Of a stretch of DNA of 64,000 nucleotides, positions 1 through 64,000 are shown piece by piece (position 1 is the stretch's first letter; the number at the start of each line of letters is the position of its first letter). The position numbers and the translations under genes were made by a program. The notes beneath the pieces were generated by a model, which had not been told where the DNA came from, did no database searches, and saw nothing but the letters and a program-made list of their open reading frames with translations. Origin of the DNA: Morchella semilibera (taxonomy: Eukaryota; Ascomycota; Pezizomycetes; Pezizales; Morchellaceae); assembly GCA_009192285.1 (NCBI GenBank), contig WBVU01000005.1, forward strand, positions 1,248,768 through 1,312,767, read 5' to 3'.

Positions 1-1691
1 AAACCATCTGTTAGAAAGAGGCTTTTTAAGCCGGCTAAACTGACAGGGGAAATTACTGCCACTGCAGCTGCGGGTACTGTATTTAGTAATAGGCCTACTA
101 ACAACCCCCCCCCACAGAAATCGGCCCCCCCCCCACAGAAATCAGGTGCATCAAGGAGAATTGCTCCGGTTGCCGTGGCGAGTGCCCCTGAAGGGTTTGG
201 CTCAATTCCATCCAGTCCCCTTGCAAATAGAGAGAAAGAGAAATCTGTTCTACCTGCTGCTTCACTAGGGGACGATGGAGACGATGCGGAAGATGAGTTG
301 CTGGATGTGCGGATTGGTAATAAAACCCTCACCTTCTCCCGTGACGTTGCTTGGAATATATTTGATCGGGCGGTTACACGGAGCCTCAAGCTGGGACCTG
401 GGTATATGCGGGTCTTTAGGGCAACGAAAGGGGGCAAAGCCGACCGTGAATGGAAACCTATCCAGTATCCAGATGAACTGAGCAAGATCATTAAATTTTA
501 TAAATATAATGAGATTGAAATCAAGAGTATTTTGGAGGTATGTCCTACTTACCGTCTATGATTGGTAATATACTGACGCCGCATTTTAGAGTGAGCATTG
601 GTCATTTGATAGGGAGGAAGATGGGGATAGCGGGAAAGAATTGGTTTGATAGTCTTGCTGGGTATGAAGCACACACCATCGCATCGTACTAATGTGATAA
701 CGTAGAACCAAAAGGATCCGGAGCCTGACAATGTGGATGGAGGACAGATCGAACGAACGCAACCTAAGTCGATATTAATTGGCCATGGGGGATCACAAGT
801 TCCAGCGCCGGACCAAAACACAATAGCCACATCTATTAATAACCCCCAGGTTGCGGAAGAACCACAAAAAGAAATGCCCCCACCACGTACAAAAAGAGTT
901 AAGGTCTGCTCCTATCCGGTTAATAATAATAATAATAATAATAAAGAGAGGTGCTAATGAGTCGTAAAAAGATTGCGGATATTGCCACTGTGATAGATAA
1001 GAATGCTATAGCCGCTACTTATAAAAAACCTTCACCAAAGAAAGACAACAACACAAAAGTAGCGAAGAAGAAGCCTTCCCCCAAAAAGGATGGAACACCA
1101 CAAGAAACACCAACAAAGAAAAAGGTTGGCCGCCCCCCCGGGTCCAAAAACAAAAAGAAACAGGTAAGGTTTGATAGCCAGATACCGGATAGTCAGATAC
1201 AACAAGAGAGCCAGCTACAAGAGAGCCAGGCAGGGGATACTCAGATGCCGGATAGTCAAATTCAGGGAGGGCAAGTATGGGAGAGTCAAATCCCAGAAGA
1301 CCGGATATGGGAGAGCCAAATGCCGGAGAGCCAAGTGCCAGATTACATACCGGAAACACAAGAGATCTCCGAGAGTCAGATCGTATCTCAGATATTGGAG
1401 GGGAATGTGATCGAGGGCGCCGCAGTTGTTCCACCCGCGAGTGGGATGCCTGCAAGAAGATCAAACCGCAGCCAGAAAAAAAGTATGAAGATCCAAGAAA
1501 TGGAGGAATTGAGGGATATGAAAATACGTGCTAACAAGGTTACCGCTGGGAAGAGGCAATTGAAGAGTGACTGGGAGGATTTCGAGAAGAGTAATCCTCC
1601 AGCTTATGTGAGTAACATTCTTCGAATAAACGTATCGGCTTGATATTGACCAAAGACCCGTCTACAGGAGAAATATCTACAAAAGAAATAG
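1..1691 (+). CDS. AT-hook, SQ-repeat basic protein; 5' end outside window, spliced
   Basis: Frame 1 is open from base 1, so the gene starts upstream. I infer exons 1-537, 590-643, 706-918, 972-1607 and 1656-1691, giving at least 491 residues. All four introns are phase 0 and 48-62 bp. The first has a GTATGT donor, a TACTGAC branch site and a TTTTAG acceptor; the third contains an (AAT)n run; the last has GTGAGT. Without splicing, stops at 561, 647 and 957 would break the frame. The N-terminal part (about 90-180) is a globular stretch I do not recognise. Around residue 321 is an AT-hook core, GRPPGSKNKK, in a Lys/Pro-rich region. It is followed by about a dozen imperfect ESQIP/DSQIQ units (bases 1172-1400) and a basic tail. 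The AT hook suggests minor-groove DNA binding and a nuclear role; the SQ units could be phosphorylation sites. Both functions are inference. Splicing of the second intron (GTTTGA donor) and third intron is the least sure. Confidence 0.6.
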
Positions 1692-1822
1692 TTCCATACA
1701 TTAATCTTTATTGTTATCTCAGATCTTTTAGAGGTATGTATATATATATATGTAACTAGCTAACACAATCGCTAATTGTTATTTAGAAAACTTTGAAACA
1801 TTCAATACAATTAGAAAGCTTT

Positions 1823-1945
1823 CGGGGGTGTGGGTGTGGGCAGTCTGGTGGGATTGTGTACTCACAAAAGAAAGGGGGCGGTATGGGGGGAGGGGAGGAG
1901 CAGTACGTATTCGGGGGTGGTACGGGGGGCCCGGGGGGGGTTATA
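1823..1945 (+). other. G-tract-rich patch, G-quadruplex-like
   Basis: Just after the AT-hook gene, the plus strand carries many runs of 3-8 G separated by short loops. Open frames on both strands here are low-complexity glycine or proline strings, so I do not call them genes. The G runs could fold as quadruplexes; this is inference from spacing only. Confidence 0.45.
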
Positions 1946-1984
1946 TTATTATACGGGGAGAAATATATTATCTGTATCAATACT

Positions 1985-2310
1985 TTAACACAATTTCGAC
2001 ACAATTAAGTACACAACTTTAACACAATTTCGACACAATTAAGTACACAACTTTAACACAACTTTGACACAATTAAGAACACAACTTTGACACAATTTCG
2101 ACACAATTAAGTACACAACTTTAACACAACTTTGACACAACTAAGAGCACAGCTTTGACACAATTAAAGACACAACTTTGACACAACTTTGACACAATTA
2201 AGAACACAACCTTTACACAACGTTTACACAACCTTTACACAAACTTTACACAAATTCTACACAAACTTTACACAAACTTTACACAAGTTTTACACAATAA
2301 TAACATAGTA
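1985..2310. repeat. 34-bp minisatellite built from an ACACAA subunit
   Basis: About seven copies of a 34-bp unit (TTTAACACAATTTCGACAC... plus AATTAAGTACACAAC) lie head to tail up to about 2205, some exact and some with A/G swaps or a shortened unit. The array then passes into roughly eight 11-12 bp units of the type CTTTACACAAA. Both halves share the core TTTRACACAA, so the 34-bp unit looks like a higher-order repeat of the short one. It is not a CRISPR array because there are no unique spacers. Confidence 0.85.
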
Positions 2311-2330
2311 CATTTAATATATGGACACGT

Positions 2331-2355
2331 ATTAACACAATTGAATTGTGTTAAT
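2331..2355. repeat. 25-bp palindrome at the end of the minisatellite
   Basis: ATTAACACAATT and AATTGTGTTAAT are exact reverse complements around one central G. The arms contain the ACACAA core of the adjacent array, so the palindrome may have arisen by inversion of one array unit. Confidence 0.7.
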
Positions 2356-2613
2356 AATCACACATTTAAATTGTGTTCAATTTGTACCACGGTGAAAAAG
2401 GTATACTGAGAGATCAAACAATATTATTATAACGTATAAAGGAAATATGACTTAATCCTGATGATAAGAAATGTGAGTAATATGAGATGCGGTAATCCCA
2501 TGATCATCCATGGCTGTTCCAAGACTACTTTTGGGTGTATCTCTATCCCAACCTATCTTCCGGAATCTCACTAACTTATAGAACCGTAGCTGCCTCAACT
2601 TCCTAGTACCGGC

Positions 2614-2815
2614 ATCGCCTGGCAGGCCGAAACATGCTCAGAATCTGGCGCACCGCATATTACACAAACCCGGCCCCCGACCCTCTACACAGGATAATGA
2701 CACCACTAAGACTGCAATAGAGGTTCCATTAAACAGTGTTTTCTTTTTTGGCGCAACTTTGCCAAGGCTGTAGTGCACCAGATTCCGAGCAATATGTCTC
2801 GGCCTGCCAGGCGAT
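2614..2815. mobile_element. Imperfect terminal-inverted-repeat element, about 200 bp
   Basis: The left arm (2614-2653, with CGCCTGGCAGGCCGA) and right arm (2773-2815, with TCGGCCTGCCAGGCG) are inverted copies over about 40 bp with several mismatches. The interior has no coding potential. This is the structure of a decayed MITE, a non-autonomous DNA transposon. Clear target duplications are not visible. A related half-arm (ATGTCTCGGCC) occurs near 39573. Confidence 0.5.
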
Positions 2816-3264
2816 ATATCTTGGTTATCGGGGGCTAGAGTACGATAATAAGTTTGAGTTCAATTATTTTCGGATGAATCATTCATCGATGGTCTTTCTA
2901 GTTACAAGACAAGACTGGTCAAAGATGTCTCGAGACGTTTTTGACTATTTCAACCATACAGTTTAAGTTTAATATTTCAGACTCCCAAAGAGGGTTAGGG
3001 TTCGGCAACGGACTTCCAACTCGCACACGCCACAAGTCTCAAGACTTTCTAGAACAGGGTAAAAGATACAAGACAAGACAAAACCTGTCCAAGCCTTGTC
3101 TCGTCTTGTCTCATGCCTATTACTACTTTCACTTGACAACCTGCAGGCTCACAAGTAAAAGCTTGCCGGAACCAGCTGGAAGATATATTTATTTATTGTG
3201 AGCTTAGGCGATACATTGTATATTCCCCCTTACAAGTTAGATAATACACTACACTAGAGATATT

Positions 3265-3774
3265 CTAACCCCCTCTCCTGGCGGATGCAGAATACTGTTC
3301 GCGTCGCATATATTCCTTCAAAAGCTCCGCCATCTCATTCCTCTTCATGGATCTGGCCCACTTGAGTGGTAGGTATACAGTACCAACCTTGGTGTATGCG
3401 CCGGCCTCTAGGAGTATCCTCATAGGTTCAGTGGTGGTGCAAGAAACGGCTAACAATAGCGGACAATAGCCATCGATATAGGCATTGGGATCAGCGCCAT
3501 TGGCGAGGGCACGTTGAATTAGTGTCTCTCTATTCTCTACGCCCACGGCCCAGAAAAGGACCTTGTTGGCATCCCTCTTCAAGTGGGCGGCAATGAGAGG
3601 GTCTAGTAGCCTGTGCAGAGCTCGACAGGTGGCAGATAGGTTGCAAAGGCTGGAGGTGTGCTTGCAGGATCGTCCTAGGAGGACACGATGCTTTTTGGAT
3701 GCAATTGGTAGATATCTAGCGATGATGAGAACAACCTCCGGTGGTAGAGTAAGTAACGATATCGAGGTGGACAT
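3265..3774 (-). CDS. F-box/ankyrin protein, 169 aa
   Basis: An F-box-type segment spans residues 8-65: it starts LPPEVVLIIARYLP and ends LSATCRALHRLLDPL, matching the recurring pattern LPLELLL-IA-YL ... LSRTCRTLHxLLxPLL seen in its neighbours. This copy has an extra basic insert of about 18 residues between the two halves of the F-box. Residues 76-165 resemble two to three degenerate ankyrin repeats (RALANGADPNAY, MRILLEAGAYT, EMAELLKEYM). The gene is a single exon. F-box proteins usually bind Skp1 and present substrates to an SCF ubiquitin ligase, with ankyrin repeats as the binding surface; that role here is inferred from domains. It is the first of a series of minus-strand paralogues extending to 21.5 kb. 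Confidence 0.8.
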   Translation of the reverse strand: MSTSISLLTLPPEVVLIIARYLPIASKKHRVLLGRSCKHTSSLCNLSATCRALHRLLDPLIAAHLKRDANKVLFWAVGVENRETLIQRALANGADPNAYIDGYCPLLLAVSCTTTEPMRILLEAGAYTKVGTVYLPLKWARSMKRNEMAELLKEYMRREQYSASARRGG

Positions 3775-5276
3775 TACTGAGAAACCTCGTGATGGATAAA
3801 GGGTGGAAATTGTTATTCGACTGAGTGTGTCATGATGGTTGGGTTTTATCTAGATCGTTCCGCGGGAAAGCGCTAATATAAGTGTTGATATTAGATCACG
3901 TGTCACTTCAAGGGTGGGGTGTGCTTCCAACAAGACACCGAGGCGCCTGTGCCCCCAGAGCCGCGTCCCGCCAATTAACCTACGTCCTACCCCTTCTACG
4001 GTTATCTGCCCGCGTGTCGAGTAGTAACATGCCATACTACTATAAGTCGTTGCGATCTTTAACGATGGTCTACACTGTGAATCTAGAAATTAAGATTAGT
4101 GCTATTAGCGAAGGAGTGATCGCTAATGGTTTCCGATTCATTTTTACCGCCGAGAGAAGGACGAGGGCCGCAATATTGGCAGATAGATCGGTAATAAGGA
4201 AAGGCAAAAAGAGGCTGTCTAATCTAACTCGCTTACAACATGGCCTTTTATAGCACTAGATCTCTCTCCTAAACAAACAATTTCAATCATGATACCGGAT
4301 ATCTATTCCATACTCCTCGGTTTTTTTTTTTACTCATAATTTCATTGTTCCCAGGTTACAAGAATGTCGCATACAGGGAAACCCTATGGCGTAAACAAAA
4401 CCTAACCCCGCCAAAAGGAAAAAAAAAAAAGAAGGAAAAAAAAGAAAGTTATGTCGAGGGTCAAGTGTCGCAACCGAACATAGCCGGAGCGGAGCGGAAG
4501 ATAGGATCCACGAAGAGTAGGAAACCTGTGAGAGAGGGTAGACTTTTGGAGGAGCCTGAGGAGAGAGGGTAGGCTTTTAGAGGAGAGAAGAGGGTGCCCA
4601 GGAGGCAGGAGACAGGCAGGGAACAGTGAATCTCATACGTAGAGAGGGGAATTTGATCCGTTGCGCAGTGAGGAGATTGACTATCTTAAAGTCAATGAAG
4701 CCTAAGAAAAGTCTGTGGAGTGGTGTGATCCCCCCCATTCTCAAGTCTTAGCGGAGGAAGAGGGATGTCCATACTCCTCGGTTACCTAAGTCAATCACTA
4801 GAATAGTATGACGGTGTGGCACTAGCAGCTACAGTAGCGTTAGTTCGATACGCGAACAGACTTTCTTTGCAGGATCATAGGGAAGGACAATAGTGTATAT
4901 CACCTATATAGCTAGCATACAGTTGAACCCGTTCGGATTGTGAACAAGATTAGGCCTACTCCATTTAGAGGTTTATCAAACAATCTTCAACCAATGTTTG
5001 CATATACATATATGATGGTCCTTGGACCATAACTTGTCTGGCTGAGGTACCTATCGCTTAGTACAATCGCTCACCTGCTGAAGGCGTGTCCATAGCCTAG
5101 TTCTGCCACTGGCCCCAAAATTTCCCCGACCGCCAGAGGATTCGGCTGCTGTATAGGGTTACACGAACGCGTGGGGCTGTCTTAGCTAGGCGCACTATGA
5201 CTAATCTTATGGTTTTGCTCGCGGTGTATCAACTCTCCTTGTGCAGTATCCTTATCTTTGGAGGCCACCGGATGCC
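3775..5276. other. Intergenic, no convincing gene
   Basis: A T10 run lies at 4321-4330 and A-rich tracts at about 4419-4445. An imperfect direct repeat of about 37 bp around AGAGAGGGTAG lies at 4528-4590. The 10-mer CCATACTCCT occurs twice, at 4308 and 4769, both times followed by CGGTT. Short frames here lack any recognisable domain. Confidence 0.5.
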
Positions 5277-5819
5277 ATGTCTTTGAATCCGTCCAACGAC
5301 CGTATCACCTCACTCCCCCTGGAGCTCTTCCTGCAGATTGTCTCATACTGCCGCCGCTCCCGCACGATGTTCGCCCTCTCCCGCACCTCTCGTACCCTTC
5401 ATGTACTGCTCGCACCCACACTCACCGCTCGGTTCGCTCAACGCGCACCTGAGATCATCCACTGGGCTCTACGTAAGGGTCGTATGGAGTTCTTTGAGCG
5501 AGCACTGGCAGTTGATACAGCGCCCACTACCATCGTCAGCTTAGGCCGCCATGACACAACTTTTGTGGTTACCATGGTTAAAGGTAAATCAATAACGAGT
5601 CGGATCGAGCTTGAACCCAACGCAGATAGTATTCAGCGTTTGAAGGACAAAGGGTTGGTTGTGGAGAAGACGGCCTATGATTTTGTGCTAGGGCTTATGC
5701 CAAAGGAGAGAAGGAGGTTGAGACAGTGTAGGGCCACTTGGAGGGGTTCTGGGGGGAGGGTAGTGCGGGAAGCAAGGCGTCACCGGCCTCGGAATGATCC
5801 CGTTTTTCAAGAAGAGTAG
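5277..5819 (+). CDS. Short-form F-box protein, 180 aa
   Basis: The start is the ATG at 5277; an upstream in-frame GTG is not needed. Residues 10-60 form the F-box: LPLELFLQIVSY, then LSRTSRTLHVLLAPTL. A conserved W/A segment (IIHWALRKGRMEFFERAL) follows, as in the rest of the family. The C-terminus has no ankyrin repeat. Instead it has an alternative tail with LKDKGLVVEKTAYDF, which aligns by eye with LREKGVQVETEYFE in the gene at 29888. The two therefore belong to a separate subfamily. The last 40 residues are Arg-rich and may be an extension from loss of an older stop. A role as an SCF adaptor is inferred. Confidence 0.75.
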   Translation: MSLNPSNDRITSLPLELFLQIVSYCRRSRTMFALSRTSRTLHVLLAPTLTARFAQRAPEIIHWALRKGRMEFFERALAVDTAPTTIVSLGRHDTTFVVTMVKGKSITSRIELEPNADSIQRLKDKGLVVEKTAYDFVLGLMPKERRRLRQCRATWRGSGGRVVREARRHRPRNDPVFQEE

Positions 5820-8712
5820 GGTATGGGGGTCAGCCTGTGGACTCTGAGTAGGATGAAGACTGTACCACAAAGGAATACTATTGAGCGATGATAAGGTCGA
5901 CGCAACAAGTTGATAAGATCGACTAATTTGAAGCACGAATAATGACCATTTCCAAGAAACTCGGGGCGTTGTTGTGTTTCCTTAGTAGACGCATTTTATT
6001 TAAGACAGGCAATTAGACCAGTCAAGGTTTTTCACGACAACCCATTGAGCGTTTGTACAGATGAATGTAAAAGAGATTCCCCCCCTCCATGTGATGCGTT
6101 CTTGACAGTGACATGTCCCCTCCCCTGTCCTGTAGTCATGACAACCGTTGATTTGAAGCCCTTATCATATGATAGCCCTACACCGTTTTTTGAGGGCTTC
6201 GCTCGTTCTAGAAACTCTGATCTTCCACCCTGGCATCATGATATTAGGCTAATATTTGTATCTATCGTTTAAGTATATAGTATGCATAATTGGCAATATA
6301 GGATTTAATCCACCCCTTAGTTCTGTACCGGAAAGACGAACTTTCCATCTACAACAGATGCTCATTTCTCTTATTAAGCTTTGAGGCGCTTCGGCACATA
6401 TTTCCATACCACAGCCACCTCTTATGCTGCAATAGGTTTAATCTACTCCAGCATATCTAATGAAGTAGATTGTCTCACCGCCCCCACTGTTGTTTCCACC
6501 TTGTCATTTGTATTAGTTGTGCACTTGAGTACTTTAATCCCATGCATGTCGTTTTGTATGATTGCTTATGTTGCCTCCCTTCAACATTGGGGTAATCAAT
6601 CTTATAAGTGTTCGCCTTAGCCCTCTGATCTCTTAATAGGTGGTTTGGCTACACTTGTACTCTTACAATAACCCTCAAATCACAAATCTATTTCTAGTAC
6701 TATTGAGCAGGGTCTACTTCGAAGCTTCACTTCCAAGTTCCAACTTTGCGAAAATTACTCGAATTTTGTTGACTCGTATTTTGATGTTTTCCTTGTAAGA
6801 ACCCACTACACATATCATAAGGCCTTATTTGCAGTTATTCTATTTCTCTCGATATATTTGATGTGCGTCTCTATCTCTATTGGCTAAATGAGAGACATTA
6901 TCCTTTCCCTCTCCTGTCAAAGCTTTTCAGCAGTCTACTATCCTCTTCCAGCCTATACTAGTAAGTTGCAAGAGGTTTGGATTTAAAATTTAATTTCTTT
7001 TTAATCCCCAGAAACGTTGTAGGACTCGTATTTGTTTTGTAATAGTAATGCAGGTCCTTTATTAAATGTCAATTGGTTTTGTTTTGCTAAGTTCAGTTTC
7101 ATTGCCTAGTGTCTCATGATAATCCCGCTTACGGATTATCACCTTCAGTGGGGGGTTGGAGACGGAGTCTGAGCTGTGATGTGAGGATATCATTGACCCA
7201 AATGTTTGTGAGCAAGGGAGGAAACCGAATCTCACGCTGGGTAGCACAATCTTATTAATTCGAAGACAATCCAGATCCTTAATGAGAAGTCCGTTCATCG
7301 GAATATATTCTGAAGAAACAACCTCCCATGGAATTAGCTTTCTATATGCAACTATTCTGAGGATCTCTCGAATTGTAAAAAGATTAGCTGATTTACGGGT
7401 AGGGGATGCGGGTATACACCCGACATATGACTTGGAAAGGATTATGCTCCATCTTTCAGGTATCATGATATTAACTCTTTTACCCGATGTTGAAAGTACA
7501 CCTATAGTAGGGCTTGCTACCAGTCAACATTCCTCTCTTTCCACGAGTAGGCCCTCCATCTACTTTCAGGATGCGCTCGGGAATAAAGCCCTTAATCGTG
7601 GGATCCGTTGATAGGAGACCAAACATTAGTTACCTAAGGAAACGATCAAGCGCCTTTGACAATAGCATATAACACAATTAGCTTAAGGGAAAAAAAGTGT
7701 CCAGGTACTTAGATTTAGGGAGGATAACACTGTTGAATTGGCCAATAGACTACATAGCGGTACACAATACTGCTGGGCGCAGAGGGCATTTAATATGACA
7801 AATGTCTCTTTGGAAGTCACCATCTCTACGTGATCTTAACAAGCCACAAAGGAACCCTGCGCAAAAATGATGCTTTCTCGCGGCGGGTAGGAGGGACCCG
7901 AATATGCGAGTGCTGGGATGCAATTGCTATTTAAAGAAAAGATGACAATACATGAATGCAATGTAGCCCCATTTTTGTGTACTTCTTATCTGTCGCGAGT
8001 AGGTTCGGAGTTCAGCATTACCATCAGCAGTTGACTTAATTCGGGACGCGACATATTCCCCAAACTCTCCACCGAAGAATCATCATACATAGTAAACATA
8101 TCCGGGGAATTCCGGCCAAATTGAGATAACGAGTTAAATCAAACACAGAGATAAAAGGGCAGTTACCAGAAGGATAGGTATTACCAAATGCGCAACGAGA
8201 GATATATATATCAAGCTCCTGATAGCAGGCTGAGCGGAGCAGTGATGCTAAGCAATCTCCCAGGTCCTAACTAGGGCGTCCATTCTACCGCCCAAATTAG
8301 CCCACCTAGACCCAACTTCATGACCTCACATATGGTATAGAGGTTAGACAGAAATCGTCGGACACCCCAAAGCACACTAAAACTAGCTCCCAACTATTTT
8401 CACAAAGCTATGTAACCTTCGCAACTGCGGGGTACGCTATGGGTGTAACCATGTTCCAAAATATACTTTTATTCTTCGAGCATTGCGGGAGTTTTAAAGC
8501 CTCGAAGGTTGAACTCCAAGATTTTTAAATTTGAGCGTACCTTACCAAGACCCATACGAATTTCAGGTCCATTCCCCAGATCACCCAAACAAAATGCTCA
8601 TCATTAGTTCACAGATAATTCTCTTTAAATCTAAAGCTTTCAGATGATATTTATAGTATTTAATTAATCTGCATAACATAAATTGTTGTACCCTATATCT
8701 CGAAGTGGTGTG
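5820..8712. other. 2.9-kb AT-rich stretch, no recognisable gene
   Basis: Only short frames are present. Two overlapping antisense frames at 7062-7466 and 7282-7611 are the longest (134 and 109 codons), but neither has a motif I recognise. I see no TIR, LTR or F-box motif. It may be an old degraded transposon, but nothing in the sequence proves this. Confidence 0.4.
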
Positions 8713-9273
8713 CTATGGAGCAATCCGGAAAAGGTTGACATTGGCGTTCTTTGCTTTGGTGTCTGTCCATCTCACCGTATTGTACACCATGAGCCCCCTA
8801 TTTCCGGCGTCGGGGTGTTCCTTGCCTGTCTGCATCACTACGAACTTGAAATGCAACCTAGTGCCATCCTTCCAAGCTAGCTTCGGGTCCGCCCCATGCG
8901 CAAGAAGGATCCTCACAATCTCAGCATGGCCTACCCAGACGGCATCGGCAAGCAATGTAGCAGCCCGAGAGGAGTTGAGCATTAACCTTGTGGGATCAGA
9001 ACCTTCGCCGCCCTCGGAACCTGGAACGCAGTAAATGAGGGCGCGCGCGAGTATGTCGGGCCGGTTGTGATAGGCGGCCCAACGGGCAACAGGGGAGGCA
9101 TGTCTGCTGAGGATTGTGTGGAGGAGAGGAGATAGGAGGACATGTAGGGTACGACAGGTACGGGAGAGACCGGAGAGTCCCCGGAGGGCTAGGCGGGGTC
9201 GGAAGGGGCTTTCGGTGTAGAGATGGCCGCCGATTTCGAGAATTAGCTCGGGGGGGAGGTGGAGGAGTGCCAT
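8713..9273 (-). CDS. F-box/ankyrin protein, 186 aa
   Basis: Residues 4-55 are the F-box (LPPELILEIGGHLY, an insert, then LSRTCRTLHVLLSPLL). The W-A segment (VARWAAYHNRPDILARAL) follows at about 64-82. One clear ankyrin repeat lies at about 104-137 (ADAVWVGHAEIVRILLAHGADP). The last 50 residues do not look like ankyrin and may be replaced sequence. Single exon with an ATG start directly before the F-box, as in the paralogues. Probable substrate adaptor of a ubiquitin ligase, by domain inference. Confidence 0.8.
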   Translation of the reverse strand: MALLHLPPELILEIGGHLYTESPFRPRLALRGLSGLSRTCRTLHVLLSPLLHTILSRHASPVARWAAYHNRPDILARALIYCVPGSEGGEGSDPTRLMLNSSRAATLLADAVWVGHAEIVRILLAHGADPKLAWKDGTRLHFKFVVMQTGKEHPDAGNRGLMVYNTVRWTDTKAKNANVNLFRIAP

Positions 9274-9390
9274 TTGTGTGATGAGGCTGTACTGATGTGT
9301 GCGGGGAGTTCAGAAGCTGGGGTGAGTGTTTAGATTAGTCATGCCTGCATAAAGGCCTGTTGTTATGGGGACCTACAGGGATGGGGAGAA

Positions 9391-9480
9391 TTATTGTACA
9401 TAGAAACAGGGGTCTAAGACCAGGGTTTAAGTGGCTGCCCTGGCCAATAGGGCTCTTACCATACTCCTACAATAATTTTC
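9391..9480 (+). repeat. Dispersed repeat, copy 1 (partner at 37613-37709)
   Basis: This about 90-bp stretch matches, in reverse orientation, the stretch at 37613-37709. Shared blocks include GAAACAGGGGTC, GTGGCTG, CCAATAGG, CTCTTACCATACT and AATTTT. The two copies would read RNRG(P/L)...WPIGLLPY-like peptides, so they may be remnants of one coding or structural element. The copy also carries the CCATACTCCT 10-mer (9459). Confidence 0.6.
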
Positions 9481-10678
9481 CCCATCGCTATAGCACCCGA
9501 GCAGCGTCGGTGACTGTGCCTAGGATTTTCTGTGGTACAATAAAACACACAGATGTGACCGCCTTATATGATATGGGTATCTAAGACACTTTTTTTTCAT
9601 ATTTTTGACCATATTATAAAAGACCCAAATGAAACGTCCGAGTGAGGTGCCATGATGCTACAAGCGGGGGTTTGTATTTTATAACACCATTACTATAGAG
9701 TACTTGTAGCTGATATTATATTTCAAGACCCTATCTCAATGACAGGGTGGCTACTGGGTGCTCTGCTCACCCCTCAGCACGACTATTGAAAAGCATTCAC
9801 CATTACTCGACACCAGAGGCCTAGTTTCACTACCATAAGGTTCCTCACGCCATCCCGCGGCCAGTGGCCCCAAATCACAAGTAGTAAGTTCAACCCACGA
9901 TAACACTGCTACGAAAATTGATACAAAACTGAAATTAGGTACATATTCAGGAAGACTTCGGGCGTGCAAAATCCTGACTTCCCGCATGCTCAAAAGGCTA
10001 ATAGACCGATCCCCGAACCGCCTATTTCGTGAAGATGAAAGAAGTACCTTTAATAGTTGCAGCCACTCGTTTCTTCGGGAAGCCACATTTGCCTTGGCAT
10101 TACCTACATGTGATTTCTACTTCCTCTTTCCCAACCAGGAAAGTGACATGCCGAAGCGTCCATATCATATCAATGAGCTCAATGCCCACCGCATTACTCG
10201 ATGGGATGTCTTACCACCCGTTTTCTGGGCCCACCACTTCGGTCATGACGACCTTCGCTATCACAGTGTTCCACATAGAGCTGGTTGACGAGCATCCCAG
10301 GCCTGGAAAGCCCTGGGTAGTATCTAGTAGTGTTGTTGGGGATGGGATATAAGGTAATGCCTACGGGGTAGCGACTAATAGTGGGTGGGAGCATTGCGAC
10401 CAGCTAGGCCTAGTGGTCCAAATCTTGATGCCGGTGGATTCCCCGGTGATGGAGGCATGCGGGGGAAATATTGTGATTTTTGAACGGATGATAGAAGTAA
10501 GGGAAGGTTGAGAATTGTGGGCTTTGTTGCGGGGGCAGGGTAGGTGCTGGGAGATTCGGGGGACGGCGGTGGTGAGAGAGAGATTGTCATTCAAGATAGA
10601 GTAGTATGGCGCGGGAAGGCTTGCAATTGAGGTACCGGGGCGTGAGGTTAATTGGAATAGTTAAGCCTGCATGCAGAC
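9481..10678. other. Intergenic, no convincing gene
   Basis: Several overlapping frames of 70-110 codons occur on both strands between 9751 and 10600, but none carries a recognised motif and they overlap each other. I see no inverted repeat of note. Confidence 0.4.
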
Positions 10679-11188
10679 TTATGTTATGTAATTCGCGAGT
10701 AGGACCTCTACCTGGACATGCACAAACCTCGCCACCAGCTCTATCTGAACCTCATCCACCGCATTCTTCAGCGGGCTATCGTGCCAGCCCTGATTCGGAT
10801 GCACGAAGTGCGCAAGGAGGATCTTGGCGACCTTTGTCCGGCCGTGTAGGACCTCCTCGACGAGGATCTGAGCGAACGCATGAATCGTGATCTCGTTGTT
10901 GGCCTTATGGACGGTGTCCTCGTAGGCTATGGGGCAGTGGGGAAGGGCGCGGGAGAGCGCGTGCGGGCGATTTTTCGTGGCGGCCCAGAGGACAATGTGG
11001 GCGGCCTCGGTCGTGAGAATGGTGTCTAGGAATGGGGAGATGAGGTTGTGGAAGGTACGGCAGGTACGGGAGAGGCATGAAAGGCCGATGAGGGCGTCGC
11101 TGGGGTAGAAGGGATAGAAAGGGGCAGGGATCTCGATGTGCGAGATTATGATGAGGATCAGCTCAAGGGGGAGGTTCATGAGAGACAT
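10679..11188 (-). CDS. F-box/ankyrin-like protein, 169 aa
   Basis: The F-box covers residues 5-55 (LPLELILIIISHIEI ... LSRTCRTFHNLISPFL), with an insert like that of the neighbour at 8713 (both have PFxPxxAL before LSxLSRTCRT). The W-A segment IVLWAATKNRPHALSRAL follows. The C-terminal half has one degenerate ankyrin-like unit (VLHGRTKVAKILLAHFVHPNQ) and a hydrophobic end. It is closest by eye to the gene at 8713, suggesting a local duplication. Single exon. Function inferred from the domain only. Confidence 0.75.
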   Translation of the reverse strand: MSLMNLPLELILIIISHIEIPAPFYPFYPSDALIGLSCLSRTCRTFHNLISPFLDTILTTEAAHIVLWAATKNRPHALSRALPHCPIAYEDTVHKANNEITIHAFAQILVEEVLHGRTKVAKILLAHFVHPNQGWHDSPLKNAVDEVQIELVARFVHVQVEVLLANYIT

Positions 11189-11840
11189 TGCTTATTGTGG
11201 GGCGTGTGGCGTGTTGCGGGAGGAAGTTGGGAGGGCTAGGGCTAGGTGAGATTATCTATGCCAAGACTCCGCCCAAGCTCACGACATCTGTTTAAAGTCG
11301 TTATCAATCTATACTTATTAGTGCTTGTTCAACTGTCACAGGGCGAGGAAATATTTCCATTCAATCCCGTCACGCGCTGCATCGCCAAACTTCCCTAGGT
11401 CTTTAATCTTGGATTTTTTTTTTTGTTTACACTAATTGTATTTTAATCTTGGATTGGGACTTGTGAGACTCGAGCACGATATAGTTAACAATTAAACTAT
11501 GAAAGGGGAATTAAAGCTGGGAACAAAAGCGCAACCTCCTTATCAAATCATGTAGTAAAGAGCTTTGAGGAGGAATCACCTTACAGGTAACCCTAACCCT
11601 AGTCCCCAGAGCCTGAATTCCTCTATTACACAATTACGAAACATTTATCCCCACCATTACACCGCCCCCCCTACCAAACACTCCCGATACACTTGGGGCC
11701 GCTACCGTTCCGATCCGCTTCCCTTCTTCCTTGCTCAATACTCATGAACCCAGTCACCCCCACCAGCTGATAATTAAATACTAATCTCTCCGCAATTCTA
11801 CCGTAGGGCCAGTGTGGACTCTGGACCGCCATACCCGCGC
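11189..11840. other. Intergenic with one telomere-type motif
   Basis: Between two minus-strand F-box genes. It contains AACCCTAACCCT at 11589-11600 and a T10 run at about 11416. No gene is visible. Confidence 0.5.
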
Positions 11841-12353
11841 TTAAGCACCAAAGCTTAGCAACAGCGCCTCGATCTCCTTGTCGCCCCTGACCCGCGCAAT
11901 CAACGTTGCTCTCTCCCTAACAGGCTTGAAGGTACGTCGAACTATGTCTGTCTCCTCAACGAGCGCCCTTGCGGCTTTGACATCCCCACCGCGTACGGCT
12001 CTTAAGAGCGACGTTGAGGCAATGACTCCCCCTTCGCCGGCACCCGCACCATCTTCCAAAGCCACGCATGTAGTTTCATGGTACCCCGGGAGGGCGAGTT
12101 GGTGCAGGATCATATCGGGGAGGAGAGCGCCGAGATCAAAACAGCGCCGCATATGACCAGCCTGGTTGGATAGTGTTGCCCAAAGCGACATGTTTTCGGC
12201 ATTTAGTACAAATAGCTTATCTAGTGGCGAAGCAAGGAGGTGGTGGAGGAAGTGGCAGGTACGGGAGAGCTTTGAGAGGGCGGGGCCTGCGAGGTGCTGT
12301 GCGATTGATAGGAGGAGCTCGGCGGGCAGGGTCAGGAGTTTGAAGGACGGCAT
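11841..12353 (-). CDS. F-box/ankyrin protein, 170 aa
   Basis: I place the start at the ATG at 12353, seven residues before the F-box, as in the paralogues; the frame is open further up to an ATG at 12443. F-box at residues 7-50 (LPAELLLSIAQHLAG, LSRTCHFLHHLLASPL). The W-A segment is NMSLWATLSNQAGHMRR. A Gly/Ala-rich linker precedes an ankyrin repeat (TSLLRAVRGGDVKAARALVEE) and a partial one (IARVRGDKEIEALLLSFG) at the C-terminus. Single exon. Likely an SCF substrate adaptor by domain inference. Confidence 0.78.
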   Translation of the reverse strand: MPSFKLLTLPAELLLSIAQHLAGPALSKLSRTCHFLHHLLASPLDKLFVLNAENMSLWATLSNQAGHMRRCFDLGALLPDMILHQLALPGYHETTCVALEDGAGAGEGGVIASTSLLRAVRGGDVKAARALVEETDIVRRTFKPVRERATLIARVRGDKEIEALLLSFGA

Positions 12354-12496
12354 TGTGTGAATATTGAGGGGTGAGGTAGTGAGTGATACCTGTTTATTTA
12401 TGAGTCTTGCCGCACTCGCTGAGGTATAACCAGATCGTACCACCTTGTTGGTTGGGAGGGTTCGCTGCGCCTCCGCGGGGGTACCCCATATATAGT

Positions 12497-12629
12497 CCGT
12501 CAGTAAAATGCTAAACCCCCAGGGAAAGTAAATTTGTGGGCTTACTAACCGATCTTGTGATCTCTCTTATCAAATAATAGATCTCCCGTACAAATTTGAT
12601 TTCTCTATTATAGGGGTCAGCATCAACTG
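12497..12629. mobile_element. Small MITE, family with ATGCTGACCCC inverted ends
   Basis: The left end TCAGTAAAATGCTAAACCCC and right end GGGGTCAGCATCAACTGA are inverted copies. The element is about 133 bp. The interior matches that of the copy at 22122-22250 (shared GATCTTGTxATCTC, TACAAATT and CTCTATTATAGGGGTCAGCAT). Two copies with common ends and body define a non-autonomous DNA transposon family. Confidence 0.75.
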
Positions 12630-13151
12630 ACCATGGGGTAAAACCCGGGAATACAAGTTTTGGTGTAGCGTATCCCTGGAATACCGCGGTCTAGCTACAC
12701 TACATCATAAACACTTACTCCTCACCCATCCATATCATTTGTGTGGGTAGTATTGTGAGTTGGAAGGATTATTTATACCTATATTATAAGATCTTCCTGA
12801 GCTCGTTAACTCTTCTGATCCACACTGGTTCTTGACACTCCCGTGCACCTAATAGTCGGCTTGATTAGTTCGAAAGAGTATAACATGCACTGTAGGTGAA
12901 GCTATTAAGGTACATACTCCTTTGAACATTTGGGCACTGGACATGTAAAGGTTTAAATATACATGCATTATTTGTTCGTAATGATAACTGCAATACCTGT
13001 GGTTATTTAATTAAATAGCAGCTAAATCAGACTCGGCTACTAGCGAACATCGTCGCTAACTAGCAATAAAGTACATTCCCCCTGTGCCCCGCTAGTCCCA
13101 CCGCCATGATTAACTCTGTATCCCAGCACCTCGTCTCCACGCGCGCACCTG
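12630..13151. other. Intergenic, nothing recognised
   Basis: AT-rich, no frame above 60 codons with a motif and no evident repeat. Confidence 0.4.
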
Positions 13152-13504
13152 TCAGGAGGAGCATACGAGCAATACCAATCCTATTGTGTCCCACAGCCCC
13201 AAAGAGAGCGGTGAGGCGATCTTTGGCATGATACCGTACTCAAGGAGCACGCGGACTACCTCTGTGGAACCATCCTTGGCTAACCAGGTGGTGAGTCCGA
13301 GATCTGGAAGAGGGGTACCAAGTTCCAGGCAGCGCTCGACAGGGATATGTCTTCGAGGATAGCCCACTCAAGGATGTCAGGCGCTTCGGGCTCAAACCCC
13401 TCGTCAAGTACTGGGTAGGGCAGGTGGTGGGGAGATCGGCAGGTACGGGAGAAGACAGAGACGCTGGGGGTGGGGAGATGATGGGCGATGAGGACCAAAA
13501 TCAT
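13152..13504 (-). pseudogene. F-box/ankyrin pseudogene with frameshift
   Basis: The first part (13504 down to about 13360) reads an F-box remnant, LIAHHLPTPSVSVFSRTCRS, but the usual LPLELL start is degraded to LPMILV. The W-A segment (ILEWAILED) is followed by a shift into a second frame. That frame continues the family pattern (ERCLELGTPLP, then an ankyrin-like GSTEVVRVLLEYG) down to 13152. The frame change near 13360 and the worn F-box mark it as non-functional, unless the shift is a sequencing error. Confidence 0.65.
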
Positions 13505-14519
13505 GGGAAGGGCGGGGCCGGAGGGACTGGGGGTGTTGCTGGTATAAAATAATAGTGGGGGGGCTTGTGTAACGGGCGATACTCCTAGGGTACTTCAAAA
13601 ACATGAAATCACGAGCAGAATAGTAAATCTACTTGATTGGTCGTTTGAAACTTTTTTCACTTAAATCGTTACATGAATGAAATGAATGTCTAGCGGTTTG
13701 GTTTGATCGTCCTGATTTCCTGTTTCTACCTCACCGGCTTTGACCCGAGAGCAAGGGGAGGATCTAGACCAGTGATGCTTACTCTCGACCCCGGTTGTAG
13801 GCGCGGAGGATGTTTGGTGGATATACAATAGACTTCCGAGCGAACCCAGCCTCCTATGACGATCGATAACCTCTGATGCTATCCACTAACTACTGCTCGT
13901 GCAATTGTGTAAGAGCGGTGTCAGATCTTACTATCTCCCAACGAAAAATCCTCATTTAACCAAATTTAAGCTACAGCAAGATTTCGAATCCATAGAATGC
14001 CCACTATACCAGCCCGGCGGTCCGTCGGAAAATATATTATCCACTTATCTGCTCTTCCGCCTCCCATATTCTTCCCGAAGTACCGATCGGACGGAACTGT
14101 TCTTCACACATCCACCTCCTCCGAGCGAGCGCCCGTCAACACCATACATTCAAGCATGACCGCAACACTACAAAGAATAGCTCCTCTGTCGAACAACCCC
14201 CTGTACATTTACTCTAAAGAGCCAAAGCTGATTAACAGCACTTATCTTACTACCCATGGCGCACGCTTCACATTTTCGGGGCTTCACCCGGCCCCCTATG
14301 TCCACCTCTACTCCCGACCCTGCCAAAAATTGCTTTCCGGTATCGAGTGGCCTATGAAGTGTTGTAGTTCCGGGGGGTTCCAGGTAACTGGCAGTAGGAC
14401 TATATATAGTCTACCTAAGTTTAAGTCCGCACCGCTAGTTTGTAGGCGGTTCAGAATGCGTCCTAATCAAGGACTGATGAGGGCCATAAAAGGGCAAAGT
14501 AGAGATCTAACTTAGGGGC
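13505..14519. other. Intergenic; one uncertain open frame 13997-14515 (+)
   Basis: An ATG-started frame of 172 codons at 13997-14515 on the plus strand has no motif I know and sits antisense between two F-box relics, so it may be chance. Nothing else stands out. Confidence 0.3.
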
Positions 14520-14601
14520 AAGGGTGGGGGCGAAGGGAGTGGCAGGTTCGGGAAGGTTTGGACGGTGCATGTGTGGGCAGTCATTCCAGGAGGAGGGTCA
14601 T
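14520..14601 (-). pseudogene. F-box relic (N-terminal fragment only)
   Basis: On the minus strand, an ATG at 14601 opens a frame like the start of the family: MTLLLE, a stop codon, LPTHAPSK, then PSRTCHSLR. The SRTCHSL core and the spacing from the leucine-rich start match the F-box of the neighbours. There is a premature stop and no W-A segment or ankyrin part follows, so this is a decayed fragment. Confidence 0.5.
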
Positions 14602-14863
14602 GGACTGGGGGCTGTTGTAAACGCTATTTATGTGATTTTGTTCGTATAGGACGGGGGTGGGTGGGTGGGTGGTAGATGGAAAAATACCGTGGGTAAGCTG
14701 ATTGAACGCTCTCGCTGCTGCTGGGGCGTGTTCAACATGAAGATAGTCATTGGTATAAAGTAGAGCACAACGTACCTCCCGTCGCCCTCTCCCCCCCCCC
14801 CCCCCCTTCTCCCCGCGACCTCCACCACCGACAACGCCCCGTTCAAGACCGCACCCGCCTCCA
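14602..14863. other. Short intergenic with C17 tract
   Basis: A run of 17 C sits at about 14791-14807. The glycine-rich frames on the minus strand are produced by this low-complexity sequence. Confidence 0.5.
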
Positions 14864-15190
14864 TCAGCATCCAACCATTGCTAGGGTGTCTGTACTCACC
14901 GGCTGTATCGATGGCGCTGTTCTCGGCAGACTATAGGTAGTGCCGCTAGGATGATCAACAAGGCCTTGGTGGAGTAGTATATGGGTGATGTCGGTGCGGC
15001 TGTAGAGACGCGCTGAATGGAGCATGCTGCAAAGATCGATGTCGGGGCATATGGATAGCGCGCGGAAGTGGATGGTGGGCTCGCTTCGTCGTGCGGCATT
15101 CAGGGCAAGCATGTGGGCATGAGTGATAAAGAGATCGAGGAGGGGGGTAGGGTGAGTGGGTTGTGTAGATCTCGGTAGGTAGTAAGCGGG
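14864..15190 (-). pseudogene. F-box/ankyrin pseudogene, 5' part degraded
   Basis: Reading minus strand, PTPLLDLFITHAHMLALNAAR matches the end of the F-box and the following segment in the genes at 17398 and 18167. FRALSICPDIDL matches their RALSFCP region, and DITHILLHQGLVDHP matches their DTVRLLLQHRVVDP ankyrin unit. The usual LPLELLL and SRTCH sequence is lost (RSTQPTHPT instead) and the frame ends early at 14864. It is a dead relative of the pair downstream. Confidence 0.6.
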
Positions 15191-16261
15191 CGGAGAGAGT
15201 TTGGAGTGGGAGGTGTAAGCTAATCCCTAGAGAACAAAGGGGAGGAGCGCGAGTATGGGGGGGGGGGGTGGCGGAGGTTTAGCGTAGACCCTTGCGATCC
15301 GGGTTTTGGGCTGTTGCGACTTTGCGTAACAGAGGAGATGCGGGGTTCGTGGGAGTACGCGACTACATACACACAAAAACCGCCAAGACTACTCCGTATG
15401 GCATGTAATGGAACTTAGAAACTCTATGAAATTGCGAGTATAGACCTACATGCATAGTAGCTAATTTTGATGGTACGAGTACATATAATAATCTCCTCCA
15501 AAGGCTCCCCGGGCGCTCCCCTTGCTAGTTCACCCACTTTAACTCTTCCACTACCAGGTCCCGTAGATATATTCCCCCCGCATAGGTCATACACGCCTGC
15601 GTTCATGATCTTGCGACCGCGAGATTCCCCCGATCGACAGCATTCCAGATTGGGGCAGGTCCGTATTCCATGACAGGGTTGATGGCGCGATCCTATAGCA
15701 AGATGCGTAAGATTTCGATAGCGGGTAAAGTGTATGTTACAAGGGTATAAGTAGTTAATGGAGAACGGCGGGAGAGGGCAAACAGGGCATAGGTGGGGGA
15801 TATGTTATGCGATGAGCTGGAAGAGCTCAAGGAATCGATGTGGCCATGCAAGCCCGGACGGCCGATCTGCATCAGTTTGTGAAGTATGAAACATTGAAAT
15901 GATTAGCCTGGACGTTGATGAGTAATCTTGAATCGGTCGCTTGTCAGTGATCTCCTGGTGGAGCTTTGACCTTTGTGTATTTAGCTATGTAGCTTCCGAT
16001 GATATTACCTATCTCCGGTACTATTTCAAGTTTCTTTCGACCTTGCTCGATGTGTCTGAGAGTTGCTGCGAGCTCTTTGCAAACAATGGGTTCAAGGGGG
16101 TTATAACCAATTATATAAACTATCCTACAAGCTATTCTACACCCACTACCGCCTCCCCACAACCCACGAATACACCACACACACACCCAGCGCCAACCCC
16201 ACCCCCTCCCGCCTCCATCCCCCCACCAACCCACCACCCCACCACCCCACCACCACAATCG
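15191..16261. other. Intergenic, C-rich near the end
   Basis: No gene is recognised. A G-run lies at about 15259-15267 and a CCACCCCA-type simple repeat at about 16180-16258. The long frames over the latter on both strands (Pro/Thr-rich or Gly/Trp-rich) come from the repeat. Confidence 0.4.
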
Positions 16262-16312
16262 CACCACAGTCTCATTTCGCTAAGAGTACAATGTAATATA
16301 TTAATAAATACA
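16262..16312. repeat. Dispersed repeat, copy of 63222-63272
   Basis: CACCACAGTCTCATTTCGCT and the following AAGAGTACAATGTAATATAT... match the sequence at 63222-63272 over about 50 bp with few differences. At the other site this block lies next to a tRNA-like head. Here the tRNA-like part is missing, replaced by a CTTCCTTCC simple repeat. Confidence 0.6.
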
Positions 16313-16552
16313 AAGGTTCCGGAACCCTTCTTCCTTCCCTTCTTCCTTCCCTTCGTAGGGACCTGGTGGATCGTTCTTTTCCTCTTCCAGAAGGGCTGTG
16401 CGGTTACCGGGGGGTGGCGATCAGCCCCTGGTAGGATATGGGTACTATTAAAGCTCTGTATATTTTCCATGTTTTCGATATACGTTGGTTGATGGGGTTG
16501 GGAGGCCGTCACTTCCACAGCCCGTGAGTCCTCGCCCTAATTATAAGAGATG

Positions 16553-17092
16553 TCAGTGAAGTTTGTTGATGGCGGAAGTGAGCCCACGTGCTGGACGGGA
16601 CCACCTCCGCGACAGAAGGTCACTCGGACACCCCACCCCACCCCAACCGCATGCAAGAGCATCTAGCCTTAAGCAGCAGAATGGCCGCAGCCATCTGCGC
16701 ACCGTCGAGAAACGCGTTTCGCAGCGGGATCGCCCAGCCTTGAACAACGTGCAACAGAGTGGCCGCAAACACCTGCGCCTCGGGCGGGAGGTAAGGGCCC
16801 CTCCCTCCCCCACGAGTTGGTTCAGGTGGACTTGGACAGCAGAATGGCCGCAGCCATCTGTCCTCAGTTCCGCTGAGAAACGCGTTTCGCAGCCGGATCG
16901 GCGAGAGGGTTTGCATGCCTGTGGTTGAGGGGGTAGGTGTCTGGCTTGAAAGAAAAGAGTGAATGCGAGGGCCAGGTACTCACAGATGTACTGAATTTGT
17001 TGAGTAGTTTTCGCGCTGTTTGCTGTTCGATCGGCCCTCGCTTGTCTTCGTTCGTGGTGGGTAGTTAGGCTCCGTATCCTCATGTTGGGCAC
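16553..17092 (-). CDS. Uncertain hypothetical protein over a duplicated GC-rich block
   Basis: A 179-codon frame starts at an ATG at 17092. A GTGAGT donor after residue 37 offers a spliced alternative: an intron of about 65 bp would lead into the frame ending at 16620, which has repeated LRNAFLxG and AAILL segments. Both readings owe their regularity to the direct repeats at 16673-16732 and 16837-16900. No domain is recognised, although LRNAFLDGAQMAAAILLL faintly resembles an ankyrin unit. It may be a real small gene or only repeat DNA. Confidence 0.25.
   Translation of the reverse strand: MPNMRIRSLTTHHERRQARADRTANSAKTTQQIQYICEYLALAFTLFFQARHLPPQPQACKPSRRSGCETRFSAELRTDGCGHSAVQVHLNQLVGEGGALTSRPRRRCLRPLCCTLFKAGRSRCETRFSTVRRWLRPFCCLRLDALACGWGGVGCPSDLLSRRWSRPARGLTSAINKLH
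16673..16900. repeat. Two direct repeats with a CGCG-centred palindrome
   Basis: Units at 16673-16732 and 16837-16900 share CAGAATGGCCGCAGCCATCT and then GAGAAACGCGTTTCGCAGC. The second block is nearly a perfect palindrome (GCGAAACGCGTTTCGC with one mismatch). A partial third unit (AGTGGCCGCAAACACCTGCG) lies between them at about 16754-16775. Confidence 0.7.
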
Positions 17093-17397
17093 TTCATGTA
17101 TCTCCTGCCTTCTTGTATCTTATAAAATCTAAAATCTCCCATTGGCCCCTCTTGCGATCGTCGAAGTACCTGTCAATCTGCGGGTTGGTTTGGTTGTGGG
17201 GTGACTCCGGACATGGCGTTGCGGCGAAGAGTGAAGGAAGAAGGGAGGGGTTTATATCCTATGTGTAGTCATCCACCCAGCCACCACCCAAGTGCTAAGC
17301 TTTCGGTAAATAATGACATGTCACATTTTCGGAACGATAGCACCAGCACCTGAAGATGGGCTTAATTTAATATTTGCTTACAAGCTACAAGTACTAT
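17093..17397. other. Intergenic, nothing recognised
   Basis: About 300 bp with no frame, repeat or motif that I can support. Confidence 0.4.
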
Positions 17398-17979
17398 TTA
17401 TTCCAGTATCGACAGTCCGGTGACTGAAGCTTTTTGCCTACCAAATTTCTCCAAGAGGCGTACCATCTCCCCCTTCCCCGCGCCCCTTTGCAGCCGTCTT
17501 GCAACTTCCACAGGGTGCGGGCATCCCAGCGCCACACTCGCGCCCGCGTCCAGCAGCAACCTGACAACCTCCATGTTCTCCGAATAGACCGCTGCCAGCA
17601 GCGGAGTCGGCTCAGACTGTTTCTCCCACTGCCCCTTTCTGTAAGAGTTTGGATCCACAACGCGATGCTGTAGCAGTAGGCGGACGGTGTCGGTAAAGCC
17701 CCACGTGATCAGATCCGTCAGCAGTCCCAGATCATGGATGAAGAAGCCGGGGGGGCAGAACGAGAGGGCTCGCTGCAGGAGACTAGGGTGTGGCCGGCGC
17801 CGTAGGTACAGGCACACGATGGAGGGGGCGCGGGCGGCAAGGTGGATGTTGAGCTGCGGGGTTAGGATATGGTGGAGGATATGGCATGTGCGGGAGAAGG
17901 CTAATAGGGCCTGGATACCGAGCTGTTTGGCGATGAGGTAGAGGAGCTCGAGCGGGAGGTCCGGAATTAAGGTGGGCAT
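17398..17979 (-). CDS. F-box/ankyrin protein, 193 aa
   Basis: F-box at residues 8-52 (LPLELLYLIAKQLGI, then FSRTCHILHHILTPQL). A Y/W-type segment (IVCLYLRRRPHPSLLQRAL) follows. Two ankyrin repeats are clear: LITWGFTDTVRLLLQHRVVDPN at about 105-126 and TPLLAAVYSENMEVVRLLLDAGASV at about 138-162. A partial third follows (VARRLQRGAGKGEMVRLLEKFG). It is the upstream-most of a tandem pair with 18167-18775, sharing the same domain order and phrases such as LLLDAGASV. Single exon. Expected to bind Skp1 and a target protein; this is inferred from domains. Confidence 0.85.
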   Translation of the reverse strand: MPTLIPDLPLELLYLIAKQLGIQALLAFSRTCHILHHILTPQLNIHLAARAPSIVCLYLRRRPHPSLLQRALSFCPPGFFIHDLGLLTDLITWGFTDTVRLLLQHRVVDPNSYRKGQWEKQSEPTPLLAAVYSENMEVVRLLLDAGASVALGCPHPVEVARRLQRGAGKGEMVRLLEKFGRQKASVTGLSILE

Positions 17980-18166
17980 GGGAGGTTATAATTGTTGTAG
18001 AGATCGATACATGAGAGGGGGGGGGGGGGAGGGAGTTGATCAAGCTTGACTACAGGAGCATGTGCAGTATTATTCCCCGCGGCCTGAAGACTTGGAGGGT
18101 CATTTCTGGTGACTAATCATCTCCGAGCCACGCACCAACTCTCACCGTAGATATTACACCGGGAAT

Positions 18167-18775
18167 TCAAGATGTACGTGCTAATTCTCTATCTATTAAA
18201 AAATTGATACCAAATTCATCATTCTGGTCCCCCAAGCTCTCAAGCCATTTATTCCCCGGCCTTGCATTCTTCAGCAGCCCCATCATCTCCCCGTCATGCC
18301 GCCTCTCCAACCGCCACACCACCTCCGCGGGCGCCGGATTACCCAATCCCACACTTGCCCCCGCGTCGAGCAGTAGTTTTATCACCTCCAGGTTCCGCGC
18401 ATACACGGCTGTCAGCAGCGGCCTGACCCTGCCCGGACAGCCACCGCCTTCAGGGTCAACCATACGATTTCGAAGAAGTACTCGGACGATCTCGATGTCT
18501 CCTGCTGAGATGAGGCGGCTGAGGAGACCGTCCTGGTGCGACTTGGAAATAACGTATCTGCGGGGGAGGTGGGGGAGGGCGAGCTGGAGAAGGTCGAGGC
18601 GGTGGTTGCGTGCAGCCCAGGGGACGACGGTGGCGGCGAGGTTGGGGACGTGGGAGTGGAGAAGGGGGGTGAGGAGGTGGTGGAGAGAGTGGCAGCTCCG
18701 GGAGAGGGCGAGGAGGGGGAGAATGTCAAGGTAGTCAGCTATGAGGAGGAGGAGTTCGAGTGGGAGAGTGGGCAT
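18167..18775 (-). CDS. F-box/ankyrin protein, 202 aa
   Basis: F-box at residues 4-47 (LPLELLLLIADYLDI, LALSRSCHSLHHLLTPLL). The W-A segment is VVPWAARNHRLDLLQLAL. Ankyrin units are LISAGDIEIVRVLLRNRMVDP at about 88-108 and LLTAVYARNLEVIKLLLDAGAS at about 121-142, then a degenerate one. The C-terminal 40 residues are unlike the paralogue at 17398 and look like added sequence. The pair is in the same orientation, about 190 bp apart, so tandem duplication is likely. Single exon, ATG three residues before the F-box. Confidence 0.85.
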   Translation of the reverse strand: MPTLPLELLLLIADYLDILPLLALSRSCHSLHHLLTPLLHSHVPNLAATVVPWAARNHRLDLLQLALPHLPRRYVISKSHQDGLLSRLISAGDIEIVRVLLRNRMVDPEGGGCPGRVRPLLTAVYARNLEVIKLLLDAGASVGLGNPAPAEVVWRLERRHDGEMMGLLKNARPGNKWLESLGDQNDEFGINFLIDRELARTS

Positions 18776-19278
18776 AGCTGGGTGGAGGGGGGTGGTTGTG
18801 GGCAGGTGGTGGGTAGTGAGCTCGAGAGCGCTTGCTGACGGAGATCCGTGGGGTGAGGAGAGCTAGAGTGGTTACTAAGCCTTATCGACTATCGTTGATA
18901 AGCTTTTTTTGACAGCTGGGTCTAAATGCCAAGATATCGTATTCAGCTTGACCCCTACAAGTACAAGTACTAAGTACAATAAACCACCATGAAATAGCGG
19001 AACTCTTCATTAGAAGATCCATTATATACTTGTAACATCAATTGCCTCAAGCCCTTGAACTACATCTCCCTGTCGGCACAAACCCCCGGGCATGCATTTC
19101 AGCCACATTCTAACCCCCGAATCTTATTTATACTTCTTCAACTATTTCATCCATCTATGTAGGTAACCAATCCAGGTCAAACAATATTTTCCTGACAGGA
19201 AGGTACCGGCGACTAGCGCCCCTAAAAGTGGTGCACACTCGTGACCAGCCTTCAGCGGGATAAACCAGTCAACACAGG
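18776..19278. other. Intergenic with one short hairpin
   Basis: AAGCCTTATC and GATAAGCTT near 18876-18905 form a small imperfect hairpin followed by T7. No gene is visible. Confidence 0.4.
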
Positions 19279-19866
19279 TTAGAGATTCCCCACTAGATGG
19301 GACCATTGTTCTAATCCCCTTTTCCCCTGGTTGTAGATGAAATAACTTGATACCCTCTCAACAACCCTACCATCCCCCCCCGCCCCCCCAAGACTCAATG
19401 CCAATGCCAGCGGATTATTTGGCCCTTCCGGCCAGTCAACCCTAGCTCCCCGGTCTAAAAGCACCCTTAAAACCCCAGTACGGCTTTCCTTAACCGCTAT
19501 CGCTAGAGGCGTCAACCCGCTTTCACCCATAGTGTTCGGAGTGGCACCCCGGTCCTCCAGTAGAAGGTCGGGTAGTGACTCGCTGCCTTGTTCAGAGGCT
19601 TGTGGTACCAAGGAGGAGGCCGTTTGGGGATGGCGGCGGGCTCGGGGTTGCAGACGTAGCCATTGGTATGGGGCCGCACGTCGGAAGAAGCGGTCGACGA
19701 GGACGGGAGTGAGGGGATCGTGGAAACCGTGGTTGGTGCGGGGGAGGCGGAGAGCTCTCCCGCGGGGAGGTGGGGGTCGATTTTGTGCAGGGGTTCGGTG
19801 GGGAGGGTGGGAAAAATGTTGGGCGTCGTTGGTTAGAGAGATGAGGGCTGTTGTTTCCTGAGGCAA
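19279..19866 (-). pseudogene. Ankyrin-repeat member with eroded F-box, likely pseudogene
   Basis: The C-terminal half keeps a good ankyrin repeat (LTPLAIAVKESRTGVLRVLLDRGARVDW) preceded by LLLEDRGATPN. The N-terminal half only hints at the family: LRLPRTNHGFHDPLTPVLVD stands where LSRTCRTLHDLLTPLLD is expected, and the leucine-rich LPLELLL start is absent from this frame. The frame itself is open over 195 codons. A small indel in the first 40 codons would explain the lost F-box. It could still encode a shortened ankyrin protein. Confidence 0.5.
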
Positions 19867-20892
19867 AGTGCGGGGGTGCTGCGCTGTGGCGGTGTTGTGT
19901 AGCGTAGCTAGTGATTAGCGATTGGCGCTTGTCCGAAAGGGTAATCGGTTGATTGATATTGTCGGGTCACAGAATAACTACACACCCGTTAAATTAAGTT
20001 TTTCATATTACAAGTAAAAATAACAATTCTATAGCTCACTAGCATTATGGGAATAGAACAATCTTTTCCATATCTATTGGATACGTTGTTGAAATATACC
20101 ACCCCGTGGAGTCGGAGCTGTGGTTAGGTGCGCAGCTATTTTTGTAACCCGACAATGCTTCATACGTATACATGAGCATCATGTCACGAAGAAGGCGCAT
20201 TATACTTACATTTGACTTACCCTGACCTCTTAGTAGGTTTTATGTAAAACATAGTTCTAGTTTAGGAGAGGATAAGTATGACCATCAGGGGCCAAAAAGA
20301 GAAAGGCCCCTAAGGTGACCAGTAATCCCTCCATAATGTAAATCAGCTGGTGAAAACAATGCATACACAGTTCATTTCCTTATAGAACCCCCCGGCGGCC
20401 GAGACAACCCGGCCATCAACTCACGGGAGTGGATAACTAAGTATCTGCGATACCTGTTGTCAAAAATAGGATGCGCCAGGATCCAACAAACTAACCCAGC
20501 TCCACCACTAATGAACCCAATGCAAGACACTCATGCATCCGGAATCCCTAGTATCTCGTTATTACCATCTACTTTATTTTGTCTATATTGGTTGTGTACG
20601 TGATGTTTGTTGCGTTGAAGGTTTTTTTTGACATCTCGCAACATGAGCATATACATACAAGTGCAGTGCGGCCTCCGGCCGCCCGCTCTCGTCAGTAAAT
20701 GAGATACCCATTCCGACTTTGATATCTATTTGTTTGTCCACATAGATTTTATTTTAGCTAAAGAAAGCTAGGAGAGGAGTAACTATTACAACGAGGAAGC
20801 TTATACTATTTAGAAGATATCCACCTATGAATGTATAGTTGTAATTGACGCACCCTGATCCTCAATCTTACGAACTACCTCAATCTTGCGAA
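19867..20892. other. 1-kb intergenic, nothing recognised
   Basis: No gene-like frame. An 18-bp tandem duplication (CAATCTTxCGAACTACC) lies at about 20862-20898 and overlaps the stop of the next gene. Confidence 0.4.
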
Positions 20893-21522
20893 CTACCCGG
20901 CATAGTGAAGCCACTCTGCAAGTCTCTTCTCTTCAATCTCACAATACCTAATACCTCCCCACCTACTCAATAGCGCCACCATCATCCCCGCATTCTGACC
21001 TGGGCAGTAGTCCAGCGCCGCATCCATTGGCGTTAGCGGACTCCTCCAGTAACAATTAGACACCCCGTTCACATCTGCCCCCGCCTCTAGCAGCATCCGA
21101 GTAATCTCGACATGCCCGCCCGCAACACATTTGACCAATGGCGCGGCACGCGGATGTATAAACAGGCCCCTCCCCTCCTCCCATGGACGTTGTGAGTTGG
21201 CTGCATGCGCCAAGAAAATGCGCACGACATCGGTGAGTCCTTTCACCACGGCATAGGTGAAGACATCGTAGGAGCGGGGACCGGGAGAAGGGATGGGGAT
21301 GCCGAGCGCGAGGGCGCGGGAGAGAATGTAGGGGCGGTTTTGGTAGACGGACTGTACGAGGATGCGATCGGCGTCCTTGGAGAAAATTCGGTTGAGGAGG
21401 GGGTTGAGGAGGGTGTTGAAGGTGGAACAGCTGAGGGCGAGGTTTGCAAGCGAGCGAGGAGGTAGGTACTCAGAAACCTCGAGGAGGAGCTCGCGCGGAA
21501 GTGCTAGCAGGTTGTGAGACAT
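20893..21522 (-). CDS. F-box/ankyrin protein, 209 aa
   Basis: I place the start at the ATG at 21522, because the F-box (LPRELLLEVSEYLPPRSL, LALSCSTFNTLLNPLL) follows at residue 7 as in the paralogues. The frame also opens upstream to an ATG at 21702, with a hydrophobic stretch that is probably untranslated. Ankyrin repeats: VVKGLTDVVRIFLAHAAN at about 92-109, APLVKCVAGGHVEITRMLLEA at about 130-150 ending GADVNG, and a third with LTPMDAALDYCPGQNAGM. This is the best preserved ankyrin block of the cluster. Function as SCF adaptor is inferred. Confidence 0.83.
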   Translation of the reverse strand: MSHNLLALPRELLLEVSEYLPPRSLANLALSCSTFNTLLNPLLNRIFSKDADRILVQSVYQNRPYILSRALALGIPIPSPGPRSYDVFTYAVVKGLTDVVRIFLAHAANSQRPWEEGRGLFIHPRAAPLVKCVAGGHVEITRMLLEAGADVNGVSNCYWRSPLTPMDAALDYCPGQNAGMMVALLSRWGGIRYCEIEEKRLAEWLHYAG

Positions 21523-21886
21523 GGTAGGCAGGTGGTGGGGTATAAGGTCGTGTATGGGAGAATTGATGAGATGTTCGGGATTAATAATCGCTTTATCCTC
21601 GCGAATCCGAAGTGATGCAACGGCGACAAAAACCACAAATTTCGTAGCTACTGGCCACCATGTCCACAAGATGGGAAGTAATTCATATATGTAGGATTGC
21701 ATTAGGCGGAGCTATATAATAAATAGTAAATGGAAATACAAATGGAAAAAATTGACTGGGTCTAGCTTTGGTGGTGGTCGCGACACTAGAATATCGAGCC
21801 TGTTGCACAACTTTAAGGACCCCCGCGGCCGGGTACATACTTGTAAGTACAGCGGAGCCCGAAAATAATATGCTCTTATCGGGTTT

Positions 21887-22418
21887 ATGCTATGGCGTTG
21901 CGCGCCTTAAAGGTGACATAAATTACAGTGCGAATGACTTTTCAACCAGACGAGGTATCAAAGTTCTATGAAGCCAACGTCTTAAGTATACTAATACTTA
22001 CAAATCGGCCTCATAGATTTTTGATATCTTCTCTGGTTGAAAAGTTATTAGCAATACCATTTAACTATTTTTGTATGTAAAAAGCGCCAAGACCTGTGAT
22101 GTAGAACGTACAGTATTGGATTGTCAGTATATAAAATGCTGACCCCCCAGGAAAATGTAAAAGTTGCTAACAGATCTTGTTATCTCCTCCATCAAAAAAC
22201 CGAGCCTGCATACAAATTCCGACCCTCTATTATAGGGGTCAGCATTGACAGCTTAAGGGATACCGAGCATTTATACACCTTCATTACAGAGTGGTGGCTA
22301 AGATATGATTTCCAGTCGTAAAGTGACTGGATTGTAATTCATTGTTCAAGAGCATTCGGAGTAGCCAAGGTTGTTCCAGCTGACTTACTTGTACCTTTGA
22401 GGGGCACCGTACCATATA
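21887..22418 (-). mobile_element. MITE A, family of 43228-43609, with a second MITE inside
   Basis: The ends are inverted copies (CGCGCCTTAAAGGTGACAT on the left; GTACCTTTGAGGGGCACC on the right). The body matches the element at 43228-43609 in reverse: AAAGCGCCAAGACCTG, ATAGATTTTTGATATC, CTACTCCGAATGC and CAGCTGGAACAA all recur. About 150 bp between the two matching halves is extra and holds the ATGCTGACCCC-type MITE at 22122-22250. Without the insertion the length is near that of the full copy (about 380 bp). Confidence 0.8.
22122..22250. mobile_element. Small MITE nested in MITE A, copy of 12497-12629
   Basis: Ends TGTCAGTATATAAAATGCTG and GGGGTCAGCATTGACA are inverted. The interior agrees with the copy at 12497. 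The flanking MITE A sequence is continuous on both sides when compared with 43228-43609, so this element inserted later. Confidence 0.8.
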
Positions 22419-24539
22419 CTTATGGACATTAACGCCGGATGGGATATTTCCGTACGCCTTATTTCGAGCCATAGAACTTATCAAGGGCTGATAGATAAAA
22501 TATACCAAAAATAAGCCTTAGTTGAGCTTGATTTGGTGGTATTACTAGTATTTGGAAAAATTCAAGCGGAAAGCAGGGTTAGGGTTTGGAAGAACCCAAA
22601 TCGGACACTAAATTCATGTGCTCGTGTTGGTTGTAAAAAATAACCGGAAATCTTCGCTGCAACTAAAATTTGTATGGGAATGCCTTACACAGCAACCATA
22701 AGAGGAATAACGCATCGTGTTTCAATTCTGTGATCCTCTATAGTAAGTATATATATGTTCTAGGCTTTTGACACGGGCTCAAGGGTGGTAGTTTGAAAAT
22801 TTGGTTATCGTAGGCCGTTTGTTTGGTTTCGAGGCTGGCTTCCCGCCACTTTGGACACCCAACAATCCCACTTACTTAATTCGATGACGTTTCCAAACAC
22901 GACTACTATTGCATACATACCTCTGGGGATATTTAGGATTTTTGCAGGGTTTCATGGTGTTGTTGCAGAGGTCTTGCTTACCAAACCTTAAAATACTATG
23001 GTATCTCTAATACCGTAGTATTTCAAGCCAAAAGGAACAGCCATCGTCAATCCATGTTTGCAAATTCCAATCACACCATAAACTCAGTTTGGACTTGGTG
23101 GGTCTGTAGTTGTTGCAATCAACAATGCTAGATCCCTACGGCTACCTGACTACTCAGTCAGACAACGAACGAGGACGCGGAATAGTCTATATCAACCGCT
23201 ATTTAACACCTATACCTCCGGTGGTTGCATATGGGCTCTCACGTTGACTTCCGACTCATCAACTGTCCCTACCCGTGGATTCTGGCGCTCTCTTGGTGAA
23301 GTCGCACATCGGTGAGACAGGTATGGAAGTACCCTCCCTGGGATCATTATAATACAATAGCGAGTATAGAGTACCTTGCATTAGTGTATACGTTCTCCAA
23401 GAGCCGCAAGAATGGAGGTATGAGGATACTGATATACTCGAAGCTCCAGAGGTGTTGTCGTAGCTGTAAGGCTGCACGTAATTAATGGGTTAAACAAAAC
23501 TAAAGCTCCAGGGCAGCTTCATGAACTGTCACTCGATCGGTCGATCGAGTGATTGTCTATGAAAAAAAGCCACATCCTCTTTTTTTGATTGGGTTGCATG
23601 TTATTTTACCGCACAACCATCACAGTATCTGCTAGGTCACAGCCGCATCTGTCCTTTTGTAATAAAACCTTAGAAATGGCTGAGGGAACAATTCCCAAAA
23701 CTGAATCCACCGTCTGCTAGATAGACGTAAGGTTACCTAGCCCGAGCGATTATTCACTCCGGGCGCCTTTGTTAGGGCAACATTGGTTGCTTCTGGATTT
23801 TCATCTAACTGTGCTCTTAGGAGCAGCGGCCATGTCGAAACAGGAGAACTGGGGGAGCATCATAATGGTTGTTCAATCTCCTGGAATGTTGCCGACAGCC
23901 AGCTCCGGAGTATGGTAGGCATATCAATAGGGTTAGGGTTGTGTTCTCCTTGTTGTGATCTATTATCGAGAGGTCGCGTATCGCTCGATATGGCTGGTGT
24001 GATCTTGGACGGGGAGGCAATCGGCCCGCATTTATAACCGGACACTATCTGACGGGTGGGTGGTCCATTCTATGAAACGGATAAAATCTGGCCCATCCAC
24101 TTACCCGGACAACACCCTAGCAAGAATGAGAGGGCATTCGCTATTACTTCGAGCGCACAACTGGCCATGGTGCAGGGGACCTTCTCGCCGAAGTTATCGC
24201 ACCTCTGTCGAACGAATATATACGTACCTGTGCGTCAGGTTTTAACGGGAACCAATTTCGCCACAAGATCTTACAGGAAGATTTCAACAGTGTGAGGTTG
24301 GCTCGAAGCCCATGATGCTTTATCATGAACGGTCATGGCGGGGAGCTGGATGAAATATATAGTTTAGGAGGGGTTGACAGTAGTAAGTCTAGTGCGGCAT
24401 ATAGCTCCTGAAATATCGAATAAGGTTAGGGTTTCCATATCCTGGCGGTGTTCCTTTTTTGGCGGGAGTCTCGGCCACAGGGTGGTGGGTGTTTATATCG
24501 GGAGGAAGAATTTCTGGGTGGACAGGTGGCCGATTCATG
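22419..24539. other. Intergenic, small palindromes and two telomere-type motifs
   Basis: Contents: AGGGTTAGGGTT at 22575-22586 and 23929-23940, plus a weaker GGTTAGGGTTT near 24424. A half-copy of the GACGTTT MITE family lies at 22885-22920, an imperfect palindrome at 22991-23023 (AAATACTATGGTAT / ATACCGTAGTATTT), and the palindrome at 23530-23551. No convincing gene. Confidence 0.5.
23530..23551. repeat. 22-bp palindrome, CGATCG-rich
   Basis: CACTCGATCG and CGATCGAGTG are perfect reverse complements around GT. Nothing next to it suggests a regulated gene. Confidence 0.6.
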
Positions 24540-24716
24540 TACCGCAAAATCTCGAGTAACTCGGGGAGTTGCCAAGGCAGTTTGCTAAACTATCTTAGGC
24601 TTAGATTCTACTGTAGAGGGCTTAATCCCCTCTGAATATCACTTCCTTTGGAGGTGGTGATCTTCATTCAGCTTTTTGCCTTGGCAACCCCCCGAGTTGC
24701 TCGAGATTTTGCGGTA
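24540..24716. mobile_element. MITE 1 of a three-element array, TA-flanked
   Basis: Inverted arms of about 40 bp: TACCGCAAAATCTCGAG at the left and CTCGAGATTTTGCGGTA at the right, continuing through GTTGCCAAGGCA. TA flanks both CCGC/GCGG ends, which fits a TA target duplication as used by Tc1/mariner-type transposases. There is no coding sequence inside, so it needs a transposase from elsewhere. Confidence 0.85.
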
Positions 24717-24717
24717 G

Positions 24718-24887
24718 TACCGTTAATTCTCGAATAATCCACTATCCCCGTATTTGTATGTGGTAAGTCCGAACCAAGGCGAATTGGGGAATCAAACTCC
24801 AGGAGTTCATGCAGATACATACTCTTTCTCATCCGGAATTAAGATTTAGCGAAGCGGGGATAGTGGATTTCTCGAGAATTTACGGTA
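24718..24887. mobile_element. MITE 2 of the array, TA-flanked
   Basis: Inverted arms of about 33 bp: TACCGTTAATTCTCGA at the left and TCGAGAATTTACGGTA at the right, continuing through CCACTATCCCC. It begins one base after MITE 1 ends. Its first 20 bases resemble those of MITE 1 (CCGxxAAxTCTCGAxTAA), so the two probably use the same transposase. Confidence 0.85.
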
Positions 24888-24913
24888 GGTAGACAGGTCG
24901 CCACATGCAGCCT

Positions 24914-25158
24914 TATGTCCTGGGCGTGAGACATTTGCGAAGTCCCCCTCACGCAAGAAAGTCATGTGATCCCCAACCTTACTCATGTAAAATATGACAG
25001 GCCTGCAGGGTAAGCTGTTTGCTGCATTAGTCTTGAAATTACTTGTGAAATGCCATAGACTTCGTTAAATGCTGCTTTATTCTAGTCAATCACTTCCTAC
25101 ATAAGCAACGCTAATGCAGGAGGGAGGTTTCGCAAATGTCTCACGCGCCCAGGACATA
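24914..25158. mobile_element. MITE 3 of the array, TA-flanked
   Basis: Inverted arms of about 29 bp: TGTCCTGGGCGTGAGACATT at the left and its mirror ending CGCCCAGGACA at the right, with a 2-bp indel between arms. TA lies at both borders. It starts 26 bp after MITE 2. The ends are unlike those of MITEs 1 and 2, so it is another family. Confidence 0.85.
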
Positions 25159-25353
25159 ATAACGCCAAGTCAGCCGGTGTAGGGGTATGGTTTCTAAGAA
25201 TGATGGGAGAGCCGGGTAATTACGGGCAGGGTGGTTATATATAAATGGTAGATCTATCACACGCGCAGCCGTGTTCTAACATGTACACTAAAACCCCTAT
25301 TTCACCATCTGATACCACCCACCAATCACGTCCTACAACGCCAAACAAAAACC

Positions 25354-25773
25354 ATGGCAGTTAGGCTTCCCTTGGAGCTCCTTCTCCACATAGCTGGCTA
25401 CCTCCCCACAGCTTCGCTCTCTATGCTTTCTCGCACCTCCCGCACCCTCCACGATCTCCTAACCTCCCTCCTCGACATCCGCTTCGCCGCCGAGGCCAGG
25501 CCAATTTTCATGTGGGCTCTAAGGCACAAGGAATACGCCATCCTCTGTCGGGCTCTAGACCTCGGCACTCTCAGCCCCTCAATCCTACCCTATAAGCACA
25601 AGTATGTTTATGTAAGCCTACCTGTACGTACCGGCGCCTTGCCGGGGGAGTTGGGCCGTGTGCTTGTGAGAGATCCCGAGATTATCGAGATCCTGATGGA
25701 CGCATGGAGAGATGGAGATGGTGAGCTAGTTATCCTTCCTAGCCATTTCCAAGGCTCGGGGGACGATTGGTAG
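25354..25773 (+). CDS. Short-form F-box protein, 139 aa
   Basis: F-box at residues 5-45 (LPLELLLHIAGYLPTASL, LSRTSRTLHDLLTSLL). The W-A segment is PIFMWALRHKEYAILCRAL. The rest (LGTLSPSILPYKHKYVYVSL and a charged end) has no ankyrin repeat. It resembles the tails of the genes at 5277 and 29888 in length and in the pattern AL-LG-L-x-x-IL. Single exon; ATG in a good context (AAACCATGGC). About 200 bp upstream is the three-MITE array, which therefore lies in its promoter region. Function inferred from the F-box only. Confidence 0.78.
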   Translation: MAVRLPLELLLHIAGYLPTASLSMLSRTSRTLHDLLTSLLDIRFAAEARPIFMWALRHKEYAILCRALDLGTLSPSILPYKHKYVYVSLPVRTGALPGELGRVLVRDPEIIEILMDAWRDGDGELVILPSHFQGSGDDW

Positions 25774-26839
25774 TGATAAATGATGAGGAATTGGGGGGGG
25801 GGGGGTAAGGAGGAGGCCGGTGGATCATGAATGGGGCCGTTAGATAGGGTTAGATCATATAGTACTAGTACGTGCCGTTTTGTGTAAATAATGAATATTC
25901 TACTGGTTACTTTATCAACTAGGGTTGGAGGCTATAAGTTGGATCTTTTAAACTGGCCACGCACTCGTGGGCTGTGGGGAGAGATGATTATTATTCTAGG
26001 CGAGGTATCAGATATCCCATTAGCATCCATTACTCTATATATGGGAAAGTCAAATCCCGGTTCCTGTTTTGTCGGGGGTGTTGTTTTCACAGGCCTCAAC
26101 CCCCCTCTCATTATCGGATATTACAAGGATAATGATAAATGAGTCAATCAAACCAAGCCGCTGAAGAGGGGGGGGGGGGAATGATGTAGCACGCAAAAAA
26201 GGTATTGGTTAGGTTGGCTGCGCGTTGGGGCCAGGGGTTCGTATGGAACCACGGGAGACAAAGGAGACAGGGCGAATAAAATAACAAAAGAAAATCTTAG
26301 TATCATTTTTGAGATCTTCCCCGGCGTTGACATATCTTATCAATTAATCGACTGGTATACAAGTTCGTTCGGGAGCGTTTATTTAGAAAAGATCAAGGGG
26401 GTCGTATACCTGGATTTTGTAAAAGTGTTTATTCAGCTATGAAAATAAGCGATGAACTAATTATAGCTATATCTGGAAAGGTATTAATTGGCCGTTTAGT
26501 TGATTACTAATAATAAAAGAACAGCACCTGGTAACAAATAATATTAATGGTTACAGACATCTTGAATTTTTCAAATCCCATACTCCTAATATATCAGGCA
26601 TACAATTGATTAAAATTGACTCGTTTTCAACCCTCGTTGTTCCGACGAGAAGAAATATTGATAGATGATGTAAAGCACATGACCCTATAATTAGGATATA
26701 GGGAAGAGAACCACAAACATACAGCGATTCTCATATATAGGATACAAAAAATCTCGCAGCAACCTATTTCAAGCACCCCCGTTATTGAATACGTCGAAGA
26801 ACGCGAGGTAAAGAAATATTGATTGATTGGTTGATTGAC
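25774..26839. other. Intergenic, nothing recognised
   Basis: G11-12 run at about 25793-25804, another G run at about 26170-26179, and CCATACTCCT at 26578. No gene-like frame. Confidence 0.4.
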
Positions 26840-26976
26840 AGACCAGCTTGCCCATCAACGAGCACGGCCCATCAGCGAGCGTTGCCTGCTATTTTTCCCG
26901 TCGCAACGGATGCTACCCGCCAGATTTTGGGTGTACGCTCGTTGAGGGGCCGCGCTATCTGGTGGGCAAGCTGGTC
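26840..26976. mobile_element. MITE of about 137 bp
   Basis: AGACCAGCTTGCCCATCA on the left and TGGTGGGCAAGCTGGTCT on the right are inverted copies. Inside them, CGGCCCATCAGCGAGCG and CGCTCGTTGAGGGGCCG continue the symmetry, giving arms of about 40 bp with mismatches. No coding capacity. It ends where a possible exon begins. Confidence 0.75.
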
Positions 26977-27307
26977 TATTTAAGAGAAGGATCATAGATA
27001 AAGGATTATATAATCTTAATACACGTGTTAAACTCGCTGTAGAAGAAGCGAGTACACAATTAGGCTGTCAACCCCCAACTACTTTTGAGCTGCAGGTTGG
27101 CTAACCCATATTCACACGCGTTTTATCACTTGGTACGCTGACATTTACCCTCTTCATGACACCTGTAGGATCATTCACGCGTGCCAGGCGACTGATGGCC
27201 AAATCCAGATTGTAGGACAGCCTAGCTATGAAGTGTACATGTTCTTTACGGATTCGGGGGTGGAGATCAAGGAGCCGCTGGTGTTGAACGAGGGACTAGG
27301 GAAGTGA
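26976..27307 (+). CDS. Possible two-exon gene fragment, unrecognised
   Basis: Exon A (26976-27095) reads RRIIDKGLYNLNTRVKLAVE and then EEASTQLGCQPPTTFELQ. A 92-bp intron with a GTTGGC donor, a GCTGAC branch site and CCAG acceptor would join it, phase 0, to exon B (27188-27307). Exon B reads ATDGQIQIVGQPSYEVYMFF and then TDSGVEIKEPLVLNEGLG. The amino acid mix is that of real protein rather than chance, but I do not recognise the family. A GTGAGT at 27304 may be a further donor. The 5' end runs into the MITE at 26840-26976, so the gene is either truncated by it or continues elsewhere. GC-rich antisense frames over 27226-27499 are alternatives. Confidence 0.35.
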
Positions 27308-29887
27308 GTGGGAGCCGTTTCGAGGCAACCGGAGGCTTGGGAGTTGAGGGACGAGCCCAGGGCGACGGACTGGCGGTGGAGGCAAGTGGACTCCGATACG
27401 GAGTAGGCGTCGGGGGAGAAGGCTGAGAGTAGCTTGAGACCGGATAGTTGATGGAGATAGTGGAGGAAGTAGCGCCACACGCGAAATACTCGACCTCACG
27501 CGTGGTTATTGGGGCCTATTTTGACTCATGGATCTCAGATTGGGTGGAAATGTTCATAAAAGGTTAGGTCAAGACCGTTTGAAAGCAGAGCGGGTACCCA
27601 TCGACATGTCAATGCTGCTCTCTCTATAGTAGGGGGGTACTAGTTTTAGAGCTACCTGATAAGGGATTGGTTTGTGGGAGTAAGCCGCACTCCTGGGGTG
27701 GGTTTGGGTGTGAGATACATAACTAGTCCAAACATATCCGCGCCGCCTGGAACTTGGCGCTGACTAAATGTACGGCATATCGTGCTTTAGTGCCAGAGGT
27801 CACGCCATGCAGATGGAATCATAGCCCTGGCCCTGACCTATTCTACCTGCCCCTAAGACAGATCTCAGGGCTTCGCTCGTTCTGGAAATATTCAACCCTG
27901 TGGTGTATGGTGTATACGCGTGGTCATGGGTATCACTCGTGTCTTGCCAAGCAACACGTGTATTCCACGTAACCCTGCGTTCATCTCCTAACAATGTACT
28001 CGCTATCCACCATAAGAACCTGAAGATGCAGGTACATAAGGCAGGGATAATTTCTGTGGGGGAACGGCTCTACTACATATAAATGATCCTTGTAACTGTT
28101 ACTGGCATATTCAGGTTATGGTGGGAACGAGCAGCATCAGACCAAGATTCCTGCCATGTGACCTTTAACTCCCTTACATGACGACAAATAACCCCACCCT
28201 AAATAAATGAAAGACATTGCTGGTGTGTCGAATCATGTGATAGGTGATGTCAGTTATAGCGTTAGTCTAGGTAACCTATAAGTTGAGTTCCCCTTCATCT
28301 ACTAAAACCGGTTATCATACCTTCACTGGCATACCTTCGTTGCGATAGGCAGCCCTTAATACATTATCCTCCTCTCACGAGATATCCTCTAGGAAGCCAT
28401 GGGAGGCAACCTGTGTGATAAAGGCACGACCCATTATATTGTACCTCCTTTTCCCCGGTATTTAATTTTATCTCCAGACTTAACATCTACAGCATGTTCT
28501 TCAAGAGGTATCCTACCGGCCAATCTCACTTCTGCGGTGGTGCTCAGGCGGTACCGAACTCAACATTGGAAGTGACAAGATGACAAGTCATTGTTTGGAT
28601 TGATTGATAACTCATACACGCAACCCAACATTTACTAGGTAGTTGTTAGCCACCCGCGGGCGGCCACCACCAAAGCTAGCTAATAATAACAAGGTAGTTT
28701 CCTTACGCTACACCAGAGAGAGCGGTTTAGCTAGAGTCTGTAGATCGGACGTGACTTGAGAACGTTTATGAGCTAGTCTACACGTCATCCTTTTACTCTA
28801 GAGCTTGGGAAGAAGCCTCCCTTTGATCTCGCAGGCCACACTAAAGTTGGAGCAATGGGCCTTGGTTAGAATCATTGATAGGAGCTGTACACACCCTACT
28901 GCCCACCAGGCCCTATAGTATGGAGGCACCATTGAACTGATACTCTGCTAATCTCTCCATCTATGAAAGCCAAGATATGCTTCCTTCCAAGAACGACATA
29001 CACAGCCCGGAGGCGCGTCACCATCTATCACTCGTTATACCGATCACGTACCCTTAACTTGATACTTCGGGAGGTACATCTCTAACGAGAACCACTACAT
29101 GGGAAGATACACCAGAATCATGTATGGGTGGGGTGGTAGGGGTGGGTGGTATGGGAGAAGTGATTACGGTATTGTGTTGTGTTTCCTGGTAGTGGCGGTG
29201 GTGAGAGTGGAGTCTATCCTGCATCACTGGCGAGTAGGGCACGGTTGAGGTGGTGTGGTAGGAGATATATCTTGGGGCTAGTCGTTGTAAGATCAGAAAT
29301 ATCTCTTGGTCTTCTGGAAATAGGTAATAGAAGAGCGGTTGTTTTATGGATTGCTAATTGAGTACATGTAGCCTTGCGTAATAACCCAATCATATCCTTT
29401 AAATCACACATTGCATCCCGGTATATCTATATACCTATCAGATAGTGGAAACATGCTATCCCCTGGGCGGATGAAATCGTCAAATCCGCGGCTAAGCAAG
29501 CGGCTAACAGCTGTTTTGATTGGCTCTATGGTTATCAACCCTTAAGAGCAACGAATATACCCAGCTCGGTGCGTGCACGGTCCCGGGCGCGCATAACTTA
29601 ACGTGCTCATCCATCCAAGGGATACAAGGCTAGATCTGACAGGGAGCGGTTGGTACTAATACCGCAAGATCTCAATTTATACGCACGGTTGCCAAGAGGC
29701 CAGTGCATGTGTGTTGCACGCAACTCTACGTTGTGCTAAGGTAAGCACAACCTACCACCATACAGAGGCTAGTACCGCTCCTCAGCCATCGCACGTCACC
29801 ACACAGCATCACATGTTATGACTACAAAAATCGTCACCACTAGGCTGTAATCAGATACAACACTCGCCGTATATCAGCATCTTGTGA
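27308..29887. other. 2.6-kb intergenic, nothing recognised
   Basis: No domain-bearing frame. G-rich runs lie at about 29126-29155. No repeat pair was found by eye. Confidence 0.4.
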
Positions 29888-30316
29888 ATGATGTCTGTCC
29901 TTGTGCCCACAAACACTGCACTTCCACTCGAGCTCTTCTTACAAATAGCTAAATTCCTCCCTACCCGAGAACTCTCTTATCTCTCCCGCTCCAACCGCAC
30001 CCTTCATGTGCTCCTTGCACCCCTCTTAGCCTCCGCCTTCGCCAATGATGCGCCGTGTATCATGTGCTGGGCTGCAAAGTACTCTCGGAACAGTATCATC
30101 GATCGCGCACTAGCGCTCGGCAGCCTGAAGGCCACAATCCTTACAGGATATGGGCACCGGAATACGTTATTCTGTAGAGATCCTACCGCAGTTTGCGATT
30201 TCTGGATGGTATGGGTGGATGATGTGTCCTTAAGCTATCTACGTGAGAAGGGAGTGCAGGTGGAGACAGAGTATTTTGAGAGGGGAGGCATATATCGAAA
30301 ACGTGTAGGCCGCTAG
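29888..30316 (+). CDS. Short-form F-box protein, 142 aa
   Basis: F-box at residues 12-55 (LPLELFLQIAKFLPTRELSY, LSRSNRTLHVLLAPLL). The W-A segment is CIMCWAAKYSRNSIIDRAL. The C-terminus lacks ankyrin repeats but has YLREKGVQVETEYFERGG, aligning with LKDKGLVVEKTAYDF of the gene at 5277. Together with 25354 these three plus-strand genes form a short subfamily. Single exon; two adjacent ATGs at the start. Role as ubiquitin-ligase adaptor is inferred from the F-box. Confidence 0.78.
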   Translation: MMSVLVPTNTALPLELFLQIAKFLPTRELSYLSRSNRTLHVLLAPLLASAFANDAPCIMCWAAKYSRNSIIDRALALGSLKATILTGYGHRNTLFCRDPTAVCDFWMVWVDDVSLSYLREKGVQVETEYFERGGIYRKRVGR

Positions 30317-32406
30317 GTTAGTAGACGTTGGTGGCGGGGATTGTTGTACCGATATTAAGAACTGATGTATCGAGCTATTCATCGTTGGCGAGGGCAGTTA
30401 ATATCCGGCAGAGTTCGATAGCTGAGAATCGAATAAGGAATCAGTTAGAGAAGTGACTGAGAATATGAGGGGGAAAGAGGCCACTAAAATATAAAAGTAT
30501 TAAATTGCCCTTCGCTGATGAAAGGGGAAGTTGATTGGCCGCTTTGTTAAGTTAAGGTCGCTCGCTTAAGATGCTTATCCGATTGTATATAGTTTTGTTT
30601 AATGAGAAGGCCGATAGCTGCAAAGGTTATTCTTGCTAAGTCCCAGGTTGGTAAGATACACACCCCTTGTGGCATATTCTGGTACTAAGACTTACACCCC
30701 TCCAGGAGTTTTGTTCAACATCCAGTCTCCGTTTTGAAAGGCAAAAAAAGAAAACTGGTAATCCGATACTTTCCCGTGAGCGGTATCTACCGGAAGAGTA
30801 TTACTGGGTACAAGGAAAGAGAACAGGAGGCTTGAGCAGGTCTTATCTCGTCTTATGCTCTTCTGATTCTGGTCTTGGTGACCCGGAGCCTCCATAAGTA
30901 TGTGACTAGCTTTATGCCACAAGAGCCAGAAATGTATCAAAAAGCTGCGTCGGAGGTGTGTTGCGAAACCCTAACCCTAGCTCTGAGACCTACGACAAAG
31001 GTCACGAGGTTCATGTGCCCGTCACTACCAGCAATAGGTCAGCTATGTTAAGGCCTAATCGTGGGGCCCTCAGTCGCTGATGTCAGGTGCCGAACTACCA
31101 TCTGGTGAAGCCGGGGAGGTGATCCCTCAGTATATACCTAGTGCTACCTAGGTGTTCCAACGTAAAGACCTGGTTTTGACCTACAAGTGGGGGTAAAAAA
31201 AAACGAGGAACTCTAATTCTTATATCCTATTTCGTGATAAGGGTAGTTGGCTGTGTTGATCTTAGGAGACATTTGTAGGGCACCTCAGATCATATGCATG
31301 GTTTGGTAGAGACCTTGGTGCCAAGAGATATGTATGTGGGCAAGATACCGCAAAGGCTCGAAAATAATTGGCATCTCTGGCCAGTGACTACCTCCTTGAT
31401 GATCGAGTAATGGTGGTAGATGTCTGATCACTGATCCAACCCCGCTGCAGGTAGCGCATAGAAGATGAGAATTGTCTATCTTAGCTTGCCTCCAGTGGAC
31501 ATGTCTACCCGCGTATTGATGAACTCACACTTCCCCTCGTGCTGCCCCACGCCCAAATTGCCGGGTCCTCCCAACCCACCACCCTGTCTTTCTTTCCGGC
31601 ACCAATCGCACCATCTACGCCCTCGCCCCAATCCTCGACACGCCCTCGATTAAGCAAGATCATCAGGTCACGTACCCTCTAGGACGCGAGGCTTAGCCGA
31701 TACACCTATCTGATATCCTAGCGCCTGGGTAACGACAATGAGCTATTGCTTCTGGGCCAAGAGAATAATTTATTCATAATGAGATTACCACCCCCGGACG
31801 ACGTGGTACGACATGTTCTTATTATATTGAGTAGTATCATTGTACTATGATCGGTCAATTATACAAACGCTCGGTCTGTACGTTTTTGACAATGAATTAT
31901 TAACATTACTAATTAGTGCTGTAGAAATATGAAATGACTACCTCTGTCACACCCAGCTGTCACAGCGGTGGGGTAACAGCTCATAGTGAGAGGGATAAGG
32001 CTGTCCAGCCAACACCTGCACTCACTGTCAATCATCACCACTAGATCAGAAATATCAATATCATTCCGGACACATAATAGACTAACTGGTTCACCATGGG
32101 GTAAATATCGGGTGGGCAGGGGCTATTTTGGAAATTATTACCCAACTTTGGCCCTTTGGTGGGGGATGAGAGGTGGAGGTATGGATGAATTAATAAATCA
32201 GTTGTGTTTCTACAACGGTAATGCCTCACGAGAAGAAATTATTACATGTGATTAACAATATTTCTTAATGGATATGTTCTTTTGCAGTGTATAGACCGGA
32301 GGTGGCCTGGAAACTCCGGAAATACATAGCATTTCTAGGAATTCTGCACAAATTCGCGTTCCAAATCCTATATCATAGTAAATATTTAATTTCTCTAAAA
32401 ACCATA
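30317..32406. other. Intergenic; uncertain exon pair near the end
   Basis: AACCCTAACCCT at 30967-30978. A frame at 31986-32221 can be joined by a GTAATG...TTTTGCAG intron (32222-32287) to a frame that runs into the MITE at 32407 and stops at 32529. The phases agree, but no ATG or domain supports a gene clearly. Confidence 0.3.
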
Positions 32407-32511
32407 GTAGCGGTACTGGGTAATAAGTCATCGGGCGACCTAACCATAATTCTGCCTGCAAAGGCACATTCTGTTAGCGTTCTGTCTGATGACCTATTAC
32501 CCACCGCTGCG
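32407..32511. mobile_element. MITE, family of 41462-41569
   Basis: GGGTAATAAGTCATCGG at the left and CTGATGACCTATTACCCACC at the right are inverted. The same ends occur at 41462-41569. The left arm here carries small changes (GCGGTACTGGG for GCGGTGGG), so this copy is older or more decayed. Confidence 0.75.
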
Positions 32512-33284
32512 CGGATTACGCTTTTTTAGTACTGTATGTACCAGAGAGATACTCCTGGCCATTATGGCTTTCTATCTTCAGGAGCAACGTATTACAACAG
32601 ACGGCGCAGTTCGGCGGAGGGTTGGTGCCTTATGATCGAACGTTGAGCCTTTCCCTCTCTCCTTCCCTTCTCTTTCCCCTTTCCTTTTTCCCTTCTTTTT
32701 TCAATTCATTAATTGATCGAATGGTCGATAGCCGGGGACCCTAGGGGGGAAGGAGAATTACATGGAACGTACAGTACTATGTGACTGCCCGGGTCTTCAA
32801 CGGTCAAAAGGGCAATTTAATATCGTTTATGTCATTAGACTATAGCTGCGAGATATAAAGTTATCTAAGCCCTCTTACTTACACCTCTTAAACCCGGGTT
32901 GAATTGTTGCCATGCTTTCTGTTTGTTCTGAGCTTTCAGGGTTAGGGTTAGAGGTCAATCTCAAGAGTACTGCCGTTCAAGATAGGCCAAATCAGGGATA
33001 CTATTAAAACCATTAGGATCATATTGACTATTCCATACTCCTAGTGGTATCTAGAGGCAACCCCCTTCAGCCTGGCGCACTAACTCAAGGGATCTTCCGG
33101 TCTTGGCCTTTCACGAGAGAGCCGTGTTTCAATAGTATTGCGCATACACCTGAACAGACTATATGCTAAAGCCATCTAGAAATACAAATACGGAAAAACT
33201 AACGGAACATTCCTGTCCAAGGCGACATATACCTTGTAGAGAAAACTAAGTGTAACAACCGTAACAAAATTCTAGCTAAGATTA
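32512..33284. other. Intergenic with telomere-type motif
   Basis: AGGGTTAGGGTTA at 32938 and CCATACTCCT at 33033. A CT-rich stretch lies at about 32650-32700. No gene recognised. Confidence 0.4.
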
Positions 33285-35341
33285 CTATAACGCTGTACAA
33301 GTCTTATCACGAATCATCATTTGGCCAACGACAACAAATCCCCCGAAAGTAGAGATAGACAGGAGAGCAGTGACCCCGGCGGTGAGAGCGAGTGCTGACT
33401 TAGGCCGTCTTGCTGCACGCCTTTGGAATTCCTCTTCTTCAACAACGATGGACAACAGCGTTGAGCCCAACTGTCCGAGAGAAACCCAGGACATTATCCA
33501 CGCCCGCTGGCTCAAGGTGCTTCTGCCTGGTTTAAAATGTGTAAGGAGGTGGAGGATGATATATGGTCCTGCCATGAAGGCCAGGGAAAGTAGCCACAGG
33601 AGATAATCCCAGGCATCTGTTTCCTGGATAGCAGGTTAGGCGCTTGATTGCTATATTATTTGATTGCAATTGGAATAGTAGGACTTACATCCTTCGTTCC
33701 CGGAAATGGTGTAGTTCCGAGGTTAAAGGCTACCTTGTTGCTAGTTTGTTCGTCCCCGGAGGCTGAACTGAAGGAGCCTTTCTTAGAGGAAAGACGTTTT
33801 CTTCCACACTTCTTTGGGTTGTCACCGGGAACCTCCTCGTCCAGATCTGTAAAACGTCCGTATACAACTCCCACTGCGCCTCTTGTATTTTTTTCTACTT
33901 TGAGTATTTCGGATTCGCACCACCAACCTCGAGGATACTTCTCGTACATTTCATCTTCGCTTGGCCGATCCCCCTTGTTTGAATCAGTACTGTTTTTCCA
34001 ATTTTCCAGCCTCATCTCGTATTCTTCTTTGGAAAGCGGCCTCCTGAGGCCACGGTATTGTACCATGTATCTTGCTGGATAGCGGGGGCCTGTGAGACTC
34101 GCTATTAAGTTGGCCAGAGACATTAAAACGTATGGAATGACAGTCAACTCGTAGGATGCATATCCGTATCGATCGAGCTGACCTCCTTCCACCTGATATA
34201 GCTCAATTGATCCATAGACGATTTGAACAATAGCGGCAACGGATTTGATAAAGTTGAAATTGCAGGCTAGGCGGGGGCCTGGATCAGTCTCAGGTATTGG
34301 CGCCTCAATCCCCTCCTCAGTACTAATAGGTCTTGTATCCGATTCTGGGTTCCCTGTTGCCGCAGAGTGATCTGGTGTAGGCGCAGCCTGACCTGGTGCA
34401 GCCGCAACCGCCCCCAGTGTTGCCATAGCCGCCCCCGTTGTTGCCACAGCCCCACCCGGCGGTGCCGTAGATTGACCTGGTGTCGCCGTAGCCTGATCCG
34501 GTATTGCCGCAGCCTCTGTATCGGTGGCCTCCTCTTGTTCCTTAGACTCCCGGCGCTTAGATAAAAATCTCCGGATTTTGTCCCTAACTACTTCGTATCG
34601 ATTCTTGGTGTTCGGCAGACCCCCGAATGGGCAAACTACAAAATTTGAAGGAATACGTACTAGCGAGCACTGAGCATGCGTAGGCTCCAACCAGTAAGGT
34701 ATTCCCTCAGTGTCCGCCTTTGGATCAGCAGGTAGGATAATATCTCCCGGATACACACCGTGGATGTGCGTTAGATGAAGGAAGACGGGGTTGTATGTAT
34801 CGAGGAGCTTTTTCCGATATCGAATCTCGTGCTGGGTCATGAGTTGGGTGTTCAAGCGTGGGTCACGAGACACAGTGGGGGTAGATTTGGCCTTGATGGT
34901 GACATCATCGATTGGCAGAATTTCTTTCTCTCTCAGTGGGTCATTGATCGGTGAATGACTCCCACTGGATCCTGACTCGCTCTCTTTGCGATCAAGAGGA
35001 GGTCCTCGTATGGGAGGTAGAAGGCGAGTTGATGGGTACGCCGGAGCTAACATGCAGAGGGCATCTGACCGCAAGGCAACATCTAGATCCGTCCCTCCCC
35101 AAACTGCAAACCGCTTAACCACATCGAATGCTCTTTTAACACCCACAGAGGGCATTAAAACCGCAGTGAATGATGCTAGGAGAAAAGCGAGGGGTTTACT
35201 TCCCGGTTCCGTGAGTACAGTGACCGCATGGAGCCCAAAGTTGAGTGCAAAGAATTTAACGACATCAAACCACCCAGTGGTCCTGCAGAATGTATCCCCC
35301 TCTTCATAAACCGGCACAGTGGTGTTCGTAGTGGTGTTCAT
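33285..35341 (-). CDS. Polytopic membrane protein, two exons, 663 aa
   Basis: Exon 1 is 35341-33689 and exon 2 is 33623-33285, joined by a 65-bp phase-0 intron with a GTAAGT donor and CTAAC...CCAG. About seven hydrophobic spans are visible: four in exon 1 (DVVKFFALNFGLHAVTVL, LAFLLASFTAVLMPSVG, FIKSVAAIVQIVYGS, VIPYVLMSLANLIASL) and three in exon 2 (YLLWLLSLAFMAGPYIIL, MSWVSLGQLGSTLLSIV, ALLSISTFGGFVVVGQMM). A soluble loop of about 250 residues between spans 2 and 3 holds an Ala/Pro/Thr-rich repeat of the type ATPGQ (about 280-325). It is paralogous to 59491-61349, with the same intron position. I do not know the family's function; the structure suggests an integral membrane protein. Confidence 0.8.
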
Positions 35342-36027
35342 GGTGGGTGATGTTGTCGCCGCGTATGCCCGTGCTGGGTGGAGTGGGGAGCGTTGGGGTT
35401 GTTTGCCGGCTGGTACTCGAAGACGGATACAGGTTTGGTTAGTGGAATAAGTCGCACCCTTAGAGAGACATTGATAGTTTTGGAAGCAAGGTAAGAAGAT
35501 GGTATATGTAGAGAAACCCTAGGAAAAAGTATGATTTTGCGCAGCATTTGATAACACATAGGACAACCTGATCGACGAATTACCGAGTGCCATTTTTGTT
35601 TTCACTCCGCCTAGTCCCAGTTTGTGCTTTAACCATTAGTGGTCGTGTTTCTTAACCGGGACCTATAAGAATCCTGTGGGGGGTGAAGCTAAGGTCTATA
35701 AGAGATTGTGCGCCGACTTTGCGGTGCCAGCTGGTCTTGGTTAATCACGATACTATATTATTGAAATAGCCTATCAATCGATATACAGGATATCTAGACT
35801 ACTGTACGAAATTTCTATATCTATACACCACAGCAAACCTATTGCGGGCTTGTGTATCGGGCTTTCTGTTCCGTCAGAGAACTTGCAATCTGGGGCTTTA
35901 TGAGGTGCCCAGGATTTCTTCATCCCTGCGCAAATCTATCGACTTTTGATTTCCCTTCTCCGTAAGACTTGCGGAATCGACCAATTTCAAACCGAGCGGC
36001 ATTAAACATGCATGAATGCCTTTCACA
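35342..36027. other. Upstream region of the membrane-protein gene
   Basis: No gene-like frame and no clear promoter element that I can support. Confidence 0.4.
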
Positions 36028-36155
36028 GTACTCGTAGTGTCCTGACGTTTTTGAACGCGACTGATATTGCATACCATACAAAAATACGCCAAGCTCCTGA
36101 TTTTGGGTGTATGCAATAGCGGCCGAGTTCAAAAACGTCAGGACACCACGAGTAC
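36028..36155. mobile_element. MITE, GACGTTT family, first of two adjacent copies
   Basis: GTACTCGTAGTGTCCTGACG at the left and CGTCAGGACACCACGAGTAC at the right are inverted. Inside, TTTTTGAACGCGACTGATAT and GCAATAGCGGCCGAGTTCAA continue the symmetry to about 48 bp per arm. The short unpaired core is about 30 bp. Confidence 0.85.
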
Positions 36156-36280
36156 TAGTACTTTCCTGACGTTTGGAAAATGGACCACTATTGCATACCA
36201 TAATAAATTTTGGACTTGGCGAGTATTTGTATGGCATGCAATAGCGGCCATTTTTCCAAACGTCAGGAAACTACGAGTAA
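36156..36280. mobile_element. MITE, GACGTTT family, second adjacent copy
   Basis: TTTCCTGACGTTTGGAAAAT at the left and TTTTTCCAAACGTCAGGAAA at the right are inverted and continue with ACTATTGCATACCAT against ATGGCATGCAATAGCGGCC. It directly follows the first copy and shares TCCTGACGTTT and TATTGCATACC, so the two are relatives of one family placed side by side. Confidence 0.85.
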
Positions 36281-37474
36281 AGTAGCACTGCGCATGAATG
36301 GTGGAAAGGATCCCGACCATCGTCGATATCGATCAATCGAGGAAAATATGCACCGATATATGGACCATAATTCCTTGCCTATTAAGCCAGAACACGTCTA
36401 CCAGTAGTGTAGTGGGGTATGTATGGCCAGGATAAATGAGGATCCGCGACCTGCATGCAGGAACATCGTGGACCCTTGAGGAATAGGGCTGGCTCCTCAA
36501 AGGGGGTGTGTTGCCTTGCGGTTGTCTTCTCAATTTCTTGTTCGAGACACGTGCTACATAGAACACGGGCGAACCGATCAATTTACTTAAGCGCCGACTT
36601 GTCGGAGAACTGAGTAAAGTGTGGGAGGGTTTGTATATGCAATTGCTCTCCAGAACACGACTGCCATTGCATGCCCTGCGGAGGGTTCAGTGCATGTAAC
36701 ATTACACAAGTTTAGAAAGATGGGTATTTTGATTCGATACAGTAGTGGATAGATAATACAAGTATATACAACAGATCTCCCCGCCGGTTTGGAGGCGTAA
36801 GATAGGGGGAGAGGGATGGAAGTTTGAATGGATAGAGGAATGACATTGAAAGCATGCAAGGCTAGCCCTCAGCAGCAGTACGGCAGTGATGAAGGTTTAT
36901 CACCCATGGCCGGTATATGCGTATTGATGTATTAGATCCGATGTTGCGTGAGGTACGTATCTGCCGCCGAGATTTCCCAGGAACTAATTGACCGACTCAT
37001 TCTTAAAGGGATGTAAGGCTCAATCTCGCGACATCACCCCCCTAGCCACCCCCCCCCCCTAGGTAATAAGGTTGGCTACTGCTGTTAGTTTTTAATAACA
37101 CTATACTACTAAGTGTAAATTCACGGCTCGAGCTTATTACAACCAAGCGAGCGGTCCTAAAGGACACCTCCCACCCGAGTCATCGAGTTAAGAATCAAGA
37201 TTACCAGATCTCAGCCTTGGGCTGTTCGCCCTTAGATCTAAGCGCTATCTGATTTGCGTATTGCTGCCGAACTTGGCCAATCACTACCTAGATAGGGCAC
37301 TCTAACGTATGAAAGAAATTCTCCACTCCTCCCAATCGTTCGGATGATAAGGGTGGACATGGCGGGCAGCTAACCGTACACCCCGCAAATCTCGTTCATG
37401 TCCTTGAAAGGAACTAGATAAGGTTGGTGGGCCGATTCATGCATGCATTGTCTCTGAGTACCCACAACTGCCTC
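36281..37474. other. Intergenic with a rearranged MITE fragment
   Basis: At 36631-36675 the inner ends of the GACGTTT family occur in inverted order (TGTATATGCAATTGC, then GAACACGACTGCCATTGC). A C9-10 run lies at about 37050-37058. No gene recognised. Confidence 0.4.
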
Positions 37475-37570
37475 GCTTTTCTGAACACGACTGGTATTGC
37501 ATGCACACAAAAAACCCCAGGATTGACCTTTGTATGGCATGCAACAGCAGCCGTTTTCAGAAACGCCATG
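37475..37570. mobile_element. MITE, diverged relative of the 36028 family
   Basis: CGCTTTTCTGAACACGACTG at the left and GCAGCCGTTTTCAGAAACGC at the right are inverted. GGTATTGCATGC and GGCATGCAACA continue the arms. The inner part matches the 36028 and 36156 copies; the outer end is different. Confidence 0.65.
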
Positions 37571-37612
37571 GGCCTGCAAGCAAAGTCGGTTAAGCTTTGA
37601 GTTTGTATAGCC

Positions 37613-37709
37613 AGTTAAAATCACTGCAGAAGTATGGTAAGAGTCCTATTGGCTGGGTCAGCCACGTAAAGCTTGCGTTTGGACCCCTGTTTCTACTAGA
37701 AGCTGTACC
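37613..37709 (-). repeat. Dispersed repeat, copy 2 (partner 9391-9480)
   Basis: On the minus strand it shows GAAACAGGGGTCC, GTGGCTGACCC, CCAATAGGACTCTTACCATA and GTGATTTT, in the same order as the copy at 9391. The minus-strand reading continues as a 64-codon frame over 37590-37784 with QPIGLLPYF. About 75% similarity by eye. Confidence 0.6.
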
Positions 37710-40249
37710 TACGGTGTTATAAGGTTCGAAGGTACTGTGCATTGGCTGTTTATCAACCGCTAGGATGTATACAGGTTCCACCATTGCGCATGGGCTACAT
37801 GCATCTATGAAGTATCAATCAATAAAAGGCTTGTGCGAACTGCGTTTAGTTTCAGGTACTCTGATATTATATTGATAGCCCTACCGCCAAGTTCGAAAGT
37901 CTTCACAACTTAAGTTATCAAGGACGAAAATTCAAGACAGGATTGACCGGGCTAAACGTCCCAATATTTGCTGAAAATAAATTCCAAAACACTCTTTGCT
38001 TGCCGCGACTAGTATAGCTTCTTTCTTATTCGCTGGTTGGCCTAGAAAGAGGCATGCTACCCGCCTAATAAAGGCCCAAAAATGACCCTCATATCTCTTC
38101 CTGTGGTGACTAGGAATTATAATGGATATTTACGGGTTGCGGGGAGGGTTCGACCCGGCCCGTCCCATCGGTTTAAAACAAGAACCCAATTACCTAGACT
38201 ATTTTACTTTTAGTGAAATTAGACCCGGGTCTCCTATGTCTTGCAGTTGGCTTTCAAGTACAGGGATCACCTGGAAAGTTTGTTCTTGTGTTATAACGTG
38301 ATCAATAAGGCTGGTTGTGAGATCATCATATCCAATCATAACCCATCACTCGGCCCATGAACTATCCGGGTAAGTTATTAATTAATACATGCATACAGTC
38401 CAGGGTAGATTACTTGGACGGACCCGGCTCAGAGAAATTGTAAGAAGGTGGGGGACCGGGCCAACTTAATTGAAGTGACGGCCGGCCCATTGCGGAACCT
38501 GCCCTGCCCATCCAGTATTCACCAGCCAATTTGCAATGTTCCTCATATAGTGATCCCGTCCTATAGTTCTTTGCATCCCCGAATGCTATTTGAGAAAGGG
38601 ATACATGGGCCATGTACCTCACTAAAAAGCCCGCTCATACATGCGGTTTGGGTATGGAAACGTTATGGGAATGATACAGTACTGGCACTAGTCTTCTAGG
38701 GGGGGTATAGTGGTGATGCGGTAGTGTGACTAATTGACTGCAAATACGTTTTGAAATACAAGTAGTTGTGCGACGGGATAAATACTATTACAATAGGATC
38801 TGTAATTCTAGTCTACTACAGTGTTTTTATGAACCAGTATTTTGCAACAAGCCGATCAGCGGGCGGTGGTGTGAAACTTACTGCAGCTTGTAGGTGACTA
38901 GGGTGCGACCGTATCCATCCCGTTGTGTGCCGCCTTTAACCTAATACATAATAAATAGCTAGCTTAAGACAATAGCTTGTCCAAAGGAGCCATTTTTATC
39001 CTAAACTGCGCTAGTTGCAACAAGCCACATCCAAACCAACATATTCACAGCATCTACAAAAGACGGCTTCTTTTCAAATACCACAAGAATACCATAGTAA
39101 GACTATTATTTTAACCTGACGTGATCTTAAAGCTGGAGTAGTTAGGCCGCCAGACAACAGTTGTTACAAACAAGCAGAATTTACAAACAAGCGTATTGTC
39201 TCGACAGGGCATCTGCTATGAAATGTATACAGTATTTAAAGGGATCCAGAATTAACCCGAGTATCCTCAGAGTATAGCACCTACAAAGGGGCGGTAATAC
39301 TATCGTAAAACTATGGTATAAATCACACCCCATTTTTCCGAATTGTAGTAATCGGTCATTAGTTCACTGGAAAAGGGTGAAAACAAAAAATATCGATGGC
39401 AAAAGAATCTTTACAAACTTGATATAATAAAAGTTCTGTCGCCTTGTAATGAAAAAAATACAATGGATACTGGTAAATATGATTATCACGAATTAGATGA
39501 ATTGAAAATATTATTAGGGTGCGAAGCAGTTGCGAAAAGGAATGATATAATATGCAGTGCACAAGGTTCTGACATGTCTCGGCCCGTCAGGGATAACAGA
39601 CGTAGGCGATAGGAACATAAAATCCAAGCCGCAAAGTAGAAGCCTAACATAGTTAGCCGTTTTACTAGTCACGAATTACCATAAGAGACAATGAATCTAC
39701 GTGTTATGTAACGAGAGCCTTCTACTGCCGGAATTGCTGATATTGATGTTGGCCTCTCTTGTAAGCTGTAACTCAAGTGCTGCCAATATAGCACCTAAAA
39801 GGAGGAATTCCTCGCGCGTAAGCATTTTGACTAAGTGAGTTGGGAAATTAATAGCTTCAGTAGTCTATCGGATAGTTAAAATAGCTTTGTGGTGGTGTGT
39901 GCTACTTTGGGAACGCCCCCCCCCCCCGATAAAAAGAGGAAGCACTCGCTCTTGGGCACAGAAGACGCTTGGAGCGTGTTAGTGCCGATCGAGATTCTGG
40001 TTGTAAAGACCTCTAGGTAAGCGGGGCATCCTCTAGAATACCCCGAAAGTGCCATGAGTTTGCAGGTTGCATGAGAGAGGTTCTCCAAACGTCTCATACG
40101 CCCAAGACCAACCTCTCTCGTACGGGATAGTAAATACTCCAAGCAAACCCGCGATACCAATTCGTTTCGCGGTAAGAAAATTAACATCTCCGGGGTTTCG
40201 TAGGGCCAGCACGTTGACACCCGGCATATCGAGTTGGGACTATAGTTTA
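37710..40249. other. 2.5-kb AT-rich stretch, nothing recognised
   Basis: Only a C-run (39907-39917) and a fragment of the 2614-2815 arm (about 39565-39595) stand out. No gene with a motif. Confidence 0.4.
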
Positions 40250-40549
40250 TTCAACTCCCTAGCCTCAGCCTGCAGTGTTCTTAATGGGGCAGTCCGTCGG
40301 TCATACTATTGCTCATTCGCGAGCGCATACTATATCAAGAAACCCGCCAAGGCACAGGCAGAGCCATGGCCTTCCCGCACCTGCAGCTCGCTCACCGTCT
40401 CCCGCACAAGCACCGAACCCATCTTGGCACCGCCGACGAGTTGCGGTGGGTAAGTCTGCAGGAAAACATGTGGCCAGGTCCTCCAATGACCTATCACCCT
40501 CTAGTCTGCTACACGGCCCAACAGCCTCCCAACACAGCCGTCTATGTTG

Positions 40550-41017
40550 GAAATGACATACACCGTGCTCGATACGCCCGCTCGAGACGACGAGTACCAC
40601 CCCCCTACATCGTCGCCAATGATCGATGGTGGCTTGAATGATACCGCTCCCGCAGCCAAGCCCCACACGGAGCACGAGATATTTTCGACCCCCCCACCCC
40701 CCGCATCTTGGCAGGCTGCGCCGGCCCCCCTCAAGATTCTCTCTGCGGTAGGGGACGGTACTGCCCACGCTGGATTGGCGAAGGGGGACCGGAAGCTTCC
40801 GCAAGCCTCATCATCCGTTGTTAGCCGCGGGTATCCCCGGCGCAGAAGCCTATGTTCCAGCCTCACACCGCGCCGAAAACGACGTGGTGGGCGACGGCGG
40901 AATAGGAAATTAAATTCTCCACTAGCTAAGATGTCTCCCACGCGCATGGCAAGAGCTACACAACACCAACACGTCCATCAAACCCCCCCCCCCCCCCCCC
41001 CGAGTGACGATCCATGA
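40550..41017 (+). CDS. Uncertain Pro/Arg-rich hypothetical protein, 155 aa
   Basis: An ATG at 40550 opens a frame with a Pro/Ser-rich first half and a very basic stretch (TPRRKRRGGRRRNRKLN at about 105-121), ending in a proline run made by a C-tract. The basic patch could bind nucleic acid or be a nuclear signal. Antisense frames of similar length overlap it, so coding is doubtful. Confidence 0.22.
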   Translation, partial: EMTYTVLDTPARDDEYHPPTSSPMIDGGLNDTAPAAKPHTEHEIFSTPPPPASWQAAPAPLKILSAVGDGTAHAGLAKGDRKLPQASSSVVSRGYPRRRSLCSSLTPRRKRRGGRRRNRKLNSPLAKMSPTRMARATQHQHVHQTPPPPPPSDDP

Positions 41018-41461
41018 CGCACCTCCGGCAAGAACACACGCCTCCGATCCGTACACTCCACAGGGAGTATCCACCACCCACCACAGCCCGCAAACCTGTA
41101 TACCCGCTTAATTGAACCCAGTGTCTGTGGCAGCGCCAGGGCATGAAAGGACACCAAGGCTCAGCGAGCAGCCTAGCACACCTCATCAACTGGAGCTAGA
41201 ACCCAACTAGCCCCAGCCCCCACCAATGCGGCAACAAACCAGGTGGGACCGCCACCAGCCCATCCGCAACGCTGTAGAATTAATCGCCGAGTCGCCATAT
41301 ACCATCCACAAATAGGTGGCTGACTAACACCCCCACGGCCTTATGTCGAGCTCGGATGATGCTTCTGCCACAGCAACGTCGTAGTCCCGAGGGAGAAGGG
41401 CGCCGGCGTAATGCAAGAGCGCGCCCGTCGCTCGCCCTCATCCGTGGCGATATTGCACGCG

Positions 41462-41569
41462 GTACAGCGGTGGGTAATAAGTCATCGGACGGAACACCAC
41501 CAGAATGCGCGTTTGCACTAGGCAATACTGTGGCTGGACTATCCGATGACTTATTACCCACCACTGTAC
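41462..41569. mobile_element. MITE, TA-flanked, family of 32407-32511
   Basis: TACAGCGGTGGGTAATAAGT at the left and ACTTATTACCCACCACTGTA at the right are inverted; the arms continue with CATCGGAC and ATCCGATG. TA borders both ends. About 108 bp, no coding capacity. Better preserved than the copy at 32407. Confidence 0.8.
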
Positions 41570-43227
41570 AAGCTAGGGCCTCACACTGACCGTATAACTA
41601 ACTTGGTGTGTTCTGCCGGATTTCCCCCGACGGCGGGGAGGCAGGCAAAGTGTTAAAAAAACAATCCAATAATCAACGCTACCACCCCCCCCCCTCCAAA
41701 AAAAAAAAGATAAAAGAAAGGAAAAAAGAAAAAAAGAAAAATTCATAAACAACCCCACCCACACACCCGCAAGACCCATGAGCAGCGCGCAAAAAAGCGT
41801 AAAACCGCCAAGAGGGGTTGATTCTGGCCTTTATCTAGAAGGCTCCAGTACCGTCGGAGGTTGTGTAGTGACGTCAGAGCCTTGTTCTATCATCACCCAT
41901 GCGGGTGCCGCGCACGAGATTGTGCCCCGCGGTGCGGTGCTGGGTGGCGGGTGTGCGCCACCGGCATGGCACCGCTGGGTACATAAATAGCTAAGCGAGG
42001 GGATCGAGACTCAATCCCGACCGGTGATGTTAGTACCCCGTAGTGCGCTGATGATGCGAGCGGAGGGGGCAGAGGGCGGGTTCTTATATCCGTGGAGGGG
42101 GGGGGGGCGGCGTGGCGAGTGGTGGCACTGGTGGCGGGGGATGGTGTCGTTTCATGGCGGGTGGCGGTGTCGGTAGTCTTCCGTGTTGGCTGCGTGTCGA
42201 CATCAGCCACGGAGGATACCTCCTCCATTTGTCAAACAGCGACCACCGTCTCTCCGGGGGATATCCGTTTTCTCGTAGTACTTGCCACCCGAAACGCGCC
42301 GGCGGATTCGCCCCGTCTCGTAATCCTCTCCAGCACACCCCCTGGCCCCGGACCAGCCTTAGATATAGAAGAGATGGTGGTGGTGCACGTCCTGGAAAAT
42401 ATCCCCCCCCCCCCCCGGAGAAGGGCTCCGTGCTGGATGCACGCGTACGCACGGCCGGCAACTGCGCGCGGGTGGGCGGTGGGTGGGTGGGTGGGTGCTG
42501 TGGCGGTGGAGGACTTTTTCTTCTTTTTTCCCCCAAATAAAAGGCCAAAACAAACTACAAAGCACACCCTTCACACCGCATCACTCGCGGCCGAGTGACA
42601 CCCCGTGCGCGAGTGACGGCCGGTGATGCGCGGCTTGGCGAGTTTGACATCATGGTTCGGGTGCGTCCGGGTAACCACCCACCCGAACTGCAGTGCTGGG
42701 ATGCCGAGCGGTGCATGAGGATCGTGTTAGCTGCGCGGTAGGTGGCGGTCGGTAGGTGTACGTCGGTGCGTTTGGGGTGTTTTGGTACCTCGTGGCGGGG
42801 AGTAACGATAGGTGATAGAACACCCCCGTACAGGCTCCCCCCCCAGCTTCGCTAACCTAAGCTCCTACCAGGTGGAACAGAGGAGGGGTCTTGACACGCT
42901 GTGGGGGCTGCTCCTGGGCTCGCGGCTGGTGCTAGCCACCTCGTGCCGCCCGTTGTGGGGGCTCCTGCAGAGTAGGGGTGGTGGGGCTCGGGTCATCGTG
43001 TATCACTCGGATACAGCTACCGAGTGACAGACTATGGCGGTAGCCTTGGCGTGCGGCGTTTGGTGACGGAGGACACTGTGAGTAGGTGGGCTAGCATGGC
43101 GCTTGAGCAGTTGTTTGTGGGCTGTGAGGTTCATTCTGTTGCTCATGCGGGATTGAGTCGTACTATTTGTTGTCACATTACGGGTTATTGTCTCTTATAT
43201 TTCTTGTGTTGTATTTCTTTAGTGTAG

Positions 43228-43609
43228 GTATGGTACTGCAGCGTCTTAAAGGTGACATGTCGGTATTTCAGCTGGAACAATCTTGGCTACTCCGAATGCT
43301 TTTGAACCAATTAGAGCATTGTAATCCAGCCACTTTATGGCTATCTTAGCCGCAACTCTGTAATGAAGGGGTATAAATGGTTATAATACTGTTCCACTTC
43401 ACCAGGTCTTGGCGCTTTTTATACAAAAACAGGTAAATGGCATCGCTAATAACTTTTTAATAAGACAAGATATCAAAAATCTATGAAGCCAAAATCTTTA
43501 TCATACCTATACCTACAATTTGGCTTCATAGATTTTTGATATCCTCTCTGGTTAAAAAGTTATTCGTAGTGCAATTTATGTCACCTTTAAGGCGCGCCGC
43601 ACCATATAA
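43228..43609 (+). mobile_element. MITE B, about 382 bp, uninterrupted copy of MITE A
   Basis: Ends TATGGTACTGCAGCGTCTTA (continuing AAGGTGACAT) and ATGTCACCTTTAAGGCGCGC (continuing CGCACCATA) are inverted. An internal inverted pair around ATAGATTTTTGATATC / GATATCAAAAATCTAT lies at about 43469-43545. The whole element matches 21887-22418 in reverse, apart from the nested insertion there. Confidence 0.82.
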
Positions 43610-44409
43610 CACTTTTCCCCCCTGGATGGAATGGATTAAATCTCTTAACTTCTTCAAGAGGGGGGCCGGGGGGGCTCCACATCGGTTCGCCGCCCGGCCG
43701 GCGGTGATATGGTAATGGATACCCCCCCACCTAGCAGTCAGATGGTTGCGCAGGTGGGGCCGGGGCGTGGCCCTGGCGGCTTTGGTGGATCTGAATGGCC
43801 CCCCATAGCCATGCGGCTATACTTCCAGGAAGAGCAGCTAGCTTGTGAACTAGCTGTAACGTAGCAGGCCAGCCATCTACTTCCGGACCTCCCACCGCTG
43901 CGTGGGGGTGCTTTTTTGTGCTGTGTTGTGCGGTCCGGAGACCTGGGATTGGTAGTTGCCGAGAGCAGGCAGGAAGGCAGGCCTCAGAGTCTCCCGCGGC
44001 GCTGAACCTCCCGGAAATGGGGCGTGGGTGAAGACTGTACTTGCACCGGCGGTGGTCCATTGGTACCCCCACCCCCCCGTGGTCCGTGGTGCACTGACGC
44101 TGCGGGCATAGAGTGGATAGAGCCGTGTGAAACGCTGTGATGCTGGGAGATACTGCGATTTGCGTTTGGCGTTAAAAGCCACAACAGCGTAATCAATGTA
44201 CTAAACAAGAAAGGGAGAAAAAGGAAACAGAGACGGTGGCGGGACAGCGACCGAGTGATAGCGCATGATGCAGTACCAGCCATGATAAACCTACCCAAAC
44301 ACCACGACAGTTTCACCCTCCACAAAAAAATCTATCTCAAACACCCAACCAGAATTGATGAAAACTTAAAACAACCAAACTATAGAGCTGATGATTCTCT
44401 ACTGATTGC
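43610..44409. other. Intergenic, no convincing gene
   Basis: Three overlapping minus-strand frames of about 100-113 codons (43731-44325) have no motif. CG-rich palindrome near 43690-43705. Confidence 0.35.
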
Positions 44410-44414
44410 CTGCC

Positions 44415-44806
44415 TGTAAAGGGATATCTCAGAAGTCACTAAGATATGGCTAATGCTAAGCGATAGTTCTGTAGCTTTTAAACTTGTAATATTGTAGACC
44501 GGATTCCGTTCGCTTGAGAGGATGATGATTCCCCTAAGACGGCGAGAATCCTACTAGCTATTTATACATGAAGAACTCCCTTAAACCCGTTAACTCCTCC
44601 CGTAGCAAATTTCCCGCAATGCCTCCGCTACTGCTCCGACTTCCTACGAGGTGGGGTAACCAGGGGTCCACTCATGAGGTGTGGTAGTGGTTGCCGAGTT
44701 ATAACCAAACCCCGCTCCTGGGCGTACGTCACTCTTCCATCGCGCCGTCATACCAGGACAATACCATTGTACTACCAGTACCGCACTTCCAAGCAATCCT
44801 GTAACA
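44415..44806 (-). repeat. 3' LTR (left in window)
   Basis: Matches 51397-51788 along its whole 392 bp with four substitutions and no gap. As the element is on the minus strand, this is its 3' LTR and the polypurine tract lies just to its right. Confidence 0.95.
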
Positions 44807-44809
44807 CTA

Positions 44810-44820
44810 CTCCCCCTTCC
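44810..44820 (-). other. Polypurine tract
   Basis: GGAAGGGGGAG on the minus strand, three bases from the 3' LTR, is where plus-strand DNA synthesis would be primed. Confidence 0.7.
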
Positions 44821-44899
44821 AAGCCGTCGTCCTCGACCGTTAAACCCTTCCATGGAAAAAACCCTGTGGGAAAAGCCATGATGAGGGAAGGTATTGGGA

Positions 44900-47800
44900 T
44901 TAATGCTCTGTCAACCGTCGCTGCCTCTTAGTCTGCCGTGCTCCGGACTCCGGGGCTACTATGCCTTGACTCCGAGTGCGAGGACGGTTGCTAATAACCG
45001 GTTTGGCGTTTTCGTCAGCCAGTGCCTCTTGGGGCTCTGGTGTTGCCAGCCGTTTGCGGGGTGTTCTGCTTCCTGCTGGGGTCCGCATCTTCACGATAGG
45101 GCCTCAGAAGCATTTCATGGAACACGTTATGAACCTTCCAGTCTGCTGGTAGGTCTAGTCGGTACGCTCGATTACCGACCTTGGCTAGTACTTCGAAGGG
45201 TCCAGTGAACTTGTCTGACCACTTGTTATATCCGCCGAGGTTCCTGGTGTCTAGTAGGACCTTCTGCCCTGGTTCGAACTGCTGCGCTGCGGGACCAGGT
45301 CGTGACGCCATTTTATCGTACGTCTGCTGTAGGGTCTCTCGGGCTAGTTCATGGGCGGCGAGGATCTTGTCCAAGTGGTTATTCCCTTTGGGCATCCAGC
45401 TGCTCAATCTCCACATCCGTAGGCCAGTCTGAGCGAGGGTGAAACCTATAATTGCAATAGAATGGTGACTGCCCGGTAGAGGAGTGTTTGGCGTTGTTGT
45501 AGGCGTATTCGCAGATCGGAAGTAGGTCTCTCCACTTCTTACCTGGGCCGGCCGTAAACGCTCGTAGGTAGGACTCCATATGCTGGTTGGTCCTTTCCGT
45601 CTGACCATCTGTCTGCGGATGGAACGAGGTCGAGAGTCTTCTACGAATCCCTAGTCGCTCTGTTATCGCGGTCCAGAAAGCTGACACGAACTGTGTTCCT
45701 CGGTCCGATACTATTGATCGCGGGAGTCCATGAAAGCGCCAGATGTCTTTGACGAATGCTTGTGCGGTTTGCTCCGCGTTGATTCCTGTCATTGGGATGA
45801 AGTGCGCCATTTTACTGAAGCGGTCCACTACAACCATGACATTCCGGAAGCTTGACCGCTCCTTGGGCATTTCTACTACAAAATCCATGGAGATGTCGCA
45901 CCAAGGGGTCGTGGCTAACTCTAGGGGCTGTGGAAGAGACATATGTCGTCGTCGTTGTTTGGCTCTTTGGCATATATCGCACGTACTGACATATTTGGCT
46001 ACATCCGTGGTCATTCCTGGCCACCAGTAGTTCCTGTCAATCAATTCCAACGTTTTATCTCTGCCTAGGTGCCCTGCCGTGGGTCGGTCGTGATGGTCTT
46101 CTATGACCTGCTTGACTGCATGCCCAGGCACTACCCAGCGTCCTTCATGAGTCGCTGTATTCTGATCGGGATCCCACTCTGTTGCAGCTTCCCGCAAGAT
46201 AGTCTGCCGGGTCCACAGGTCCTCAGGATCTTCGTTGTCGGGGAGTTCATCCGGAACTATCCTACGAGTCCATCGACCCTCTTCTTCATACCAGTTCTGC
46301 AGAGCCGCAGGCATTCCTACTCCTGGTAAGTGTACCCACTGATCCACTGGACGCACTTCTGATGAGTGATTGCAAAGAATTTCTTCACGGGTTCTATTCC
46401 CGCTTGTGTCCTTCTTGCAAAATGTCCGGGGAGGAGGTTTCTCTCCGCAAAGTGTTCAGGTGAGAGGAGCATTTTTACTGGCTGCTCTCGAACTACTTCC
46501 CCTTCCATAGCGTACTCCGGGCGCCTGGTTAATGCATCAGGTTTCCCGTTCTTGTCGCCTGGTCGAAAGTGGATTTTGAAGTGAAAAAGTGCTATCTTTT
46601 CAGCCCACCGGGCCTGTCTTCTTGACAGCTTCTTGGTCGTTGTGAAGTACTGAAGGTTTTGGTGATCAGAATAGATCTGGATAGGTATGTCCGTACCTTC
46701 CAGCCAATGTCTCCAAGTCAAGAGGCGGAAACTATTGCGAGCATCTCTTTATTATAGATCTCATAGTTGACTTCGGCCTCATTGAACTTGCGAGAGTGGT
46801 AAGCCACCGGATGTAACTTGCCATCTTCGAAACACCTGTGACAGGACCGCAGCCTCTGACCAGTCGCTGGCATCTGTTTCAAGGACAGCCATGCGATGTT
46901 CGTCGTAGTGTCGGAGGATAGGAGCGGTGGTAAATAGCTTTTTAAGCCTCTCGAAAGCATCCTGCTGCTCCCGACCCCACTTCCATACGGCATTCTTCTT
47001 CAGGAGATCTGTCATGGGCTTGCATACCGCAGAATACCCGTAGATGAACCGCCTTAGGAAGTTGGCAAACCCCAAGAAGCATTGAAGCTCCTTCACCTTT
47101 GTGGGTATCAACCACTCTGTGATAGCCTTCACCTTCTCGGGTGAGACCTGGGTACCGCTACCTGATAGCTTGAATCCTAGGAATTCTATCTCCGTTTGGA
47201 ACCAAGCAGTCTTTCTCAGGTTGCCGAATAGGTGGTTTTGTCGTAGCCGCTCCAGCACCCTGCGCACGAGAGCTACATGCTCTTCTCTAGACTTGGAATA
47301 TATCAGGATATCATCCAAGTAAACCACCAGGCCCTGATCTAACAGGTCCTTGAATATGGTATTAACCATAGCCTGGAACGTTGCCGGGCGTTGGTCAAGC
47401 CGAAAGGCATTACTCTATATTCGAAGTGGCCGTATTTGGTCCGGAAAGCTGTCTTCCACTCTTCTCCCTCGGCGATCCTTACTAGGTTGTAACCGTTCTT
47501 GAGATCGATCTTGGTGAAGAAGAGAGTTCCTTTCGTCGAGTCTGCCAGTTCTGTCATGAGAGGCAGTGGGTACCGGTTCTTGACTGTGACGGAGTTTAGC
47601 CGCGGTAGTCGACGCATAACCGTAGTGACCCATCCTGTTTAGGGACGAAGAGGATTGGTGCCGCTGCTGGGCTGGAAGATGGGACAATTTTACCTGCCGC
47701 TAACATCTCGTCCAGGTATTCCCTCAACGCTTTCTGTTCCGGGGTGACAGTGCATAGATAGGACCCCACGGAGGTTGGCTTCCGTCCAAGAGAGGAATCT

Positions 47801-48446
47801 TATGATCCCACTCACTATGTTCCGGCAGGCGTCCTGCTCCTTCAGGGGAGAACACATCTGCGTAGTCTTGGAACTCTTCCGGGATAGCACTAGCGAGAGT
47901 CTCGCTTCCCGTAGATCGTGCCCAGAAAGGGTGTGACTCGAGAGGCATGTCGGGTTCAGGCATGTGTCGTAGGAGTCTGACGACCTTTTCTTGCCAGCCC
48001 TCTTCGTACATGTCTCCTTCTGTCATCATACAACCCTTAATCTGGCACTTGATACTATTGAAGGTAGCCTTATTCTGGCCCCAATGTATCGTAGGTTGGT
48101 GCTCTTCGAGCCATCGATGTGGTATGACGAGATCTTCTCCAGCAAAGGTACCTATTTCACAGGTGACTAACCTGTCGAGGTGACTACCAATGCGGAGTGT
48201 GAGAGGTTGGGTAATGTGGGTACCGGAGTGAGGCATGCGTGAGCCGTCAGCTTGTTTAATGAGCAGGGTTGTGGTGTGGGTCTGAACTGGGATATCGGCC
48301 TGCTTGACACAGTTCCAGGACATAATCCATGTCTCGGTGCCGCTGTCTAGCAAGGCTTGGACAGTGTGGGTGAAGTGTTTGTTGGTCTTGGGGTTGAGCC
48401 AAGAGATTTCTATCTCGAGGCGGGTTTCTCGAGTGATGGTAGTCAT
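44900..48446 (-). pseudogene. pol: Gypsy pol: protease, RT, RNase H, integrase; frameshifted
   Basis: The frame from 48446 to 47724 has the protease site ALLDSGTETW and the linker to RT. RT motifs follow in other frames: [10 protein letters not shown] and [13 protein letters not shown] (47339-47617), then VVYLDDILIYS with the catalytic YLDD (about 47310-47321). RNase H shows [10 protein letters not shown] (46317-46721). Integrase (46356-45379) has a His-His-Cys-Cys zinc finger ending CDICQRAK and a DDE triad set in MDFVVEMP, VSDRGTQFVS and QTERTNQHME. The C-terminal frame (45608-45015) has the FEPGQKVLL...GPFEVL...VFHEMLLRPY module usual after gypsy integrase. The reading frame changes at least five times, so no full polyprotein can be made from this copy as given. 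Confidence 0.9.
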
Positions 48447-48812
48447 TGTGGTAATGGTAAGGAGGATGGTTGATGTTCTTCTCCTTGAGGCGGATGGGGT
48501 CTCTTATATAGCTAAGTGCGGGGTAGCTTTGACACGTCATGCCCAAAGCATACCTTACCCTAGCCACGAGTTCTTACTTTCATTGGCAGTCTCTCCACAG
48601 GGTCGTGGCAAGTCAACAGTGCGCAGTGCATCTACTGTCCGCTATCTGTGTGGCCCCTCTGATTTCTGAACTTCTAGGCTCGAGTCTTGGATTCTGGCAT
48701 TGGCCATTGCTTTCTTGCAATATAGTTTATATAAGAAGATTTTATTTTCGCATCCTTAATTTATCTATAGCACAACAATAAGAAAAACCCATAGGAAATA
48801 TAATAACACAAT
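48447..48812 (-). other. Gap between gag and pol
   Basis: About 366 bp inside the element without a long frame on the element's strand. In most gypsy elements gag and pol overlap or nearly touch, so this spacing is unusual. Pol has its own ATG at 48446. Confidence 0.6.
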
Positions 48813-51249
48813 TTAATCTTCCCCAAGTGCCGTAATCCTGGCCCTAAATGCTTCGCCTTGAGGTCCCAGTTTCTGCCTTTTCTCACTCTCCCCTTCCGGT
48901 TCCTTCGTCCTCGAAGTTTTATCTTCCCTTTTCCTCTTCTTCCCACTTGATCGTTCCGTCCTACTTGCCATCCTGACCTTCGTGGCTGAGTAGCATTCCT
49001 TTGTCCAGTGACCTTCTCTTCCGCACCGAAGACATTTATTTTCCTTGGCCCATTGATCCTTCTCTGTCTGGGTGGCTCCTAAGCTACCTGTCGCTGGGCG
49101 AGGTTTGTGCGGGGAGTCTTCTCGTTCCTTTTTACGGGGACGGGATTCGTCGCGCTCCTTTCTACGGGGGCGGGGTCGCTGGCGTTTGGTCTCTTGGTGC
49201 TTAGGTTCTCGAGCTTCCTGGGGTCTTGCTTGTTCTCTTCCACGCAGAATCTTCTGGCGGACCCTGACTTCAGCATCTTTTCTTCCCACTCTTCGAACCC
49301 ATGCCAACCAATCCGGGAATTCAGATGGTTCTTCAATCGCAGCGGATAATCTTTGTTCCAACGTGGAGTTTATTCCTGTCAGAATCATAGATTTCATGAC
49401 GATTGGACCCACTCGAGCGTCCCACTCAAGGTTTTGCATCTCATTGATGTAATCGTCGATAGGACCAGTTTGACGGAGATTATCCATCTTCTGCTTGGCC
49501 TGTTCTTGGCTGGTGCGATTACCGTACTGGATGCGGAGTTCCTGCTTGAAACGTTCCCAAGTACCGAGCCTAGGTTCTACACTAAGCCTTTCCTTAAAGT
49601 TGCGCCAGAAACTTGCTGCACTCCCGGTGAATTCCAGGGATGCCCAAAGGATTCGAGTCTTATCATCCCAGGTGACTCGGGGTTGAAGGTCCATCAGGAT
49701 CTCCATTCGATCGATCCAGTGGAGGACATCTTCATCGGGTTTGCCAGAGAAGGGGATCTTTGCCTGCTTAGGGGTTTCTCCCTTGCGGCGACTGTGGGGT
49801 ACCGGTGACTGCGTTTCTGCTCGTCGGTGGTGCCTGTCCCGTCTTCTCTCCCGCCTCCTATCATCATAGGAGGAGCTAGATGAGTCCGATGAGCTTGGAC
49901 TATCATCTCTCCTGTGCCTTCTTCTTCCTCTTCCCCCACCATTTCCTCCACCATTTCCTACCGCTCCTTCTCCAGTACAGGCTCCTCCTCCCTCCTACGT
50001 TTACCGTGGATCTTCTGGGTGGTGGAGACGGGGAATTACTCCTCCTCCTGTTGGCTGGGGGTGAGGGTGGCGGTGCCCTTCCTTCTCCTGGGGAATCATT
50101 CTCAGACTCGACCCGTGGCTGTTTTCCCTTAAATGCTTTCAGGGCTACCTTCAGCATTTTCCTCAACTCTGGCTGGATGGCATGGGCAGTGGGGGTAGGC
50201 GCCTTTGGTGGTGGGACTGCCTGTGCTGCTGTCACAGTTGCCGCTAGCCCCTCGGGTAACTCCAGGTTTTTCTCCGCTTGCTGAGCCTGTATGTAGGCTG
50301 CTAGCGCCTGGGTTTGTTGCCGTTGTTGCTCATTCTCGAGGGCCATTTGCCTGAACCTCAGCTCAGTTTCTGCCTGTTGATTTTGCGCATAGGCTTGGAA
50401 CTGGCTGGCCAAAGTACCGAGGGCGGTGGTCATCTGCCCTTGTTGCCCTTCTACTTCCCGGAACTTCCCTTGTAATTCTCCCACCAGTTGTTGTCCGCCT
50501 TGGACTACCTGGCCGTGTTGGTGCTCCCTTGCCCTGGCTTCTGCCTGAAGGGCCAAGCCTGTCTGAGCTGCGAGACCTCTCATGCCCTGAACGATTACCT
50601 CTGTTCGAAGGGGTCGTGGGGTCTCCTGCTCGTAGAATTGCTCTCCGATGGAGGAGGTGCTCGCATAGCTGGCGTCGCTCATATCCCCATCCGAACCAGA
50701 GCGCCTCACTGTAATAGTGGCTTGCCTGGTTGGGGTGTTGAAGGGTCGAGGTCCATGCTGGCGGAGCTCCGGGTGATCCTCTTCGGGTCTCGTTTGCGGA
50801 CCTTCTTCGGGGCTTGGGCTTTGAGAGGGGCTGGCTTCCATAGCTCGGTGGCGGGGGTATCCCTGGCTCGACTGGCTATTGTGGGATGGGCCTGAGCCAT
50901 GGCGGTGTCCCTGTCTCGGACCACGATAGCTTCCGCCATATCTTGGTCTTCCCGCGAGGTTAACGCTAGTGGGAGGGACATCTTTGAAGAATTCGATTGG
51001 GAGGTCGGGGGTGTTAATGCACCAAGGTAGAGGGGTGAACCAAGGTACCGAGTGCGCTAAGCCGTGAGAGTTTTGGCGAAGCGTGATGAGGATGGAGGGG
51101 GTGGAGTTGGGCTCAAGGATACTTTCCTTGAAGGTGGCGATGGTGCGTGCTTCTGCGAAGAAGCCTTGGTGTTGGAGGTAGCCGCAGTAGAGATGTTCTG
51201 CGCTGCCTCGAGGAACGGAAAAGGAGGTTTCACAGGGGAAGCGAAGCAT
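48813..51249 (-). pseudogene. gag: Gypsy gag with zinc knuckle, one frameshift
   Basis: The first frame (51249-49903) has a Pro/Gln-rich and coiled-coil-like part (many Gln/Ala/Glu around residues 230-330). The second (ending 48813) has the retrotransposon gag core (ILWASLEFTGSAASFWRNF) and a CCHC zinc knuckle, CLRCGREGHWTKEC, near its C-terminus. The second frame is open upstream to about 49930, so one indel in the A/G-rich tract at about 49905-49935 separates the two; otherwise gag would be about 800 residues. Gag would package the element RNA in virus-like particles. Confidence 0.85.
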
Positions 51250-51396
51250 GTACTAACCCTCTTGATCACTACTTCTTATACTGAGTGCCCGTGTACTATC
51301 CGTACCTAGCAATCACACAGAGTACTTGAAGTGTTGTCTTTGAGAAGTGTAGTAGGCTCGCTTAGGAGGTGTGCGACCGGATAAGGTACAATATAG

Positions 51397-51788
51397 TGTA
51401 AAGGGATATCTCAGAAGTCACTAAGATATGGCTAATGCTAAGCGATAGTTCTGTAGCTTTTAAACTTGTAATATTGTAGACCAGATTCCGTTCGCTTGAG
51501 AGGATGATGATTCCCCTAAGACGGCGAGAATCCTACTAGCTATTTATACATGAAGAACTCCCTTAAACCCGTTAACTCCTCCCGTAGCAAATTTCCCGCA
51601 ATGCCTCCGCTACTGCTCCGACTTCATACGAGGTGGGGTAACCAGGGGTCCACTCATGAGGTGTGGTAGTGGTTGCCGAGTTATAACCGAACCCCGCTCC
51701 TGGGCGTACATCACTCTTCCATCGCGCCGTCATACCAGGACAATACCATTGTACTACCAGTACCGCACTTCCAAGCAATCCTGTAACA
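51397..51788 (-). repeat. 5' LTR (right in window)
   Basis: Promoter-bearing LTR of the minus-strand element. Differs from the other LTR at four sites (accGg/accAg, cttcCt/cttcAt, ccAaac/ccGaac, tacGtc/tacAtc; left LTR first). Just inside it, the minus strand reads CTATATTGTACC, with no TGG that would mark a usual tRNA primer site. Confidence 0.95.
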
Positions 51789-51793
51789 CTGCC

Positions 51794-54700
51794 TCTATAA
51801 GCCCAATGGCCGGCTCAAAATATGGTCAAAGTATCTCGTATATTCAGGGTTAGGGTTGTAATTAGGACTGAATACTACTAGTATTCACGGCTACAGCCGG
51901 CTCTTGTTATAGTGATATTTCATATAGTGATACTCTCGTTACAAGGACAAGAATCGGCGGCCCCAAAATACCCTTTTACAAGTATCTCTTTACTTCTTAT
52001 AGTTATACTCGCCTTATAAGAATATATTCAGCACAGATTTTTCGGTCCCGACCGTATCCTTATATCGAGAGGTGACTGTATAGACTTTTCTCACCTCCAG
52101 TTGAAGGGAAACTTACACTCGACTCAAGCGTTAGGGTTGACCTTGAATGGCCCTAAAGGGAGGTAGTTAAAGGTGACCGGCGCCATACGTGGAAACCGTG
52201 GGATTTGTAGGCGATTGTAGGGCGAGATTGGACCAACAATTGGGCCGGTGGTACCCGCAGCTTGCTTTAATCTGGACCGCTGTTAGCGACACACAGCTCG
52301 CGATGGCGGAAGTGTGAACCCCTTCAATCATTGCCGGGTGTGGCTGTATATTAAACACAGCAACTTGTGTTCCTGCAGGAATAGTTCATAGGTACATCTT
52401 CGCGATTTTGCTGTTCCGAAGGTGGGAGCAGCTGGATATCTGTCGCCAAGGGGTGTATCGGGAGTATGTGGACCTAGCTTTGTAAATGGTGCGTGTGGTT
52501 ATGCATCGGCGAATGCGGCTAGAATGAATCGGTATATGCATTCTACGATTCACAGACGCAAATGTACAGTATGAAAAAATGGGGTGAAATCACTACCATG
52601 GGACTACGGAATTTAATGACAAATACCGAATTAAACCGGCATTAGAGGAAGTGTACTGTACAAATACCGTATTCTTACCGCATTTCTAGTGTATCAACGG
52701 GAATACCGTGGTGATCCCACCCCTCTTTTTGGTACTGTATCAGTAAGGGATCAGTAAATGTTACACAGATTTTGGAGGATTAATTGAACATGCATTACCC
52801 CCGCCGAAAAAGCGCATGTCTTACCAGTTAGGACATCAATTGATTTAGTACGTACTAAGATGGTCGGCTCTACGGATATCTTAAACGAAGAATTTAACCA
52901 AGTTCAAAATTGAAGGGATGCTAAATGCTACGCCTAGTGATAAGGCTGAAACTTGAACGGTTTCCACACTACTTTCCCAACACCTCCTTGCTGCATTTTT
53001 TCCCTTCCAACCTTGTCCGTTCCTTTGCTTGCCATTTGCGTAGATTTGGTTCGCGTAACCGATGTCGAACAGTGGTGATCGATAATTATAAGTGTGGGAC
53101 GACCTTTGAACGGATACTCTCATAATTCTGGAACCGATCCTCTTGTCCTGTTTCTTTCAAGTGGCCCTAGGGCGACCTCGGCCTTCCTTCTCCTCCTCCC
53201 TGTCTCCTTTGCATGTATCTGCTACCGTAGAAATTGGTATCGCCAGCTGCAAGGGTTGTGGGATATCTCTTGCAGAGTGGTGCCAACAGCTCGCACTCCA
53301 GCTATTTTGCCTCTCTCTCAAAGATAGTAAGATGCCTACCAGGAATAGACTTATGTCTGTCGGAATTGTGTAAAACTTGTGGTTGAGTAGGGTCTTCGTG
53401 TACTGAGGACTCAAAATGTCTTCAAGCGTATTTCCAAGTCTTGTGATTAAAAGTGACATATCACATGCAAACCTACATGCAGACTTGGGACTTTCCGTTT
53501 GGACTTTTCTACTCTAATACCACACACACCTCCGGTGGGACGGATGTTGTCTTTCCGGTCCACCCACACCTTTCGGATAGAAGGGTTCCCGAGCCATGGG
53601 AATAATTCTATAAGAGGGGCTCGTCTCCCCCCTCTTTCGCCTAAGAAGGTCAAGCACTCGCAACTCGACCTCTCTCGACGCTTGCAGTGCTAAACCAACG
53701 ATTCGAACAACCTTTACAAAGCCTTCTCCCCCCCCCTGGGATTCTTCTACTCTTCTCGAACTTACACGGGCACTCTTTTCGCCCCCTCCGACCGAGTTCC
53801 CTGACCACGGAATCCGCTATAGAAAACTACAAGCAGCCAGGATGGCGCGGTAGTCGTGGTAAAGCCCTCAATCTTACAACAAAAAAAACAATCGATGCAT
53901 CTCTACAAAAGCAGACAGCTCTGTGGAACCGAAGACGGCACCTCGCGGCATGGCGCTACGTCTAGGGAGAGATAAGGGGAATCGGCCCCTGATGAGGCAG
54001 TAGCTAGCTTGCTGCCCTTGCGTCACGTCACCTAAGAGTCAGAACGAGGAATCGGGGGGGGAGTCGCCCGCCTAGTATTAACGAATCGAGGGCTCCGGTC
54101 CACCCATGACACGCTTGTAAGACGCTCCCTCCGGTGTACAAATATACCGCGATAGCGCTGCAGTGAAAGTTAAGTATCCGGTACAAGTAACTTCCCCCAC
54201 CTCCACTGGGGTGATCCCGTAAACGCTAATAGACACTGGCGTGTCGCCGGGGATTGGTACCCCGAGCACTGTTGAGTTACCTCGAAACGCGCCGCTTATA
54301 TATAGGAAAAACGGTTAGAACCACTGCCGTTCAGGAAAAAAGTGAGGAAAACAGCGAGAAGCGTGACAACGGGTTGCCTCCAACTTGACATCCCCAGACC
54401 TGCAATACAACCCCACGAGTATTCCATAGCCATGCCTTTTGAAAAGTCTGGATTGGGGGAAATGTATATAAAATCATTGACAGCATGCCAATGAGAATTG
54501 CAGCAGTAGTAAGGAAGGGACTAGGAAGATCATAAATAGTGGTGGATATGGTTTAGAGGCCATAGTATCTATTCTGTAATTTTGTTGTTTAGTTATATTA
54601 CTTCTTTTCATTTTCATTTTCAATTTTGCATTAGGGTTCAGACCAGTTGCCCCCGCTGTTTCTTCACTTTTTTCCTGCTAGGGTGTTGCAAAAAGTGATA

Positions 54701-55060
54701 AGACAAACACACGCGTTCACTTATCAGATTCTGATCACTTACCCACACACCCGAGTACATGCTAAGCCCGAAACAGAGGTTGTGTAACCAAGTGACAACG
54801 CAGTTGATCGCCGAAAAACTTTTTTTCCGCGATCCATTGCAATGCACGTCTTTCTTGTACACCGGTCTATGTCCTAGGTATTCGAAAGTATAGGTGAAAT
54901 CTCTCTCATGCATAAACCTGCGAACTTTATGGCAAATCTAAGTATTCTGGGGACTGCAGCTGCTTACCCGGACGTGTTTACTAAACACACCAAATTTCAG
55001 GCGCCAACCCTTTCGAACACCCAGGACATAGCCAACACTGCTCTTGGCAACCGTCCGGGT
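51794..55060. other. 3.3-kb intergenic, nothing convincing
   Basis: AGGGTTAGGGTT at 51846-51857. Repeated AAATACCG words lie at about 52620-52700. Frames at 52881-53965 are short and overlap on both strands without motifs. Confidence 0.4.
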
Positions 55061-55266
55061 TGGCGACCACAGGGGTGTGGGGATTGTTGATCTATTGCAA
55101 TACCAAAAAGTACTAAAACCGAGCTCCAGATTGATATAATTCAAGATGATGGACTGTTCAATTGAGCTTCATGTAATATTTCAAATTTACTTGTTCTTGC
55201 AAATTTAGCTCAGGCTGTTCTCTGGATAAGAACAAACCAGAAATCCCCACACCCCCGTGGTTGCCA
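55061..55266. mobile_element. Inverted-repeat element, about 206 bp
   Basis: TGGCGACCACAGGGGTGTGG (continuing GGATT) and AATCCCCACACCCCCGTGGT (continuing TGCCA) are inverted copies with two mismatches over 25 bp. No coding sequence inside. Likely a MITE; target duplication not clear. Confidence 0.6.
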
Positions 55267-57446
55267 TGACCCACATGTGAGAGCGTAGTCAGTCAAAATC
55301 AGTGACGCCAAGATTTGTACATACCCCACACGGCGAGATGAACCCCACGGCGAACGAAACCTACATTATTATTGCGCGTACTCTCTTCGTGTATGCATAT
55401 ACACCGAATTTCTGGGTTGATTATAGCCGTACAGGATGTTTGTTTTTTCTATCAACATCTTTGGAGGCTAAAGACTGCAAAGAGGAAAAGATACCCAATG
55501 ATTCGATCTTGCAGAGCATGTCACTCCCGTTAAGCTCATACTAAGAAGTGGTGAAAGTATAGACCTTAGGGCAAAACCGCAAAATTACTTCCCGACATAT
55601 AGAGAAGCTGCTGAAGCTAGGCGGTTGGCGTTTCCTACCCAGATTGGTTTTTACAATGGATGCGACGGAGAGACCTCGATTGCAGACAGGGAATAGGCCG
55701 ACCTGACCTTTGAACGGTTTGAACCTATAGTATGCCTACTCGGTGTAGTACATCTGCCTCCTACCTCTTGCTCCAGTTGGTCTATGTCTGTAGAGGCTGT
55801 AACCACTAAAGCATTGCAATTGGTTCAACAGCAGCATAGTATTGTTTCCTTCATGTATTAAAGCGGAAACAGTGCTTGAAGATCGATCCAAGACCATTGA
55901 TTATGGGGGCAACAATTAGGTTCACTTCTTTTCTCCAAATTTCTCAATTCCCGGACAAATTATCTCGCTTCTTTTTTTCCTACAAAAAAATCTAAGAATA
56001 TCTTCATTCAATAATGGAGGAACGAACTATCATTGAGCAATGATGACTCAGTATATCCCGCGGAAACTGAGGGCTCTTTTCATATTTCTGTTCTCTTAAC
56101 CTCCCCACCTCGGGCTCGAGCTCCATATAAATATACCAGCCTTGCTCCCCCTTTATCAGCGACACAAGGACTTTATCACCGCTCTTCGGCACATCCTGGT
56201 AGAGGGCGCCGGCGCTATCTGTTTTGTAGGTAATAGTTTAGCATTTTCTCATGGATATACGATATTCGTACCTAGGCTTCGGCAACAAAGTGTTTGGTAT
56301 CATTTATCTCAGGGTTAGGGTTTCCTGATACCTGGGAAGATTCCTACCTGGGGAGACACAACCATACATATTTGTGCGTAATATTATATCCAGAAGGGGT
56401 TTGTAGGATTTCTAGATAGTATTTCGTTAATCCTACTAACACCTTTCCTATGGTTTTTGTTAAACTTGCGATCACTGCGACTCACGAGATGTGTAACATA
56501 CCTGGCGGTCTAAAACTGGTATAGAAAGGATTATTCAAATCATTCCTTAAAGATTCCAAGCATTAAGTTTCTTGCGGCCGCGAGTTCAACTTGCACGTTT
56601 CCTTTGTAGGTGACAGGGCCGACGAACCAACTAGAAGGATCCGATCAAAACGGCTGGCTAATGCTTTGCGCGTCACGCTACACCCAAGCTAGACGGACAG
56701 AATGAGGCCTCGAACAGATCAAATTTAGGACCCGTTCGGACCCGTCCCATGTGATGATCTAGCAGTAGTGTGGGGGGATCGAAAGAAGTTTGGCACTAAA
56801 ATGTGATTTGGGCAATTGTTCCCTCCTAGATTACCGACTCCAGCAGGATTGTGGTTTGTGCAAGTACTAACAACACCCAAATGAGACTAGCGCAACCCCC
56901 ACTGCCCGCTGTGTTTTCTGGATTGGGTTCACGAAATTATAGTAAAAGATGGAAAAATAATGGTCTGGGCAGGTCATGATCTTGCATAAGTCTGTATCAC
57001 GTGTCATTTGTGCTCAAATGGAAACAGGAAGGCCCCCAAAAGGCTATCTGCAGTTCTCCCTATTGAGCCAGTGAGCGTTGTGGCGGCCAAATTTAATATG
57101 ATATGTAACAACCAGCCTCAAAATATGGCGGAGCTATTATAAGCGGAGCCGTCTGGTGTCATACTCTACAAAATCTCGTACATGGAGTAGATCGCGATCA
57201 TGGAGACAAAAATAGGTATATTTTCAAAACAAGGCTTTGAGTGTTTCCTTAGCTACTACCATTATTGGGGGATCCGGATACACCGGCTTCAAAACTAGAA
57301 AAGGTAGGACTCCTGGAAATACTCTACATATAATACCTTAACTACATGTACGTTAGTATGATTTGGCGGATTCTATGTAGGTGGGTGTTCGTCGAAAAGA
57401 CCATTGTCCATGTTTTGCAGTACCCTATGTCTCAGAAAATATGAAA
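55267..57446. other. Intergenic, nothing convincing
   Basis: AGGGTTAGGGTT at 56311-56322. No gene with a motif. Confidence 0.4.
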
Positions 57447-57730
57447 GTGGGACATCTCGATGTGGTTTGGTTGGTGGGCTGGTGAAGTGGCAGGGTTAAT
57501 GAGAGGGTAGTTGACTAAGCACCGCCAAGAGCTAAATATTGAGCCACCGAGGTGGCCAGCGCCACTCCCTATATAGGCGCGCTAGTGGTAGAAAGTATAA
57601 TAGTGAGACATGTGTGAGACATTTTAACGTGATTTGATTGGTCGATTGATGAGGTGGCAGGGATTGATGCCAAGATCTTAATATTTAGACACAGAGGTGG
57701 TTAGCGCCACTTCCCACACAGGCGTGTTAA
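57447..57730. repeat. Diverged tandem duplication of a 120-140-bp unit
   Basis: Units 57447-57585 and 57613-57730 share GAGACATxT/GGGACATCT starts, GATTTGATTGGT/GGTTTGGTTGGT, GTGGCAGGG, TAAATATT/TTAATATT and GAGGTGGxxAGCGCCACT. The order is the same in both; the first unit has an extra 15-20 bp. Confidence 0.7.
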
Positions 57731-59490
57731 TCCCCCCGCTGTTCCTATACTTTACCGCTGTTCCCTATACTGGATCAACTTGCAGTCGCGAGCTGGCCAT
57801 TGCTAGTGTAAGGTACGGCTCACATAAACCCACTACCCCGTCAATTGGCATTTGAAGCTCAGTAGCGTCTCATCAGGGCGGGATAGCAACCCAACTTCCG
57901 ACCGCCAGATAACCCTAGCCCTATAACAGCTGGTGGTGCACTTTGCACGCATTGACAACATGACATCATGTAGGCTGAACCACTATGTCGGGCCTGTATT
58001 TAGGATATATAGGCGCTCTTGAAACCATCTTCACTATCATGAGGCTTACACCAAAGCAGGAGCCAAAGCCGATAACTTTATATTCTATCGTTGTGCAAGG
58101 CTCTGAAATGAGGTGAGTGATATACGGGTGAGGATCTATCGCTAGGCGGAGTCTGGTTGGGTGGGCGGGCATCTCCGGGTGGGAAGGGATCCCTGGTCTA
58201 ATGGCGCAATGGTGCAATGCTCAGCGCGCTAACCGCACACAGTGCTCATGAGGCTCTGTTAGATGAATCCTGCCAAATTCGCGATTTGCTTGAAACGCAA
58301 TATCATAATAGCTGCTTGGGGAAATTATGTAATTATTGATTGCACTACGCTTATTACTCGCTGCGTATTGGAAAGTTAACGAACCAGCAGGTCGATTCCC
58401 GTTATTGCCGTTGGCTATATCTCTCCCTTACTGAATAACCAACCCCCCATACCACAAAATCCCTAGGATCTTTACCCTTAGAGGGGGGAGATAGCCATCT
58501 TTTAGCCTTGGAGACAGTATGGTTGCGGACACCTGTATCCGGAGTAGGTGCGACATTGGTGTTTTTGGCTATCACTTTCCTAATCAAGTAATAACTTGGC
58601 ACTTTTGTTGCCCTTATATGCCAAGACCTATCCATGATATTAAGCGGTAGTGCGATAATTGCCTAATCGGGTATTAAAATGCCCAACACTCTAGAACTAT
58701 TGCTTAAATAGGCAACTTTGGGCGACATTGATTTGGTCCCTTACCAAGAACCCAACTTTTAGAAATTCAATAACTCCACAACCATAAGTGATATAATTAA
58801 GTCATGATGTAGAGCGGAGGCTAAAGGCATCGTTTAACAGAGAGAAAATGATTGTAGATATTGTGGTTGGAAAGCCATCACCCCCCAAATGTTGGGGTCA
58901 AATGTCCTCCGGTTACAGGTGTCCGCATCCATAGCCGTAGTTGCAACAGCCCTACACCCGTAGTAGTAGTACATGTGCTTTTGCAAAGAGACAATATTGA
59001 AACTAGTAGCGACTGGTGTTGAATTTGGTGAAGTGTTGATTTTTTTGGTCTTGGTACATACATAGCTTTTACTATTCGGGTATAGATAGTAGCTACATGT
59101 AGTAGCGAGGATAATGGCAGTACTGGAGCCAATAAGCTATGTAGCTTATTTATATATACATTTACACTGCCATGATCGGTTCTGGTATTAATTGATGTTG
59201 AAAAAACATCCATAAAGAGATTTGGATGTGTATGCATGCATGGCGATCCAACTCGGCTATTATGCTTTACCCGGTTACCTTACCGATCAGGGATTAAACT
59301 TTAGAACTATCATAATTGTGTAACCAGAAATGTCTTAGACAATATCATCGGCTCACTCATCCCGGATTTATATTTCCATCCCTACCTCGCACATTGAACG
59401 CGCTTGGGAGAAACCCAACTCTTCGATATCTCCTTCTCAACTCTCTCAAACCGAATAACGCTACGAGCTACGGAGCCTCCCATCGCCCCT
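57731..59490. other. Intergenic with a 415-bp inverted-repeat pair
   Basis: ATGGTTGCGGACACCTGTAT (58519-58544, continuing CCGGAG) and CTCCGGTTACAGGTGTCCGC (58907-58933, continuing ATCCAT) are inverted. They could bound a decayed DNA transposon. A minus-strand frame of 119 codons (58878-59237) overlaps the right arm and has no motif. Confidence 0.45.
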
Positions 59491-61349
59491 ATGAACTCTA
59501 CAGAACCAACCTTTGAGCGGGGAAGCAGGATCTGTAGGCCTGCGGATTGGATCGATGTTGTCAAGTTCTTTGCCCTGAACTTTGGCCTTCACGCCCTTAC
59601 CGTCATCACCCCACCCGGAAGTAATGCAGTTACAAGCTCTATCTTCTCTCTCTTTGCCCTTTTAATGCCATGGAGTGGGACCGCAAATGCGTTCAAGGTC
59701 ATCTGGCGCTTAGCACTTCTGCAGACAAACGAGCTCGAGGTGGCGTTGAAGTCAGGCGCACTTTGCATGTTAGTGCCTACATCAACTCCTACCGTTCCCA
59801 GGCCCACCGATGGACAGAGAAAAAAGCTAAAGAGGTATGAGGAAGTGCGGAGATCCCTACAAACATACCTCACCGCGCCCCCTATCGACGATCAAGGAAC
59901 CTCTTCGCCGACAGCTGGGATACCTCCTACGTCCCCCCATCTCGTCACTACACCCTTCATCCCAACTGCGGATTCAAACGAATCGCCATATTCGGTAGTG
60001 GAGCTAGACCAAGTCAACCTTCTGATGACAAATGTTCAAGGGCAATATCCCACTGATATCAAACCCCTCATGGTCTCGGATATTCAGACCACCGGTGATC
60101 TAGAAGATGTCGCGCGAGATGCAGGAAAAACGTCACCCATGGAGTATTCGCTGGTCACTGTGCCCGCATCTTTTAAGGTTCGGCCCTTTCTACCTGACCA
60201 TGTGAAGCCGGAACCACTCTATAAGAGATTATATCACACGGTCTTGAGAGGCCGTCTGGCTCCCCCGGGCTATACTGCTCCAACTCTTTCATCCAACTAT
60301 AGCTTCATCAAATCCATCGCCGCCATACTGCAGATCTTGTACGGGTCCTACGAACTTTATCGACTCAGTGACGGCCAGATCAAGCAGTACGGATATGCGG
60401 CGTATGGAGTTACGGTCATACCATATGTTGTGATGTCAATACTCAATCTACTTGGTGGTCTTACTGCTCCGGTCTATCCCTCAATGTATCTAGTGCATTA
60501 CAGGGGGGTGATAGAGCCAGATTCATCTGAGCTGCAGCTTCTCGGCAAAGATAAGAGGGAACTCGACAGGGCGTCGGGGGCAGGCGCATCAATGAAGGAC
60601 GAACCCCCAAGCACCCCAACCGGAGATGCATCTAACCGTCGAACTTCAGGGGAGGCAGTGGTAGCAGATGTTCAAGGGAGGTATCCTAAGTTTTGGTGGA
60701 AGGAGGATGATCGGCGTTCGGTGGAGGGAAAGATTTCTGGGGCGGTCGGGTATGTTTATGGAGAATTTAAACAGCCACTCACGCCAGTCCCCTCCTCTCT
60801 TCTACGTTTCCTGGAACTATCGGACTCCGGCGAACTCGGACATCGCGAGGTAGCGGAAGGGCGAAAATTTGCACTCAAGATTTTCGCGAAGCTCAATGTA
60901 TCCGGGTGGTTGGACAAGAGGCTCCATTCAACGCTATTTGTAAGTCTCACAACCCCCCTCTCAGACCAATTGAATCCAGTTAGACTAACCCACAATAACA
61001 GTTCTCACTCGTGATGCTATACTGGCTCCCAAGATTTTCACTCCTGTCGATTCAATACATCATCATCACCATCTTAACCCATTGGAACAAGAGGGACAGC
61101 ACATCTATCCAGCGGGGATTCATCATGACGTGGATCGTCGGCGGCCAGCTCGGCGGCTTTCTTCCCAGTCTCTTCCGGGATAACGACCGCTTTGGGAAGT
61201 CCTGTAGGCGGTTTATTAGGAATCATCGTCCAGCGACCGTCACTTGTGTGCTCGCGCTTCTCATGACAATTTTTCTTTTTCCATCGATTGGTGGATGCTA
61301 TATGGTGGCTACGATGATCTTGAGTGACGAGGCATGCAGTAGGCTGTAG
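59491..61349 (+). CDS. Polytopic membrane protein, two exons, 598 aa
   Basis: Exons 59491-60939 and 61002-61349 are joined by a 62-bp phase-0 intron (GTAAGT donor, CTAAC branch, ACAG acceptor). The start is the first ATG; codons upstream are open but lack one. Hydrophobic spans: DVVKFFALNFGLHALTVI, IFSLFALLMPWSG, FIKSIAAILQILYGSYEL, VIPYVVMSILNLLGGL, then in exon 2 MLYWLPRFSLLSIQYIIITI, MTWIVGGQLGGFLPSL and CVLALLMTIFLFPSIGGCYM. The loop between spans 2 and 3 is about 180 residues, hydrophilic and Pro/Thr-rich. It is a paralogue of 33285-35341 (same DVVKFFALNFGLHA, same intron site), but without the ATPGQ-type repeat. Function unknown; likely an integral membrane protein. Confidence 0.83.
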
Positions 61350-63221
61350 TAGCGCCGTTTGGCGCATCTGAAATTGCTGATATCGTCGCTGAGTCGCTGT
61401 TATATGGGCCGCGTTTCCGGCCCTCCGGGCATCGCAGGATCTCTGTAGCTTTTTCTACTCTACGCATTGATCTTTGCAATTCTAGTTTTGCACTTTTGCT
61501 AGTTATCTGACCCTGAACAGCCTCTGCAGTGTGGAGCCGTATATAATTAGAAATGCTAATGAGATCTAATCAATAGGTATTGTGCGTTAGATTTACCTAG
61601 GTGCGCAGGATAGGGTCATGAGAGTTCACAGGTTCAGGTGCAGTTGATAATTTGAATCCTAGCATAACCTATGTGTTGCATGTATGAAATATAAAATAAT
61701 AAATAATAGTTGATTTAAATGTAGTCGGGTTTTGTCGTAGCCGTGAGGCTGCATACAATGAATGAAATAAGCAGAAACCAAAAAATGCAGTCAGGGTTAG
61801 GGTATTCCAATGTCAACCCACTACATCTGTTATCTCCTGGAAATTACTACATGTGCTAGCACCCGACCACACCAGTACCGCAAAGTATCTGTCGGTTGAC
61901 AAGAGTGGTGTTGGCTGTGAAAGGCTCTGTTCTCTTCCTTTAAGGGTGATATTTTTGAGCTCCTGCAAAGCTGTCCTCTTGGCAACCGTCCAAACGAACT
62001 GAGATCTCCCAGTATTAGAGACCCTGCACACGTGCAGCTAGCTCCATTCTCCGGTAACCTAATTGATGCCTATCCAATAGCCTACCAATCAGATAATCGA
62101 AAGATAGAGCTGGCTCCATCTGCGCAAAGTGTCTATTATCAACCTCCCAAACTTTTCCCTTAGCTATCCGGAAAGAGCGCAAGAAGTGACTCCAACTATA
62201 TGTAGGTAAAAGACAAATTACGGGTCTGAAGCTTTACCATTTGCTTCACATTTTTCTTATCTCCCCTGCGTTAGCGATGAGTGAGGAATTTTAGATAGAA
62301 TCTAGGGACAGAATCTAGGAAACCTGTCTGGTATTGTCATAACCTGTGGTCTGCATAGGCAATTAATTAAAGCTACTTACATGTATAAACATCTGGTCGG
62401 TAATGCATGTATGAGTTATCAATAAATAAATCTCGTCGACAGGGTTAGGGTTTCTTGTCAATATTGGGGGTTTGCCACAAAGACAAAAGAAAGGCGCCGG
62501 TGACGCCGCCGGTGATTTGTGCAGACACAGCCTTAGTAAAACCTACAGAGTTTAGCTATCTCTTAGAGACAGACCTTCTCTTGTTTCGTTTGATCATACC
62601 CTAACCCTGGCGCCAAGCGCTCTTGACACCTCAACAGGAAATATCTTGACGAGTATTGGGAGGTTGGATTGACCACAGGATGCCTGATATATTGCGTATT
62701 CTGCTTGTAAGTAGATATTGGTACAAGGATTATTCTCTTCTTCTGAATTAATGATTACTCCAGCAAGTCCCACCCGCTACCCACAGGCCAGGCTCCCCCT
62801 CAACTTCAACCAGCTCATCAAGAGCACCAGTGTTAATTTTATGCAGATTGCACGCAGATACAAGTTCTTTCAGTATTAAGTTAACTGGCCCCGCAATTTT
62901 CATAGAGGCTGATACGAGGGGGTGGAGGGGGCATTCCCGGATCCCTTCTTGCGCGACGTGCCCGATTTTCCAACGGAGTGGCAGTACCGGGTTCCCAGAG
63001 CCGTGTACAGCTCACTGGTACCTTTTACGCGCCGGTGGCCTTAGAGAGATTACTCACGGATCAGGAGATATGATAACTTAGTAGTCTTCTCGTTAGTATA
63101 CCATAGCTAGTCCTCAGCGTTGTACCCAGACTCTACCATCCCAAGAAATGCATCGCATAATGTATCGATAATGTATCATGCCATAAACGGGTGGCTATTG
63201 CATCCATAATGCATCTATAAT
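61350..63221. other. Intergenic with three telomere-type motifs
   Basis: AGGGTTAGGGT at 61793-61803, AGGGTTAGGGTT at 62441-62452, ACCCTAACCCT at 62598-62608. A 20-bp word TGTCGTAGCCGTGAGGCTGC at 61734 recurs in changed form at 23455. No gene recognised. Confidence 0.45.
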
Positions 63222-63272
63222 GCATCACAGTCTCATTTCGCCAAGAGTTTAATGTAATGTATCAATAAAAAA
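63222..63272 (-). repeat. SINE-like body, copy of 16262-16312
   Basis: Shares CAGTCTCATTTCGC and AAGAG...AATGTAATGTATCAATAAA (read on the plus strand) with 16262-16312. On the minus strand it follows directly after the tRNA-like head and its T-rich tract. Confidence 0.6.
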
Positions 63273-63350
63273 AATAAAAAAAGTCCCAGGTTTGAACCTG
63301 TGCTATTATGTTTTTCAAGCCCACACCCCACTGCCTAAGCTACTAGTTGA
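63273..63350 (-). repeat. tRNA-like head with Pol III boxes
   Basis: On the minus strand TAGCTTAGGCAGTGGG fits the A box of a tRNA promoter, and GGTTCAAACCT, about 30 bp later, fits the B box. T7 and T8 runs follow, as in Pol III termination. The T-arm pairing is imperfect and the acceptor stem does not close, so this is not a normal tRNA gene. A tRNA-derived SINE or tRNA relic is more likely. Confidence 0.5.
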
Positions 63351-63393
63351 TATACTAGAACTAAGAACTATACCAATAAACCGAATTCCTAGT

Positions 63394-63430
63394 AAAGTAA
63401 TCAATAAAGTAATCAATAAAGTCATCAATA
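63394..63430. repeat. Short tandem repeat AAAGTAATCAAT
   Basis: Three head-to-tail 12-bp units (AAAGTAATCAAT, then one with GTCATC). Confidence 0.7.
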
Positions 63431-64000
63431 GACGACATTACAGAGGCCTCAACATGTTTATGCATCAGCTGATGCATTTGTGCACCATTCTAGTATGGGA
63501 AATGTATCAAGTGATGCATTTTTTGCGCTGGTAGAGAGATAATGAGTATGAGTTGGAATATCGCAAGAGATTGGAAGGGTAGCCCATCAATTGCAGGAGA
63601 GTTGGGGGTAAATACAAGGAAGCATCTATCCTTGAGCCTCTCGTTAACAAATTGAATTTTTGTCATACGCGAGTGATATCCTATGATTATGTTAATATTG
63701 TTGATACTACTTATAATTCGTTGTAGAAAGTAACATAATATTAATTAGTTATTTGTTTAAATGCATGATCAAGACTAGTACTATGTATCCCAAAGTAGCA
63801 CCTGGCTGTGGTTTCGACGAATCTCGTAACCCAGCTATTGCTCAGATACGCAAACCTATATTTATATATCCATTAGGGTATAATTCTATATAACCCCTCT
63901 ACGGACTGATGAGTCGAACTTGGGGAAATGCTGACTCTTGCCGTTTCTGGCCCCTTCCCCCCCCCCCCCCCCCTGAGAATTTCACTCTTTACTGAGGACT
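63431..64000. other. Window end, nothing recognised
   Basis: AT-rich, with a C17 tract at about 63957-63973. No gene-like frame reaches the right edge with a motif. Confidence 0.4.

Follow-up and report, generated by a model that had tools for sequence, protein, structure and literature searches.

The array and its members

The window, a 64,000-nucleotide stretch of Morchella semilibera contig C21, contains ten intact open reading frames (ORFs) of a single F-box/ankyrin family, which together span positions 3265 to 30316. This segment forms the right end, and the right-hand third, of a larger array of 25 intact and about 10 decayed ORFs spread across 82.6 kb of C21. The family does not start at 3265, as an earlier note on this DNA had it, and members continue leftward for about 52 kb beyond the window to reach C21:1196450. 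The ten intact ORFs are listed below with the E-values of their Pfam matches.

3265..3774, minus strand: F-box and ankyrin ORF, 169 aa (F-box-like 9.1e-6, Ank_2 2.1e-8)
5277..5819, plus strand: F-box ORF, 180 aa, without a Pfam ankyrin match (F-box-like 5.1e-4, below gathering score); aligns within the family
8713..9273, minus strand: F-box and ankyrin ORF, 186 aa (Ank_5 3.2e-5; F-box-like 0.02, below gathering score)
10679..11188, minus strand: F-box ORF, 169 aa (F-box-like 0.0067, below gathering score)
11841..12353, minus strand: F-box ORF, 170 aa, C terminus diverged (F-box-like 2.3e-4, below gathering score)
17398..17979, minus strand: F-box and ankyrin ORF, 193 aa (Ank 4e-8, F-box 3.5e-4)
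18167..18775, minus strand: F-box and ankyrin ORF, 202 aa (Ank_2 3.8e-6, from residue 53; F-box 4.2e-4)
20893..21522, minus strand: F-box and ankyrin ORF, 209 aa counted from the ATG closest to the F-box, the longest ATG frame being 20893-21702 (F-box-like 1.5e-7, Ank_2 2.9e-8; structure model mean pLDDT 78)
25354..25773, plus strand: F-box ORF, 139 aa, C terminus short (F-box-like 2.1e-7)
29888..30316, plus strand: F-box ORF, 142 aa, C terminus short (F-box-like 0.011, below gathering score)

ORF 10679 shares 42% identity across 115 aa with its neighbor ORF 8713, and ORFs 17398 and 18167 are sisters in the tree (support 99/96). The ORFs at 13970 (plus strand) and 16556 (minus strand) have no Pfam match at E 0.1, and the 620-aa frame at 33659 had no match in a plasmid search.

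Between 3265 and 30316 profile search and tblastn also identify three copies that have decayed and a single weak fragment, close to the four decayed copies counted previously alongside the ten intact genes. The profile E-values quoted come from a profile built on only the 25 intact ORFs of the array unless the ten-ORF profile is named. Those of an iterative profile were set aside because it had absorbed the decayed copies, together with a long ankyrin protein, making its values for the decayed copies too good.

13063..13594, minus strand: decayed copy across three frames (profile E 1.6e-13, 9.5e-6 and 3e-4 per frame)
14867..15226, minus strand: decayed copy, ankyrin part alone (profile E 5e-6; ten-ORF profile 0.0048)
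19282..19914, minus strand: decayed or highly diverged copy (profile E 1.1e-13, Pfam Ank_2 1.6e-4, tblastn 2e-6)
10145..10270, minus strand: possible decayed-copy fragment, weak (tblastn E 5e-4 over 42 aa, against ORF 10679)

The copy at 13063-13594 is matched by tblastn in frames -1, -2 and -3 (best E 8e-16) and its LP.E motif has lost the E, whereas that at 19282-19914 keeps an open frame and the ankyrin part with the LP.E half of the F-box unrecognizable. A profile of the ten window ORFs gives best-frame E-values of 3.7e-12 and 6.1e-6 for these two. The 14867-15226 copy has no tblastn match, and the 10145-10270 fragment is absent from the matches of the intact-only profile.

The clustering is apparent with Pfam PF12937, a model independent of these genes, which has at least 90 non-redundant matches genome-wide (a lower bound, with 150 of 234 candidates scored). 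Eight of its matches fall inside the array compared with 0.15 expected (Poisson P 4.5e-12) and three inside 3265-30316 compared with 0.05 expected (P 1.7e-5). The contig C22 is almost base-identical to C21, with 126 difference events in 140 kb, of which 120 lie in C21:1210074-1217335 and are mostly 1-2-base indels and six lie at C21:1287619-1288705. C22 was considered as a second strain and rejected: it is a near-identical copy, and two short patches hold the differences, most of which are indels of a single base. Family matches at C21 1214-1217 kb without C22 partners looked allelic, and on base comparison a low-quality patch is the better description; the sequences of the three of 25 array genes within C21:1210074-1217335 are uncertain. 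The reading in which unrelated ORFs share an LP.E motif by chance, or the array is a misassembly, could draw on the redundancy of C21 and C22 and on this indel-rich patch, but it is refuted by the clustering, by the position of the patch outside the window with C21 and C22 agreeing throughout 3265-30316, and by the reversed sequence, which has no tblastn match and a best profile match of only E 3.4.

Domain architecture

The Pfam F-box model matches all ten window ORFs at E ≤ 0.02, the profile search that the earlier note had called for, with seven at E < 0.001 and five over the gathering score; 14 of the 15 array members left of the window match at E ≤ 0.05. The ten ORFs align together as the single family first proposed, with the L, P and E of the LP.E motif invariant, and are not scattered among other families, although some array members sit in the tree beside copies from other contigs or from other parts of C21. 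In the structure model of ORF 20893 helices are predicted at residues 10-17, 22-31 and 33-49, a block with pLDDT of 88-92. The model of ORF 29888 is confident just across the F-box and first repeat and mostly of low confidence thereafter. Foldseek with this short model gave eight matches, none at E ≤ 0.001 and none below E 1, SKP1 complexes being listed above E 1; PDB code 5k35, an F-box/ankyrin effector solved with Skp1, has a non-significant Foldseek E of 1.6. One SKP1 match lies in the genome, at C7:438085.

Immediately after the F-box lies the W-A segment, which is the first, degenerate ankyrin repeat. The order F-box then W-A given by the earlier note holds, with WA present in eight of the ten aligned window ORFs, and the W-A segment as a separate motif does not. 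Pfam Ank_2 starts within this segment at residue 73 of ORF 3265 and on the W itself in ORF 18167 (residue 53) and L020:5531-6118 (residue 59), the same region forms a helix pair (residues 51-60 and 64-72) in the ORF 20893 model, and the VIA alignment begins there at residue 49. Among the best 60 of 335 matches few start at W-A (profile positions 51, 56 and 61) and most start at 86-99; F-box proteins occur neither among those 60 nor among the 50 matches listed with the VIA alignment, which carries no weight as an absence. Ankyrin profiles, also suggested at the outset, match half of the window ORFs and fail on the other half: Pfam Ank models reach E < 0.001 in five of ten window members and 10 of the 15 other array members, and are missed by 10 of 25. 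Across the 25 intact ORFs the ankyrin part is conserved far less than the F-box.

Age, duplication and selection

The closest relative of an array member is the adjacent gene in nine of 25 cases compared with 2.0 expected (P 0.001). This excess and the presence of decayed copies support the local duplication and loss in the initial proposal of recent local birth and death. The word "recent" is unsupported, since the closest array pair has 52% identity over core columns, the tree tips are long (median 1.31 changes per column), the best member-to-member DNA matches are short and weak (about 69-72% over 111-215 bp), and fourfold-degenerate differences are flat. Over all 300 pairs of the 25 intact members the latter amount to 0.581 in the ten pairs with at least 40% amino acid identity compared with 0.582-0.643 in five less similar bins. 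No near-identical duplicates with unsaturated synonymous sites occur among the 25, and the array consists of old, real copies that were not recently born. Repeat-induced point mutation (RIP) as the engine of divergence was rejected, as TpA/ApT and (CpA+TpG)/(ApC+GpT), with the usual index thresholds, show no RIP-like run in 41 4-kb windows.

NG86 estimates for nine chosen pairs (dN 0.49-0.77, dS 1.0-1.9) would, taken alone, give ratios of about 0.3-0.7. YN00 gives no estimate for seven of the nine, and codon maximum likelihood (ML) for six pairs places dS from 1.8 to unbounded, with omega under 1 in all 18 fits (three regions for each of six pairs) and most dS saturated. Owing to this synonymous saturation dN/dS is untrustworthy at the depth of the array and, because fourfold differences are equal in close and distant pairs, the ratios are used neither for nor against positive selection. 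Base composition alone predicts 0.707, and the fourfold plateau of 0.58-0.64 lies below this, a shortfall tentatively taken as codon bias within conserved residues.

A substrate-adaptor interpretation and its alternatives

The best explanation for the array, with a probability of roughly 0.78, is that its genes are old tandem copies coding for substrate adaptors of SCF (Skp1-Cullin-F-box) complexes, in which the F-box is conserved and the ankyrin surfaces diverge fast. Each gene encodes a short protein with an N-terminal F-box, predicted to dock on Skp1, followed directly by a run of ankyrin repeats as the putative holder of the target for ubiquitination. The proteins probably select targets for the protein-disposal machinery of the cell, presumably through ubiquitin-ligase activity. 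On one chromosome local duplication would have enlarged the array and decay removed some members, with selection holding the F-box while the ankyrin surface diverges, which makes it most likely that the copies recognize different targets. Counting against adaptors are the five of ten window members without a Pfam ankyrin match below 0.001, the five of ten below F-box gathering scores, the two short members (139 and 142 aa) and the lack of any Foldseek match below E 1 for the short model; F-box proteins are also described as able to work outside SCF complexes (PMC7991009, in its available text). The top upstream 8-mer occurs in four of 25 genes compared with control maxima of mean 3.8 and largest 5, giving no common promoter word.

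Genomic drift, in which copies multiply and vanish with little consequence and are mostly redundant or relaxed, is a rather unlikely account. The decayed copies and the short or degenerate C termini of some members are in keeping with it, and drift has been proposed for plant F-box genes (PMC3030570, in the part available), but open frames and a conserved F-box persist here at near-saturating synonymous distance. Improbable too is a nursery of recent expansion, driven by an arms race or by self/non-self selection, with ankyrin parts under positive selection and gene content variable between strains. A dense array with decayed copies and a poorly conserved ankyrin part would suit such a race, and fourfold differences below 0.707 may leave some synonymous signal, or codon bias; the 25 intact members nevertheless include no recent duplicate, and ML omega stays below 1 in every fit, though mostly at saturated dS. 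It is similarly doubtful that the array is a standing receptor repertoire under balancing or frequency-dependent selection, with strains holding differing subsets and long-lived divergent alleles. Members this deeply diverged, with no recent copies among them, would be expected from balanced diversity of long standing more than from a race begun recently. Such a repertoire, if real, would serve hyphal recognition or defense against foreign proteins or nucleic acids, or its members would be the resistance components of selfish elements. Should strains differ across it, the array would become a candidate recognition locus; on present evidence it is an old gene family.

Returning to the adaptor interpretation, poxvirus ankyrin/F-box proteins also join ankyrin repeats to a Skp1-using F-box, which is C-terminal whereas that of Morchella is N-terminal, and no sequence link is apparent. 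The plant F-box superfamily has other target-binding domains and bigger families than here. Its gene numbers are large and uneven, with drift proposed, in the available portions of PMC3030570 and PMC7829749. Caenorhabditis F-box genes are many, largely tandem-duplicated and concentrated on particular chromosomes, and their paralogues have dN/dS < 1 in every comparison except one, while diversified selection is reported from sliding windows (PMC8665587, as far as its accessible text goes). Tandem F-box arrays are already known from nematodes and plants and the Morchella array belongs to that kind, resembling the Caenorhabditis clusters in its many chromosome-concentrated tandem genes and differing in its ankyrin target-binding part, fungal host and lack of recent duplicates. 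Literature searches listed no title naming an F-box/ankyrin array in a fungus, which is no claim of absence from print. M. phaseolina and M. oryzae are reported to have one F-box/ankyrin protein each, M. phaseolina being without an F-box cluster, in the available text of PMC7991009; the two domains per protein are the same here, with 25 intact ORFs in 82.6 kb. The array is a clear fungal instance of F-box/ankyrin genes concentrated on one chromosome, and offers 25 natural variants of a small adaptor for the question of how an ankyrin surface selects ubiquitination targets.

Composition and extent of the F-box array

The ten intact ORFs at window positions 3265-30316 align with a mean column identity of 31%, and the L, P and E residues of the LP.E motif are invariant among them. 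All ten match a Pfam F-box model at E ≤ 0.02 (seven at E < 0.001), with five passing a gathering score and five matching Pfam ankyrin models at E < 0.001, in agreement with the single F-box family proposed in the earlier note. The window corresponds to C21:1248768-1312767 of a 56.76-Mb genome in 23 contigs. For two exons of this genome's ribosomal protein uL3, the best matches are PDB chains 7r81, 8oo0 and 7olc (Neurospora crassa and Chaetomium thermophilum), which points to a Pezizomycotina ascomycete. Searching the genome with three window members, and then 164 kb with family profiles, shows a larger array than described in the note, at C21:1196450-1279080 with 25 intact ORFs, ten in the window and 15 left of it. 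Fourteen of these 15 match the Pfam F-box at E ≤ 0.05 (12 at E < 0.001) and ten match ankyrin at E < 0.001; the single ORF without any Pfam match sits inside a low-quality patch.

Genome-wide, an independent Pfam model gives at least 90 non-redundant F-box matches (from 150 of 234 candidates, after removal of 24 of 114 rows as contig duplicates). Among the matches listed, C21 carries 17 of the 90 and the array holds 8, compared with 0.15 expected for an effective genome of 51 Mb (our own estimate), and elsewhere an 82.6-kb stretch starting at a match contains at most two.

A second contig, C22, differs from C21 by 0 mismatches and 6 gap bases across 40 kb. Over 140 kb the two contigs (stretches L009-L032) are nearly base-identical with indel-rich patches, the differences, mostly short indels, being limited to C21:1210074-1217335 and 1287619-1288705. 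The pair is interpreted as redundancy in the assembly, with some patches that were read poorly. Past ~1.52 Mb the two seem to carry different matches. In contig pairs C9/C10 and C12/C13 the same matches likewise recur at nearly equal positions.

Decayed copies

Besides the ten intact genes, three decayed copies and a weak fourth are recovered in the window, where four had been described previously. The profile used was built from the 25 intact array ORFs.

13063-13594, minus strand: decayed copy, best frame E 1.6e-13, also by tblastn
14867-15226, minus strand: decayed copy, E 5e-6, without a tblastn match
19282-19914, minus strand: decayed copy, E 1.1e-13, also by tblastn
10145-10270: weak fourth copy, by tblastn
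C21 near 1204.0, 1221.8, 1227.8, 1230.3, 1237.0, 1237.7 and 1240.5 kb: decayed pieces left of the window

The seven outside pieces are all found by the profile (best frame ≤ 1.3e-3) and six by tblastn. The best profile match in the reversed region has E 3.4, and reversed sequence gives zero tblastn matches. Rather than decayed copies, some of the outside pieces could reflect read errors, or genes whose intron went unrecognised.

Local duplication and age

The nearest relative is adjacent for 9 of the 25 members compared with 2.0 in shuffles (P 0.001), and duplication was therefore local, as had been suggested. The claim that it was recent is not supported. The closest array pair is 52% identical. 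Mean pairwise identity across the array falls from 48.7% (F-box) to 26.1% (W-A segment) and 25.6% (later ankyrin part), and the best member-to-member DNA identity is ~69-72% over 111-215 bp. The fourfold-site difference is 0.581 for the ten pairs whose amino-acid identity is 40% or more, and 0.582-0.643 across the five bins of lower similarity; since close and less similar pairs are alike, synonymous change is at a plateau. In a tree of 36 proteins (25 from the array, 11 from elsewhere) the median tip is 1.31 changes per column, with good support on 8 of 33 inner branches in a bootstrap that had not settled. No RIP signal was seen in the region. dN/dS cannot decide for or against the proposed conflict.

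The domain order fits an SCF adaptor, the most likely mode of action, in which the F-box would dock on Skp1 (one SKP1 match is present in the genome) and the ankyrin part would hold the target; binding to Skp1, activity as a ligase and the targets themselves are inferred. In Caenorhabditis, F-box expansion is described as tandem and chromosome-focused, with paralogue dN/dS < 1 except in one comparison and sliding windows indicating diversified selection (PMC8665587). Paralogous expansions in Trichoderma are reported to include F-box and ankyrin proteins (PMC3218866), and F-box and ankyrin rows appear in a table of genes that a nematode-trapping fungus expresses during infection (PMC3828140). 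According to PMC7991009, M. phaseolina has no F-box cluster, and it and M. oryzae each have one ankyrin F-box protein. The present array is of the same kind as the compared expansions, with ankyrin as its target part.

Other features in and near the array

45018-49706, minus strand: Ty3-type retrotransposon pieces (gag with zinc knuckle, integrase, Tf2-type SH3 domain)
21891-22416, 43223-43606 and C21:1238897-1239272: short dispersed intergenic repeats in or beside the array, ~75-83% identical
33656-35341, minus strand: ORF of 561 aa, without Pfam match at E 0.1
59404-61014, plus strand: ORF of 536 aa, without Pfam match at E 0.1
C21:1171874-1174420 (stretch L015), plus strand: 849-aa open frame with many profile matches to the family's ankyrin part

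The intergenic repeats are possible sites for unequal exchange. About 22 kb separate the 849-aa frame from the array's left end. Three neighbouring genes at that end (L017:7707-8543, L017:9160-9927 and L018:3046-3795, in stretch coordinates) form their own clade (support 100/99), and in them a segment resembling the F-box second half (LSRTC..L-like) is present twice. Adjoining the left end of the 3265-30316 locus, a short ACACAA-rich unit occurs in runs at 1970-2320, with a self-match.
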